A model generated the notes under the pieces. That model worked only from the letters and a program-made list of their open reading frames with translations. It ran no database searches and was not told the DNA's origin. This document shows, piece after piece, positions 1 through 64,000 of a stretch of DNA of 64,000 nt. Source of the stretch: Microglena sp. YARC (Eukaryota > Chlorophyta > Chlorophyceae > Chlamydomonadales > Chlamydomonadaceae); NCBI GenBank assembly GCA_022414725.1, contig CM039464.1:15826035-15890034 (forward strand), written 5' to 3'. Made by a program: the position numbers and the translations under genes. How positions within the stretch are numbered: position 1 is the first letter of the stretch; each line of letters opens with the position of its first letter.

Positions 1-89
1 GGTTTATAACCAGTCATGGACATACACATACATAGATATATGCAAGAAGGATAATTAAGGCATCCTAGAGCAAGAAGTCACAGACTCAC

Positions 90-1984
90 CGGTACACCGA
101 GGAGCATATGCCTGTCATGCACCTTGCGCAGAAGAGTCTTCACCTCCCGAAGGGAGCATGTCTCAGTGCCAAAGTGTCCAATGCACAGCCCCTTCTCATT
201 GCACACAGTAAGGAGCCAGTTGAACTTCCCTAAGGCACATAAGACACAAAACTAGTTGGGCGGGAGCGGGATATGGACTTGGATGGACATCAAGCTATCA
301 TCAGAAGGAAAAGAAACCAAACAAGAAACCAACAAGAGGGATGGAATGCATACTACTTTTGTGACACTATATACTCACGTCCACGGACAAACTTGCAGAC
401 ATAGGCCACGTGATCAATCGAGATGATCTCCGCTGTGTACGTTGCTTGAATGTCATCCTGTTAGAAACAAGCAAGTTGTAGTTAATTGGGATGGGTAGGA
501 AACGTATGTAGCTCTATGTCTAGCACAGGCCACATGATGTGTATGAGCGCCACAAGCAAAGCCATTGGTGCAACCAGCCTTCTAAGTGCAATTCATTTGT
601 AACATACCTGCAAAGCCAGACGCTCCCTGCCTTGGTACACGTACATGTCCCCAAATTGCTTAGAGTTGGGACGCCTGAGCTTGGCTTCCTCAAAATCTGT
701 GACTTGGGCCACATTCGGGTTTTTCTTCACCACAAAGCGATCCATGGGGCCAGATATATGTTGTCGATCCTTGAGGAAGACATTGAACTACAGGTATGCT
801 AGCTCCGTGCGCTGCAGGCCCTCAACCTAAGTCAATAGTATTGGGCATAGTTGTAAGTACAAGGGAATGACATGTGATCTAAATAATCATATGATATGCA
901 CAACCACCTGACATAAAGAACCACTTGATATAGACAACCCCATGCCCAACAGCAATTCACTTGAACCCACACACAAACAATGACACCTACTTCAATACAA
1001 CGGATACCAAAAACATGTTTTCTTAATACATGATGATGATGCAGCTGGTAGCAGAAAATATAAATCATCCACTATTATGGCATGTGTCCCCTCAAGTGCT
1101 ACCATATGCCCATATGGCTCACCACAGTCCATGCACCCTCCCAACTTTCCACACAAACCCATGCACGAACAAGGAAAAAAAAGAACTTGCCTGAAGGGCA
1201 TGGAACTTTGCTTCCAGATCATTCAGCCCTACACCACGAGGGAACAAGAAGTTTGTCTCGTCCAATGCGGAGTGAGAGAACAAGGTGGTGCAGCCATCCA
1301 CAAAGAAGAAGGGATACAGATGAAGCACCACTGCCTCAAAGTTCAGCTCAATGAAGCGACGCTCCAACGCATTGACCCCTACAACAAGACATAGTATGGT
1401 GGTTGGTACATGTACGTAAATCACATACAATAATGGCATGTGTCCCTCAAGTGCTACCATATGTCCACATGTTACCCCACAGTCCAGGCACCCCTCCCAA
1501 GTCTCCCCCCTCCACCCACCCACCCACCCATAATGGCATGTGTCCCCTCAAGTGCTACCATATGTCCACATGTTACCCCACAGTCCAGGCACCCTTCCCA
1601 AATCTCCCCCTCCACCCACCCACCCACCCACACACACTCATACCACCTCCACCCCACCTACCCACCCACCCACACTCATACAACCCCCACCCCACCCACA
1701 CACACATGCCCACCGACAAACACCACCTACCCATCATCATCATCATCATCAACCCCTAAAAAAAACCCAATATCCAACCTGATCCTTTGCGCCTGTCGTT
1801 GGGGTTTCCAGGGCATGCCTTGTTATTGCAGCAGAAACTGGAGTACAGCGCCTTGAAAGTGGTACCATCAGTGTTGAAGCCAGGCGCAAACCGTTGTTGA
1901 ACCCCTTACCCTCTAGCACACTGCGAACCCCGATGTTGGGTCATGGCAATTAGGGCACCAAAGCTCCTTCCTCCATTTCCGTCG
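90..1984 (-). CDS. Multi-exon protein with Cys-rich module and DDE-transposase-like segment (3' end outside window)
   Basis: Five exons read consistently on the minus strand: 1779-1984, 1191-1378, 608-787, 379-457 and 90-229. Phases match at each junction where both borders are visible: 1+2, 0+0, 0+0 and 1+2. Borders are GT-AG except a GC donor (gcaagt) after 1191. The first visible exon opens with RRKWRKELWCPNCHDPTSGF, a WCPxC zinc-ligand-like motif, followed by a CCNNKAC cluster. Later exons contain SGPMDRFVVKK and, around the 379/229 junction, IDHVAYVCKFVRG..KFNWLLTVCNEKG. That pattern recalls the first catalytic-Asp strand of DDE transposases found in algal and fungal genomes. The family assignment is inference; a zinc-binding domain of unknown function plus transposase core is the best guess. 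In the first exon the reading frame breaks near 1905-1917 (TAG/TAA), which looks like an indel. The gene continues left of base 1 and probably right of 1984. Confidence 0.5.
1077..1640. repeat. Dispersed/tandem intronic repeat, about 75 bp unit
   Basis: Near-identical segments begin at about 1077, 1434 and 1533. Each contains atggcatgtgtcccctcaag followed by a chain ending in cagtcca(t/g)gcacccttccca. One copy is in the intron between exons 1191-1378 and 608-787, and two are in the intron upstream of 1378, so two introns of the same gene share the unit. A (CCCA)n/(CACA)n tract follows at 1615-1730. Confidence 0.7.
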
Positions 1985-2104
1985 CTGTGGCGAATGAGGG
2001 AATAGTGGTCCACCTAGGCAGTATTTATATGTGAATCAGAGAAGGTACTCTGTAGACAAACAAAAACAAGCATTTTTCTGCATCTCATGCATGCATGCCC
2101 CTCA

Positions 2105-2590
2105 CCCTTTCTCATCCAGCCATGCCCATGCACATGCAGTCATGCCCCCGCCCTTGCTCATGCTCATGCAGTCATGCAGACATGCCCAAGCCCATGCCCA
2201 TGCACTCATGCCCCTGCCCATGCTAATGCAGACATGCCCATGCCCATGCAGAAATGCCCATGCCCATGCAGTCATGCCCCTGCCCCTGCTAATGCAGACA
2301 TGCTCATGCTCATGCCCTTGCCCATGCTCATGCAGACATGCCCATGCCCATGCAGTCATGCCCATGCCCCTGCCCTTGCTCATGCAGTCAAGCTCATACC
2401 CATACCCATGCCCATGCACATGCAGTCAGGCCCCTGCCATGCAGTCATGCAGACCTACCCCTGCCCATGCAGTCATGACCCTGCCCCTGCTAATGCAGAC
2501 ATGCCCATGCCCATGCCCATGCCCTTGCCTATGCTCAACCAGTCATGCCCATGCTTATGAGGCCATGCCCCCGCCCATGCTCATGCAGTC
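2105..2590. repeat. Hexanucleotide minisatellite (CATGCC/TGCTCA-type)
   Basis: The stretch is a run of catgcc, cctgcc and catgca hexamers grouped into longer units that end in atgcagtcatgc or atgcagacatgc. Reading frames on both strands stay open only because the unit length is a multiple of three. I see no protein-like composition beyond the repeat itself. Confidence 0.85.
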
Positions 2591-4080
2591 AGTCTCCTGG
2601 ACGATCTATCCAGACGCACCTGAGGCGATACTCGGTAGATAGTCACTAACGAATCTTGGATCACGCTCGGGGTCGAGCGGCTTGCCAGTACGGAGAGTAT
2701 ATCTCATTTGGCGAGCGAGTTCTTCTTGGGGGCGCGAGTCGGGTGCAGGATAATGCTGCCATGCTTGGACTCAATCGTACGCGGGTTCTAAGCGACCTTT
2801 GCGAAGCACTGGGTACCCGCTTGTTTGCTTCCATTGATCGCATATTGTCTTGAAGCGTCCATCGACCGCCATGTATCCCTATCTATGAGACGCGGCGTGG
2901 CGACGCCACGTGGTGACTGTAAGTAGAACAGGTATGAAGGCTGGGAATTAGTTGGACAGCATCTTCTGAGTAGGGCTTGACGATTACATGCGCCATGCGG
3001 CAATTGCCATGCGTTTCATCACAGCGAGAGGCGGACTGGCAGTGAAATGCCAATAAGGTGTTTCCGATGAGATGCCTTAGCAGTTCGAAGTTGAAATTGA
3101 ATTCATTTGAAGCAAGTTCGAGGAAACGTGTTGGACTGTGGAAAAGATGGGCCCGTTTGAAGGTTCGCAGTGGAAAAGTTTGAGGGCTTATGGAAAAGTT
3201 GCCCAGGCGGACTTTTGGCCTGGCAGTACAAAACTTTTCCATAAACCCCGAAACTTTTCCATACCTGGAAAAGTGCCCCGGGGTGGTGCCGGAACCCCCA
3301 CCCCTTTTCCTCGCTCCGCCGGTTGCCCTCGCACCCCCTTAGTACAGGTAGCAGGCCGTAGCCCGTATTGCCCCTCACCTCGACCGGATCGAACAGGGGC
3401 AGCCTCTCACGGCTCCTCACCTGAACTACGTATTTCGATCCCGAAGGTGCCAACAGTACGGCTGTACAACAGTGGCTCGGCAGAACAATTTAGGGGCGGG
3501 ACAGCGACACAGTGACTATGGGGCGGTGGATGGAGGGGTAGACGGACGATGTTAGCAGGGTTGGCAGCAGCTCTGCTGCAACACTGGAATCTGCTGCACC
3601 ACGGGAATCCGCTGAAACACGGGAATCTGCTGCAACACGGGAACCAGGGCGAATCGTGGTGACAGGAGCTAGTCTCGCAGAAATCGACGGGCTTATCAAA
3701 AAAACGCACCTTGCTTGCAATCGAGGTGAATAGGTGAGCGGCAGTAGATCCTGAGCAAAGGAGTGCTGTCTGGTCCAGTGCTATTTCGCTCCTTCACTGG
3801 TAGGCTGATTCAAGGCTGCAGACAGCTCTCGGCGGCAGAACGGCGAAAATGGCAAGCTGGGAGTAGGAAGGTGAAAGACAGACGTGAACTCCGGTACCCG
3901 TGACCGAATAGAATAGGATGAATGCCGGGCGAATCTTAAACGAGGGAGGAAAGTCTGTAGTCAGGCGTACACGGGCGTACAGCGTACAGCCGGGAAGGCG
4001 GAGGCAGAGACACGATAACCTAAGGGGGCTTTAGGGGGTTTAGTACTCGTAACCTATCCAGCACTTGAACCCTCCAGTTG
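2591..4080. other. No gene recognised; short inverted motif cluster inside
   Basis: This is non-repetitive sequence of mixed composition. The longest open frames are about 60-130 codons and resemble no family I know. The only notable structure is the TGGAAAAGTT cluster listed separately. Confidence 0.4.
3171..3275. repeat. Inverted TGGAAAAGTT motif cluster
   Basis: The decamer TGGAAAAGTT occurs directly at 3171 and 3191. Its inverse, AACTTTTCCATA, occurs at 3232 and 3252, and a further variant is at 3265. The pair at 3189-3200 and 3232-3243 forms a 12-bp inverted repeat. It could be a hairpin remnant of a small transposon or a protein-binding cluster; the sequence does not decide. Confidence 0.5.
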
Positions 4081-5164
4081 GCCGCCGCCCCCCCCCCCCC
4101 CCCCCCCCCAACCTAATCAGTTACCACGAGTTTTAGGTTGTCAATTGGCGGACCCACCTACATAGGTTATTTGTGAGCGAGTGGGTCGGTCCTTGACGGC
4201 AGACATATGCCTGCCTGTCGTCACGACAGTGTCGTGTCTACATCCTGCCTGCCTGTCGCGTCTATATCCTGCCTGCCTGCCTCTCGAGTTCCGTATCCAT
4301 TCGGCGTTTGTCTGTTTATTTATTTCCTTGCCGGCATATATAGCAGATGTCGACTGGCGGCATTTCAGGTATTGCCTCTAGCGTAGCGCCTGCCGCGAAG
4401 AATCCCAAGACCCAACGATATACCAAACCAAACCATACCAAACGACTCCATACATGTCGAGGTATGAAGTCAGTTCAGTATAGGGTCTAGGGTGTGGGGT
4501 GCACAGCAGATATAAGGCCTACGCCTACGGCAGATGCTACCCTACCCAATGCCAATGGCAGCGTGGAAGTGGTGGTGGTGGTGGTGCCGTGGTGGTGGTG
4601 ATGGTGTATGTGTATGTGTGTGGTGGTGGGGGGGGGGGGGGCGGGGGGGAGCAAACCCAGGGGGCAAACCGCGACATAATAGGGACTGAAGAGTAATCTC
4701 CTGCAGTCCTGTACCCCGTAGGGACTGAAAGTGTGATACCCCGCAGGGGGATTGTTTTTCCAGGCTAGCAAGCACCCAACATCTACACTTAAACGAGCAA
4801 CTTCTTTGTGCTGCAAGCAACCTCTTTGAGCTCGAAGCAACTTCTCGACTTGACACTGCTCTTGAGTGCACAAGTTCAGCTACCTCGGTTGGTCGAAGCA
4901 ACCCCAACTGCCCCTTCGCATCTAAATTCGATGTTAAACCTACTTCGATGCCAGGCCTACCTATTTTAATGCCAGACCTAGCTACTTCGATGCCAGAACT
5001 ATTTCGATGCGATACAACTTCGACGAAGCTTTAGGCAGGGTGCCCAACTTCGTTACTACCCGTCATCCCGCGCCTTATTTCATTTCCTGCGCTTATTCTG
5101 TTGGAGGGTGGACCTTCGATGAGAGCACTGTACTTCTAAAAGTACTGAGCTGTATGATGAGTTT
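4081..5164. other. Homopolymer and GGT tracts, short AACTTCGATGCCAG repeats; no gene
   Basis: There is a poly-C run at about 4088-4110, a (GGT)n tract at 4568-4610 and a poly-G run at about 4627-4648. At 4795-5025 short degenerate repeats occur (cgaagcaac, cttcgatgccag). No coding potential is recognised. Confidence 0.5.
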
Positions 5165-6866
5165 CATACATGATGAGGTTGCATGCAAGATAAAGTAGCA
5201 CTTTCAGGTTGCATGCTGATGAGATTGCATACTTGCATTCAAGATGAGATAGCCTTTCAGAATGAATGATGACAAGGTTGCATGCATGATGAGGATGTAC
5301 GCAAGATGAAGTAGCCCCTTGAGGTTGCATATTGATAAGGTAGCCCCTAAGTATGCATGATGATGAGGTTGCATGCAAGATAAGGTAGCCCCTTGAAGTT
5401 GCATGATGTTGAGGGAGCCCCTATAGGTTGCATGATGTTGAGGTAGCTCCTATAGGTTGGCAGGTTGCATGATGCTGAGGTAGCCCCTATAGGTTGCATG
5501 ATGTTAAGGTAGCCCCTATAGGTTGCATGGTGTTGAGGTAGCCCCTACAGGTTGCATAATGTTTAGGTTACCCCCCTACAGGTTGCATAATGTTTAGGTA
5601 GCCCATATAGGTTGCATTATGTTGAGGTAGCCCCTATAGGTTGCATGATGTTGAGGTAGCCCCTATAGGTTGCATGATGTTGAGGTAGCCCCTATAGGTT
5701 GCATGATGTTGAGGTAGCCCCTATAGGTTGCATGATGTTGAGGTAGCCCCTATAGGTTGCATGATGTTGAGGTAGCCCCTGTAGGTTGCATGATGTTGAG
5801 GTAGCCCCTATAGGTTGCATGATGTTGAGGTAGTCTCTATAGGTTGCATGATGTTGAGGTAGTCTCTATAGGTTGCATGATGTTGAGGTAGCCCCTATAG
5901 GTTGCATGATGTTGAGGTAGCCCCTATAGGTTGCATGATGTTGAGGTAGCCCCTGTAGGTTGCACGATGTTGAGGTAGCCCCTATAGGTTGCATGATGTT
6001 GAGGTAGTCTCTATAGGTTGCATGATGTTGAGGTAGCCCCTATAGGTTGCATGATGTTGAGGTAGCCCCTATAGGTTGCATGATGTTGAGGTAGCCCCTG
6101 TAGGTTGCATGATGTTGAGGTAGCCCCTAAAGGTTGCATGATGTTGAGGTAGCCCCTATAGGTTGCATGATGTTGAGGTAGCCCCTAAAGGTTGCATGAT
6201 GTTGAGGTAGCCCCTATAGGTTGCATGATGTTGAGGTAGCCCCTGTAGGTTGCATGATGTTGAGGTAGCCCCTATAGGTTGCATGATGTTGAGGTAGCCC
6301 CTATAGGTTGCATGAGGTTGAGGTAGCCCCTATAGGTTGCATGATGTTGAGGTAGCCCCTATAGGTTGCATGATGTTGAGGTAGCCCCTATAGGTTGCAT
6401 GATGTTGAGGTAGCCCCTATAGGTTGCATGATGTTGAGGTAGCCCCTATAGGTTGCATGATGCTGAGGTAGCCCCTATAGGTTGCATGATGTTGAGGTAG
6501 CCCCTATAGGTTGCATGATGTTGAGGTAGCCCCTGTAGGTTGCATGATGTTGAGGTAGCCCCTATAGGTTGCATGATGTTGAGGTAGCCCCTATAGGTTG
6601 CATGATGTTGAGGTAGTTTCTATAGGTTGCATGATGTTGAGGTAGCCCCTATAGATTGCATGATGTTGAGGTAGTCTCTATAGGTTGCATGATGTTGAGG
6701 TAGTCTCTATAGGTTGCATGATGTTGAGGTAGCCCCTATAGGTTGCATGATGTTGAGGTAGCCCCTATAGGTTGCATGATGTTGAGGTAGCCCCTATAGG
6801 TTGCATGATGTTGAGGTAGCACTATAGGTTGCATGATGTTGAGGTAGCCCCTATAGGTTGCATGTA
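5165..6866. repeat. 29-bp minisatellite, about 50 copies
   Basis: The unit is 29 bp, ggttgcatgatgttgaggta followed by gcccctata. It is regular from about 5400 to 6866 with a few substitutions (tagtctcta, cctgta), and degenerates leftwards to about 5165. Copies are contiguous with no variable spacers. The array stops at a poly-G run (6870-6886). Confidence 0.95.
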
Positions 6867-7226
6867 TTAGGGGGGGGGGGGGGGGCTAAACCGGGGGGGG
6901 TTAAAGTTTAGTTCTGGTCTAATGAAACTGCTAACCTTAGGTAAAACTATCGTGTGTCCACACTAGAAAAGGGTCCACGGTTTCGTTTTACCCGTGATAG
7001 AAGGCTAAACCTTAAACCAAAACCGGCTCGTGTGGTCGACACCTTAGTATTTAGAGGTCGTTCGCACGAGACAAGTTTGGTTTTGGGTTACATGTTGGTT
7101 TGGCGTTTCTGTCGTTAACCCAAACTTACTTTGGGTTCACACGGGACAAATAAAGTTGACGCGTTTGGGTCAAATTCGGTAACAAAATGCTAAACAAACC
7201 CAACACCCATACGTGCCCCCCCCCCC

Positions 7227-7261
<35 letters not shown>

Positions 7262-7981
7262 ACACACACACGTTGGGGTTATGGTTATGGTTACGTCGCA
7301 CACGTGTTGTTTGTTGTTTCTGTTGCGATAAATTTTGCCACATTTCCTTCTGCTGCACTTGTCACTATGGAAACAGGGTTGGACGTTAAAAGGAGGCACC
7401 GGTATAAAAATTAACTATGTACGTTTATGACGTTGAATAACGGGCGACATTTGACGTTAAATAGCGTTGAATAACGTGTGGTCACGTTCAGGGGACGTTA
7501 AATATATGCCAAACGTTGCACCCCCCCCCCTAAACAAGTTATGGAAACGATAACTAACGTAAGTTAACGCAAGAAACGTTATAAACTTGATAACTTTATA
7601 TTTGAGAACGTTATATTTGTGTCATGGGAACGTTATAAAGGCGTAAATGGGTCTGACGAGCGGCACTGATGTCTTACGATGTTTGTTGATTCATACAGTA
7701 TTTTATGCATTATATAATACGGTGATTACGTTTTGTACTCAGCTTTACATATATAGGACTACCCCCCCCCACACACACACACACCCCACCCCACCCCCAC
7801 CCCCCCCACCCCACCCACCCACCCACCCACACTCAAACAAAGCAAGCACACGTCACCAGCCCCAATATATAGCAACCTCATCAACACCAGCCCCAACCCT
7901 CCAAGTCTCCAACTATATATGTGGCAACCCTCAACTGCATATACCTACCATACACGTATGTTTTCATATGTATGGTGATCA
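6867..7981. other. AT-richer unique segment with dense AACGTT motifs; no gene
   Basis: Composition changes abruptly after the minisatellite. Between 7420 and 7650 the words aacgtt, gacgtta and aacgtta recur many times. A poly-C plus (CA)n tract lies at 7207-7270 and another at 7761-7840. No recognisable protein or RNA is seen. Confidence 0.45.
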
Positions 7982-8300
7982 CAAGATGCCTCCCGCGGGT
8001 ATCGCAAGGGCGGGCTGGGGCCGTCCCTTACTTACTTGATTGCAATGGGAAGACGGCGAGCTCAAGCAAATCGAGTGTCAACTGAAAGGAACATGAAACA
8101 ATTGAAACTAAAATTAAAACACCTCTATCTAAACATAAATAGATAGGATAGAGGTGTTTTAATTGTATTTCATCTACATGGTATATATATGGTGAATGAG
8201 GATTATGTATTGTAATCACAAGCAAGCAAGATGCCTCCCGTGGGTATTGCACGGGCCCGTCTCTTACTTGCAATGGGAAGACGGTGATCAGACCCAGACA
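7982..8300. repeat. Duplicated retroposon-like segment flanking a hairpin
   Basis: The segment at 7982-8075 (gatgcctcccgcgggtatcg ... ttgcaatgggaagacggcga) is repeated at 8229-8290 with small differences. The same ...gaagacggtgagc words recur at 9138-9180, so this looks like part of a dispersed retroposon family. A perfect-arm hairpin lies between the two copies. Confidence 0.6.
8112..8164. repeat. Hairpin with 18-bp perfect arms
   Basis: aattaaaacacctctatc (8112-8129) is the exact reverse complement of gatagaggtgttttaatt (8147-8164), with a 17-nt loop. It may be the core of a small MITE or a foldback. No promoter or terminator context is visible. Confidence 0.75.
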
Positions 8301-8857
8301 TGCTAAGTATCCCTATATATAGGGGGGGGGGGGGGGGTATATGTACGTCTTAGCCTCTTAGGTGGTTGCTTGTGGTCAAAGTAAGTGGTTCCTGAAAGGC
8401 ACATTATATTTTGAAAATGCCAACTTCCCCCTCGCTTCCCCCTCGTGGAGCCCAGGGGGTCATGGGGTACCCATATAGGCTAAGGGGACTTGCCCTCCCT
8501 TTTTTCTATTTTTGAGAGGTCAGGGGAGCTGGACGGACTCCCTGCACTTCGACAATCGAGACACGAGTTTAGAGATCTCGCCTGAGCTAGGCAGATTAGT
8601 TTTTAAAAACAGGAACGGCAGTTAGAAAAACAAGCCACTCGTGAACTTACCACCAACGAATCGTAAACAGGGTACTTCCAAGGTGTATTGAAGTGAACCC
8701 CGCCACAATGTTGGCGGACGGCCCGAGTTCCAGGGGCTCCCTGTTTTGGCCTAGGCCCCAAGCCCCACCAGAATTGGTGAGACCCATCCGCCAAAGTTTA
8801 CGCCAAACTCTTGGGCGCATACGGGTAGTAGCTGGCAGCACCTGCTCATGACCATAC
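8301..8857. other. Mixed repeat debris; possible LINE 3' tail, minus orientation
   Basis: A poly-G tract (8323-8338) is followed by sequence whose reverse complement resembles the 3' tail of the LINE seen at 29.4 kb (words ataggctaaggggacttgcc at about 8475 and a gttcacgagtgg-like stretch near 8640). No gene is recognised. Confidence 0.35.
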
Positions 8858-9052
8858 CAGGGTACTACAAAGCGCGCACGGCAGCGCGATTTCGCGCACG
8901 CTTTTTGAGCCCCACTGTGCGTTTCACGCAGATTTTTCAACCCCCTGTGGGCGCAGCGCGCAGTTTTTGCGCTTTTTGCACTACAAAGCGCCGACCAATT
9001 TGACGTTTGTGCACTTCATGCGCCGACCAATTTGACAAAATGTAGTACCCTG
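8858..9052. mobile_element. hAT-like MITE, family 1, copy A (195 bp)
   Basis: The terminal inverted repeats are CAGGGTACTACA and TGTAGTACCCTG. The element is flanked by a perfect 8-bp target duplication, GACCATAC (8850-8857 and 9053-9060). The interior is GC-rich (gcgcgatttcgcgcacgc) with no coding capacity. CAGGG termini and 8-bp duplications are typical of the hAT superfamily; the assignment rests on those two features. Other copies are at 31027-31221 and 44882-45075, with partial copies at 9478 and 32631. Confidence 0.9.
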
Positions 9053-9477
9053 GACCATACAAGTAATGCCTTTATTTCTCAGCGAGTCCCACCTCCTGAA
9101 TTATAATTCGCATAGTAGGCTCTCTGGTTTCCGTGGATATCGCACGAGGGGGACATGGAATTCGAAGACGGTGAGCATCCCAGAGTTGGCTGAGAGACCA
9201 TGTTACAGTCCAATCAAAAATCAGCTCATCACCATGTTTTTCATGACAACATATAACCATGCTCATGCATTGGTACCAAATCTTGGCTGCTGCGATGCTG
9301 GTTACTAGAGTCATGCGCACGCATGGCCTGAGCCAAACAGCTGAAGGACAGACAGACACAGACACACAGACAGACACACAGATAGACAAATATACAGACA
9401 AACAGACAGGCACACAGGCATGGGTCGACGGGGGGGAAAAGTGTTGCATTCTGCGCTCATGAGTGCGGCGTAATAGT
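9053..9477. other. Retroposon fragment and (GACA)n tract; no gene
   Basis: 9138-9225 matches a dispersed family with the words gaagacggtgagcatcccag, agttggctgaga and ccatgttaca; other copies are at 9810-9880, 21720-21750 and 30545-30605. A degenerate (GACA)n tract occupies 9345-9420. Confidence 0.5.
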
Positions 9478-9600
9478 CAGGGTACTACAAAGCGCGCGCA
9501 GCAGCGCGATTTTGCGCACGCTTTTTGAGCCCCATTGCGCGTTTTGCACAGTTTTTTCAACCCCCTGTGGGCGCAGCGCGCATTTTTGCGTACAGTACAG
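9478..9600. mobile_element. hAT-like MITE, family 1, truncated copy
   Basis: It starts with the CAGGGTACTACA terminal repeat and follows copy A to about position 9596. There it runs into a CAGTA-repeat tract, and the other half and right terminus are missing. Confidence 0.8.
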
Positions 9601-9684
9601 TACTGAGTTACAGTACAGTACAGTACAGTACAGTACAGTGCAGTGCAGTGCAGTGCAGTGCAGTTTTTGCGTACAGTACTGAGA
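9590..9684. repeat. CAGTA/CAGTG pentamer tract inside broken MITE
   Basis: Runs of tacag, cagta and cagtg units occur at 9591-9665. The MITE-derived phrase ttttgcgtacagta appears on both sides (about 9592 and 9666), suggesting that the pentamers expanded from a short motif within the element. Confidence 0.7.
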
Positions 9685-9944
9685 AGCTAATGCTGTCAGC
9701 TCCCATATGCACTACTCTGTTTTAGGCTCGGATGGGAACCAAGCCAGGGAGCTGCCTAGAAGCTGCTGCTCGTCGCGCGGAAAATAAAGCTATGGTTTCT
9801 TGGGCACGCACGCTGGACTTGGACTTGGATGATGGTGAGCCCAGAGTTGGCTGAAAAACCATGTAACAATCCAATAAAATAAAAATCCTGCCTTTGGCCC
9901 AGATTAGCCACCCCTTACATCTAGAACTGATCTCGATTGTTTGC

Positions 9945-9996
9945 CAAGTCCCTGCGGCCACAGTGGCTACCCCTGGACTGGAACACACATACAATC
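9945..9996 (+). mobile_element. LINE 3'-tail fragment
   Basis: The words caagtccctgcggccacagt and ggctacccctggactggaac followed by acacatac match the 3' terminus of the LINE at 29.4-29.53 kb. It abuts the short retroposon at 9997. Confidence 0.6.
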
Positions 9997-10080
9997 GGTG
10001 GTTGGACCCAGTGCAAGCAAACTGGCTAGCCCCCTCAACCTCAAGCCTCGTAATAAGGCAAACTATTTATTTATTTATTT
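9997..10080 (+). mobile_element. Short retroposon, family A, with (ATTT)n tail
   Basis: The core of about 65 bp, ggttggacccagtgcaagca onwards to cctcgtaataaggc, is followed by a tattt-att tail. The same core and tail recur at 30301, 30641, 43891 and 56974 (plus strand) and 36086 (minus strand). A conserved body ending in a simple (ATTT)n tail is characteristic of SINE-like retroposons; the segment has no coding capacity. Confidence 0.75.
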
Positions 10081-10097
10081 GTAAACATACAGCGTCT

Positions 10098-10303
10098 GTA
10101 ATGATAACGCCTGGTGGGGTGTGGTGTTAAGGGAGCCCGTCGTGCGCGGGTGGGGAGCGGTCTCCTACCTCAACTGGACAAGCTACCATCGCGGTTGACG
10201 ACGACCTGCAACGCCAAGGGCGTCCAAGGGGGAGTCGAACCCCCGACTCTTCATCCTCAGGCGATCTGGTCTACCACTAGACCATTGTATATCACTGAAA
10301 GAC
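10098..10303 (-). mobile_element. tRNA-derived SINE, copy 1
   Basis: On the minus strand the 5' end carries ggtctagtggtagacc (a tRNA D-arm, pol III A-box-like) and then gggggttcgactccccc (T-arm with B box GGTTCGACTCC). The anticodon stem does not pair properly and no acceptor stem forms, so it is not a tRNA gene. A body of about 130 nt follows, with gtagcttgtccagttgaggt and the end cgttatcatta. Other copies are at 10376-10547, 14269-14478 and 42783-42977. Confidence 0.75.
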
Positions 10304-10375
10304 AGCGTCTTGTACAAGGATCACGCATTTCTCTGACTTTTAGCCCAGATTGGATCTGTTTCAATGCCTCATGAC

Positions 10376-10547
10376 CTGATCGCTTGAGGATGAAGAGTCG
10401 GGGGTTCGACTCCCCCTTCGGTCGCTCTTGGCGTTGCAGGTCGTCGTCAACTGCGATGGTAGCTTGTCCAGTTGAGGTAGGAGACCGCTCCCCACCCGCG
10501 TACCACGGGCTACCTTAACACCATGCCCCACCAGGCGTTATCATTAC
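10376..10547 (+). mobile_element. tRNA-derived SINE, copy 2, inverted relative to copy 1
   Basis: It carries the same B-box arm (gggggttcgactccccc at about 10401) and body as copy 1 but on the other strand. Its A-box region has been replaced by repeat sequence. Copies 1 and 2 together make a large imperfect palindrome with a spacer of about 70 bp. Confidence 0.75.
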
Positions 10548-10559
10548 TTTTTTTTCAAT

Positions 10560-10750
10560 GCTCATTACTCAACTCCTGTGCACTCCACACCAATCCATTC
10601 CATCTACTCACACCCACATCCATACTACTCACACCACTCCCACCCAAATCCACACACTTTCACCCACTCCCAGTCTCCCACCCACATCCACACAATCTCA
10701 CCCACTCCTACCCACATCCACCCACTCCCACTGTTTCAATGCCTATCTAC
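10560..10750. repeat. CCCACATCCA/CACTCC-type short tandem repeat
   Basis: A C/T/A-rich run of cacccacatcca and ccactccca words fills the stretch. No gene is seen. Confidence 0.7.
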
Positions 10751-10759
10751 CCCTGAGGT

Positions 10760-11423
10760 ACCACATATGTTTCAATGCCTCATGTACCTGTGTACCTCCC
10801 ATCCTCCATTCTCTGGCAACATGGATCTCCCGGCAGTGGTTCCAGGGTTGAGGAGTTAGGGGGTGGGCGTGGGGTGGGGTGGGGGTATACTCCCACCCAG
10901 AATGCACCTATCAGTGTGCTCCCTGGCCCCATTGCCTCATGTACCCCTGTGTTACCTCCCATCCTCCTTCTCTGCAACATGGATCTCCCGGCAGTGGTCC
11001 AGAATTGGGAGTTAGGGGTTGGGGTTGGGGGTTAGGGCGTTGGTGGGGTGTGTGTGTGTGTGTGGGTGGGGGGGGGGGGGGGGATAACTCCACAGAATGC
11101 ACCTATCAGTTGTGCTCCATGGACCCATTGCCTCATGTACCCCTGTGGTACCTCCTGTTTCCTTCTCAGAACGAGGAATTCCCGCAGTGGTCCAGACAGG
11201 GACTTTGGCCCAGGAGTCAAGCACGCAGGGCAGTGGTCGCAGTGGTCAGACGCAGGGATTGGGAGAGGGACTGGTTAAACCTTGGATGGAACGCTGGAGG
11301 TGTTTTAAATACGCTCATCTACTCCCTGTGGTACCTCCTAATCCTTTTCTTCTCACAAGTGGATTCCCGGCAGCTGGTCGCAGGTAGGGAGTTTAAAGGG
11401 GGGGGGGGGGGGGAGGGGGGGGT

Positions 11424-11458
<35 letters not shown>

Positions 11459-13005
11459 GGGGTATACTCCACCAGAATGCAAACCTATCAGTTGTGCTCC
11501 CTGGCCCATTGCCTCATCTCACTCCTGGTGGTACCTTCCTGTCCTTCCTTCTCAGCAACGTGGATTCCTGGTCAGTGGTCCAGGGTAGGGGGTCAGGGTG
11601 GTGGGGGGCGATGGGGGGAGGGGATGGGGTGGGGGGGCTGGCTCTGTTCTTTTAGCGTGCTGTTGGGGGAAGGGGTGGTGGTTTGGGGGGTATACTCCAC
11701 AGACATGCACTAATCAGTGGTGCTCCATGGACCCATTGCCTCATCTTACCCGCTGTGGTACCTCCTGTCCTGCCCTTTTAGGTCAAACGAGGATCTCCGG
11801 CAGTGGTCCAGTCCAGGGCCTTTGGCAAGGAGTCAAGAGACCAGGGCAGTGGTCAAGTGGTCCAGAACCAGGGCAGTGCTACGAGTGGTCCAGACCAGGG
11901 CACGTGGCCCAGGAGTCAGACCAGGGCAGTGGTCCAGACCAGGGCAGTGGCCCAGGAGTCAGACGCAGGGCAGTGGTCCAGACCAGGGCAGTGGCCAGGA
12001 AGTCCAGACCAGGGCAGTGGTCCAGACAGGGCAGTGGCCCAAAAGTCCAGACATGGCAAGTGGTCCAGACGCAGGGCTTCTGGCCAGGAGTCAAGACCAG
12101 GGCAGTGGTTCAAGTGGTCAGACAGGGAGTGCTCCAGTGGTCCAGACCAGGGCAGTGGCCTCAGCTGGAGTCAGACCAGGGCAGTGTCCAGACCAAGGGC
12201 GTGGGCCGCAGGAGTCCAGACCCAGGGCAGTGGTCGCAGACAGGGCTTTTGGCCCAGGAAGTCAAGACCAGGGCAGTGGTCAAGTGGTCCGACAGGGCAG
12301 TGCTTCCAGTGGTCCAGACCAGGGCAGTGGCCGGAGTCCAGACCAGCGGCAGTGGGTCCAGGACCGGGGTGGCCCAGGAGTCAGACAGGGCAGTGGTAGA
12401 CCAGGGCTTTGGGGCCAGGAGTCTAGACCAGGGCAGTGGTCAGTGGTCAGACCAGAGGGCTTTGGCCACAGGAGTTCTAGACAGGGAGTGTCCAGTTTCA
12501 GACAGGTTTAGCCGCAGGAGTCCTTAGACCAGGGCAGTGGTCCAGTTGTCCAGACCAGGGCTTTTAGCCCAGGAGTCCTAGACCAGGGCAGTGGGTCCAG
12601 TGGTTTCCAGACCAGGGCAGTGGCCCAGGAGTCTTAGACAGGGCGAGTTGGTCCAGTGGTCCCACGACCAGGGCTTTGGCCAGGAGCAAGACAGGGCAGT
12701 GTCCAGTTGGTCCAGACCAGGGAACAGAGGGACCTTGGTTAAACCTGGATGGAACGCTGGAGGTGTTTCAATGCCTCATCTCTCCTGTGGTAATCCTGTC
12801 CTCTTTTTCATCAACATGGATCTCCCGGCAGTGGGTTCAGGGTTTAGGGGGGTATGGGGGGGAGAGGGGGGGGGGGGGGGGGGATACTCCATTCCAGAAT
12901 GCACCTATCAGTTGTTGCTCCCTGGCCCATTGCCTCATCTACCTGTGGTACCTTGTCTCTTTCTTCAATGCAACGTGGATCTCCCGGCAGTGGTCAGCAT
13001 GAAGT
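10760..13005. repeat. Complex tandem array, about 150-200 bp units with nested CAGGGCAGTGGTC repeat
   Basis: Units share ttgcctcat, gtggtacctcc, atggatctcccggcagtgg and tatactccacagaatgcacc blocks at about 10770, 10935, 11125, 11510, 11740, 12770 and 12935. Between 11190 and 12730 a roughly 15-30 bp repeat, cagaccagggcagtggtc with gtgg and aggagt variants, has expanded. Poly-G runs at 11075 and 11398-11460 are long and probably inexact. Many 1-nt differences between units suggest consensus errors. No exon of a known protein is recognised. Confidence 0.8.
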
Positions 13006-13009
13006 CAAT

Positions 13010-15517
13010 GTAGTTGCTCGGTCATAGCGAGCCCATAGAAGAAGTTGCATGAAGATATGTTGGCCTCAAGCAAGAATACACCTGCGGGGTGTTGAAAGAG
13101 CAACGGTTGTTGCTTATTGGGTTTGCTTTGTGTGATTTGGGGTTTTTTCCCTGTGTGGATGTGAACCATGAATGCAGTTACACAAGATGTTGGCCCATAG
13201 CAACAAGACACCTGTGGGGGTGTTGAAAGGGACCGGTTGTGATTAGGGGTGTGTATGGGGTTTGCCTTTGGTGTGGAATGTGCGCCAATGAACAAGTTGC
13301 ATGGGATGTTGGTCCTCAAGCGAGGGACATCCCTGAGGGAGCCTGAAAAGCTGACAGTTGTGCCTTGGGGTGTGCCTTGGGCGCTTTGTGTAGTATGTGC
13401 CCATGAAATAAGTTGCATGAAGATGTTGGCTCAAGCAAGAACACACCCTGAGGGAGTTGAAAAAGCTTCGTGGTGCTTAGGGGTGTGCTTTTGGGTGCTT
13501 GGGTAAGTAATGTGCCCATGAATAGAGTTGCATGAGAATGTTGGCCTTGAGCAAAGAACATCACCCTGAGGGAGTTGAAAGCATGAACCGTTGTGCTTAG
13601 GGTGTGCTTTTGTGTGCGTGGGGTGTGGCCGGTAGTTGGTGGTATGTTGGACATGATTAAGTTTGCATGGGATGCTGGGTCTAAGCAAGAACACACCTGG
13701 GAAGTTGAAAGAGGCGATTGGTTGTGGCTAAGGGGCTGTGCTTTGTGTGGCTTTGGGGTTTGCTTTGGGCGGTATGTGGACATGATAAGGTTGTGTGGGA
13801 TGTTGGCCTCAGCAAGAACACACCTTCAGGGGAGTTTGAAAATGGAGGCATAGGGTTATGCTTCAGGGTGTTACTCTCGTGTGCTCTGGGGTTTGCTTTG
13901 TGTGGAATGTGCCATGATATAAGTTGCATGAGATGTTGGCGCTCGCAAGGCACAGACACACCCTGAGGGGGTTTTAGAAGGCGATGGTTGTTGCTTTGGG
14001 GTGTGCTTGGAGTTGCTTTGTTGTGGAATGGTGCCATGAATTAGTTGCGTGCAATGTTGGCCTAAAAGCAAGAACACCCATGAGGGGAGTTAAAAGCTTC
14101 GTGTGGCCTTTAGGGGTTGTGCTTTGTTGTGCCTTTGGGTAAGTATGATGAGCCACAACTGAATAAGTTGCAATGAGATGTTGGCCTTGAGCAGAACACA
14201 CCCGGAGGGAGATGAAAGACGGCATAGTTGTGCTTTAAGGTTGTGCTTTGGGTGATTTTGTGTATAAGGTAATGATAACGCTGGTGGGGGCGTGGTGTTA
14301 AGGGACCCGTCGTACGCGGGTTGGGGAGCGGTCTCTACCTCAACTGGACAAGCTACCATGCGCGGTTGACAACGACTGAGCCCCCGGGCCAAGAGCGACG
14401 AAGGGGGAGTCAAAAACCACGCGATCTTCATACCTTGAGCGATTGGTCTACACAAGACCATTGTATATCTACTGAAAGGGGCTGTGATTTGTGTGCAATG
14501 CATAGGTTGCCGAGATGTTGGCCTCAAGCAAAGACATCAGGGCCTTAGGGGGTTGAAAGAGCAGCGGTATGCCTAGGGCTTTTGCTTTTGTGTGCTTTGG
14601 GGTTTGCTCTGTGAGGTATGTGCCCCAATGAAGTAAGTTTGCAGGATATTGGCCTCGAGCAAGAACAAGCTCCTGAGGGGTGGTTAGAAGGCGATGGTTG
14701 TGCTAGGGGTGTGTCTTTGTGTGCTTTGGGGGTGTTGCTCTGTGTTGGTATGTGCCCATGAATAAGTTGCCAGGATTTGGCCTCAGAGCAAGAACAAGCC
14801 TGAGGGGTGGTTAAGAAGGTCGATGGTTGTGCCTAGGGGTGTGCTTTGGTGTGCTTTGGGGTTTGCTCTGTGGTGATATGTGGACATGAATACAGTTGCA
14901 TTAGAATGTTGGCCTGAAGCAAGAACACATCCTGCGGGGAAGCTTGAAAGCATGACCTTTGAGGATTAGGGGTGTGCTTTGTGGAGCTTTGGATTTGCTT
15001 TGTGTGGAATGTGCCCATGAATAAGTTGGGCATTAGATGTTGGCCTCAAGAAGAACACCCTGAGGGTTGTTTTGAAAAGTCAACGATTGTGCCTAGGGGT
15101 GTGCTTTGGTGAACTTTGGGGTTTTGGCTATGGGTGCGGAATGTGCCCATGAATAAGTGCGTAAATGTTTTGGCCTCAAGCAAGAACATCACCTCGAGGG
15201 GTGTTGAAAAAAGCAACGGTTGGCTTAGGGGTTTGCTTTGATTGCTTAAGATTTTGCGTAGTGTGGAAGGTGACCATGAATAAGTTGGCAATGAGATGCT
15301 GGCTCGAAGCAATAAGACACTTGGGGAGTTTGAAAAGAGGTGACGTTTGTACTTAGGGGTGTGCTTTGGGGTTTTGCTTGAGTTGTATGCACCCATGAAT
15401 AGTTGCACAAGATGTTGATCTAAACAATAACACAATTTGAGGTTGTGTTGAAAGAGCGACGGTTGTGCTTAAGGGGTTTGCTTTGTTGCTCAGGGGCTTT
15501 TTTGGGTAGTGTGTATG
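13010..15517. repeat. Tandem array, about 115-135 bp units
   Basis: Units carry gttgcatgagatgttggcct, caagcaagaacacaccctga, a gttgaaag core and ggtgtgctttg, ending in atgtgcccatgaata. There are about 20 copies with numerous single-base indels. A tRNA-derived SINE sits inside the array at 14269-14478. The neighbouring array at 15721 is a shortened relative. Confidence 0.85.
14269..14478 (-). mobile_element. tRNA-derived SINE, copy 3
   Basis: It has the same body as copy 1 (gtagcttgtccagttgaggt in reverse) with a decayed B box (gggggagtcaaaaacc on the plus strand). It is inserted within one unit of the surrounding array. Confidence 0.7.
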
Positions 15518-15720
15518 TAGGGGTCGGAATATGATTCATAATGATATCATGTATCATATGATATATACATGATGCCGGCTGGTTCTGATTAGGGTAACTT
15601 TGCTGGGGCGACGATATTCATATATTCATTTATGATTTTGAAGTCTATAATGTTTTGTATGATATCATATGATATCATACTCATTCTTTGGTCAATATCA
15701 TATTGATTTGCCCGTTCCTA
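15518..15720. mobile_element. MITE family 2 (TATCATATGATA-rich), copy A
   Basis: It starts TAGGGGTCGGAATATGAT and ends TTTGCCCGTTCCTA, inverted termini that match the copies at 24748, 26616, 34498, 42361 and 56552. The interior is rich in gatatcatatgatatc palindromes. It separates the two related arrays at 13-15.5 and 15.7-16.9 kb. Confidence 0.75.
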
Positions 15721-16945
15721 GTAGTACGTGTCAATGAATAAGTTGCACGAGATGTTGGCCTCAAGCAAGAACACACCCTTTGGGGTGTTGAAAGAGCGAC
15801 GGTTGTGATTCGGGGGGTGCTTTGTGTGGAATGTGCCCATGAATAAGCTTGCACAGATGTTGGGCCTGAGCAAAGCACACCCTTTGGGGTGTTTTGAAAG
15901 AGGCGACGGTTTGTTGATTTTGGGGGGGTCTTTGTGTGGAATGTGCCCATGAATAAGTTGCACGAGATGTTGGCCTCAAGCAAGAACACACCCTTTGGGG
16001 TGTTGAAAGAGCGACGGTTATGATTTGGGGGGTGCTTTGTGTGGAATGTGCCCATGAATAAGTTGCACGAGATGTTGGCCTCGAGCAAAGACACACTTGG
16101 GGTGTTTGGAAAGAGCGACGGTTTGTTGATTTGGGGGGTGCTTTGTGTGGAATGTGCCCATGAATAAGTTGGTCACGAGAATGTTTGGCCTCAGCAAGAA
16201 CACACCTTTGGGGTGTTGAAAGAGCGACGGTTTTGTGATTTGGGGGGTTGCCTTTGGTGTGGAATGTGCCCATGAATAAGTTGCACGAGATGTTGGCCTC
16301 AAGCAAGAACACACCCTTTGGGGTGTTGAAAGAGCGACGGTTGTGATTTGGGGGGTGCTTTGTGTGGGAAATGTGCTCCCATGAATAAAGTTGCACGAGA
16401 TGCTGGCCCTCAAGCAGAACACACCCTTTGGGGTGTTGAAAGAGCTACGGTTGTGATTTGGGGGTGCTTTGTGTGGAAATGTGCCCATGAGTAAGTTGCC
16501 TACGAGATGCTGGCCTCAAGCAAGAACACACCCTTTGGGGGTGTTGAAAAGGCGACGGTTGTGATTTGGGGTGGCCTTTGTGTGGAATGTGCCAATTGAA
16601 TAAGTTGCACGAGATTTGGGCTCAGCGAACACACCCTTTATGGGGTGTTGAAGAGCGAGCGGTTGTGATTTGGGGTGCTTGTGTGGAATGTGCCCCATGA
16701 ATAAGTTGCACTGGAGTTGGCTCAAGCAAGAACACACCTTTGGGGGTGGTTGACAAGAGGCGACGGTTGTGATTTGGGGGTTTGCTTGGTGTGGGAATGT
16801 GCCCATGAATAAGTTGCACGAGATGTTGGCTCGAGCAAAAGACACACCCTTAGGGGTGTTGAAGAGCGACGGTTGTGATTTGGGGGTGCTTTGTGTGGAA
16901 TGTGCCATGAATAAGTTGCATGGGATGTTGCCTCAAGCAGAAAAC
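15721..16945. repeat. 105-bp tandem array, about 11-12 copies
   Basis: The consensus unit is 105 bp: gttgcacgagatgttggcct, caagcaagaacacacccttt, ggggtgttgaaagagcgacg, gttgtgatttggggggtgct and ttgtgtggaatgtgcccatg, ending aataa. Because 105 is a multiple of three, the minus strand reads open across several units (SCNLFMGTFHTK...). Scattered indels break the frame. No homology to a known protein is recognised. Confidence 0.9.
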
Positions 16946-16989
16946 ACCTGGGGAGCGCACACGGTGAAAGGCCTTGCGGTAAGTGAGTA

Positions 16990-17490
16990 CGTTCAAATCT
17001 TCTCCCCCCCCCCTCCCCCCCTCCCAATCAGACAACCAGCCCCCCCCCCCCCCCCCCCCCCCCCCTCCCCCCCCTCCCCCATCCAATCAGACAATAGGCC
17101 CGCTTCCCCTCCCCCTCCGCAATCAGCAACAGCGCCCCCCCCTCCCACCCCCTTCCCCCTCCCCCCTCCCAATAAGACAACAAGCCCCCCTCTCCCCCTC
17201 CCCTCCAATCAGACATGCCCCCCCCCTCCCTCCTCACCCCTCCAATCAGACAACAGCCCCCCCTCCCCTCCCAATCAGACAATAGGCCGCCGATCGTTCC
17301 TCCCCCTCCCAATCAGACAACAGCCCCGCCCCTCCCCCTCCCCTAACTCGCAAATCAGACAATAGGCCCTCCGCTCCTCCCTCCCTCCCAATCAGACAAC
17401 AGCCCCGCCCTCCCTTCCCCTACCCCCTTCCCAATCAGACATAGGCCCCGCTCTCCTCCCCTCCAATCAGAACAACAGCCACACACCCTC
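16990..17490. repeat. C-rich minisatellite with CAATCAGACAA core
   Basis: About 12 units of roughly 35-45 bp each contain cccaatcagacaa and a variable poly-C/CCT spacer. The Pro-rich and Gly-rich frames produced on either strand are repeat artefacts. Confidence 0.85.
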
Positions 17491-17588
17491 CAACGCTTAT
17501 CCACCCACCGGGCATCCACCACCTGCTTCACACCCATACCTATACTGGTAGGGAGATAGAATTTAGATAGATAGATGCTTTGTTGGTA

Positions 17589-18000
17589 AACATGTCAAGG
17601 ATCTTAGCCTTGGGTGTGACCTTATGGGTGTGAAGCACATCCATGTTCCATGATCAGCACGTTCAAAGCCGACGCAACCCACCTCAACCGACCTGAGACC
17701 ACCCCACCCCAATCCCTATTCCCTCTATAGCACCCACAACAGAGTCCTATAGCACAAACCCCTGCCCCCCCCACACAACACCGCCGCACCCCCACCCCAC
17801 ACACACACATAGTTGGTTAAAAGCATGTAAGGGACCTTATCTTGAGGGGTGACCGCCACATCCAGCCAATGATGGGCCACGTAAACCCAACCCCCAACCC
17901 AACTCACTCAACCGACCCTGAGACTCCACCCGCACTCACCGCCACCCGCAATTCTATACCCCCTATAGCACCATACGCCCCCCCCCCACACCAACACACA
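17589..18000. repeat. About 240-bp direct duplication truncated by the gap
   Basis: The blocks at about 17589-17815 and 17823-18000 share aacatgt(c)aagg.ccttat, a cccacctcaaccgacc-like stretch, cctgagac and ccctatagcac. The second copy runs into the N run, so the array probably continues into the gap. Confidence 0.6.
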
Positions 18001-19000
18001 NNNNNNNNNNNNNNNNNNNNNNNNNNNNNNNNNNNNNNNNNNNNNNNNNNNNNNNNNNNNNNNNNNNNNNNNNNNNNNNNNNNNNNNNNNNNNNNNNNNN
18101 NNNNNNNNNNNNNNNNNNNNNNNNNNNNNNNNNNNNNNNNNNNNNNNNNNNNNNNNNNNNNNNNNNNNNNNNNNNNNNNNNNNNNNNNNNNNNNNNNNNN
18201 NNNNNNNNNNNNNNNNNNNNNNNNNNNNNNNNNNNNNNNNNNNNNNNNNNNNNNNNNNNNNNNNNNNNNNNNNNNNNNNNNNNNNNNNNNNNNNNNNNNN
18301 NNNNNNNNNNNNNNNNNNNNNNNNNNNNNNNNNNNNNNNNNNNNNNNNNNNNNNNNNNNNNNNNNNNNNNNNNNNNNNNNNNNNNNNNNNNNNNNNNNNN
18401 NNNNNNNNNNNNNNNNNNNNNNNNNNNNNNNNNNNNNNNNNNNNNNNNNNNNNNNNNNNNNNNNNNNNNNNNNNNNNNNNNNNNNNNNNNNNNNNNNNNN
18501 NNNNNNNNNNNNNNNNNNNNNNNNNNNNNNNNNNNNNNNNNNNNNNNNNNNNNNNNNNNNNNNNNNNNNNNNNNNNNNNNNNNNNNNNNNNNNNNNNNNN
18601 NNNNNNNNNNNNNNNNNNNNNNNNNNNNNNNNNNNNNNNNNNNNNNNNNNNNNNNNNNNNNNNNNNNNNNNNNNNNNNNNNNNNNNNNNNNNNNNNNNNN
18701 NNNNNNNNNNNNNNNNNNNNNNNNNNNNNNNNNNNNNNNNNNNNNNNNNNNNNNNNNNNNNNNNNNNNNNNNNNNNNNNNNNNNNNNNNNNNNNNNNNNN
18801 NNNNNNNNNNNNNNNNNNNNNNNNNNNNNNNNNNNNNNNNNNNNNNNNNNNNNNNNNNNNNNNNNNNNNNNNNNNNNNNNNNNNNNNNNNNNNNNNNNNN
18901 NNNNNNNNNNNNNNNNNNNNNNNNNNNNNNNNNNNNNNNNNNNNNNNNNNNNNNNNNNNNNNNNNNNNNNNNNNNNNNNNNNNNNNNNNNNNNNNNNNNN
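18001..19000. other. Assembly gap, 1000 N
   Basis: Exactly 1000 N. The round number suggests a placeholder rather than a measured distance. Open frames reported across it are meaningless. Confidence 1.
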
Positions 19001-19269
19001 GCAAAGCAGAGCAGAGTTAGTAGAGGAGCAGTTCCGTCGGACGAGGGACAGCAAGGAGGAGAGGGGATTGGAGGGAGAGGGGAGGGAGAAGATGGGGACA
19101 GGAGTGCGAGAAGTCTGCTGTCCAGCTTGTGGCTATGCTGGGGGGCTACGGTTCTGCTGCGGCGCGAGGAAGGACGGAGGACGGGCCGTCATGTACGGCC
19201 GGGCTCACTGTGAGCTGGTCTGTGGTGGGCTGGCAGGTGTGGAGTTATGGCAGTGTGGTGTGTGGTGGC

Positions 19270-19692
19270 TGCTGTGGTGTTGGGGCTAGCGCTGCTCTGT
19301 CGCTGCTGACCCTGCCGTCGCTGCTGTCCCTGCCGTCCTGCTGTCACTGCCGTCGCTGCTGTCACTGCTGTCGCTGACTGTTGCTGCTGTGCTTTGGCTG
19401 CTGCAGTCCGCTTGCTGTCGCTTACTGTTGTTGCTTCGCTGCTGTTGCTGCTGTTAGCTGCTCCTGCCGCTGCCGCTTGCCGTCGCTGCTGTCACTGCTG
19501 TCACTGCTATACTGCTGTCGCTGCTGCTGCCGCTGCCGTCGCAAGCTGTCCCTGCAGTCACTTGCTGCTGACTGCTATACTGCTGTCGCTGCCGTCGCTG
19601 CTGTCGCTCTGTTGTTGCTGGCTGCTGCTGTTGCTGTAGCTGCTGCGCTGCTGTTGCTTGCTGTCACTGCTGCTGTGCTTGTTGCTGCCTGC
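19270..19692. repeat. CTG-rich (CTGCTGTCG)n low-complexity tract
   Basis: Degenerate ctgctgtcgctgctgcc units of trinucleotide register give Ala/Leu/Cys-rich open frames in all plus-strand frames. No conserved protein is recognised. Confidence 0.8.
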
Positions 19693-19699
19693 TAGTTGG

Positions 19700-20560
19700 A
19701 AGGTTCTGCTACCACACCATGGAGCTCAGCACTTGGCAGAGGGGGCGTTACAAAACTCACGGAGCTTCAGCACTTGCAGAGGGGGGCGTTACACACCATG
19801 AGCTCAGCACTCGCAAGGGGCGTTACACACCACAATGACTGCACAACTGCTGTTGCCTGCTGCCTTCTGGTATCCTGGATTGAAAACAAAAGGTGGTTAT
19901 GAAGTTGAAACACATGTGATAGTTATATACCTTGTGTTTTGGCCGCAATGCCTGACAACTTGCTGTGCCTGCTGCCCTACGGTATCCTGGATTGATAAAA
20001 ACAAGATGGTTATTTTAGGTGTTATGAAGGCTGGTTATGAAGGTGGTTAATGAAGGTGATTATGAAGGTGAAAAACACATGTGAGAATTACAGACCATAA
20101 GTTTATTGCCCAATGCCTTCACAACTGCTGTATGCCTGATGCTTTGGTCTCTGGGATTGAATAAAAAATAAGGGATGTGTAGGTGGTTCGAAGGTGATTT
20201 TGAAGGTGAACAGAAGTGAAAGTTATATTACCATAGTGTTTGGCCCAATGCCTGCAACTGCTGTTGCCTGATGCCTTCGTCTCTGGATAGATGAAAAATA
20301 AGGTGGATGTGCAGGTGGTTCTGAAGTGATTTGAAGACGTGAACAGAAGTGAAAATTATTATACCATAGTGTTTTGGCCCCCAATGCCTGCCACAACTGC
20401 TGTTGCTTGGTGCAACTGGTTTCCTGGATTGATTAAAACAAGGTGGTTTTAGTGGTTATGAAGTGCTCTTGAAGGTGAACACATTAGAAATTTATAGACC
20501 CATAGTTTTTTGCCGCGATGCTTGCACAACTTGCGTTGCCTAAGAATAAGGTGGTTATAA
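19700..20560. repeat. Two adjacent arrays, about 40 bp and about 130-150 bp units
   Basis: 19715-19830 holds three copies of a unit with gagctcagcacttgcagag and ggggcgttacac. 19835-20560 holds five units with caatgcctgcacaactgctg, gtatcctggattga, a aaggtggttatgaag core and gttatataccatagtgtttt. No gene is seen. Confidence 0.8.
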
Positions 20561-22935
20561 CTAGGTGGGTTATGTAGAACAGTATGCCTGCCATACTATG
20601 CCTCGATAGAAGGAGGTGCAGGTGTGCTTTTTTAGGGGATCTGCTGTGGTGGATCATGTGCTGGTGCATCGTATGAGTGTGGTCATGTATGAGGTGGTCA
20701 TGCATGGCTTGCCGCGTAGCTATGCCTGATAGCAGGAGGTACATGCGAGCTTGTAGGGGATCTGCTTGGTGGCTGATGGTCAATCCAGGTGGTGGGCGTT
20801 GGGGTGGGGTGTGGTGGTGGGGGGGGGGGGGAGGGGACTGTATGTAAGAGGATTAGAGTATTCATCGGTGGTCTTGAGGATCGTCTTCCCACCTGCCCTG
20901 TCTCTCGCTGATGCGCATGTGCAGATGCCCTGGATACGGCGAGGTGGCGAGGAGAAGCTAGCGATGGCTAGAATAGAGATTTGTCCGATTAGGACAGGCA
21001 AATAGAAGAGGACACAAGGTGTTCTTGCGGAACAGGTCTGGTTGTGGATTAGATCAAGAAACCGCATGAATTATCCATTGACTTCGGCAAAATTACCCCA
21101 TGCACTTCGGCCCACACGCCAGCCGATGCCAACGTGCTCACGTGACGTGGGGCGTAGCCCCAAGGCCAAGGCCAAGATGAAGGCGAAACCTGTATCAAGC
21201 CTAGAGCAAACAGGAGGGGAAAACGCAAAATATGTTAAACGCATGCTTGAAGTCAAAGATAATGGCGAAGAATTAAGGAGTCAATAGTGTTTCCCCCGTT
21301 CGCATGACGAACATTATCCCACTTCCCCTAAGGTCAGGCACCCTACAAGTCCTTTTGGTTTTTAGTTATGAAAGTATTTCGCCCAGAAGGTAATCTTACG
21401 ACGGAAACAGCGCACCGAAATCAGTTCGAATGCGCTTGCCGACTCCCGGAAAGAGTAGCGCACTAGGAATATTAGGCCGTCCCCTTTGGGCCGCATCAGG
21501 ATACCGACCCTCGGTCAACGAACATTGCTATAAGTGTCCAGCACTTCGAAAAATAGCACGTGACTTGGTATAATTTTCGAACTGTCAGATTGGTTACATG
21601 CACCAGCACTGTAACCTGGCGGCTCGCATGTTTCGACATTAAATACATTAAACATGGAAAATGTAAAACGTGAAACAAGACAATACAAAATCATCAAAAA
21701 ATCTACCGTAGTTGCTTTAAGTTGGCTGAAAAACATGAATCAATCGAATCACGACAGGTATGCGACTGCCTATGGCTGAATGATCAGTGTGTCAAGTGTC
21801 AGTAGCGCCTTTTGTTATCCATGATTGTAGGACGAGATCGATAACCTAATCATAAAATCCTGACAAAAGTACATTTGTAATAATGCTTTGCTTGGAATTG
21901 ATCATGTTACTGCCTAGAACGTGGAGCAGCCAATATTGTTGGCTGGAGCCATGTAACCCAAGATCAAGTCAAAAGTCAGATATATAGTAACCCATACCTC
22001 GAGATCCCTGGTCCTTCCCCAAATGAATACTGACCCCATTTGCAAATTTATGCCAAATTGTTCGCAGTTTTATGTAATTAATTATGCCATTTGAGATTTT
22101 ATATGTTACTTTTAAACTACTCGTAAAACCATTCATTTTAAAAATAAACCTCGTCCCGCTTTTCCTTAGAACTCATCAAAGCTTATGATTCTTGCTGATC
22201 GCTCTTTCACAGCTTCTCTCATGATTGATGAGAATTAACTTCCATGCTGTCATTCCATCTAGATATTAAAGATATAGACGTGGCCGTGGAGGTAGGCCAA
22301 GATTAGGCGAAAGCTGGGTTTAGGAGGAAAGGACGCAAACGGCCGTGGCTTGAATTGAAAGATTTGAAGGTGCGTGAGCGTGGTTCTCGATCGCTAGATG
22401 TGGAAAGTGATTGCGATATCTGATGTGAGGTGTCGGATATTGGCCTGTAGTCAGGAGTGAACTAGGGCTCATGAGGCAGTTCTTGCATGGTCATCGGGAA
22501 TTGGTTCATTGCCTCGAGTTTGTGGAGTTCGTAGAGCGAAAAATATCGTATCGTATCACTTTTGCCCCAGATCCGCTCAGATCCAAGGTGGGTTCTAGTA
22601 CAATTCGCGGAGGCCCTGTCATGCGTGGAGGCCCTGTCATGCATGTCCCATGCTGTCACGCATGTGGCGCGGTGTGGCGCCTGTCCCCGACCAGCGAAAA
22701 CGATCAGCTGGAGATGGCAAGTAGCTAGAGTACTAATGAGTAGGCCGAGCCTTTGGCCTTGTGTAAGTTCGGGAGCGCTTCCGCAACTTCCATAACATCC
22801 ATCGAACACAACTCCCTATTACCACACACTCGGCTTCAGTTCCTTAGTTTAACTCGTAGGCTTTACTATCGTTACCTTGTTCGCTCGCTACTCGATTCGT
22901 GCTTCTCTTTCCAGACAACAGACTTGTGTCAAAAA
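20561..22935. other. Mostly unique sequence upstream of the A20/AN1 gene; no gene recognised
   Basis: 20590-20780 has an imperfect direct repeat (tatgcctg.tag.aggaggt ... aggggatctgct). 20815-20832 is poly-G. 21040-21290 holds an 81-codon frame rich in Lys/Arg that I do not recognise. 21720-21760 matches the ...gttggctgaaaaacatg retroposon words. The stretch just before 22936 must hold the promoter and 5' UTR of the A20/AN1 gene, but no convincing core element stands out. Confidence 0.4.
21810..22030 (+). mobile_element. Dispersed element E, plus copy
   Basis: The sequence from atgattgtaggacgagatcg through gagcagccaatattgttggc and tggagccatgtaacc to cctcgagatccctggtcc aligns with the reverse complement of 28720-28920 over about 200 bp. 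The central words (gcagcca..ttgctggctgga, gccatgtaa) also occur near 26070, 29820, 48745 and 49890. Probably a non-coding retroposon. Confidence 0.6.
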
Positions 22936-25900
22936 ATGAGCAACCAAAATTCTGAAAGGTGGAGAAGGCTATGGGTGCTCCCCAGCTGTGCCAGAAGGGC
23001 TGGGATTCTTCCAGTGCGTGCTCGTCGTCATGCAACCCTTTTCCATGTCGATTGTTGTCCAAATATTTTGACGACCATAACCCAAAAAAAAAAAAAAAAC
23101 TCTCTGCTCCAAATACACATTTCGTCTGCCCATGGTCCCCCTTCCTGGACTCGTGATCATGCTGTTGAAACAGCTCGTCTGCCTTATACCAGGCTAATGC
23201 GCAATTGTAAATGCCTAAGTTGTGGTCGTTATCTTTTGCCTGCAGGAATCGGTGGTGGTCTTTACTGCAGCAAAATGTGGAAGGAGGTTTCACAGCAAGA
23301 GGAAAAGCAGAGGGCAACGGAGATAGCCACATCAAACTCGCAATAGTCTTGCTGCCAGTCTTGAAGGCCTCACAGGCCGCTGCTTGCCGCTCCAGCCCTT
23401 GGCGACCGCATCTCTTATTTGCCGCTGTTGCTGCTGCTGCTCCTCCTACCGTCACCTTTGGACTCCGTCTCGCCATTCCAGCCACTAGTATAGCCCTAGC
23501 CGAGCCCTTTCTTCTGCCACAGCCTCTTCCAGCCCCGCTGCTCCTCCTGCCCAAACCCTAATAGGTGCGTTGCTCTGTATTTCACCAGAGTATTTTGTGC
23601 GGAGCCTACCACCCTCACTCGCTGCTGACGAGGTTCTGGCAAGTCATCTCACATGGAGCTGACGTCAGTTGATACATTTATCAGATATCATGCAGCTTGT
23701 GATAAAGCTGCTCTTCTTTACTATGCGGTGGTCATCACGAGCTCGGCGGAGCAAGATGAATTGTCTCGAGGCACGAGTTGTCTCCTCTACTACCCTCTTC
23801 GAATTCCTGTCGTGTCATATTGGCATATTTTTCTGTCATCAGCAACTCACTCTCTTGCTCTCTATGTTCTCCAGCCTCCCATCCTCTCCGTCGCTCGATA
23901 CTTCTCTAATTTTCTGAAAACGATCTGCTGATCATAATGTCATGCGATTCCTAAGCTTGGTGGGGTCAGAACATCGCAAATGCAGCTGCGCCTTAGCTGC
24001 TCGTCGAATGGCGACAGCCCAGCTACGACAGCAGACGAAACGAGGATAAGGAATTCAAAGACCTTTTCCGATGAGAGCAAACCCTATTTGCCATGGGACC
24101 GCGCCTCACGATAATCATGACCTCTTCTGGTCGCCCAGATCCGGCTGGCTAGGAGATAAGTGTCATTAGGATTTTTATGACACAACTAATGCTGCCTTTT
24201 CTACTAGGGGTGGAGGGGGGGGGGGGGTAATGAAAGGAGGCTGGATAAAGAACTGAGACAGCTTCACTCCTCCCTCCTTGCAAGTGTCAGAGCTTGCCCC
24301 CCTGGCAGTTAAAATCGTTGGTATGGCTGTCGCTGAATGATTTGACATGCCAATTCAGGGGTTGGGCAGCAGACAAATACATGAACACGAGTGCCTGGCT
24401 GTAAAGGATTCCGTTTCGATGAGGCGAGCGGCTATTTTGCTTCAACTGGAGCTAGGGGGCTTGGTTGATTTTTGTTGACAGCAGCCATAAACAAGTGTGC
24501 CTGGTCAGTAAAGGATTCTGTTCTGACACCATTTTTTGTTCTGCTGCGCTTACAGGTGTTTCCAATGCAGGAAGAAGGTTGGCTTGACAGGGTTCAAGTG
24601 CAAATGTGAACATGTCTTCTGTGGCTCACACAGGTCAGTCCGCCCACCCCCTTGTTGTGAATATACTGGTGTAATATGTGAACATGTTAATCTATTGTGT
24701 GTGGCAGTGGAGATGTATGTTTTTGTGCGCGGGTAGTGATTCATGTGTAGGGACGGGCATATCATATGGTGACCTGAGGCGATAATGATATCATGCGAGA
24801 TCATACTAATTGCATTATTTGCTATTGTATATACTAATATACATGGTAACCTTAGCCTAGTTAGACTGCCGGCATCGTATCATATCATACGATGATGTGA
24901 AATTATTTCGCTTTTATATGATATCATATTGCTGCTCCCTGCACATGTGTCAGTCCGCCTACCCCACTGACATGAAATGGTCGGGAAGTTCAACTTAACT
25001 TAAACATGCTGAAAAGGTTTCTTGGGAATCATAGCTGATCGAAAAACGCCTTTCAGTTGGAAAAGTCTGTGAATGATGGGGGGCAGATAGAAGGAAGTGG
25101 GATTGAACTGGGATTGAAACGCCCCCTGTCCCAACATCATTGTGCTTGTGTCTCGTGTTACAACAACTAAGTTGTGTCTTGATGTTGGGGGCGGATGACA
25201 GGGTTGGATGGTGGACTCGTGTGTATATCTGGGTTGGGTTGAGTCTGGGTATTGGTTAGGGATGAATGAATTTTGGCTTTGTAAGGGGGGGTGGGGGTCC
25301 TGAGGAATTAGTAATGATGCTGGTAAAATGTGTTACGCTACAATGTTGAGGTCTCCATGTTGAGGGCAGATGACCAGGGTGGGTTGGATAAGACTTTGAA
25401 TTTTGTCAGGCTGCACTTCTAGATGGGCAGCCAACACTTTGTTGCATGTGGTTTGTATTGGTTCTCTGTGGTGCTATTTCTGTTGCTTTTGTTTTTTATT
25501 GGTGGTGGTAGTGGTGGTGGCACCAGTTGTCCATCTGTGCGGCCGCCCCCCCCGCGACGAAATTGACATGCAGCCGACTGTCCCTTCACTAGTTGTCTTA
25601 GGTCCACTCCATCTGTTGCCACCTGTCAATCCGATAGCCAACACTCACCGCCAATTCCTCGCGCTGCTTGCGGCACAGCCTAGGACGTTGTTTTGTGTGT
25701 CGCATCGCCAATTGAGGGACTTCGTGCTACCCCAGTGCGACGTGCTTAAATATATTATGTAAACTCTACGGAGCCGGGAGGGATAGTTCTGACTAGTTAA
25801 GCTGGACCCATGCAGCGCCATGTAGGTACGAAATGGGGACGCATTGCACACAATTAAACAGTGCATGGATCTGATCCATCTTGTGGTGTTATGGTGAGCC

Positions 25901-27159
25901 GTGAGGGCCTCCACCCACTTCTTATCATGTCTTGGTATATGGTAGTATTTAAAATCATCATCACAGAAGATGATTTTAACAGAAAATAGGGAATAAAGTG
26001 TCGTTGGCATGTGTAACCAATTGTCTTACCAACGTGGTCTTGTCTAATCATCTTGTGTAACCAACTTTGTTACATGGCTCCAGCCAGCACCTTGGCTTGC
26101 TGTAATGGGAAGTAGAAATTATTACCTGGAAAATGTAGCAATTATCATCTTTTTCAAAACAATCAAAACCTAAGCATTTTGTCAAAACATACTAATGCTG
26201 ACCTTTGTATCCTGCGTTTTTGCCTCAGGCTTGCTGAATGCCACGCTGGCATGTCTAACCTCCTTGCACCAACCACCTTGTATCCTGCCTTTCTGCCCCA
26301 GGCTTGCTGAGTGCCATGCTGGCATGTCTAACCTCCTTGCACCAACCACCTTGTATCCTGCCTTTCTGCCCCAGGCTTGCTGAGTGCCACACTGGCATGT
26401 CTAACCTCCTTGCACCAACCGCCTTAGATCCTGCCTTTCTGCCCCAGGCTTGCTGAGTGCCACGCTGGCATGTCTAACCTCCTTGCACCAACCACCTTGT
26501 ATCCTGTCTTTCTGCCCCAGGCTTGCTGAGTGCCACGAATGCCCCTATGACTATAAAACAGTACAAAGAGCCCAACTGGCGGAGGCCAACCCTGTTATAC
26601 AGGCTGCCAAGTAAGTAGGGAACGGCAGTACGATATCATGTTGTTAGATGATGGCGGCAGTCGGACTAGGATTAAGTTACCATTAATATACAATATCCTA
26701 TGATGCAATTCGTTTTCTACCATACTCACCTTGGGTCAACATCAAATGATATGCTGGTTCCTCCAGTAAGTGCTAAGCTGCATATGCGCAACCACCACAA
26801 CCACCTGTGGCCAGTCACTTTCCTCCACACAACCACCGCCACGCCATTACTCTGGAGTACCAAGGGAAACCGGATATGTATTTGTTCACCCTTGTTAGAG
26901 AACCTCCTGCTAATATGACTTTTCTTTCTGTACACTAGCTTTCCTTTTCGGCTATGATAGCAGCTTCCAGGTGGCTGTCCTGGCTAGATATCCGGCCGAG
27001 ACCTTTCATGCTGTTAAACGAACATTGTATCTATTATGTTTGACTATTGTTCCACGATGTGTAAACTCTTCACACCACACGCATCCACCACATCTGAACC
27101 ACCAACCCACCACACTCATCCCACCACCCCTCTTGCACCTCAGGGTTCAAAAGATCTAG
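22936..27159 (+). CDS. A20/AN1 zinc-finger stress-associated protein
   Basis: Plant and algal stress-associated proteins (SAPs) carry an N-terminal A20 and a C-terminal AN1 zinc finger; A20 fingers bind ubiquitin and several members act in abiotic-stress responses. Exons read as 22936-23013, 23246-23564, 24556-24633, 26521-26610 and 27144-27159. The AN1 finger is textbook: [20 protein letters not shown], then [32 protein letters not shown] and a terminal KVQKI before TAG. Junction phases agree from exon 2 onward (AG+G, AG+G, AA+G). The A20 half is recognisable ([22 protein letters not shown]), but frames shift near 22975, 23000, 23275 and 23340. These are probably consensus indels, since the AN1 half is intact; a pseudogene is the alternative. 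Two MITEs and a 73-bp splice-site array lie in the AN1 introns. The A20 start at 22936 (MSNQNSER) is the most plausible. Confidence 0.85.
24748..24941. mobile_element. MITE family 2, copy B (SAP gene intron)
   Basis: It begins TAGGGACGGGCATATCATAT and ends ATCATATTGCTGCTCCCTG. The flanks (ttcatgtg / cacatgtg) are an imperfect 8-bp duplication. It lies about 115 bp downstream of the first AN1 exon. Confidence 0.75.
24942..26228. other. Long intron of the SAP gene; no exon recognised
   Basis: The sequence is unique to weakly repetitive. There are duplicated phrases near 25180 and 25340 (ttgagg..gatgacagggttgg) and a dispersed element E core near 26070-26105. A 119-codon open frame at 25403-25762 has no recognisable domain and is probably fortuitous. 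Confidence 0.5.
26229..26520 (+). repeat. 73-bp array of the AN1-exon acceptor (exon-edge array)
   Basis: Four exact-length 73-bp units begin at 26229, 26302, 26375 and 26448; the true exon starts at 26521. Every unit carries the polypyrimidine tract tcctgcctttctgccccag and the first exon bases gcttgctgagtgccac, and then diverges from the coding sequence. Only the last acceptor leads into the AN1 codons. Splicing to an earlier one would hit a TGA in the next unit. Confidence 0.95.
26616..26764. mobile_element. MITE family 2, copy C, inserted 5 nt into the splice donor
   Basis: The element TAGGGAACGGCAGTACGATA ... ATGCTGGTTCCTCC starts directly after exon 26521-26610 plus gtaag. The right flank repeats agtaag, so the target duplication copies the 5' splice site. 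Confidence 0.75.
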
Positions 27160-28719
27160 GACTCCTATAACCTTTGACTACGGCGATATCCCCACTATGA
27201 CTCGTGGCTTCTTCTTGCCACCCTGTGGCTGTGTGGCTTGGTAGCACTTGATCCGATGCTGAGCTGCGCTTAGGTTCATGGATGACTTGCTTGGAAGACG
27301 ACGCTACTTAGTACTCAATATAATAATGGTCATTATTATTTTGAGAATTCCTGGTTCCCTGGTTCCTCTCTGAATGTGCCCGTGGCTTGTTGGAGTCAAA
27401 TTCCTGGTTCCCTGCCAGACTCTGAATGTGCCCGTGGCTTGTTGAAGTCTAGTAGGGCAATCGCGAACATCTGGTGTGGACCGCGCACTAGGGCTTCTGA
27501 CTAGATAGAATATGGACTTATCACTGTTAACTTGGGGTTACTTGGCCACACGTTCAACCCCTGCAAAGCAAATCCTGGGAACCTGTGGAGTTTCCAGGCT
27601 GGCAGGCACCAGAGCACGTCCAACCCCTCCGAAGTAAATGCTGGATAGTTGTGGAGCTTCCAGGCTGGAACGCATCAAGACTCCAGGCTGGCAGGCACCA
27701 GAGAACGTCCGACCCCTTGGAAGCAATTGCTGGAACGCTGTGTAGCTTCCAGGAAGAACATATAACTGACTTGTGTCTGAATATAACAGAGGTAACCGCA
27801 TCATAACCACTTTTCTTCTTTGGGCTACTCCTGGCAGTTTCCCGCCAGCCCCATTATCCAGCCACTGGGTCAAACCAAAAGCTTGCAGCTGCATTGGAAT
27901 GCCTGCCATGTCAGCTTTCATATGTACTAGCAAGCTTCAGGTTTGGCCCAAGGACAGGGAAAGGAAGCTGCCTAGAAGCTGCTTCGCGTAGCCTAAAAAA
28001 GAAACAGTGATCGTAGCAGGTGTAGCAGTATCAGGTGGACTACGTCAGACTAGGCGTAATGACAGCATCTGGACAGAATGGGTTAGCAGCATCATAATAT
28101 TTGTAATAGTGGGTGTAAGAATCATATTAGGTGTAAAACTGGGTGTAACAGCATTAGAACAGAATGGGTGTAACAGCATCGTATAAGATTAGGCTTTCTT
28201 AATGCATTTAATGAAGACGGTCACTGTGAGTGTTTGCTACCATGTGTAACATGTTCTTTGAACTTTGTAACGCGGCCCTAGTAAGGCCATCAGCTGCCCT
28301 TACTATTGTCATTTCTTCGGCAGTAACAAAACATTCAGATAATCTCATTCACTGTCGTGCAACGTTGATCCTCTCTCTCTCTCTCTCTCAATGGCTGTCT
28401 TGTTTTTAAGGCACCTGCACGAACCATGAAAACAAATTAGCAACAGAAAGGAAAGAAGGCAAGCAGGAGGAGAAAATGGGCCCGAGCGTTTTGAAGATAT
28501 AAGATATACCATAGGCACCCCAGGGAATGAAAGGAGAGTGTAGACCCTGGTCCAGAGTAAATAAAGAGTGTTCAGCCCCGGACGTGTTGAACGACCCTGC
28601 ATGGAAGGTGATCAAAAAAATCTCGATCCGCGGTGAACCCATGCCACAACAGTCCCATGGAACTTGTTACATACAACTGCTAACATTTGGCTAATTTTTG
28701 CCAAATGTGGTCAGTTCAT
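27160..28719. other. 3' region of the SAP gene and spacer, with short tandem duplications
   Basis: 27345-27445 contains two copies of aattcctggttccctg ... ctgaatgtgcccgtggcttg. 27555-27760 contains three copies of a unit of about 75 bp with gcttccaggctggcaggcac. TGTAA, the usual polyadenylation signal of volvocine algae, occurs near 28236 and 28268 and could end the SAP transcript. A (CT)n tract lies at 28371-28389. No further gene is seen. Confidence 0.45.
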
Positions 28720-28920
28720 TTGGAGTAGGGCCAGGAATCGCCGAGGTATCGGTTTATCCATATACCTGAACTTTGGGTCTTGAACTTGCTTACATGGCTC
28801 CAGCCAGCAATTTGGCTGCTCGCCGTCTTGGGCAGTAACATAATCAGTTCAAAGCAAAGCATTTTTATCAAAATGTACCTGATACAATCTCTTCCTACAA
28901 TCATTGATACAAAAAGGCAT
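28720..28920 (-). mobile_element. Dispersed element E, minus copy
   Basis: The reverse complement aligns with 21810-22030, including tgattgtaggaagagattgt, gcgagcagccaaattgctgg and ctggagccatgtaagcaag. The two copies bracket the SAP gene in opposite orientation. Confidence 0.6.
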
Positions 28921-28989
28921 GGCTATTGACACTATAACTGAGCATCTATCTATGTCAGACGATAGAAACCATAGTTCAACGTACACTAA

Positions 28990-29352
28990 CTACTAAACAA
29001 TAGGGATATTAAATGCATAGCAAGACTACGTCTTCGAGCCCACAACTTAAATGTCGAATCAGTAAGGAGTACCTCTCGATCTGGTAGAATTTGCAGGTGC
29101 TGTGATATGATGGTTGACGGTAGAAGAGTAGTCGAAGATGAAATGCATTTAATATCAGAATGTCCGTTCTACGCTGAGGATAGAAAAATTGTTTTTGAGA
29201 AAATGAACATTGAAACTGAATTGGTGGTTACAAACTCCAGTATGAAGCTGGTTATGGATCCCGATTCCTTTGAAGGAAGTACGGTACTTAATACCATTTA
29301 TAAAAAATGCGATAATAATCGCACAATTAAATTATCATCCCAGCTGAGATGA
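28990..29352 (+). pseudogene. 5'-truncated non-LTR retrotransposon: C-terminal zinc knuckle of the reverse transcriptase
   Basis: The frame is open from just after a TAA at 28987 to TGA at 29350. It reads IARLRLRAHNLNVES, then GRICRCCDMMVDGRR, EDEMHLISECPFYAEDRK and a short tail ending SSQLR. The C-x2-C ... H-x4-C spacing following an RLR..HNL stretch is typical of the zinc-binding region found after reverse transcriptase in LINE ORF2 proteins. The catalytic reverse transcriptase and endonuclease are absent, consistent with 5' truncation on insertion. Its 3' UTR continues to about 29530, and the same tail recurs elsewhere in the window. Confidence 0.65.
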
Positions 29353-29394
29353 TGACTAAATAATATTGTAGAATTAAATTATCACTGTAGCACG

Positions 29395-29532
29395 AACCCA
29401 GGGCCTCCGTTGGTAAAACGATTGTTAGAGGTTCAGTTCACCAGTGCTTTTTCTTTTTAAGCCCTTCCTATTACGGTTGGGCAAGTACCTTTAGCCTTTT
29501 TGGCCTACCCCTGGACTGTAACATAGACACAC
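29395..29532 (+). mobile_element. LINE 3' UTR and terminus
   Basis: Key words in order are ggtaaaacgattgtt, gttcagttcaccagtgcttt, taagcccttcct, gggcaagtacctttagcc and ggcctacccctggactgtaa, then catagacacacaca. The reverse complement of 61070-61200 matches it end to end, and shorter copies lie at 9945, 30935, 31236 and 49990. Confidence 0.7.
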
Positions 29533-30300
29533 ACATCTATCCATATGCAGTCAGCAATACCCTGCTGTGATTTGACTGTTACATGTTTGTCAGCCAACTT
29601 AAGGCTGCTCGCCATCTCCCGAGTCCGATCCCCCCGTGCGGTACAGACGGGAAAAACAGGCAGCATACTACTACCGTATACTATGCGGATTGAACAGTTA
29701 TATTTCAATTATATATTTGATACAGATGCTTAGATGTTTGATTGATTAGCATTGTTTTCGTTAACGTTTACATTTCCCCTGGTTATTGCCTTACTGGTAT
29801 GAATGCACTGCCGAAGACTGCTTGCCGCCTAATTGCTGGCCGGTGCCATGTAAGTAAATAACCAAGTTAGGCAGTTTGAATATTTACACAGGCACCGTGC
29901 TTTGAAATAGTGCTGGGCGTTTAATATGTATCTCAATAGGGGTAGTGGTGAATGTTCGTTTGGCAGAGGGTCGGTATCCCTGACTTCCTGAGTGCGGCCC
30001 AGAGGGGTGCGGCCTATATGACAAGACAAACCCAAAGTGCCCCTACTCTTTTGTGGGAGTGGCAAAGCCATTCGAACTGAATCCTCAGTGTCCCACCTCC
30101 TGGGGTGAAATACTTCTCACAACTGTAAAAAATGATTCATTAGGATTGAAGAGCGAGCAAAGATGTGAGGTTCCTAGAATCCTAGGGAATGTGCAAAAAT
30201 AATTGTTTCTTACACTGTGTCTTACACATTATGATTTATTCATTTGGCATCCGTGCGATCAAATGTTAACAGGGCATGAATGTTATACCTGCGCGCTACT
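29533..30300. other. No gene recognised
   Basis: The sequence is unique-looking and moderately AT-rich. An element E-like core (gccgcctaattgctggccgg, gccatgtaa) sits at about 29823-29855. Open frames are below 85 codons and unrecognised. Confidence 0.4.
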
Positions 30301-30383
30301 TGGTGGTTGCCCCCAGTGAAAGCAAACGGGCTGGCCCCCTCAACCTCCCGCCTCGTAATACGGCGCACTATTTATATATTTAT
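30301..30383 (+). mobile_element. Short retroposon, family A
   Basis: The core ggttgcccccagtgaaagca through cctcgtaatacggc is followed by actatttatatatttat. It is followed directly by the family D fragment. Confidence 0.7.
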
Positions 30384-30505
30384 CAGCGCGCTAATGGTGA
30401 CTACTGCTAGTTCCGGCTTACGCAGTGGTGTCCTTCACTTCAGGTCCTGAGAGTGGCACATTACTCGAATGTAACAATTTAAATTTAAATTTCAATATCA
30501 GCGCG
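30384..30505 (+). mobile_element. Short retroposon, family D, with (AATTT)n tail
   Basis: atggtgactactgctagttc, cggcttacgcagtggtgtcc and gagagtggcacattactcga, then atgtaac and an aatttaaattt tail. The same body occurs in plus sense at 36178-36310 with an (aatttc)n tail. Confidence 0.7.
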
Positions 30506-30534
30506 CTACTTGCAACCACCGAATCCACCATCAC

Positions 30535-30625
30535 TGGGTATCACAAAAGGGGATTTGGAATTGGGAAACTGTGAGCAGCCCAGAGATGACTAAAAAACAT
30601 GTAACAATCAAATCCATCATTCTAC
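30535..30625 (+). mobile_element. Short retroposon, family C fragment
   Basis: gggtatcacaaaaggggatt, ttggaattgggaaactgtga and gcagcccagagatgac, with an end in acatgtaacaatca, correspond to 9138-9225 and 9810-9880. Confidence 0.55.
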
Positions 30626-30640
30626 CTTAACCTTCCCCCG

Positions 30641-30728
30641 GTGGTTGGCCCCAGTGAAAGCAAGCAACCTGGCCCTCTCAACCTCACGCTTCGTAATAAG
30701 GCGTCCTATTTATTTATTTATTTATTTA
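30641..30728 (+). mobile_element. Short retroposon, family A
   Basis: gtggttggccccagtgaaag ... cttcgtaataaggc followed by a (ttta)n tail of about 20 bp. Confidence 0.75.
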
Positions 30729-30934
30729 CCTTCCCCCCGAACACCCAATGAATTTAGTTGGTATGGCATATGGGCACCCTGGGGCACATCAGCCCATCCG
30801 ATGCAATGCAATGTAATTTTGAACACTGCTTCCCCCCCATTTCGCAGCACAGTGAACACATCAAAGACACTGGCAAAGAAAATAGAAGCCTTCAAACTGC
30901 ACAGGCACCCCCCTGGATGGTCTAGAATTATCTT

Positions 30935-31010
30935 GATTAGTACAGGATGGGCAAGTCCCTGAAGCCTAATTGGCTACAGTACCTCTTGGACTGTTACATA
31001 CTTGCATAAG
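30935..31010 (+). mobile_element. LINE 3'-tail fragment
   Basis: gatgggcaagtccctgaagc, ctaattggctaca and cctcttggactgttacatac match the LINE terminus at 29.5 kb. A MITE lies immediately downstream. Confidence 0.6.
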
Positions 31011-31026
31011 CCTCTGTGATAGGCCT

Positions 31027-31221
31027 CAGGGTACTACATTTTGTGAAATTGGCCTGCGCTAAAAGCGCACAAACGTCAAATTGGTCAGCGCTTTGTAGTG
31101 CAGAAAGCGCAAAAACTGCGCGCTGTGCCCACAGGGGGGTGAAAAAACTGCACGAAACGCGCAGTGGGGCTCAAAAAGCGTGCGCGAAATCGCGCTGCCG
31201 CGCGCGCTTTGTAGTACCCTG
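31027..31221. mobile_element. hAT-like MITE, family 1, copy B (195 bp, inverted)
   Basis: The terminal repeats are CAGGGTACTACA and TGTAGTACCCTG. A perfect 8-bp target duplication, ATAGGCCT, lies at 31019-31026 and 31222-31229. It has the same length as copy A and the opposite orientation. Confidence 0.92.
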
Positions 31222-31235
31222 ATAGGCCTATGTAT

Positions 31236-31370
31236 GTATATTCACAGTCCAGGGGTATCCAAATAGGCTAAAGGGACTCGCAGGAAAGGCAGTTTAACTA
31301 ACACGCACTGGTGAACTGACCCCCAATAAATTGTGAAGGCCTAATACTTGCCTCCCCCCTCGGACTGTAT
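31236..31370 (-). mobile_element. LINE 3'-tail fragment, minus
   Basis: cacagtccaggggtatccaa, ataggctaaagggact and cactggtgaactgaccccc are the reverse complement of the LINE tail at 29.4-29.53 kb. Confidence 0.65.
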
Positions 31371-31479
31371 GATGCATTCATTTTGAGTTGTCACTAATCT
31401 GTGAAAATAAAAAATTGCGTAGCAATTCCACAAACTTTAAAATCACAGTACAGTTGAACTGCAGGGCTATAAAGGTAGC

Positions 31480-31660
31480 AAGATGCATGTGCATGTGTAC
31501 TGGATGAGTGCAGTACATGAGTGTACTGGGAGTGTGATGCTTTGGTGCATAATATGAAACATTATCCATGTGCATATGTACAGCATGCACTGGATGAGTG
31601 CAGTACATACTTGCAGTACATGAGTGGACTGGGAGAGTGATACTTTGGTGTGTAACATGA
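31480..31660. repeat. Direct duplication of about 100-115 bp
   Basis: atgtgtactggatgagtgca ... gtactgggagtgtgatgctt at 31490-31552 is repeated at 31590-31655. Confidence 0.6.
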
Positions 31661-32940
31661 CAGGTCAGCGCCTGATTGTCTCAGTCATCTTGTTGAAGAA
31701 GGCGTAATAGCATGGCCTGCCTCCACTGACTGATCATGACAGATCAGCACCTGTTGTCCCAGTCATCTTGTTGGAGGAGGAATAAGAGCATGGCCTGCCT
31801 CCACTCACTGCTCATCACTAAATCATGGCTTCTGATCAGCTTATCACGATAACGTCAACATTATTGGCTGTGTCATCATACCACCATCTAAAGGTCAGCA
31901 CCTTCTTGTCCCAATCATCTTGTTGATGATAGGGTTGGAGCATGGCCTGCCTCTACTGACTGATCATCACAAACTCATGGCTGCTGATCAGCTAATCACG
32001 ATTGGGTCAACATGATCAGCTGATCACGATAACGTCAAGATGATTGGCTGCGTCATCATACCACCATCGCACAGGTCAGCGGCTGCTTGTCCCAATCATC
32101 TTGTTGAGGAAAGAGTTGGAGCAGGGCCTGCCTCCACTGACTGACCATCACTAAATCATAGCACATGATCAGCTTATCACGATAACGTCAACATGATCAG
32201 CTTATCACCATAAGTCAGCATGGTCAGCTTATCACGACAACGCCAACATGATTGGCTGCATCATCATTCGACCATTGTACAGGTCAGCGCCTGCTTGCCC
32301 CAATCATCTTGTTGAGGAAAGAGTTGGAGCAGGGCCTGCCTCCACTGACTGACCATCACTTAATCATAGCACATGATCAGCTTATCACGATAACGTCAAC
32401 ATGATCAGCTTATCACGATAACGTCAACATGATCAGCTTATCACGATAACGTCAACATGATCAGCTTATCACGATAACGTCAACATGATCAGCATATCAC
32501 AATAAGTCAGCATGATCAGCTAATCACGACAACGTCAACATGATTGGCTGCGTCATCATACGACCATTGTACATGCCAGCGCCTGCTTGTCCCAATCATC
32601 TTGTTGAGGAAAGAGTTGGGGCAGGGCCTGCTGCGCAGTGGGTCTCAACAAGTGTGCGCAAAATGGCGCTGCCACGCGCGCTTTGTAGTGCCCTGACATG
32701 CTCATTAGCTCGATCGGGTCATCATACCAGCTTCGTACCGGGCAGCACTTATTCTCCTCATCTGGCTTGTTGAATATATAGTAGGTGCACGGCCTGCCTC
32801 CACTGACTGATCATCACAAAATCATGGCTTCTGATCAGCTTAGCACGATCGGGTCATCGTACCAGCTTCGTACCGGGCAGCACTTATTCTCCTCATCTGG
32901 CTTGTTGAATATTGAGTAGGTGCAGGGCCTGCCTCCACAC
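31661..32940. repeat. Higher-order array with nested 28-bp ATCAGCTTATCACGATAACG unit
   Basis: A large unit (gcgcctgcttgtcccaatca ... ttgttgaggaaagagttgga ... gcctgcctccactgactga) recurs about seven times. Between 32160 and 32540 the nested word atgatcagcttatcacgata + acgtcaac is repeated many times. A MITE fragment interrupts it at 32631-32695. Confidence 0.85.
32631..32695. mobile_element. hAT-like MITE, family 1, terminal fragment
   Basis: ctgcgcagtgggtctcaaca ... gcgctttgtagtgccctg corresponds to one end of copy B (31155-31221). The rest of the element is absent. Confidence 0.7.
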
Positions 32941-32984
32941 AGGGTCCAAATGTTCTCACACTGGGCATTTTGCCTCATCACAAT

Positions 32985-33400
32985 GCAGATCTACGTGGGC
33001 AAGTGAGGGGCATTTTTCAGGTGAGGCTGGGTGAGGGACATATTGAAAGAGACGCACCCAGCCTCACATTTTTCAGGTGAGGCTGGGTGAGGGACAATGC
33101 AGATCTACGTGGGCAGGTGAGGGGCATTTTGCATTGTGCTCGTGTGTGGGTGTGGGTGTGTGGGTGGGTGGGGGGTGTATGTGAAGGTGAGGGATGTTTT
33201 GTGGGTGAGTCTGGGTGAGGGACTTTGTTTTTTATGTGGGCAGGTGAGGAACATTTTTGCACTGTGCTCGTGTGTGTGTGTGTGGGGGGGGGGGGGTTGG
33301 GTTGGGGTTGGGGGTTGGGGGTTGGGGGATTGGGGGAATTTTGCTCTCATGTGTGTGGGTGGGTGAGGGGGCAGGAGAGACTGGGTGAGGGGATTTTATT
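32985..33400. repeat. GTGAGGGACATTTTGCA-type repeat with GT/GGGTT tracts
   Basis: Units share gtgggcaggtgaggggcatt, ttgca(t/c)tgtgctcgtgtgtg and ctgggtgaggga, separated by (GTGG)n and (GGGTT)n runs. Four to five degenerate copies are present. Confidence 0.7.
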
Positions 33401-33409
33401 TTTACATAT

Positions 33410-33700
33410 TAAAAATACAGAATATTAAATACTTAACCCAATATAAAAATACATAACAGAATAAAATAAAATAAAAATAACAAGCTAATACAAAAATACA
33501 TAACATAATAAAATAAAATAAAAATAACAAGCTAATACAAAAATACATAACATAATAAAATAAAATAAAAATAACAAGCTAATACAAAAATACATAACAA
33601 TAAAATAAAATAAAAATAACAAGCTAATACAAAAATACATAACATAGTAAAATAAAATAAAAATAACAAGCTAATACAAAAATACATAACCTAATACAAA
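33410..33700. repeat. 47-bp AT-rich minisatellite, about 6 copies
   Basis: The unit is taatacaaaaatacataaca + taataaaataaaataaaaat + aacaagc. It is the most AT-rich stretch of the window and is bordered by GC-rich arrays. Confidence 0.9.
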
Positions 33701-33754
33701 ACATCCTGAACTCCTGGGCAAGCCCTATATTAACCCATCCTATAGTAATTCCCC

Positions 33755-34490
33755 CAAATCCCTGCTACACCCCCCCTGTACAAAGAATTTACCGGAGACG
33801 CACCACTGCTACACCCCCCCTGTACAAAGACCTACCAGACACACACCACTAGTACACACACCAACCGTGCTACACCCCCCTGTACTATGACCTACTAGAC
33901 GCACACCACTAGTACACACACCAACCCTGCTACACCCCCCCTGTACTATGACCTACTAGACGCACACCACTAGTACACACACCAACCCTGCTACACCCCC
34001 CCCTGTACTATGACCTACTAGACGCACACCACTAGTACACACACCAACCCTACTACACCCCCCCTGTACAAAGAAATTACGGAGACACACCACTGGTACA
34101 CCCCCCCTGTACAAAGACCTACCAAACACACCACTGGTACACCCCCCCTGTACAAAGACCTACCAAACACACCACTGGTACACCCCCCCTGTACAAAGAC
34201 CTACCAAACACACCACTGGTACACCCCCCCTGTACAAAGACCTACCAAACACACCACTGGTACACCCCCCCTGTACAAAGACCTACCAAACACACCACTG
34301 GTACACCCCCCCTGTACAAAGACCAACCAGACGCACCACTGGTACACCCCCCCTGTACAAAGACCTACCAAACACACCACTGGTACACCCTCCCTGTACA
34401 AAGACCAACCAGACACACCACTGGTACACCCCCCCTGTACAAAGAACTACCTGACACACACCACTGGTACACACACCAACCCTGCCACAA
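33755..34490. repeat. 41-bp and about 60-bp CTGGTACACCCCCCCTGTAC minisatellite
   Basis: A 41-bp unit (caccactggtacaccccccc + tgtacaaagacctaccaaac + a) repeats from 34088 to about 34430. To the left a longer variant with actagtacacacaccaaccc repeats about four times. Confidence 0.9.
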
Positions 34491-34497
34491 ATATACG

Positions 34498-34681
34498 TAG
34501 GGCTCGGTAAATCATATGATGCTGGCCGAAGGAGAGTATGATATTGTACAAAGTGCATCATATGATGTTGTATATAAATGGTAACTTTGGCCTAGACAGA
34601 CTGTTGGCATCATATGAATATATGATGACACTATATCATATGATGACACGATATCATACGATATCATAATGCCGCTCCCTA
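34498..34681. mobile_element. MITE family 2, copy D
   Basis: It starts TAGGGCTCGGTAAATCATAT and ends TATCATAATGCCGCTCCCTA, with the family interior (ggtaactttggcctagacag, actgttggcatcatatga). No clean target duplication is seen. Confidence 0.75.
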
Positions 34682-34739
34682 TCTGTACTAAACCATTTTG
34701 AATCTCCCCATTATTCACTTCTCATAGAACCCGTGCTCG

Positions 34740-35410
34740 ACATATTGCCCTGAATTCCTGATACCAAAACCTGTTTGTGGCCCCTCAGCAGACACACCAG
34801 TAGTACACACACCAACACTGATACCATGAGAACTGCACCTCCCCAGTCTTCACTTCTCATAAACCCACACTGCACCAACTGCCCAATATCCCTGTTACCA
34901 CCTCTTTGCGCCCCCTCAATCGACACACCAGTAGTGCACACACCAACACTGCTTCCAGAAGAATTGCATCTCCCCAGTCTTCACTTCTCATAAACCCACA
35001 CTGCACAAATTGCCCTATATTCCTGATACCACCACCTGTTTGTGGCCCCTCACCAGACATACCAGTATTACACACACCAACGCTGCTACAACTATACTCA
35101 ACCATTCCGCATCTCTCCAGTCTTCACTTATCATAAACCACACTGCACAAATTGCCCTATATTCCTGCTACCTCCACCTGTTTGCGCCCCCTTAGCAGAC
35201 ACACCAGTAGTACACACACCAACACTACTACCATGAGAACTGCATCTCCCCAATCTTCACTTCTCATAAATCCACACAGCACCAACTGCCCTAAATTCCT
35301 GATACTACCACCTGTTTGCGCCCCTCAGCAGACATACCAGTATTACACACACCAACACTGCTACAGTAATACCTGCAACTCCCCACTTGAAAACAATCCA
35401 TGCTGCACAA
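34740..35410. repeat. About 130-bp tandem array, 5 copies
   Basis: Units contain tgtttg(t/c)g(g)cccctcagcagaca, caccagtagtacacacacca, gagaactgcatctccccagt and cttcacttctcataaaccca. It lies downstream of the last recognised pherophorin exon (minus sense) and may sit in its next intron. No coding exon is recognised in it. Confidence 0.85.
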
Positions 35411-35439
35411 GTTGCCCTAAATTCCTGCTCCTCTCCTCT

Positions 35440-35590
35440 CTGGACAAGGGCTCCCTGGACCCCCTGGGATCCCTGGACCCCTGGATAAGGACCCCCTGGA
35501 CCCCCTGGATAAGGTCCCCTGGACCCCCTGGGACCCCTGGACCCCCTGGATAAGGTCCCCTGGACCCACTAGTCTCCTGGACACCCTGGA
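35440..35590. repeat. CCCCTGGAT short minisatellite
   Basis: The units are ggaccccctgga and gataaggtcccct. It abuts the donor side of the 35602-35754 pherophorin exon. Confidence 0.8.
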
Positions 35591-35601
35591 CAAGAACCTA
35601 C

Positions 35602-35892
35602 CCGTGTGCCAGCAGCATTGACCATAGTGTGACCAATTTGTGTGATCTTGAGAGACACATAAGGCTGGAGCTGGAAGAAAGGCGCCTTAGGCATATCATC
35701 AACTGTGGTGTACGCTACAGAGCCCGCGCATGCGCCATCAACCATGAACTCGATCTGGGGTGAATGAAGGAGGGGCATGAATGATGAGTTAGGTTTGTAA
35801 CAATTGAGCTGGAAAAAAGGCGCCTTGAGCATATCATCGACGGTGGTGTATGCTACAGAGCCCACGCAGGCACCATCAACCATGAACTCGAT
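35602..35892 (-). repeat. Duplicated pherophorin exon (IEFMVDGAC...)
   Basis: The exon 35602-35754 has an upstream partial copy at 35806-35892, with the same acceptor (ctgggg side) and the codons for [20 protein letters not shown] and APFFQL. Only the 35602 copy runs on to LKITQIGH and a gtaggt donor, so the other copy is an exon-edge duplicate. Confidence 0.85.
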
Positions 35893-38800
35893 CTGGGGTG
35901 AATGAAGGAAGGGGTTAGGTGTCGATTTTGCTTTTTGTTTTGGTGTTGGCAAGAAATGTGTTTTGCCCTGCTGGCTGTACTGCCTTCAAGATCCCGTTTC
36001 TAGGCAGTAGGTTTGGTCCAACAATGTTTTGCCTTGTTGACTGTACTGCCTACTCCTGCAAGCTCCCATGTCTCGGCAGTAGGTTAAGTAAATAACACGC
36101 CTTATTACGAGGAATGAGGTTGAAGGTGCCAGCCCGTTTGCTTGCACTGGGGCCAACCACCATTGTAGGTCAGCTGCACGTATGGTGACTACTGCTAGTT
36201 CCGGCTTACGCAGTGGTGTCCTTAACTTCACGTCCTGAGAGTGGCACATTACTCGGATGTAACAATTTCAATTTCAATTTCAATTTCAATTTCAATTTTA
36301 ATTTCAATTAGCTGCATGTGAATCAAGTTCTATGCAGCGTCGCCTGCGACACTAAAAATTGGCGGAGAGTGATCGCGAGGGAGCGACAGGTGGCAACGGA
36401 AGCGAGTTAGTTACGAGACCGTTGGCTGACGTGTCGGGCTTCATCACGGTCAGACGGATGGATGGATGGATGGACCAACAAATGGGTAAACATGGGGGCT
36501 CCTGCCCCCCCAGAAGGGGGGGCTGCGCCAAACATGGTTAGCCAGTGCACTACCACTGCTGCTTCTCTTCGTCAACCCTAAGCCCTAAACCCTAAGCCCT
36601 AAGCAATAAACCCCAACCCCGGGGATTTCTGACTAATTTAGTCAGACCCATGCGTCACCATGGAGCGACAGAATCGTGGGGCGTCATCGTAAAAAAAACG
36701 GTGGATGATTAGGCAGTGCAAAATCACTACTGCTTTTCTCCTCCAACCTTCAACCCTAAACCCTAATCACTAAATCCTACCTTGTGTAAGTCTTGCACGC
36801 AGCAAGCTCCTGGATCTTGGCAGTAGGTCAGCTGCATTGTGAAGCAGACTTGCCAGAGGCCAGGCAGTGCATTATCATTTCTGCTTCTCTTCGTCAGCCC
36901 TAAGCCCTAAGACCTAAGCCCTAAATCGTGGGGCGTCATCGTAAAAACAGCAGTGGATGATTAGGCAGTGTAAAATCACTACTGCTTCTCTCCATCAACC
37001 TCCGACCCTAAACCCTACCTTGTGTAAGTCTTGCGCGCAGCAAGCTCCTGGGTTTTGATAGTAGGTCAGCCGCACGGTGAAACAAACTTGCCAGAGGCCA
37101 GGTAGTGCACTATCACTACTGCTTTTCTTCGTCAACCCTAAACCATAAACCCTAAACCCTGTACCCTAAACCCTACCTTGTGTAAGTCTTGCGCGCAGCA
37201 AGCTCCTGGATCTTGGCAGTAGGTCAGCTGCACGGTGAAGCAGACTTGCCAGAGGCCTGGCAGTGTCATATCACTACTGCTTCTATTCGTCAACCCTAAT
37301 CCCTAAACCCTAAACCCTAAACCCCACCTTGTGTAAGTCTTGCACGCAGCAAGGTCCTGGATCTTGGCAGTAGGTCAGCTGCACGGTGAAGCAGACTTGC
37401 CAAAGGCCTGGCAGTGTCATATCACTACTGCCTCTATTCGTCAACCCTAAACCCTAAACCCTAAACCCCACCTTGTGTAAGTCTTGCACGCAGCAAGGTC
37501 CTGGATCTTGGCAGTAGGTCAGCTGCACGGTGAAGCAGACTTGCCAGAGGCCTGGCAGTGTCAAGGTTCTTGACTCGGTGGGCTGGGTGAGGAAGAAGGG
37601 CGACTGCCTTGAGCTGTGCTCGCACTCGCAGTGGGGCCAGCCCCCCCAGGTGGGGGGTGAGGGTGGGGGTGAGGGTGGGGCCGGGGGTGGGGAAGCGGAG
37701 GGGGGGGAGGAGGGGGCGGAGGAGGGGGAGGGGGAGGGGGAGGGAGGGGGCCGAAGAAGGGGAGTGAAGGGGTGTGGGGGGTATTTGGGCCACGGGGGCC
37801 GCCGCGGGGACGGGGAGGGGAGGGTTGGGAGGAGGGCAGGCCACTTCCCACAGGAAGGGGGCATAGCAGGAGCTCTGGTATTGCATGGTGTCACCGCAGA
37901 CCATCCCGAAGTACTGCGTGGAGTGGGCGGTGGTGGTGGTGGTGGTGGTGGTGATAAGTGGGGTGGAGTGGTAAAGGGGTGGAGGTGGTGGTAAGTGAAG
38001 TGGGTGGTGGTGTGTGTGGGGGGGTAAGTGGGGTGAAGTGGTAAATGGGTGTTCAGTTGGGAGGAAGACGGTGGTGGTAAGTGGGATGGCGTGGGGGGTA
38101 GGGTAAGTGGACTGGAGTGGGGGGAGGGTAAGTGGACTGGAGTGGAGGGTGGTGGTAATTGGTAATGGGGTGGTGGTAGTGGTAAGTGGACTGGAGTGGA
38201 TGGTGGTGGTGGTGGTAAATGGGATGGCGTGGGGGGGAGGGTAAGTGGACTGGAGTGGATGGTGGTGGTGGTGGTAAGTGGGATGGCATGTGTGAATTGG
38301 TACTGGGGTGGTGGTAGTGGTAAGTGGACTGGAGGGGGGGGAGGGTAAGTGGACTGGAGTGGATGGTGGTGGTGGTGGTGGTAAGTGGGGTGGAGTGGTA
38401 AAGGGGTGGAGGTGGTGGTAAGTGAAGTGGGTGGTGGTGGTGGGGGCGGTAATTGGGGTGAAGTGGTTGGTGGTAAGTGGGATGAAGTAGGTGTTCGTGG
38501 TGGTGGTGGTAAGTGGGGTGAAGTGGGTGGTGGTGGTGGTGGTGGTGGTAAAGGGGTGGTGGTGGTGGTGGTAAATGAAGTGGGTGGTGGTGGTGGTGGT
38601 AGTGGTGTTTGGTGGTGTTTAATGGGGTGGTGGTAGTGGTGTTTAGTGGTGTTTAGTGGGTGGTGGTAGAGGTGTTTAATGCTGTTAAGTGGGGTGTGGA
38701 GGGGGCCTACCATAAAGGACTGCTGGGCGAGGTCGGCTTGGGCAAAGATTGGGTAGGTATTGATGGCAGCTTCTAAGGTACCGAAGGCAGTGGCATTGGC

Positions 38801-41800
38801 GGTGTTTTTGCTGTGGCTAGAGCAGGCAAAGAAGCCCAGCTGGGGGTCTGTGCCATACACAGCTTTTGACGTATCTGGCCCATTGCTCACACACTTGGAT
38901 GTCCACGAGTCCCAGGGCGCGTTTGAAGGAGATGTATACCACACAGGCTGGTGGGGTGGAGGAGGGGGGGGCTTTGGGGGTGGAGGGGTTGGTGGGCTTG
39001 GGCTGGGGGCGGGGGGAGGGGGGGGCGGGGAGGGGGGGTGTAGGCGGGGGAGGGGAGCGTGGGGGGGGAGGAGGGGGGCTTGGGTATGGGAGGTGGGGGC
39101 TTGGGGAGGGGGGGGCTGGGTGGGGGGGGCTGGGAGGGGGGGGGGAGGGGGTTGGGGGGAGGAGGGGAGGGAGGGGATGGTAGGAGGACCGGGAGGCGGA
39201 GGGGGCGGACGGCACATTGGGCTTTGCTCAGCTGAACTAAAACAGTTCGAGTTGAATTTCAACGCGTCTCCACACGTCAAACGGAACTGTGCATAGGTGA
39301 GGGCTGTCCTTGCGGGGTCTGCAAAGTTGACAAAGGCCTGCTGTACCGCCTTGAAGCTACCGAAGGCACTGACGTTGGACATGGTCGAAGAGACGCCCGC
39401 ACAGCTGAAATAGCTCATGTCGCCATCCGGGGCATACCTGGGAGCATGGGGTGGGTGGTGGTGTTGGTGGTAGGTGGTGTTGGTGGTGGTAACTGTGGTG
39501 AAGTGGTAGTGGTGGTGGTAGGTACAGCTGTGTTACCGTCGAAGGCACTGATGTTGGACATGGTCGAGGAGACGCCCGCACGACTGAAATAGCTCATGTC
39601 ACCATGCAGGGCATACCTGGGGGCATGGCGTGGGTGTTGGTGTTGGTGTTGGTGTTGGTGTTGGTGTTGGTGTTGGTGTTGGTGTTGGTGTTGGTGTTGG
39701 TGTTGGTGTTGGTGTTGGTGTTGGTGTTGGTGTTGGTGTTGGTGTTGGTGTTGGTGTTGGTATTGGTGTTGGTGTTGGTGTTAGTTTGGTGTTGGTGTTG
39801 GTGTTAGTTGGTGTTGGTGTTGGTGTTGGTGTTGGTGTTGGTGTTGGTTTTGGTGTTGGTGTTGGTGGTCGTGGTCATGGTCGTGGTTGGAGTGGTGGTA
39901 ATTGGGGTGAAGTGGTGGTGGTGGTTGTAAGTACAGCTGTGTTGCTGCTGCAGGCACTGACATTGGACATGGTTGAGGAGAGGCTGGCACAACTGAAATA
40001 GCTTTTTGGGGTTTTTGTTTTTGCTTTTGTTGGGTTTGGGTTTGGGGTTTGGGTTTGGGGGTGGGTTTGGGGGTGGGGTTGAGTTGGGTTGGGGAGAATT
40101 TTTCTTCTTACCTTGGTCTGGCAATAGCGGCAAGCAACACACATGTGTCTGTGTCCACCCCACCGGAATTGCGAATGAAAGAGATGTAGGTGAGGCAAGC
40201 CGGAGGCGGCGGAGGGGGTGGGGCTGGGGAAGGGGGCCGGAGGTTGTTTCCTGGGGGGTGGGGACGGTGGGGGGCTCCTGGGTGGAGGGGCGGAGGGGGT
40301 GGGGAGGGGGAGGAGGCGGGGGCGGCAAGGGGAGGCTCTGGGGGAGAAGGCGGACGTAGACGATGGGGGGGGAGGGGGAGGAGGGGAGGGGGAGGAGGAG
40401 GAGGGGGGGAGGGGAAGGGCCGGGACCCACAGGGGCAAGGGTCTTCGACAACGGACAGCATTGCCTTGGGGCTGGGTTGAAGACTGCAAACTCACACTGC
40501 CCCTTTTCAGGGGGCCAGCAGAACTGGTTGATGAGTGGGCAGGCGCCGCCCAGTGTCAGGCAGAATTTGGCTTGGTTTGCTGACGCAGGGGCCAGGTCGA
40601 GGCGGAGGAACTTGAGGGTCTGTCGCTGCTGCTCGGGAATGGCGGTGGCGTAGCTTTGGGTCCAGTTGCGGCCTTGGTACTCCAGGGCGATGAGGGAACC
40701 CTTGCACTCAAGCGCTGCAGAGAGAAGGGATGAAGGAATTAGGGTTTAGGGTTTAGGGATAGGGTTTAGGGTCTATTGCTTGGGAATGGCAATATTTTAT
40801 TTATTTATTTATTCTTATGTAGGTATGTGGTTGGCTGCAGTTTTCCTCAGTGGGCAGTTGCAGTGCTAGTTTAGTGGATGGGAGCCGGTGAGAGGTTGGT
40901 GTGTGGTAATTCTTAGTTGCACACCCCCCACCCACTCCCCCCCCCCCCACCACCACTCCCCCACTCCCCACCCACCCACTCACCCACACACACACACCCA
41001 CACACACCACACACACACCACACACACCCACACACAGTTCAATTTCAATTGCAGCCACCACTGACCCATGGGCAGCTCAATCTTATCCAGTGCAACATTG
41101 CAGCACTCGCTCTGCTGCATGATGCAAGTCCACAACCAACACCTTATAACCGTATGTATACCCCCCCCCCCCCCCCCCCCCACACACACACACTCCCACC
41201 CACCCACCCACACCCACACCCCACACACACAGTCTCAAGTTCAATTGCAGCCACCACTCACCCATGGGCAGCTCAATCTTATCCAGTGCAACATCACAGC
41301 ACTCGCTCTTCTTGTTGATGCAGTCCACCACCAACACCTATATAGCACAATACGTGTACCCCCCCACTTGTTCTTATAGGTATCCCCCGCGATCACACGG
41401 TAGGGGAGTTCTGACGACGTTGGTCGCAGCGCAGTCAGGGAAACTGCAAGATAGAGGAGCGAGTGGGTTAGGAGGTTAGGGCGATCAGCGGTGTGCATAC
41501 AGACAGAAATCAATCACACGATAGGGGGAGTTCTGACGATTGCGGTCGCAGGCGCAGTCAGGGAATCTGCAAGACAGAGGAGTGGGTGGGTTAGGAGGTT
41601 AGGGCGATCAGCGGTGTGCATACAGACAGAAATCAATCACACGATAGGGGGAGTTCTGACGATTGCGGTCGCAGGCGCAGTCAGGGAATCTGCAAGACAG
41701 AGGAGTGGGTGGGTTAGGAGGTTAGGGCGATCAGCGTGTGCATACAGACAAAATCAATTCACACGATAGGGGGAGTTCTGACGATTGCGGTCGCAGGCGC

Positions 41801-44800
41801 AGTCAGGGAATCTGCAAGACAGAGGAGTGGGTGGGTTAGGAGGTTAGGGCGATCAGCGGTGTGCATACAGACAGAAATCAATCACACGATAGGGGGAGGT
41901 CTGACGATTGCGGTCGCCGGCGCAGTCAGGGAATCTGCAAGACAGATGAGTGGGTGGGTTAGGAGGGTAGTTCAATGTGCAGTTTGCATGCAGCAAGGTT
42001 CATCTGGGAAAATGCAAGACAGATGAGTGAGTGGGTCAGGGAGGCGGGCCGAAGTGCTTCATCAACCCTTAATTCTCACCACCACCACCACCACCACCAC
42101 ACACCTGCTGTTATACAGAAGTGCTTCATCAACCCTGAATTCTCACCACCACCACCACCACCACCACCACCACACACCTGCTGTTAAACAGAAGTGCTTC
42201 ATCAACCCTGAATTCTCCCACATAGTCCTCGCCTCCATAGTATCCTTGGTCATTTGTGTTGTCTTGTGCTCCTGATTTGGGTTTTGATGAAGAAATGTGG
42301 TCAGAGCACATAATACACTGTATGGGCACGTTATCCCCTTATGGGGTGATAGGTTATGATTAGGGAACGGCAAATCATATGATGTTGACCAAAGACGAGT
42401 ATGATATCATATGATATCATACAAAAATCATATGATTTAATATCATATGATATGATGTCCCAGGCCAAAGTTACCTTGTCAGACTGCCGGCATCATATGA
42501 TATCATATGATATCATATGATGACATGATATAATATGATATCATATTGCTGACCCCTAGTTATGATAATGCCTGGTAGGTGGTGGTGGTGGAGTGGTGGT
42601 GATGGTGAAGTGGAATTGGAAGTGGTGATTCATGCGCTTGTGGTGGTGGTGGTGGTTAAGGGTAAGGCCCCAAACCTGGAGTCGCTAACCATTCAATCGG
42701 AAATGTCATTGCCGTTATGACTGACAGAGAGGTTGCCCTCACTCACAACTGGAGCAATCTCCTGGCGATTCATGCACTTGCGGTAATGATGACGCCTGGT
42801 AGGGCGTAGTATTAAGGGAACCCATCGTACGCGGGTAGAGAGCGGTCTTCTACCTCAACTGGACAAGCTACCATCGCGGTTGACAACGACCTGCAATGCT
42901 TAGGGGGAATCGACCCCCCCCGACCCTACATCCTCAAAGCAACTTGGTGTACCACTTCACCATTTGATTCGCTGAAAGGAGCTATGGGGTGATAGGTTAT
43001 GCGCAAATTCCTGTGTTGGGGTGTGAACAATTGTTGTTGTTGTTGGTGGTGCAGGTGCTGGTGCTGCTGTGTTGGTGTGTGAACAATTGTTGCTGCTGCT
43101 GCTGCTGCTGCTGCTGCATCCACCGCATAGTATGTCCAGGACACCCCAACACAGAAATTCCATGCTGGATTGTATAGACCCACCCCTTGAAACTTACAAG
43201 CAAAAAATAAAAGGAAGAGCTTTTCTCAGATGAAGGAGTGAACTTAGCCTTCAAACGTTTTTTCAATTTTCAAAAAAAACAAGGGAGTGAACTTAATTAT
43301 TTTTAGTCGTCAAAAGTTTGTTTACGTGCTTATTAAGTTTTTTTTTTTTTTTAAGGAGTGAACTTAGCCTTTAAAGTTCTTTTTAAGGAGTGTGCTTTAT
43401 TGATTAATTTCAGCCTTCAAACCCGCTTCAAAAGTTGTGTAAGCTTATGTTTTGTTTTTTTTTGTTGTTGAAGTAGTTAACTTAGCCTTCAAAAGGTTGC
43501 TCTTGTACAATGCACATTGAATTCGGGACCTAAAGCCTTCAAAAGGTTGCTCTTGTACAATGCGCATTGAATTCGGGACCTGAAGCCTTCAAAAGGTTGC
43601 TCTTGTACAATGCACATTGAATTCGGGACCTAAAGCCTTCAAAAGGTTGCTCTTGTACAATGCACATTGAATTCGGGACCTAAAGCCTTCAAAAGGTTGC
43701 TCTTGTACAATGCACATTGAATGCGGGACCTAAAGCCTTCAAAAGGTTACTCTTGTACAATGCACATTGAATTCGGGACCTAAAGGGGTCGTAAGCACCA
43801 AAAACATCGAAGCAAGTCGTTTTTTGTAGGGGGGGGGGGGGGGGGGGGGGGTAGCTATTAGAAATGAGGACACTTTTATCACTGCCCCTGTGGTTGGCCC
43901 CAGTGCAAGCAAACGGGCTGGCCTCCTCGACCTCACACTTCGTAATAAGGCATACTATTTATTTATTTACATTTTGTATGGTGCTATGGTGTACTCCAAA
44001 TGTGGACACGGCTTTACCGAGTCAAAGGCATGCTCCTATAATTTTGTATCACTTTCATGCTGGTGTGCTGTTGCAGATGTCAGTTTGCTCAAATAGTGTT
44101 GTGCTCTGTGCATAACGTGCTGTACATAATTTTTTGTGTATCATAGGAGTTGGTGTCACTTGCATGCTGGGGTGCTGTTGCAGATTTTAGTTGTCACGAA
44201 TAAGTTTGATTTACATGCATTAAGTGCTGCATGTAACTTTTTGTGTATCATGAGTTGGTGTCACTTGCTTGCTGGGGTGCTGTTGCGGATGTCAGTTGTC
44301 TCAAGTAGAGTTGTTTTATATGCATAATGTGCTGTCTGTTACTTGTCGTGTATCATATGAGTTGGTATCCCTTCATGACTTGCATGCTGGGGTGCGGTTG
44401 CAGATTTCAGTTGTCACGAATAAGTTTGATTTACATGCATTAAGTGCTGTATGTAACTTTTTGTGTATCATGAGTTGGTGTCACTTGCTTGCTGGGGTGC
44501 TGTTGCGGATGTCAGTTGTCTCAAATAATGTTGTGTTACATGCATAACGTGCTGTCTGTAACTTTTTGTGTATCATATGAGTTGGTATGACTTCATCCCA
44601 CTCAAGCTGGTGTGCTGTTGCAGATGTCAGTTTGTTAAAATAGTGTTGTGTTATGTGCATAACGTGCCGTCTGTAACTTGTTGCTGTGTGCAACTTGTTG
44701 TGTATCATATGAGTTCGCATCACTTGCATGCCGGAATGATGATGATTGCATTTTGTCTGGTGCCCTACTGGACTCTGTATAAGCCCACGGTTTGACAGAG

Positions 44801-47629
44801 TAAGGGTGTCTATTATATATTATATATTGTTGTAAGCATACATATGAGCCCACAGTTTGATCCAGTCAAGGGTGTGCTCCTCAGGGTACTACAAAGCGCT
44901 CGCAGCAGGTCGATTTTGCACACGCTTTTTGAGCCCCCCTGCGCATTTTGCGCAGTTTTTTCAATCCCAGGGGGCGCAGAACGCAGTTTTTGAGCTTTTT
45001 GCGCTAAAAAGCGCTGACCGATTTGACGTTTGTGTGCTTTAAGCGCTGACCAATTCGATCAAAAGTAGAACCCTGGTGCTCCTATCCGTTTGTATCTCTT
45101 GCATGATGGTATGACAGTATGATGATGATGGTATGATGGCATTTTGGTATGACGGTATGATGGCATGATGGTATGATGGCATGATGGTATGATGGCATGA
45201 TGGTAGACGGTATGAATATATCGATGGCATGATGGTATGATGGCATGATGGTATGATGATTATTATAATTTGTATGGTGCCCTACTGGACTCCAAATGTG
45301 CACATGGCTTGACAGAGTCACGGGGTGTGCTCCCATCCTTTTGTATCTCTTGCATGATGGTATGATGATGATGATAATTTGTATGGTGCCCTACTGGACT
45401 CCAAATGTGCACATGGCATGACAGAGTCAAGGGTGTGCTCCTATCCGTTTGTTTCATGATGGTACGATGATGATTACATTTTGTATGGTGCCCTACTGGA
45501 CTCCAAATGTGCACATGGCTTGACAAACTCAAGGGTGTGCTACTATGCTGTTGCAGATGTGGCGTGATGGTATGATGATGATTACAATTTGTATGCTGCC
45601 CTACTGGACTCCAAATGTGCACATGGCTTGACAGAGTCAAGGGTGTGCTCCTATCCGTTTTTATCACTTTCATGATGGTATGATGATGATTACAATTTGT
45701 ATGGTGCCCTACTGGACTCCAAATGTGACCACAGCTTGATGGAGTCAAGGGTGTGCTACTATGCTGTGGCAGATGTGGCGTGATGGTATTATTACATTTT
45801 CTGGTGCCCTACTGTACTCCAAATGTGCACATGGCTTGACAGAGTCAAGGGTGTGCTCCCATATTTTTGTATCACTTTCATGATGGTATGATGATAATTA
45901 CATTTTTTCTGGTGCCCTACTGGACTCCAAATGTGCACATGGCTTGACGGAGTCAAGGGTGTGCTACTATGCTGTTGCAGATGTGGCGTGATGGTATGAT
46001 GATGATTACATTTTCCGGTGCCCTACTGGACTCCAAAATGTGACCACAGCTTGACGGAGTCAAGGTTGTGCCATTATGCTGTTGCAGATGTAGCGTGGTG
46101 GTATTATGATAATTATGATGATCACATTTTTTCTGGTGCCCTACTGGACTCCAAATGTGACCACGGCTTGACGGAGTTACTAGGCTGTTGCAGATTTGGT
46201 CAGTCATTTCGTTTTCACATCTGAAATATATCTGATACCCATGCTCTTTGCAAAGTGCAATCCAGTCTCCCACGGTATTGCTCCTCAATATAAACAATAT
46301 ATAATCTTGACTTTCCCACCCACCCACTCACTCAACCCACCAACCCACCCACCCAGTATGGCCCAGCATGTCCCCCCACCGCCCCTTCCTCACCCACTAC
46401 TGATGCCCCCCCTCCCCCTCAGCTGGATCCTCATCCCTCTCTGCATTCCCTCACCCCAGCCACCACCCATCCCACCCACTCAACCCACTCAACCCACCCA
46501 TCCCACCCACTCGACCTACTCAACCCACTCAGCCCACTCACACAGTATGGCCCTTGTCCCCCCCTCCCACTACTGATCCCCCCCTCCCCCCTCCCCTCCC
46601 CCTCAACTGGATCCTCATCCCACGCAGCATTCCTCACCCCAGCCACAATGTGTTATCAACCACCACCTGCTCTTGAGAACACCGTGTTCTCACATCATCT
46701 TCTCCAGAGCCCCAAATGACCTGGCAACCTTTCACACACCTAACCCACCCACTCACCCACCCACCCAATAGCCCATCCCACAGCCCTGAACCATCCCACC
46801 CACTCAACCCACCCACCCACCCACCCACCCACCCACCCAATAGCCTTGAACATCCCACCCACGTAACACACATACCCCACTCAACCCACTCACCCACCCA
46901 CCCAATAGCCTTGAACCATCCCACCACTTAACACACATACCCACTCAACCCACTCACCCACCCACCCAATAGCCTTGAACCATCCCACCCACTGAACACA
47001 CCTACCCACTCAACCCACTCGCCCACCCACCCAATAGCCTTGAACCATCCCACCCACTGAACACACCTACCCACTCAACCCACTCACCCACCCACCCAAT
47101 AGCCTTGAACCATCCCACCCACTTAACACACCTACCCACTCAACCCACTCACCCACCCACCCAATAGCCTTGAACCATCCCACCCACTTAACACACCTAC
47201 CCACACAACCCACTCACCCACCCACCCAATAGCCTTGAACCATCCCACCCACGCAACCCACTCAACCTAGCTGCACACTCAACCCACCCACCCACCAGCA
47301 TATCCCAGTTCCGTGGCCACTCACCCATCCCACCCACTAAACCCACCTACACACTCAACCCGTCCACCCACCAGCATATCCCAGTTCCGAGCCACTCACC
47401 CATCCCACCCACTAAACCCACCTGCACACTCAACCCATCCACCCACCAGCATATCCCAGTTCCGAGCCACTCACCCATCCCACCCACTAAATCCATCTAC
47501 ACGCTCAACCCACCCACCCACCCACCAGCAAATGCCAGTCCCGGGCCACTCACCCGATAGAGTTAGGAGAATCGCAAAGAGCAGCGATAGCAGCGCTACA
47601 TGGAGTGGCGCTTGCTGCTGGCGCCTCAT
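35602..47629 (-). CDS. Pherophorin (extracellular-matrix hydroxyproline-rich glycoprotein), multi-exon, last exon not found
   Basis: Pherophorins are secreted cell-wall/ECM proteins of volvocine algae: globular Cys-rich domains joined by Pro-rich rods. Exons, 5' to 3': 47554-47629 (signal peptide, [20 protein letters not shown], cut near LTLS/GAQ); 42178-42271; a 66-nt exon at 41869-41934 repeated at 41746, 41624 and 41501 ([17 protein letters not shown], the family signature), with a divergent copy at 41352-41443; 41262-41337 ([20 protein letters not shown]); 40112-40714 (LECKGS ... [16 protein letters not shown] ... CCP, then Pro-rich and ACLTYISF); 38711-39437 ([20 protein letters not shown], Pro-rich, second Cys module); 37472-37913 ([12 protein letters not shown], Pro-rich, [15 protein letters not shown] ... 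CCVQDLHK); 35602-35754 ([20 protein letters not shown] ... LKITQIG). Phases match at nearly all junctions; the join from 41352-41443 to 41337 is unresolved. Frames slip inside the C-rich rods, probably consensus indels. The final ...C.FC..CCP exon expected after 35602 was not found. Confidence 0.85.
36086..36163 (-). mobile_element. Short retroposon, family A, minus
   Basis: The reverse complement reads ggttggccccagtgcaagca, aacgggctggcacc ... cctcgtaataaggcg, then tgttatttac. It ends against the family D fragment. Confidence 0.7.
36178..36312 (+). mobile_element. Short retroposon, family D
   Basis: The same body as 30384-30505 (gtgactactgctagttccgg ... gtggcacattactcggatgt) with six copies of aatttc as tail. 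Confidence 0.7.
36781..37566 (-). repeat. Exon-edge array: five copies of a pherophorin exon 3' end plus TTTAGGG introns
   Basis: The donor-side words cttgtgtaagtcttgc(a/g)cgc begin at 36781, 37019, 37177, 37328 and 37472. Each copy reads, on the minus strand, codons for [18 protein letters not shown] and CVQDLHK up to the splice donor, followed by intron made of ccctaaa repeats. Only the copy ending at 37472 continues upstream into a full exon (WPHCECEH...). Spacings are 238, 158, 151 and 144 bp. Confidence 0.92.
37920..38700. repeat. GGT/GGTAAGTGG minisatellite in pherophorin intron
   Basis: Units of ggtggtggtggtaagtgg with ggagtgga or ggatggcgtg variants fill the intron between exons 38711-39437 and 37472-37913. 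On the sense (minus) strand this reads CCACTTACCACC. Confidence 0.85.
39437..40010 (-). repeat. Exon-edge array: copies of the [15 protein letters not shown] exon start
   Basis: Besides the functional acceptor at 39437, the exon start recurs near 39530-39617 ([19 protein letters not shown]) and 39938-40005 (LFQLCQPLL in the shifted frame, the same DNA words). Each is followed by the shared phrase aacacagctgta and a GGT tract. The copies are separated by the (GTTGGT)n tract. Confidence 0.85.
39630..39870. repeat. (GTTGGT)n hexamer tract in pherophorin intron
   Basis: It is almost pure gttggt/ttggtg from 39634 to about 39770, then interrupted to 39870. All plus frames stay open, giving artefactual Val-Gly or Cys-Trp open frames. 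Confidence 0.95.
40915..41250 (-). repeat. Duplicated pherophorin exon (VDC...CC..LDKIELP) with C-run/CA introns
   Basis: The exon copy at 41066-41142 parallels 41262-41337 (cagcactcgctct, ccatgggcagctcaatctta), but one extra base breaks its frame. Both copies are followed on the plus strand by caattgcagccaccact and preceded by poly-C/CA tracts. The 41262 copy is in frame and is taken as functional. Confidence 0.85.
41352..41934 (-). repeat. 123-bp array of a phase-symmetric 66-nt pherophorin exon
   Basis: Exon copies lie at 41869-41934, 41746-41811, 41624-41689 and 41501-41566, with a divergent one at 41352-41443. Each regular unit is a 66-nt exon plus a 57-nt intron (gtatgcacaccgctgatcgc ... 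ctctgtcttgcag). The exon starts with 1 nt and ends with 2 nt of a split codon, so any number of copies keeps the frame, each adding [20 protein letters not shown] and CL. The 5'-most copy has lost one Cys (CAG for CAC in protein terms). Confidence 0.93.
42045..42271 (-). repeat. Exon-edge array: 3' end of pherophorin exon 2 with (ACC)n
   Basis: Exon 42178-42271 ([20 protein letters not shown] then [11 protein letters not shown]) has its last about 40 nt and donor copied twice to the left, at about 42053 and 42116. The phrase acagaagtgcttcatcaacc ends each copy and (CAC)n separates them. Phase fits both neighbours: G from the signal-peptide exon, and AG passed to the next exon. Confidence 0.85.
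42361..42558. mobile_element. MITE family 2, copy E, with perfect 8-bp target duplication
   Basis: It starts TAGGGAACGGCAAATCATAT and ends ATCATATTGCTGACCCCTA. It is flanked by GTTATGAT at 42353-42360 and 42559-42566. An 8-bp duplication with TAGGG termini again suggests hAT. This is the best-preserved copy of the family. Confidence 0.88.
42783..42977 (-). mobile_element. tRNA-derived SINE, copy 4
   Basis: The body words ctacctcaactggacaagct and accatcgcggttgacaacga match copies 1-3. The B-box arm is decayed ([24 protein letters not shown]). It ends with ccatttgattcgctgaaag. Confidence 0.7.
43486..43790. repeat. 50-bp minisatellite, 6 copies
   Basis: The unit is ccttcaaaaggttgctcttg + tacaatgcacattgaattcg + ggacctaaag. 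Copies begin every 50 bp from 43486 with one or two substitutions each. Confidence 0.95.
43891..43970 (+). mobile_element. Short retroposon, family A
   Basis: tggttggccccagtgcaagc, aaacgggctggcctcctcga and ttcgtaataaggcatact, then atttatttatttac. This is the cleanest copy. Confidence 0.8.
44020..44750. repeat. About 105-110 bp array, 6-7 copies
   Basis: Units carry cacttgcatgctggggtgct, gttgcagatgtcagttgtct, atgcataacgtgctgtctgt and aactttttgtgtatcatatg. The cag/ATGTCAG words look like a repeated acceptor, but on the strand opposite to the gene. Confidence 0.85.
44882..45075. mobile_element. hAT-like MITE, family 1, copy C (194 bp)
   Basis: It starts CAGGGTACTACAAAGCGC and ends AGTAGAACCCTG. 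The perfect 8-bp target duplication is GTGCTCCT at 44874-44881 and 45076-45083. It is inserted inside a unit of the surrounding repeat. Confidence 0.92.
45090..46200. repeat. About 120-130 bp array with GATGGTATGAT core, 8-9 copies
   Basis: Units carry tggtgccctactggactcca, aatgtgcacatggcttgaca, gagtcaagggtgtgctccta and a gatggtatgatgatgattac tract. 45100-45260 is a pure expansion of atggtatgatggc. Confidence 0.85.
46300..47550. repeat. CCCA-rich arrays, including a 65-bp unit and copies of the exon-1 donor
   Basis: 46900-47260 repeats a unit of about 65 bp with agccttgaaccatcccaccc. 47290-47550 repeats a unit of about 72 bp whose minus strand contains gtgagtggc..g.gactgg, the words following the donor of the signal-peptide exon at 47554. 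The array therefore starts at that splice site. Confidence 0.8.
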
Positions 47630-49989
47630 ACTAAATGTTACACGTGAAATGCTAGATGTGATGATTCCCTCGACGCTAAGTGCACACGACTCGATCGATT
47701 GATCGTACGTAGTCACGCAAGCTGATGCGGAATCGTCGGATGCTGCTCTACGTAGTTGAATGACCTTACAGGCTAAGCAGGCATCAACGACACGACGGTG
47801 GTCGGTCGGTTCCCTGCCGGCTCTGTTAGGTCCACACGACAATAGGAGACGTTCTCTTCCCTTCTTGAATATTGCGAGATGATATTTAAAGATTCTATTC
47901 AGCGCTTGATAGAATAGGCTGTGCTAGCGCTTTGATGTGCTTTGCTACTTGGAGTGCTTGGCCTGGTGCGCGAAGGTCCCTGGAACTCAGTGAGGGCTGA
48001 GTGGATTGCTGTTCAGCTGCTCTAGCACTGCGTGACTGAGCGTCTCTGGGTTATTGAATAGCTGGTCTCCATCGTTGCCTGTCGTGATGTCTAGGTGATG
48101 CTCCAGGAGAGATGGGATGGAGAGGTGCAGATCTCTGTAGGTCGGTGGAGTTCCGTGATGGGGGTGTGTGTTGCCCGCACGGGGAGCTTGAACCAACTGA
48201 ATGCAAGGTTCACCCTCAGACGTTCGCGACGATGTACGACAACGTTATTCAAGCGTGCGCTGTGTTTACAATGCAGCCTACTAAGTTTGCCCCCAAATTC
48301 CGGAATCTGAATTTAGGGTGGGAGGATGTGTGGGGAAACTGGTGTGAAAGGCTGCAGTAGTATGGATGGAAGCGAATATGCGGATGAGCTAGTAATTCTT
48401 AAGTGAAAGTGCCCATTAGCAGGGTTGGAAAAAGAGCACGAGAGCAGATTGAGCGCGTGCATGCCCGTGGGGAAGGTTAGGGGCGAGGCTCGCGCGCGGG
48501 ATTGCGGTCGGAGGGGGTCCGAGTCCGCGCCCGCCACATCCACAAGCTGTAGGCGAGGACAGGTGTCATTTCGTCTCATGTGCTTGGATTACAAATTTGC
48601 ATTCGAATGCAAATTCAAATTCTTGTCCTCTGGATGGGGAATTCTCGCAGTATCTTCCCTGGCGAGGGGCGAGACTTCTTGCGCGAGCGCGTCGAGGGCA
48701 TGGGGGATCTCGCAGCGGGGTACTTGTTCTAGAATTCGGTTGCATGGCTCCAGCCGTAAGGCTCCTTCTTCTGCAATAACAACGACATTCAAAGCTTTAG
48801 CTCGTTTGCCGTCGGCAGCTCAGACGCGGGGTGGTTCCTGGTGCTGAGGTGTGATGGGAACGGTGAGAAGGTCGCGGGGAGGGGTGGGATATAGCTCTTG
48901 CAGGTACTCCGTCGGTGCATGCCGTTCTGGCAACCGAATGGGTAGATGCGCGCATGCGAAATTTGCCGAAGATGGCGAGAAGCTTGAAGGGCTGTAACCC
49001 ACCACCACCACCACCACCACCATGCTGTTCAGTCTGCTTGTTCCATTTGGCTCGTGCGAAGCGTAGACTACGCTGCGTAGTAAAACATTGAAAACCGAAA
49101 AGTAGTACGAGCTGCCAAAGGTCGTGAGATTGAAGGAACCCTACCGCTTGCATGTACCGTACACGCTGGAGAATGGCTACTATGTTGGCTTAATTTGGTT
49201 TCGCGGACCGTTACTGCGCCTGAGCTTGGATTACCGCGCGACCTCTTCCAAGGCGGCAAATGTGAAATGTGGTGAACGTGGCCATGGCTCGAATAGCAGA
49301 CGCGTCTGTTTGATGCTGGCCAATACCATACGCACCACCACCACTCTGCTGCTCAATCTGCTTGTGCCATTTGACTCGTGCGAAGGTTAGTGACAAGTGA
49401 GAAGAGGAAAGATTACAAGAGGCTCTAGGGCATTACCGCTGCATATTTCCGGCCATTGCTTACCGCCCTGAATGAGCTTCTTCCCCTGATCCTCCCTGAT
49501 AGCCTGGATGACAAGCACATTTGTTCGGCTTGGTGCTCTGGATTTACTGCCACGGCATCCTCCCCTTTCCCCTCTTCTTTCCACCTCTAGTTTGCCTAGC
49601 TACCCCCTTCAACCTCACGCCTTCCTTTGCTTTGATTGTAATACGGCCAATGACGGCGAGCACTTGAGCAGCCTTAAAGGCTGGGTCCATGCAACGAAGC
49701 ACAAAGACTCAGTGGCGATTTCTTGCTAGGCAAGCAGCATTTGAACAAGAACTTCTCATCCTGCTTGGCCACCCCCTAAACTGTATAATTCCCCAATACA
49801 TACCCGCCTCCGTTAAAAAAAGACAGGGAAAATAACAAAAGTGACTCGCGTTTACATTTTCCTGGGTATACTTAGTTTCCTGCCATAGACGGCGAGCAGC
49901 CAAATTGCTGGCTGAAGCTATGTAACCAAGTCCAAGTAGCAGTGTAATACATACCCGCCTCCGTCTGAAATATGATTTGTTGGCGACCA
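47630..49989. other. Intergenic region between pherophorin and PEX14; no gene recognised
   Basis: 47630-48000 should hold the pherophorin 5' UTR and promoter (minus sense); no clear core element is seen. A frame at 48112-48360 ends NLGWEDVWGNWCERLQ and looks mildly protein-like but is unrecognised. A (CCA)n block plus tgctgttcagtctgcttgtt recurs at 49003-49060 and 49335-49385. Element E-like cores lie near 48745 and 49890. Confidence 0.4.
48594..48615. repeat. Perfect 22-bp palindrome
   Basis: The 22-bp segment is its own reverse complement. It is built from two opposed ATTTGCAT words meeting at a central TTCGAA. No spacer separates the arms. It may be a protein-binding site or chance; no context decides. 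Confidence 0.8.
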
Positions 49990-50097
49990 GTTCATCAATG
50001 CTTGTTTTTGCTTTAGCCCCTCCTGATATCTAGGTAGGGGAAGTCCCTTAAGCCTATTTGGCTACCCCTGGGCTATAAATTACATACATTTAAGTTG
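49990..50097 (+). mobile_element. LINE 3'-tail fragment
   Basis: gttcatcaatgcttgttttt, tagcccctcctgat, ggggaagtcccttaagccta and tttggctacccctgggctat, then aaattacatacat. It matches the tail at 29.4-29.53 kb in order. Confidence 0.65.
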
Positions 50098-50234
50098 CAA
50101 ACAAGATCAGGCAGTGCACCAGAACGCACAGAGCAGGTATGCGCCCAAGGTGCTCGTACCAATGAAGCCTGGTTGTAAAAATTGCTTACATACATACAAC
50201 ACATGTTTTATGTACACACTACGCTCTCTCTACT

Positions 50235-50705
50235 ATGTCGCCACCTGAGCTGCTTCCTCAGCTACTCTGCCAACACCTGTGCAACTTCCTCAGCTACCCT
50301 GCCGTCACCTGTGCTACTTCCTCAGCTACCCTGCCGTCACCTGTGCTACTTCCTCAGCTACCCTGCCGTCACCTGTGCTACTTCCTCAGCTACCCTGCCG
50401 TCACCTGTGCAACTTCCTCAGCTACCCCGCCGTCACCTGTGCTACACCCTCAGCGACCCTGCCGTCACCTGTGCTACTTCCTCAGCTACCCTGCCGTCAC
50501 CCGTGCTACTTCCTTAGCGACCCTACCGTCACCTGTGCTACTTCCTCAGCTACCCTGCCGTCACCTGTGCTACTTCCTCAGCTACCCTGCCGTCACCTGT
50601 GCTACTTCCTCAGCTACCCTGCCGTCACCTGTGCTACTTCCTCAGCTACCCTGCCGTCACCTGAGCTACTTCCTCAGTTACTCTGCCGCCACCTGGGGCA
50701 CCTCC
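50235..50705. repeat. 32-bp minisatellite, about 14 copies
   Basis: The unit is ctgccgtcacctgtgctact + tcctcagctacc. Because 32 is not a multiple of three, all three plus frames stay open and repeat every 96 nt; the 110-190 codon frames here are artefacts. Confidence 0.95.
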
Positions 50706-51120
50706 TCAGCTCTAAACTGGAAAGCCTCGCCTGGTACACCAGATGGCCTCGAGGCTCCTGTCCAGGGCTCTGCCCCAGGCGTTGCAGCCCCAGGAATTGG
50801 AGCATAAGCTATGGGCACAGGAGCTAGGCATTCAAAACAACACGACAACTGTCGCTATCTCTACTCTGGCGCCTCCTCCGAAGCCTCCTCATGCTGGGAA
50901 GCTTTCCCTGGTAAAAGGCCCCGCAGCTCCCGTACAGGGCTTTGACCCAGACGTTACAGCCCCTGGAGGTCAGGCTATGGGCACTGGAGCCTTGCAACCA
51001 AACAACACGACAACTATCTCTATCACTACTCTGTCGCCACCTGTCCTGCCTCCTCAGCTCCAGGCTGGGAAGCCTCCCCTGGTGAAGTAGAAGGCCCCGC
51101 AGCTCCTGTCGTGAACTCTG
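50706..51120. repeat. About 170-bp imperfect tandem duplication downstream of PEX14
   Basis: aacaacacgacaact.tc.ctatctctact, then gctgggaagc.t.ccctggt and ggccccgcagctcc, occur at about 50837 and 51000 with a partial third copy. A minus-strand TGTAA near 50950 could be the PEX14 polyadenylation signal. Confidence 0.6.
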
Positions 51121-51373
51121 CCTTGGAAGTTCCAGCCTTTTGAACTGGAGATAAGGCTATGGGCTCAGGCACTGCGCTGGTCTGCATGGGTGGTGGCCTT
51201 TGATCAAATGGTGGGGTCTGACGGGTGGAGGATGGAGGGGTGATGATGGCGCATGATCGGATGGAGGTAGGGGGAAGCTAGCCCGGGGTTTGCCAGTCCG
51301 GGGGTGACCGTTCAACTCTAAACACTAAATCCCTAAGCCCTACCCCCCCACCCCTGGACTGGCTACCCCCGGA

Positions 51374-54300
51374 CTAGCTTCCCCCTACCTCGGATGGAAG
51401 GGTCTGAGGGGTTTCATCAGGGGCTTGGGCACTGGCTGTAGCGGGTGGGGGAGGGGGAGGGGAGGGGGCTGCATCTGCAGGTTTGGCTTGGCTTGATTGG
51501 GGGCTTGCCTCTGCTGGCTTGGCTTGATTGACCATGGTGGGCTCTGGAATGGGAGGGGGGCTGACCTCTGCAGGGTTGGCTTGGCTTGATTGGGGGCTGG
51601 CCTCTGCTGGCTTGGCTTGATTGATCATGGTGGGCTCTGGAATGGGAGGGGGGCTGACCTCTGCAGGGTTGGCTTGGCTTGATTGGGGGCTGGCCTCTGC
51701 TAGCTTGGCTTGATTGACCATGGTGGGCTCTGGAATGGGAGGGGGGCTGACCTCTGCAGGGTTGGCTTGGCTTGATTGGGGTCTGGCCTCTGCTGGCTTG
51801 GCTTGATTGACTATGGTGGCTTCTGGAATGGGAGGGGGGCTGACCTCTGCAGGGTTGACTTGGCTTGATTGGGGTCTGGCCTCTGCTGGCTTGGCTTGAT
51901 TGACTATGGTGGGCTCTGGAATGGGAGGGGGGCTGACCTCTGCAGGGTTGGCTTGGCTTGATTGGGGTCTGGCCTCTGCTGGCTTGGCTTGATTGACTAC
52001 GGTGGGCTGTGGGAGGGGAGGAGGCCTCCAACCCACATGGCCGCCAGCTGGCAGCATGCTTGTGAGGGGGGTCCTGGCAACAGAAGTGACCAGAGGTGTG
52101 GCAAGGGTGCTGGAGCCAGCACCACTGGGGCCAGCACCTGTGACAGCACCAGTGGGCCCGTCTGATCCCATTGGGCCGGCTGCACTGACACTTGCACTAG
52201 GAGACATGGTGGTGGGCTCCGAGGCACTCAGACGGCCCCACTGGCTGTCGGCTAGATCAACCAGGCCGCCCCCTAGGTGGGGCTGTTGCTGCTGTTGCGG
52301 CGGCGGTGGCATGCCCATCATTGGGGGGCTGGGGCCACTGGGGGGCAGCTGTGCCATGCCCGTCATGGGAGGGCTGTGGCCACTAGGTGGATGGAAGGCC
52401 GGCTGGCTAGAGGCCGAGGAGCCAGGGGTGCCTGGCCCCTCATAACCTGATTGTGGTCCCAAGCCAACTGAGGTCGAACGAGGGTATCCAGTGGAGATCT
52501 GGGGAAGCCCTGAGGTTGGGCCCACGCCGATTGCGGATTCACTCCCCTGGGGAGGGATGAAGGGAAGATGGCTGGCACCTCCCAGCTGCTGACCTGTTTG
52601 AACTGTGTGGGCTGGTCGAGTAACCCCTTGCTCTAGGTCGCGTGCTGAGCTGGCAGTAGCATCTGGGTGGGCTGCGCTACCAGAGGGGCCTGCCGCTGAC
52701 CTGGCACCAGCAAATGAGCTGTAGAGGTATGGCGAGGGGATGCCGGACATTACGACAGGGTCCACTGTGGCAGTACTGGTGAATGCACTGGAGGGACTTG
52801 TGGTCCCGTATTGTGGCTGGAGCCAGGGCTTGGTGCGTTGCGAGATTTGGGCCTCACTTGGGGGTCTGGATGGATCTGGAGGTGTATCTCGAATGTCCGT
52901 CTGCGAGGGAGGGGAGTGGTTTGTGTGTGTGTGTGGGGGGGGGTGTTAGTGGGGATTGGGTGTGGGTGTTTGGGATTGGGTTTGGGTTGGGATTGGGTTG
53001 GGATTGGGTTTGGGTTTAGGTGGGATTGGTTTGGGATTGGGTGTTTAAGTGTGTGTTTATGGAGACTGGTGTGTGTTTTTTATGGTGTTCTGCACTGATG
53101 GGGAGTGGTGCTAGAGTGAGGTGAAGTGTGTTTGTGGGGATTGGTGTGTGGGGTGTGTGTTTGTGTGTGGAAGGACCAGTGCCCTGGCAGGCATCCATAG
53201 TGTGTGAGTGTGAACAAAGTGACTGGACAACAGAAATCCATTTAGAGTACTCACCCTGGCCTTATAGGGACAGGGTGCGTGGGACAGGGCATAGACGAAA
53301 GCAAAAACAAGAGTACTCACGCCTGACGTTATATAGAGACAGGGTGCGTGGGACAGGGAATAGAAAAAGCGAAACAAAGAGTTCTCACCCTGGCATTTAG
53401 GGTGTGTGGGTCCCCTTGGAACACCATCTCCATCACTTCATGAAAATAGTTCATGAAAACACTTCATGAAAACACTTCATGAAATGAGGTGAGGTAGGTA
53501 AGGCCCCCACTCGTATACAAGCTTAGCCACGGTTAAGCTAGCGTTCCTGCCTCCCTTATAAACAAATGTTAGGGTTAAAGACAAAGAGAATAGACAAAAG
53601 CAGAACAAGAGTACTCACCCCTATCAACTGTAGTTGAACAGGATCTGTTATTCAGTTGGTACACTCTTCTCTTTAAGAGCACTCACCCTAACATAAGGGG
53701 GGGTGATCCCCTTTGACACCATCTCCATCACCTCATGGAAGGAGGCGGGGTTGGTGGGGTCGCCACCTTTCTACAAGCTTACTTACAGTTGAGCAAGCGT
53801 TACTGCTTACCTTCTTACAGAACGTTAGGGGCAAAGATAGACAGAATAGACAAAAGCGAAACAAAAGTACTCACCCTGACGTTAGGGGGGGTGATCCCCT
53901 TGGACACCATTTCCATCACCTCATGAAAGGAGGTGGGGTAGGTGGGGTCGCCACCCTTCTGCAAGCTCACGGTAGAGCTAGCAGTGCTGCCCTGCCCCTG
54001 CAAGCCTGGCGCCTGGGCCTTGGACGAGGCCCCCCCTAGGTAGCCCCCCGGCGGCTGCGGGATGATTGTACCACTGTACGGGTCGCCCCCGTAGCCCCCT
54101 GTCAAGGAAACGATGATTGGCTTGGTTTGATGACTCAATGAGTGGCACGCAGGTGACAGAGGGAAGCACACATGGAGCAAGACACTGATACTTGAACAAA
54201 GCAACACAGGTAGCAAGGCACAGGTAGAAGGGCACACGCACTTGCACATAGTGATATAGGTAGCATGGCAATGACGCTTGCACGTTGTTGCTTGCACATA

Positions 54301-57300
54301 GCGACACAGGGAAGGACAGAGGGAGCAGGGGCACGAACGCCTGCTGATTGCCGCTTGTACACAGTGATATTGGGAGCAGGGTACTGATGCTTGAACACAG
54401 CAACGCAGGTAGCAAGGCACAGGTAGAAGGACACAAGCCCTTGCACATAGTCACTTGCACACAGTCATACAGGGAGCAGGACACTGATACTTGAACACAG
54501 CAACACAGGTAGCAAGGCACAGGTCGAAGGACACAAGCGCTTGCACGTAGTCACTTGCACACAATCATATAGGGAGCAGGACACTGATACTTGAGCACAG
54601 CAACACAGGTAGAAGGGCACAGGTAGAAGGACAAAAACGCTTGCACATATTCACTTGCACAAAATCATACAGGGAGCAGGACACTGATACTTGAACACAG
54701 CAACACAGGTTGCAAGGCACAGGTCGAAGGACACAAGCGCTTGCACGTAGTCACTTGCACACAGTGGTATAGGTAGCAGGACACTGACCCTTACACATTG
54801 TCGCTTGCACATTGTCACTTGCACATAGCTACTCAGGCAAGCACACGCTTGATCAATGTAGCTTGCGCACCACAAACCAATGCACCAAGGTATGTGCAAT
54901 CAACGCACAAGCGCTTGCACGTAGCGACACAGAGAGCAAGGCAAAAAACGCTTGCACATAGTGGAATACAAGCACAGGCCTGGTCCTACGTAGCTTGCGC
55001 ACCACCAACCAATGCACCAAGGTATGCAGAATCAACTCATCAACGCTTGCACATAGCGACACAGGGAGCAGGGCACAGGTGGAAGGGCATAACCGCTTGC
55101 ACGTTGGCGCTTGCACATAGTGGCAACAGGCAAGCACACACTTGGTCGCACGTAGCTTGCGCACCACCATCCAATGCATCAAGCTATTTGCAATAAACAC
55201 ACCAACGCTTGCACATAGCGACACAGGGAGCTAGGCAAAACAAGCTTGCACGTTGTCGCTTGCACATAGTGGAACAGGCAAGCACACACTTGGTCGCACG
55301 TAGCTTGCGCACCACCATCCAATGCACCAAGCCATTTGCAATCAACACACCAACGCTTGCACATAGCGACACAGGGAGCAAGGCATAACACGCTTGCACG
55401 TTGTCGCTTGTACACAGTGACAACAGGCAAGCACACGCTTGGTCGCACGTAGCTTGCGCACCACCATCCAATGCACCAAGCTATTTGCAATAAACACACC
55501 AACGCTTGCACATAGCGACACAGGGAGCAAGGCAAAACAAGCTTGCACGTTGTCGCTTGCACATAGTGGAACAGGCAAGCACACGCTTGCTCTCAAGTAG
55601 CTTGCGCACCACCAACCAATGCACCAAGGTATGTGCAATCAACGCGCCAGCGTTTGCACATAGCGACACAGGGGAAGGCACAAGGAGCAAGGCACAACCG
55701 CTTGCACATAGTCGCTTGCGTGCAGCTACCAAGGGAAGGGCATGCTAGGTCGCATATATCTTGCGCATCACCAACCAATGCACCAAGCTATATGCAATCA
55801 ATGCACTAAAGCTTGCACATTGTTGCTGGCACACAGCGACTTAGGGGCGGACACGCTTGATCGCACATAGCCTGCGCGCCACCAACCAATGCACCAAGGT
55901 ATGTGCAATCAACGCACCAACGCTTGCACATAGCGACACAGGGGAAGGTTCAGGGAGCAAGGCACAACCGCTTGCACATAGTCACTTGCACATAGCTACT
56001 CAGGCAAGCACACGCTTGGTCAATGTAGTTTGCGCACCACCGACCAATGCACCAAGGTATGTGCAATCAACACACTAACGCTGTCACATAGCGACATAGG
56101 CAACAGGGCACTTGTGGAAGGGCACAGACACTTGCACGTTGTCGCTTGCACATAGCGACTCAGGCAAGCACACGCTTGGTCGATGTAGCTTGTGCACCAC
56201 TAACCAATGCACCACGGTATGTGCAACCAACGCACATCGTGACACAGGGACGGACACAGGGAGAAAGGCACAAGACGCTTGCAATAATCTGTTACAAGGG
56301 ATATCGCGCGCACGTGTGCGGATGATAACACTAGTCTGCATTTCATAAACCACACTTACCCCCTCTCCCACCCTCACACCCCCACATAACTATATCACTA
56401 TAGGTTTATATCGCGCGCACGTACACGGATGATACAACTAGTCTGCAAATCATATACCGCACCCACACACACTGCCTCAACATCAACACCCCCATATGGG
56501 GAACTATATCATATGATATCATACAAACTGCATCATATGATATTGTATAACCAGGGAACGGCAATATGATATCGTATGATATCATATCATCATATGATAT
56601 CATATGATGCCAGAAGTCTGACTAGGTTAAAGTTACCATTTATATACAATATAATATGATGCAGTCTGTATGATATCATATTATATCATACCCGCCTTCG
56701 GTCTACACCATATGATATGCCTGTCCCTATATACCACACCAAGACACACCTATACAACGGAAACATAACGCAATAACACATGCATAAACAAACACACAGC
56801 ACACACATATGCACGCACGCACGCCCACACACACACACACACAAATGCATGTGTATTAGATTACCCCAATATCATTGGAGGTTGGCCCAAATGCAAGCAA
56901 ACGGGGTGGCCCCCTCAACCCCCCACACACACTCACACAAATGCTTGCGTGTATCAGATTACCCCAAATAGCATTGGTTAGCCCCAGTGCAAGCAAACGG
57001 GCTGGCCCCCTCAACCTCACGCCTCGTAATACCATACGAAGCGTAAAAGCAATACATGCATATACGGATAAGCATACCTGTATTATTTATTTATTTTAGT
57101 CAACCATATAGTCACATGAACGTACTCTATCTTGTAATTAAAATACTCCTTTCATGGTCTATCTATGCGCACACACCTAGACTACTAACCCCACCGCCCC
57201 CAATGTGCTAGATCATCAACCTGAGTCCCTTAGTCTATCTACACGCGCACACACCTATACAACTACCCCCACCACCCCCACAGTGCTAGATCATCAACCT

Positions 57301-60300
57301 GAGTCCCTTAGTCTATCTACACGCGCACACACCTAAACAACTAACCCCACCGCCCTCACAGTGCTGGCTAATCAACCTGAGTAATTGTAATCCGGGTAAC
57401 TGGAGGAGTGAGTCCCGTTGGCCCCTGCCCAAGCTGGGACAGGTGATTGCTGCGGCTGCATACTTGTCTTTGCGTTTGTGGCATTGAGTCGGCTGAGCGC
57501 GTCTCTCACATCGTTCAACACGTTGGTGCTTCCGCTTTGCTGCTCACGCTGGAGCCTGCGGTGGCGTGGGTGTGGGTGTATGGGTTGGTGTGGGAGTGGT
57601 GGTGAGTGTGGGTGTGAGTGTGGGTGTGAGTGTGAGTGTGGGTGTGGGTGCGTTTGTGGCATTCAGCCGGCTGAGCGCGTCTCTCACATCTTTCAACACG
57701 TTGGTGCTTCCGATTGGCTGCTCACGCTGGAGCCTGCGGTGGTGTGGGTGTGGGTGTGGGTGTATGGGTGGGTGTGGGAGTGGTGGTGAGTGTGGGTGTG
57801 AGTGTGGGTGCGTTTGTGGCATTCAGCCGGCTGAGCACGTCTCTCACATCGTTCAACACGTTGGTGCTTCCGATTTGCTGCTCACGATGGAGCCTGCGGT
57901 GGCGGCGGTGGCTGTGGTGGTGGTGGTGGTGGTGGGAGTAGGTGAGGGTGTGGAAGTGGGTTCGTTTGTGGCACTGAGTTGGCTGAGCACGTTCCTCACA
58001 TCGTTCAAAACGCTGGTGCTTCCAATTTGCTGCTCACGCTGGAGCCTGCCGTGGCGGCAGCGGCTGTGGTGGTGGTGGTGGTGGGAGTAGGTGAGGGTGT
58101 GGGAGTGGGTTCGTTTGTGGCATTGAGTATGCTGGGTGCATCCCTCATATTGTTCAACACGACAGTGCCTCCTATTTGCTGCTCACGCTGGAGCCTGCGT
58201 GGTGTGGGTGTGAGTGTGGGTGGGGTTGTGGTGTTGGTGGTGGTACGTGAGTAAAACAATGAAGCACCGCCTTTGCGTTAGTGGCATTGAGTCGGCTGAG
58301 GGCGTCTCACATCGTTCAACACAATGGAGCCTGCGGTGGTGGTGGTGTGGGAGTGGTGGTAGGTGTGAGTAATGGTGGGGTTGTGGTGGTGGTGGTAAGT
58401 GAGGACAAGACTCTAAAACACTGCACGATCCAGCTGAGCGTGTCCATCACATCATTCAACATGATGGTTCTTCCTATTTGCTGCTCACGCTGGAGCCTGC
58501 AGTGGAGGTGGTGGTGGTGGTGGTGGAAGTAGGTGTGGGTGTGGGAGTGGGTGTGCTTGTGGCATTGAGTAGGCTGGGTGCGTCCCTCACATCGCTTCAC
58601 ACATTGGTGCTTCCTGTTTGCTGCTCACGCTGGAGCCTGCAGTGGTGGTGGTGTGGGTGTATGGGTGGGTGTGGGTGTGGGTGTGGGTGTGGGTGTGGGA
58701 GAGGGTGTGGGTGTGGGAGTGAGTGTGAGTGTGGGTGCGGGAGTGGTGGTAGGTGTAGGTGTGGGTGTGGGTGTGGGTTTAGGTGTGAGTGTGAGTGTGG
58801 GTGTCAAAGTGGTGGTAGGTGTAGGTGTGGGTGTGGGTTTAGGTGTGAGTGTGAGTGTGAGTGTGGGTGTGGGAGTGGTGGTACGTGTAGGTGTGGGTGT
58901 GGGTTTAGGTGTGAGTGTGGGTGTGGGTGTGGGTGTGGGAGAGGGTGTGGGTGTGGGAGTGAGTGTGAGTGTGGGTGTGGGAGTGGTGGTAGGTGTAGGT
59001 GTGGGTGTGGGTTTAGGTGTGAGTGTGAGTGTGAGTGTGGGTGTGGGAGTGGTGGTAGGTGTAGGTGTGGGTGTGGGTTTAGGTGTGAGTGTGGGTGTGG
59101 GTTTAGGTGTGAGTGTGAGTGTGAGTGTGGGTGTGAAAGTGTGTAAGTGTAGGTGTGGTGTGGGTGTGGGTTTAGGTGTGAGTGTGAGTGTGAGTGTGGG
59201 TGTGGGAGTGGTGGTACGTGTAGGTGTGGGTGTGGGTTTAGGTGTGAGTGTGAGTGTGGGTGTGGGAGTGGTGGTAGGTGTAGGTGTGGGTTTAGGTGTG
59301 AGTGTGAGTGTGGTGTGGGATGTTGGTGGTGTAGGTAAGGTGTGGGTGTGGGTTTGGTGTGAGTGTGATGAGTGGGGTGTGGGAGTGGTGGTAGGTGTAG
59401 GTGTGGTGTGGGTTTAGTGTGAGTGTGAGTGTGAGTGTGGTGTGGGTTTAGGTGTGAGTGTGATGTGGGTGTGAAAGTTGGTGGTAGGTGTAGGTGTGGG
59501 TGTGGGTTTAGGTGTGAGTGTGAGTGTGGGTGTGGAAGTGGTGGTACGTGTAGGTGTGGGTGTGGGTTTAGGTGTGAGTGTGAGTGTGGGTGTGGGAGTG
59601 GTGGTAGGTGTAGGTGTGGGGTGTGGGTTTAGGTGTGAGGGTGTGGGAGTGGGTGCGTCTAAGGCATTGAGTCAGCTGAGCGCATCCATCAATGACTCAA
59701 ACAACTCAGAATATTTGTGGTTTGAATGATTTAAAAAACGGCAGCTTCCAGGCAGCTTCCAAGTCCCCCAACATGAAAGACCACCCACACCATCTTGTTC
59801 ATGGATTAAACAAAATCAGGAGGAGGGTGTGAATGTGAGTGTGGTTGTGGTGATCAACAAATGGCATGCATGTTAATGAGGACTTGGAAGCTGCCTGGAA
59901 GCTGCCCTCTAATAAATCATACAAACCACAAACCTTCTAAGTTTGTTTAAATCCATGGTTTAAACAAACTCTGAAGGTTTGTGGTTTGTATGATTTATTA
60001 TAGGGCAACTTCCAGGCAGCTTCCAAAACCTCCAACATGCAAGACAGCCACCCACGCCATCATGTAAATGGATTTAAAACAATCTCAGGAGGTGGGTGTG
60101 AGTGTGAGTTGGAAGCTGCCTGGAAGCTGCCCTCTGATAAATCATACAAAACACAAACCTTCATGTTCATGGATTGTAAAAAACTCAGGAGGTGGGTGTG
60201 AGTGTGAGTGTGGTTGTGGTGGCCAACAAATGTCGTGCATGTTGATGAGGACTTGGAAGCTGCCTGGAAGCTGCCCTCTTATAAATCATACAAAACCACA

Positions 60301-62024
60301 AATCTTCATGTTCATGGATTAAAACAAAACTCAGGAGGTGGGTGTGAGTGTGAGTGTGGTGGCCAACAAATGTCGTGCATGTTGATGAGGACTTGGAAGC
60401 TGCCTGGAAGCTGCCCTCTAATAAATCGTACAAAACACAAACCATCTGAGTTGTTTTAAACCCATGTTTTGTTTTTAAAACCCATGATTTTTCCACCGCC
60501 TAAACAAGACACGCCGTTGCAGCAGATAATTCTTTGTCCCCCCCACTCCTGTTTTTGTACTACAGGTTAACTCACATGTCACTGGTCTGTGACTGCTCCT
60601 TCAACAGTAGTGTGGGGGTGTGGGGGCAGGCACATTATGTTCAGGAGCACATCCCCTACTGTGCTCCCCTCTCCCCCCCCACTACTGTTTTTGTACTACA
60701 GGCTCATTCACATGTCACTGGTCTGTGACTGCTCCCTCATCATCTCCACCGCCTCAGCCAGACACGCCATTGCAGCAGACAATTATTTCTGCATGTTCAA
60801 CAGCGCCTCCTTCGCCTCCCCTCCCCCCCCCCCCTTCCCCACTGCTGTTTTTGTACTACCGGTTCACTTACATGTCACTGGTCTGTGACTGTTCTTTTAT
60901 CCTCTCCACCACCTCAGCTAGACACGCCGTCGCAGCAGACAATTATTTCTGCCCCCCCCACTACTGTTTTTGCACTACAGGTTCACTTACACGTCACTGG
61001 TCTGTGACTGCTCCTTCAACAGTAGTGTGGGGGGAGGGAGGAGGCACAGTAGTATGTATGTATGTTTGTTTCAGTCCAGGGGTAGGCCAAATAGGCTCAA
61101 GGGACTAGCCTAACCGTGTAGGAAGGGCTTTAAAAGAAAAATCACTGATGAACTGAAACCCCAAACAATCGTTTTACCGACGGGCGCCCTAAGTTTGTGC
61201 TTCAGTGATAATTTGATTGTACAATACAAGAGGGGAGGGGGAGGGACATTAGGAGCATATCCCCTACTGTGCCCCCACCCACCACCCCCCCCACACACCC
61301 TCACTCCTGTTTTGTACTACAGGTTCACTTACATGTCACTGGTCTGCTACTGTTCCTTCATCAGTAGTGTGGGGGTGTGGGGGAGGCACATTATGGACAG
61401 GAGCACATCCCTACTGTGCTACCCCCCCCCCCCCCCCCCCCTCTCCACTCCTGTTTTTGTATAACAGGTTCACTTACATGTCACTGGTCTGTGACTGCTC
61501 CCTCAACATTTCCACCGCCTCAGCAAGACACGCCATTGCAGCAGACATTATTACTGCATGTTCAACAGCGCGCCTTCTTCGCCTCCTTGCCTCCTCCCCC
61601 CCCCCCCCCCCCCCCCCCACTACTATTTTTGTACCAAAGGCTCACTCACATGTTACTGGTCTGTGACTGCTCCATCATCATCTCGACCGCCTCAGCTAGA
61701 CACGCCGTCGCAGCAGACAATTATTTCTGCCCCCCCCCCCACAACTGTTTTGTACAACAGGTTCACTTACATGTCACTGGTCTGCGACTGCTCCCTCATC
61801 ATTTCCACCGCCTCAGCCAGACACGCCGCCGCAGCAGACAATTCTTTTTGCATGTTCAACAGAGCCTCCTTCGCCTCCCTTGCCTCCTCCTCTGCTCTCC
61901 TCCGATCCGCCTCCTTCTTCTGGGCCGCCCCGTTCCAAGCCTCGTACATGGAGTACGCATAGGGGAACAGGAGGTGGCGGATTGTGTAGGCACTAGCTGC
62001 CACAACACTCACGCCAAGGGCCAC
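51374..62024 (-). CDS. PEX14: PEX14, peroxisomal import docking protein (5' end outside window)
   Basis: PEX14 sits in the peroxisomal membrane and docks PEX5/PEX7-cargo complexes. Four exons are in the window: 61771-62024, 57377-57555, 53875-54098 and 51374-52900. Phases fit at every junction (AT+G, G+GG, 0+0). The first reads [20 protein letters not shown] (membrane segment), then an Ala/Glu-rich coiled coil through [20 protein letters not shown] to SQTSD. The second continues [24 protein letters not shown]. The third ends [19 protein letters not shown] and the fourth begins [26 protein letters not shown]. This is the conserved C-terminal KPWE-type domain of plant PEX14, with Leu instead of Glu/Asp after KPW. 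A long disordered tail with six 31-residue repeats ends at TAG 51374-51376. The N-terminal PEX5-binding domain must lie right of 64000. A related KPWE protein is the alternative. Confidence 0.78.
51430..52010 (-). repeat. 93-bp coding repeat in the PEX14 tail (31 residues, 6 copies)
   Basis: Each unit encodes [19 protein letters not shown] then [10 protein letters not shown](I/M). The 93-bp length keeps the frame. Copies are nearly identical, so expansion is recent. This is the only clearly coding array of the window with a clean frame. Confidence 0.92.
53240..53875 (-). repeat. Exon-edge array: 3' end of the PEX14 KPWE-domain exon
   Basis: Besides the functional exon end at 53875, copies of its 3' edge and donor occur at about 53690-53765 ([20 protein letters not shown] still readable) and 53390-53460 (decayed). 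Two minimal donor copies lie near 53255 and 53315. Each copy is followed by gagtactcac and a gacagaatagaca.aag stretch. Confidence 0.9.
54120..56330. repeat. CTTGCACATAGCGACACAGG array in PEX14 intron
   Basis: 54150-54840 repeats a unit of about 125 bp with cacttgcacacagtcataca and gggagcaggacactgatact. 54840-56260 repeats a unit of about 165-190 bp with gcttgcgcaccaccaaccaa, tgcaccaaggtatgtgcaat and cgcttgcacatagcgacaca. No exon pieces are recognised in it. Confidence 0.88.
56552..56729. mobile_element. MITE family 2, copy F
   Basis: It runs from AGGGAACGGCAATATGATAT to CATATGATATGCCTGTCCCTA. A partial second copy precedes it (56505-56550). The interior words gactaggttaaagttaccat match the other copies. 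Confidence 0.75.
56871..57032 (+). mobile_element. Two tandem family A retroposon fragments
   Basis: ggttggcccaaatgcaagca (about 56880) and ggttagccccagtgcaagca (about 56976) each start a family A core. The preceding attaccccaa(a)tatcattgg is also duplicated, so the pair is a local tandem duplication of about 100 bp. Confidence 0.7.
57165..57377 (-). repeat. Exon-edge array at the 3' side of the PEX14 LQREQQ exon
   Basis: Three units of about 75 bp carry ctagatcatcaacctgagtc and ttagtctatctacacgcgca. The words atcaacctgagt are the minus-strand splice donor of exon 57377-57555 with its last exon bases, so this array repeats that junction. Confidence 0.75.
57555..58655 (-). repeat. Exon-edge array: about 8 copies of the PEX14 LQREQQ exon start
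   Basis: The acceptor phrase ttgctgctcacgctggagcc followed by tgc(g/a)gtgg recurs at about 57715, 57880, 58028, 58180, 58478 and 58615 in addition to the true exon at 57555, with a partial one near 58325. Each copy holds codons for [28 protein letters not shown]. Only the 57377-57555 copy continues to a full exon. The intervening sequence is (GTGTGG)n and (GGT)n. Confidence 0.92.
58655..59655. repeat. GTGTGGGTGTGAGTG minisatellite
   Basis: Units are built of gtgggtgtgggtttaggtgt, gagtgtgagtgtgggtgtgg and gagtggtggtaggtgtaggt. Long Val/Gly or Cys/Gly plus-strand frames are artefacts of the repeat. Confidence 0.92.
59656..60500. repeat. GGAAGCTGCCTGGAAGCTGCC modules in both orientations
   Basis: Five modules of about 120-140 bp carry ggaagctgcctggaagctgc, ataaatcatacaaa(a)ccacaaa and aactcaggaggtgggtgtga. 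Those at about 59740 and 60005 are inverted relative to 59886, 60112, 60255 and 60395. Confidence 0.8.
59884..60026. repeat. Near-perfect palindrome, 68-bp arms, 7-bp spacer
   Basis: Arm 59884-59951 (ttggaagctgcctggaagct ... gtttgtttaaa) pairs with 59959-60026 (tttaaacaaac ... aggcagcttccaa) around the spacer tccatgg. Only a few mismatches occur, chiefly around aggg/ccct and cttctaag. Confidence 0.88.
60560..61771 (-). repeat. Exon-edge array: copies of the PEX14 coiled-coil exon 3' end
   Basis: The donor phrase cacttacatgtcactggtct (or near variant) followed by gtgactgctcc recurs at about 60570, 60708, 60865, 60985, 61325, 61468 and 61645 before the true exon end at 61771. Longer copies keep codons for [16 protein letters not shown] and REQSQTSD. 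Each is preceded by poly-C plus actactgtttttgtac. Confidence 0.92.
61070..61205 (-). mobile_element. LINE 3'-tail fragment, minus
   Basis: The reverse complement reads ggtaaaacgattgtttgggg, tttcagttcatcagtgattt, taaagcccttcc and cttgagcctatttggcctac, then ccctggac. It aligns with 29405-29515 end to end. Confidence 0.7.
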
Positions 62025-64000
62025 CTGATGGGGTGGTATGTGTGTGAGTAATTGGCTAGCCCTGGACTGTAACATACATGAAGGTACATGGAGTACGAGT
62101 AGGGGAACAGGAGGTGGCGGAGGGTGTAGGCACTAGCTGCCACAACACTCACGCCAAGGGCCACCTGTTGGGGAGGTATGTGTGTTTCAGTAATTGGTTA
62201 ACCCTGGGCTGAAACATACATGATAACATTTACATATACATGAAGGTACATGGAGTCTGCGTAGGGGAACAGGAGGTGGCAGAGGGTGTAGGCTCTAGCT
62301 GCCATAACACTCACGCCAAGGGCCACCAGATGGGGTGGTATGTGTGTGTAAGAGCAATTTGGCTAACCTGGACTGAAATGTACATGATCACATGTACATA
62401 TACATGAAGGTACATGGAGTACGCATAGGGGATCAGGAGGTGGCGGAGGGTGTAGGCACTAGCTGCCACAACACTCATGCCTAGGGCCACCTGTTGGGGA
62501 CGTATGTGTGTTTGAGAAATTGTTTAACCCTGGACTGTGACATACATGAAGGTACATGGAGTACGCATAGGAGAACAGGAGGTGGCGAATTGTGTAGGCA
62601 CTAGCTGCCACAACACTCACAGCAAGGGCCACCTGGTGGTGTGGTGCGTGTGTGAGCAATTAGCTAACCCTGGACTGTAACATACATGATCATATTTACG
62701 TACACATGGAGGTGCATGGAGTCTGCGTAGGGGAACATGGAGTCTGCGTAGGGAAAACAGGTGGCGGTGGGTGTAGGCACTAGCTGCAACGACGCTCACG
62801 CCAAGGGCCACGAGATGGGATGGTATGTGTGTATGAGCAATTGGCTAACCCTGGACTGGAACATACATGATCACATTTACATATACATAAAGGAACATGG
62901 AGTCTGCGTAGGGGAACATGAGGTGGCGGTGGGTGCAAGCACTAGCTGCCACAACACTCACGCAAAGGGCCACCTGGTGGGGTGCTGCGTGTATATGAGT
63001 GATTGGCCAAACCTGGACTGTAACATGCATGATCACATGTACATATACAAGAAGGTGCATGGAGTATGCGTAGGGGAACATGAGGTGGCGGAGGGTGCAG
63101 GCACTAGCTGCAGCAACACTCACGCCAAGGGCCACCATATGGGGTGGTGCGTGTGTGTCAGAAATTGGCTAAACCTGGTCTGTAACATGCATGATCCTTT
63201 TTACATATGCATGTAGGTACATGGAGTATGCGTAGGGGAACATGAGGTGGCGGTGGGTGCAGGCACTAGCTGCAGCAACACTCACGCAAAGGGCCACCTG
63301 GTGGGGTGGTGCGTGTGTATGAGCAATTGGCTAACCCTGGACTGTAACATGCATGATCACATGTACATATACATGAAGGTGCATGGAGTATGCGTAGGGG
63401 AACATGAGGTGGCGGAGGGTGCAGGCACTAGCTGCAGCAACACTCACGCCAAGGGCCACCATATGGGGTGGTGCGTGTGTGTCAGAAATTGGCTAAACCT
63501 GGTCTGTAACATGCATGATCCTTTTTACATATGCATGTAGGTACATGGAGTATGCGTAGGGGAACATGAGGTGGCAGAGGGTGCAGGCACTAGCTGCCAC
63601 AACACTCACGCAAAGGGCCACCTGATGGAATGGTATGTGTGTGCGAATAATTGGCTAACCCTGGACTGGAACATACATGATCACATGTACATTTACATAC
63701 ATGTATAAGAGGGTATATAGAGTATTCATAGGGGAACACCAGGTGGTGGAGGTGTAGGCACTAGCTGCCACAACACTCACGCCAAGGGCCATGTGATGGG
63801 GTGGTGCGTGTGTATGAATAACTGGCCAACCCTGGACTGTAACATTTATTTTAACATGTACACATACATGAAGGTGCATGGAGTCAGCGTAGGGGACCAC
63901 GAGGTGGCGGAGGGTGCAGGCACTAGCTGCCACAAGACTCACGCCAAGGGCCATGTGATGGGGTGGTGCGTGTGTATGAATAACTGGCCAACCCTGGACT
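62024..64000 (-). repeat. Exon-edge array: about 13 copies of the PEX14 membrane-segment exon start
   Basis: Copies of the exon start (codons for [23 protein letters not shown]) lie with first bases at 62024, 62164, 62326, 62490, 62632, 62811, 62973, 63135, 63297, 63459, 63621, about 63792 and 63954. Spacing is mostly 162 bp. Only the 62024 copy runs into the full coiled-coil exon. The acceptor AG is kept at 62024, 62164, 62490, 62632, 62973, 63297 and 63621 and changed in the others. Each intron part contains ccctggactgtaacatacat, the LINE terminus. The array continues beyond the window. Confidence 0.93.

Follow-up and report, generated by a model that had tools for sequence, protein, structure and literature searches.

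Exon–intron junctions of three neighbouring genes in the green alga Microglena sp. YARC are copied, together with adjoining exon and intron sequence, into local tandem arrays resembling the "mirages" of amphioxus. Within the window, a 64-kb stretch of one haplotype comprising a SAP, a pherophorin, and a PEX14 gene, 13 of the 26 modelled exon edges have nearby BLAST copies that cross the junction (acceptors 7/14, donors 6/12), with E values at the exon edges down to 1e-111. The copies are 70–96% identical to the true stretch, contain 6 to 120 nt of exon-derived sequence per array, and the complete exon is joined to the array copy adjoining it. Thus, the initial annotation, made from the sequence alone, was right that exon edge, splice site, and intron are copied jointly in all three genes, that one copy is joined to the complete exon, and that donor as well as acceptor edges are hit. 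With a probability of roughly 0.7, we consider the arrays to be the product of ordinary local tandem duplication that is blind to exon borders and filtered by selection, a judgement based on one organism, three genes, 26 edges, and manual gene models.

Gene models and exon edges

Exon models are manual predictions that draw on splice motifs, open frames, and matching phases as well as on predicted proteins publicly available for this alga. A copy was counted as junction-spanning if it extended at least 5 nt to either side of the junction, with a BLAST E value up to 0.01 and at a distance of at most 3 kb. At stricter overlap, 12 (10 nt), 11 (15 nt), and 10 (20 nt) of the 26 edges are spanned. 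The count is confined to the modelled exons of the three genes; edges were picked after sight of the intervals in the initial annotation, and the E2 model was made with its array in view. A Pfam scan of six frames of 1–15002 returned nothing at E 0.1, and the scan of 35001–47999 covered two of the three minus frames. A plasmid search yielded no match. The window contains an N gap at 18001–18990.

Junction-spanning copies in the PEX14 gene

In the PEX14 gene (minus strand), both edges of the complete exon X1 (61771–62024; translation ending in QTSDM) are amplified. The acceptor-edge array (61944–64000, initially listed as 62024–64000) consists of 12 decoys of a ~162-bp unit and reaches the window end. 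AG is found in six of them, AG and non-AG copies roughly alternating along the array. All 12 are stop-free over at least 70 nt, and each of the six AG-bearing decoys has an in-frame, stop-free stretch of 87 or 93 nt up to a GTA donor. The donor-edge array (60492–61890, listed as 60560–61771) holds seven decoys, all of which carry GT and three of which match the 25-nt true-donor query exactly. X2 is flanked by an acceptor-edge array (57471–58739, listed as 57555–58655) of seven decoys with up to 85 exon nt and AG in all seven, and by a donor array (57157–57382, listed as 57165–57377) with a 78-bp unit and two decoys that include only 6 exon nt. Further, three diverged donor-edge copies accompany X3 (53320–53970, listed as 53240–53875) at 53686, 53388, and 53320, with up to 96 exon nt. 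X4 contains an exon-internal tandem repeat (51460–52021) with a period of 93 bp (31 codons), which is in frame and open. A PEX14 match originates from Dunaliella tertiolecta (listed as "Dunaliella ter") and, together with the pherophorin, suggests an origin in the Chlamydomonadales.

Junction-spanning copies in the pherophorin and SAP genes

The pherophorin gene, likewise on the minus strand, has junction-spanning copies at several exons. The acceptor edge of the last exon, E8, has one decoy at 33104 (32980–33133), whose copy at 33094–33133 comprises 11 exon nt at 95% identity. At the E7 acceptor (35668–35913, listed as 35602–35892), a 138-bp unit is duplicated with one decoy at 35892. The E6 donor-edge array (36712–37563, listed as 36781–37566) contains four decoys of a ~151-bp unit with 89–92 exon nt, its copies being separated by spacers with telomere-like CCCTAAA runs. 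In the window, the beginning and the end of E6 are in different frames, so that no single open frame runs through it; it may comprise two exons, or its proline-rich tract may contain a sequence error. The counted edges 37914 and 37472 are valid either way, and two more edges might be missing. E5 shows one junction-spanning decoy at its acceptor edge (39616, within 39361–40003, listed as 39437–40010) besides exon-only word matches at 39953–40003.

E3 (41262–41443; FPDCAC...KIELPM) is amplified at both edges. Its donor-edge duplication (40966–41365, listed as 41066–41337) has a 196-bp unit and one decoy at 41065 with 104 exon nt, and its acceptor-edge array (41392–42040, listed as 41352–41934) has a 123-bp unit with up to 52 exon nt and five decoys, four of them with AG; the degraded fifth, at 42011, lies just beyond the listed interval. 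The E2 donor (42051–42221, listed as 42045–42271) is duplicated as a 73-bp unit with one full decoy at 42104 and, by reading, a truncated piece. In the array abutting the E1 donor (47175–47555, listed as 47290–47554), the donor and intron are repeated with, by reading, ~2 exon nt, and BLAST finds no copy with 5 exon nt in 47290–47554. Consequently, 12 of the 13 intervals of the initial annotation are confirmed as exon-edge arrays, the one at E1 falls away, and the E8 case had been overlooked. Skipping the decoys yields two pherophorin matches (PF12499) at profile positions 1–148 and 2–148 of 148, obtained with hand-typed composites.

In the SAP gene (plus strand), a 73-bp unit is repeated at the acceptor edge (26205–26537, listed as 26229–26520) of the exon 26521–26610, for which a 29-residue translation was recorded. 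Four decoys, all with AG and each with at most 17 exon nt, accompany the true acceptor at 26520/26521. The AN1 zinc-finger exon (24556–24633) has an array at neither edge. The public predicted protein P0008 joins this AN1 exon straight to the exon at 26521, which is the same join as obtained by skipping the decoys.

Placement of the arrays relative to exon borders

The initial annotation had proposed that duplication tends to span junctions. If junctions were preferred targets, exon edges would be duplicated preferentially by a process that accompanies transcription or splicing, such as R-loop formation, breakage at exon borders, or repair with filler; we regard this as unlikely. A position control run in the window shows no excess at edges: a nearby copy spans 13/26 edges (50%) versus 435/600 random intron positions (72.5%), placing the edges at or below the intron rate. 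Random positions in exon interiors are spanned in 256/600 cases, proline-rich tracts and the 93-bp repeat in coding sequence included, and those in the remaining sequence in 282/600. Similarly, 11 observed edges compare with 11.9 ± 2.2 in a rotation control and 13.1 ± 2.3 at random intron positions. For the A20 region, limits of 23246–23345 were used in these three controls and 23246–23560 in the unit-placement nulls.

Ancestral intron lengths had to be assumed for both nulls in which a unit is placed at random, and the gene models were built with knowledge of the initial list. Among TRF arrays, 7/32 straddle edges against 5.9 expected, or 7/46 against 6.1; since TRF sets its limits short of the acceptors of X1 and X2, whereas the BLAST alignments span both, a fair TRF count would be 9. 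When BLAST clusters are collapsed to one unit, 11/27 straddle an edge versus 7.0 ± 2.0 expected (P 0.04), and a fair count would be 12, as the filter of this null dropped E5. Targeting of junctions is also favoured by the amplification of X1 and E3 at both edges, by that of X2, whose donor copies include just 6 exon nt, and by the CCCTAAA runs at E6, as break repair might leave them; against it, half of the modelled edges (13/26) have no copy at all. A clear tendency of the kind proposed is not supported: the coverage and rotation controls and the TRF count without the two added arrays show no excess, and the collapsed-unit null shows a marginal one. The recounts (12 versus 7.0; 9 versus 5.9) lean toward a mild excess, and edges may be mildly preferred.

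Several observations favour blind duplication. Exon depths of 6–120 nt are as random breakpoints would give, and the loss of AG in half of the 12 copies of the X1 acceptor array supports this reading. Local duplications (at least 75% identity over 40 nt, non-microsatellite) cover 54.7% of intron positions. Across bins, the duplicated fraction is 0.42–0.65 through the intron to the edge, 0.35–0.44 in the first 80 exon nt, and 0.00–0.09 at 80–180 nt; the last bin (n = 7) stands at 0.29. Selection against arrays in exons is not sharply visible, given that exon interiors are often spanned too.

State and consequences of the decoy splice sites

That introns are filled with decoy splice sites, as previously claimed, is corroborated by GT or AG being kept in 42 of 49 aligned decoys, where the 49 are the copies alignable across the junction by BLAST, a choice that favours intact junctions. 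Of 47 decoys assessed, 46 would introduce a frameshift or a stop if used (donors 18/18, acceptors 28/29), whether GT/AG is intact or not, although stops within decoy inserts may partly reflect sequence errors. The sole assessed decoy whose use would preserve the frame is that of E7 (138 nt, open), and it is included in the predicted protein P0007. Splicing in vivo would probably choose the outer copy, which is the last for acceptors and the first for donors, and misspliced products would presumably be lost; the pherophorin domains obtained with decoys skipped and the join in P0008 lend indirect support to regular splicing.

Splice cores of decoys are kept no better than their flanks, with an identity to the true copy of 0.896 versus 0.901 for the exon parts and 0.876 for the intron parts, and special conservation of the decoy sites was dropped as an explanation. 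In each of four arrays tested, copies differ less from one another in their exon-derived than in their intron-derived portion (E6: 0.05–0.11 versus 0.30), which counts against plain neutrality, and the stop-free length of all 12 X1 acceptor decoys also speaks against the blind-duplication reading. The same four arrays show no consistent excess at third codon positions, and coding constraint on the decoys was also discarded, codon-position divergence being inconsistent among them.

A doubtful reading holds that splicing is accurate despite up to a dozen near-identical sites and that some arrays form a reservoir of cassette exons, for example, the six AG-bearing PEX14 copies with their in-frame 87- or 93-nt stretches, which would vary the number of membrane segments. 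With so many near-identical sites beside exon edges, splice choice would then have to be non-local, by exon definition or transcription order. The related proposal that some copies are genuine alternative cassette exons giving proteins of variable length, such as PEX14 with a repeated hydrophobic segment, appears improbable. It draws on the open AG-bearing X1 decoys, on the in-frame E7 decoy present in P0007, and on the public predicted protein P0001, which strings two decoys in frame ahead of the true exon. However, P0001 and P0002 resemble gene-finder output, in that PEX14 is split and few of many copies are chosen, and the PEX14-like protein P0006 (25% identity over 76% of the query) has the hydrophobic segment once, as judged by eye. 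Moreover, the decoy cores are no better conserved than their flanks, third codon positions show no consistent excess, and nearly all assessed decoys would disrupt the frame if they served simply as alternative splice sites.

Integrity of sequence and genes

An assembly artefact, in which collapsed or mis-joined reads generated the arrays, is very improbable. The assembly is imperfect, as the N gap and frameshifts relative to P0007 and P0008 demonstrate, but the divergence of the copies from the true stretch (70–96% identity) and the rough alternation of AG and non-AG copies in PEX14 argue against it, as does the exact recurrence in P0001 of residues specific to two decoys, since this protein belongs to a gene set that differs elsewhere from the present sequence version. 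That the genes are decaying pseudogenes and the arrays unconstrained debris is hardly credible and was dismissed: E3 and the SAP exons are frameshifted in the window, but P0007 (at E3) and P0008 (SAP) read intact at these sites, so the shifts are most likely sequence errors, and PEX14 X1–X4, joined with decoys skipped, are open over 2181 nt.

An introner or another mobile element was rejected as the source, dispersed copies not being found within the window. Of 12 array units searched against it, eight lack any copy beyond a distance of 3 kb; for the other four, the distant matches listed (up to three each) are low-complexity stretches or one telomere-like 20-mer. Together with both edge types being hit, this agrees with the earlier statement that no single mobile insertion explains the arrays.

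Discussion

Under blind local duplication, a tandem duplication of ~60–200 bp would come first, and the array would then grow by repeated slippage or unequal exchange. Where an exon edge falls within the duplicated segment, the copy on the full exon would retain a working splice site, the gene would tolerate the change, and the inner copies would turn intronic; junction-spanning arrays would survive because the outer copy leaves the exon intact. Duplications within exons would be expected to persist only in frame, as exemplified by the 93-bp PEX14 repeat.

The initial annotation knew of no named system with this behaviour, which does not hold, as such structures have been named in amphioxus. 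According to PMC3087553 and PMC3902484, which credit the term "mirage" to a 2002 paper, mirages of comparable anatomy occur in Adh3, the globins BflGb6 and BflGb9, troponin C, and PGBD5 and are reported to leave regular splicing undisturbed. As described there, they are minisatellite-like tandem repeats (units 10 to 160 bp) across exon–intron boundaries at acceptor and donor edges, with decoy AG/GT in many copies and one authentic copy on the exon, in likeness to the algal arrays. Three hallmarks are found here: the unit spans the boundary (13/26 edges), both boundary types are involved, and AG/GT is present in many but not all copies (42/49). Mirages are further characterised by allelic or somatic length instability and by concerted evolution within the array; on the latter, the algal observation is the rough alternation of AG and non-AG copies in PEX14. 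The lineage differs, being a green alga rather than a chordate, with as many as 12 decoys at one edge and half of the edges in three neighbouring genes affected. A limited look at titles and abstract openings of open-licence papers found no earlier algal report of mirages. The algal arrays are thus of a known kind, here at high density and in a lineage new to it, most likely a by-product of rampant local DNA duplication and not a new system.

Human segmental-duplication genes, as described in PMC2812944, also carry internal tandem repeats, minisatellites across exon–intron boundaries, that alter gene structure. There, paralog variation, transcript support, and new introns are reported, whereas the algal arrays lie in introns taken as old. 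In intron gain by tandem duplication, too, the duplication across an intron–exon boundary carries its own splice signals; the algal decoys instead enlarge introns, and the in-frame 138 nt of E7 are the nearest assessed case to a new intron.

If transcripts confirm use of the outer copy, mirages would extend from lancelets to green algae, the arrays would offer a natural experiment on spliceosome choice among near-identical sites, and they would supply intermediate stages in the growth of introns and in their gain via tandem duplication. For annotators, caution is advisable, as public gene models of this genome treat decoys as coding sequence and break PEX14 up.

Exon edges are repeated in the adjoining introns

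At 13 of the 26 modelled edges, the acceptor or donor borders of exons, the adjoining intron carries copies that combine the exon end with its splice site and part of the intron; at the other 13, junction-spanning intronic copies are absent. On the minus strand, copies accompany the acceptors of the PEX14 exons X1 (61771-62024) and X2 (57377-57555) and of the pherophorin exons E3 (41262-41443), E5 (38711-39437), E7 (35602-35754), and E8 (32838-32990), as well as the donors of X1, X2, X3 (53875-54098), E2 (42178-42271), E3, and E6 (37472-37913). On the plus strand, the SAP acceptor at 26521 is affected (other modelled SAP edges, 23246, 24556, 24633, and 26610). Both ends are amplified in X1 and E3, and marginally in X2. 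The exon-derived part of a copy measures between 6 nt (X2 donor) and 120 nt (X1 donor). Hence both edge types are involved, as the initial annotation had claimed, and junction-crossing copies occur in 12 of the 13 intervals it listed as exon-edge arrays. The exception, 47290-47554, repeats a donor and intron with only ~2 exon bases, while the E8 acceptor copy is a case absent from that list. The array 3′ of the last pherophorin exon (31656-32930) may partly consist of that exon's interior; the tail of the predicted pherophorin P0007 matches 32990-32838 and then again 32777-32712.

Gene models

Edges were placed from splice motifs, open frames, phase matching, and public predicted proteins, and the models are predictions. 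X1-X4, ending with X4 (51377-52900), join in an open frame of 2181 nt. The pherophorin gene, identified by a PF12499 profile match, marks the DNA as green-algal; it further comprises E1 (47554-47631) and E4 (40112-40714). E1 joins E2 in frame, as do the end of E6 and E7, and the two SAP exons. Two spliced pherophorin composites that skip the intronic copies cover PF12499 positions 1-148 and 2-148 of 148, the first with two short damaged stretches filled after P0007, the second with its proline-rich linker shortened. The start and end of E6 lie in different frames, either because its proline-rich tract conceals an intron or because the sequence there is in error.

P0001 and P0002 match the PEX14 query from the window at 99% identity over 28% and 100% over 19% of its length; P0007 matches the composite pherophorin query at 86% over 55%, and P0008, an AN1 zinc finger protein, a window-derived query at 100% over 45%. 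Since their gene numbers (16985, 16986, 16989, 16990) are consecutive or nearly so, we take all four to come from the same organism as the window. In the public gene prediction (51377-64000), PEX14 is split between gene16985, gene16986, and possibly further genes, with array copies taken as exons.

Intronic copies as potential decoy splice sites

The canonical dinucleotide is kept in 42 of 49 aligned decoys, in agreement with the earlier description of introns filled with decoy splice sites. Six of the seven losses fall in the X1 acceptor array, where AG is kept in 6 of 12 copies, roughly alternating with non-AG copies; the other is at E3. A 25-nt query of the true X1 donor junction matches three decoys exactly, so the local motif cannot separate the true donor from them. 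Use of the 29 assessed acceptor decoys is predicted to introduce a stop in 25 cases, a frameshift without stop in three, and an in-frame open insert only at E7, and donor decoy use a stop in 18 of 18, counts that take in decoys without GT/AG and leave out those of E5 and E8, whose phase is unsure.

Similarity to the true copy, the one joined to the complete exon, is comparable for decoy splice cores (0.896), the exon part (0.901), and the intron part (0.876). Among copies, the exon-derived part diverges less than the intron-derived part in all four arrays tested, and divergence by codon position follows no consistent pattern in four arrays. All 12 X1 acceptor decoys are stop-free over at least 70 nt, and the six with AG hold an in-frame 87- or 93-nt stretch ending at a GTA donor. 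The lower exon-part divergence and the stop-free PEX14 decoys fit plain neutrality poorly. P0001 strings two PEX14 decoy copies ahead of the true exon; because PEX14 is cut and only a few copies are chosen, both P0001 and P0002 are best taken for gene-finder products. In P0006, a distant PEX14-like protein, the segment is present once, as judged by eye.

Local duplication and the question of junction preference

The best explanation, to which we assign a probability of roughly 70%, is rampant local tandem duplication blind to gene structure, with the outer copy preserving the exon. Such duplication would be frequent and indifferent to exon borders. Within exons, selection may let in-frame duplications persist; X4 holds a 93-bp, 31-codon tandem repeat, in frame and open throughout (51460-52021). 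Across an edge, the outer copy would retain the intact exon and splice site, so that inner copies could be tolerated as intron, and every further round of expansion would add decoys. Telomere-like CCCTAAA runs sit between the E6 array copies, which may hint at break repair. The window contains 20 CCCTAAA and 10 TTTAGGG motifs, where base composition would predict 2.9 on each strand. Introns flanking E6 and E4 (36583-37468, 40745-40772) hold 16 of these 30 motifs, which are possibly interstitial telomere-like repeats from break repair.

The main alternative, that junctions are preferred targets of duplication, is improbable. Locally duplicated edges (40-nt window, 75% identity) number 11 of 26, vs 11.9 ± 2.2 expected on rotating edges within genes and 13.1 ± 2.3 at random intron positions. 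In a BLAST test, 13/26 edges were spanned, compared with 435/600 intron, 256/600 exon-interior, and 282/600 other positions. As an edge can fall only in an array's end unit, coverage is a generous null, and we therefore also collapsed the arrays and drew a random intron position for the unit of every array. Under this stricter null, 7 of 32 TRF tandem-repeat arrays of period ≥20 straddle an edge vs 5.9 expected (period ≥10, 7 of 46 vs 6.1); the limits set by TRF do not reach the acceptors of X1 and X2, and counting both would bring the total to 9. BLAST clusters straddle an edge in 11 of 27 cases vs 7.0 ± 2.0 expected (P 0.04), or 12 with E5, which a filter had dropped. These two recounts lean toward targeting, slightly raising our estimate for it and lowering that for blind duplication. 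A habit of duplication at junctions, as initially proposed, is not upheld in the window by the rotation, random-intron, or coverage controls, position controls of the kind the initial annotation had asked for; the stricter null left a marginal excess for BLAST clusters. A mild edge preference of up to ~1.7-fold is possible, as is an excess produced by misjudged ancestral intron lengths. In intron bins up to the edge, 0.42-0.65 of the sequence is duplicated. Within exons this fraction is 0.35-0.44 over the first 80 nt and 0.00-0.09 at 80-180 nt, with 0.29 for the final bin; values past 80 nt come from 7 to 13 exon halves.

That the genes are decaying pseudogenes is scarcely credible, the more so as the PEX14 join proved open. 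P0007 (at E3) and P0008 are intact where the window is frameshifted, so the window holds base-level sequence errors, and its assembly appears under-polished. Such errors leave the existence of the 70-200 bp units untouched. Coding indels occur relative to P0008 at 22936-23560 (SAP) and to P0007 at 41330-41450 (E3).

Relation to known boundary repeats

The initial annotation knew of no named system of this kind, yet tandem repeats across exon-intron boundaries have been described in amphioxus under the name “mirages”, in Adh3 and the globins BflGb6 and BflGb9, later also in PGBD5 and troponin C; 5′ and 3′ boundaries are both hit, and regular splicing is reportedly undisturbed (PMC3087553, PMC3902484). 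The algal arrays share the structural mirage features of boundary-spanning units, involvement of both boundary types, and splice signals kept in many copies. Close relatives are the minisatellites that human genes carry at exon-intron boundaries (PMC2812944) and a potato intron created by boundary-spanning duplication (PMC4974935). The structure is real, striking, and was correctly seen; its kind is already named, the lineage is new, and the density high. A new system is not supported within the window.

Other repeats

One dispersed element, in which ATCATATGATATC palindromes are frequent, was seen by eye at ~24745-24920, 26632-26760, 34510-34670, 42360-42550, and 56500-56720; it may represent a non-autonomous DNA transposon. 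A second dispersed fragment, resembling GCAAGCAAACGGGCTGGCC...CGTAATA, was likewise noted by eye on both strands (~30310-30370, 36100-36180, 43890-43950, 56880-57030). A very regular minisatellite occupies 5366-6864 (unit 29 bp, 51 copies, 93% matches).
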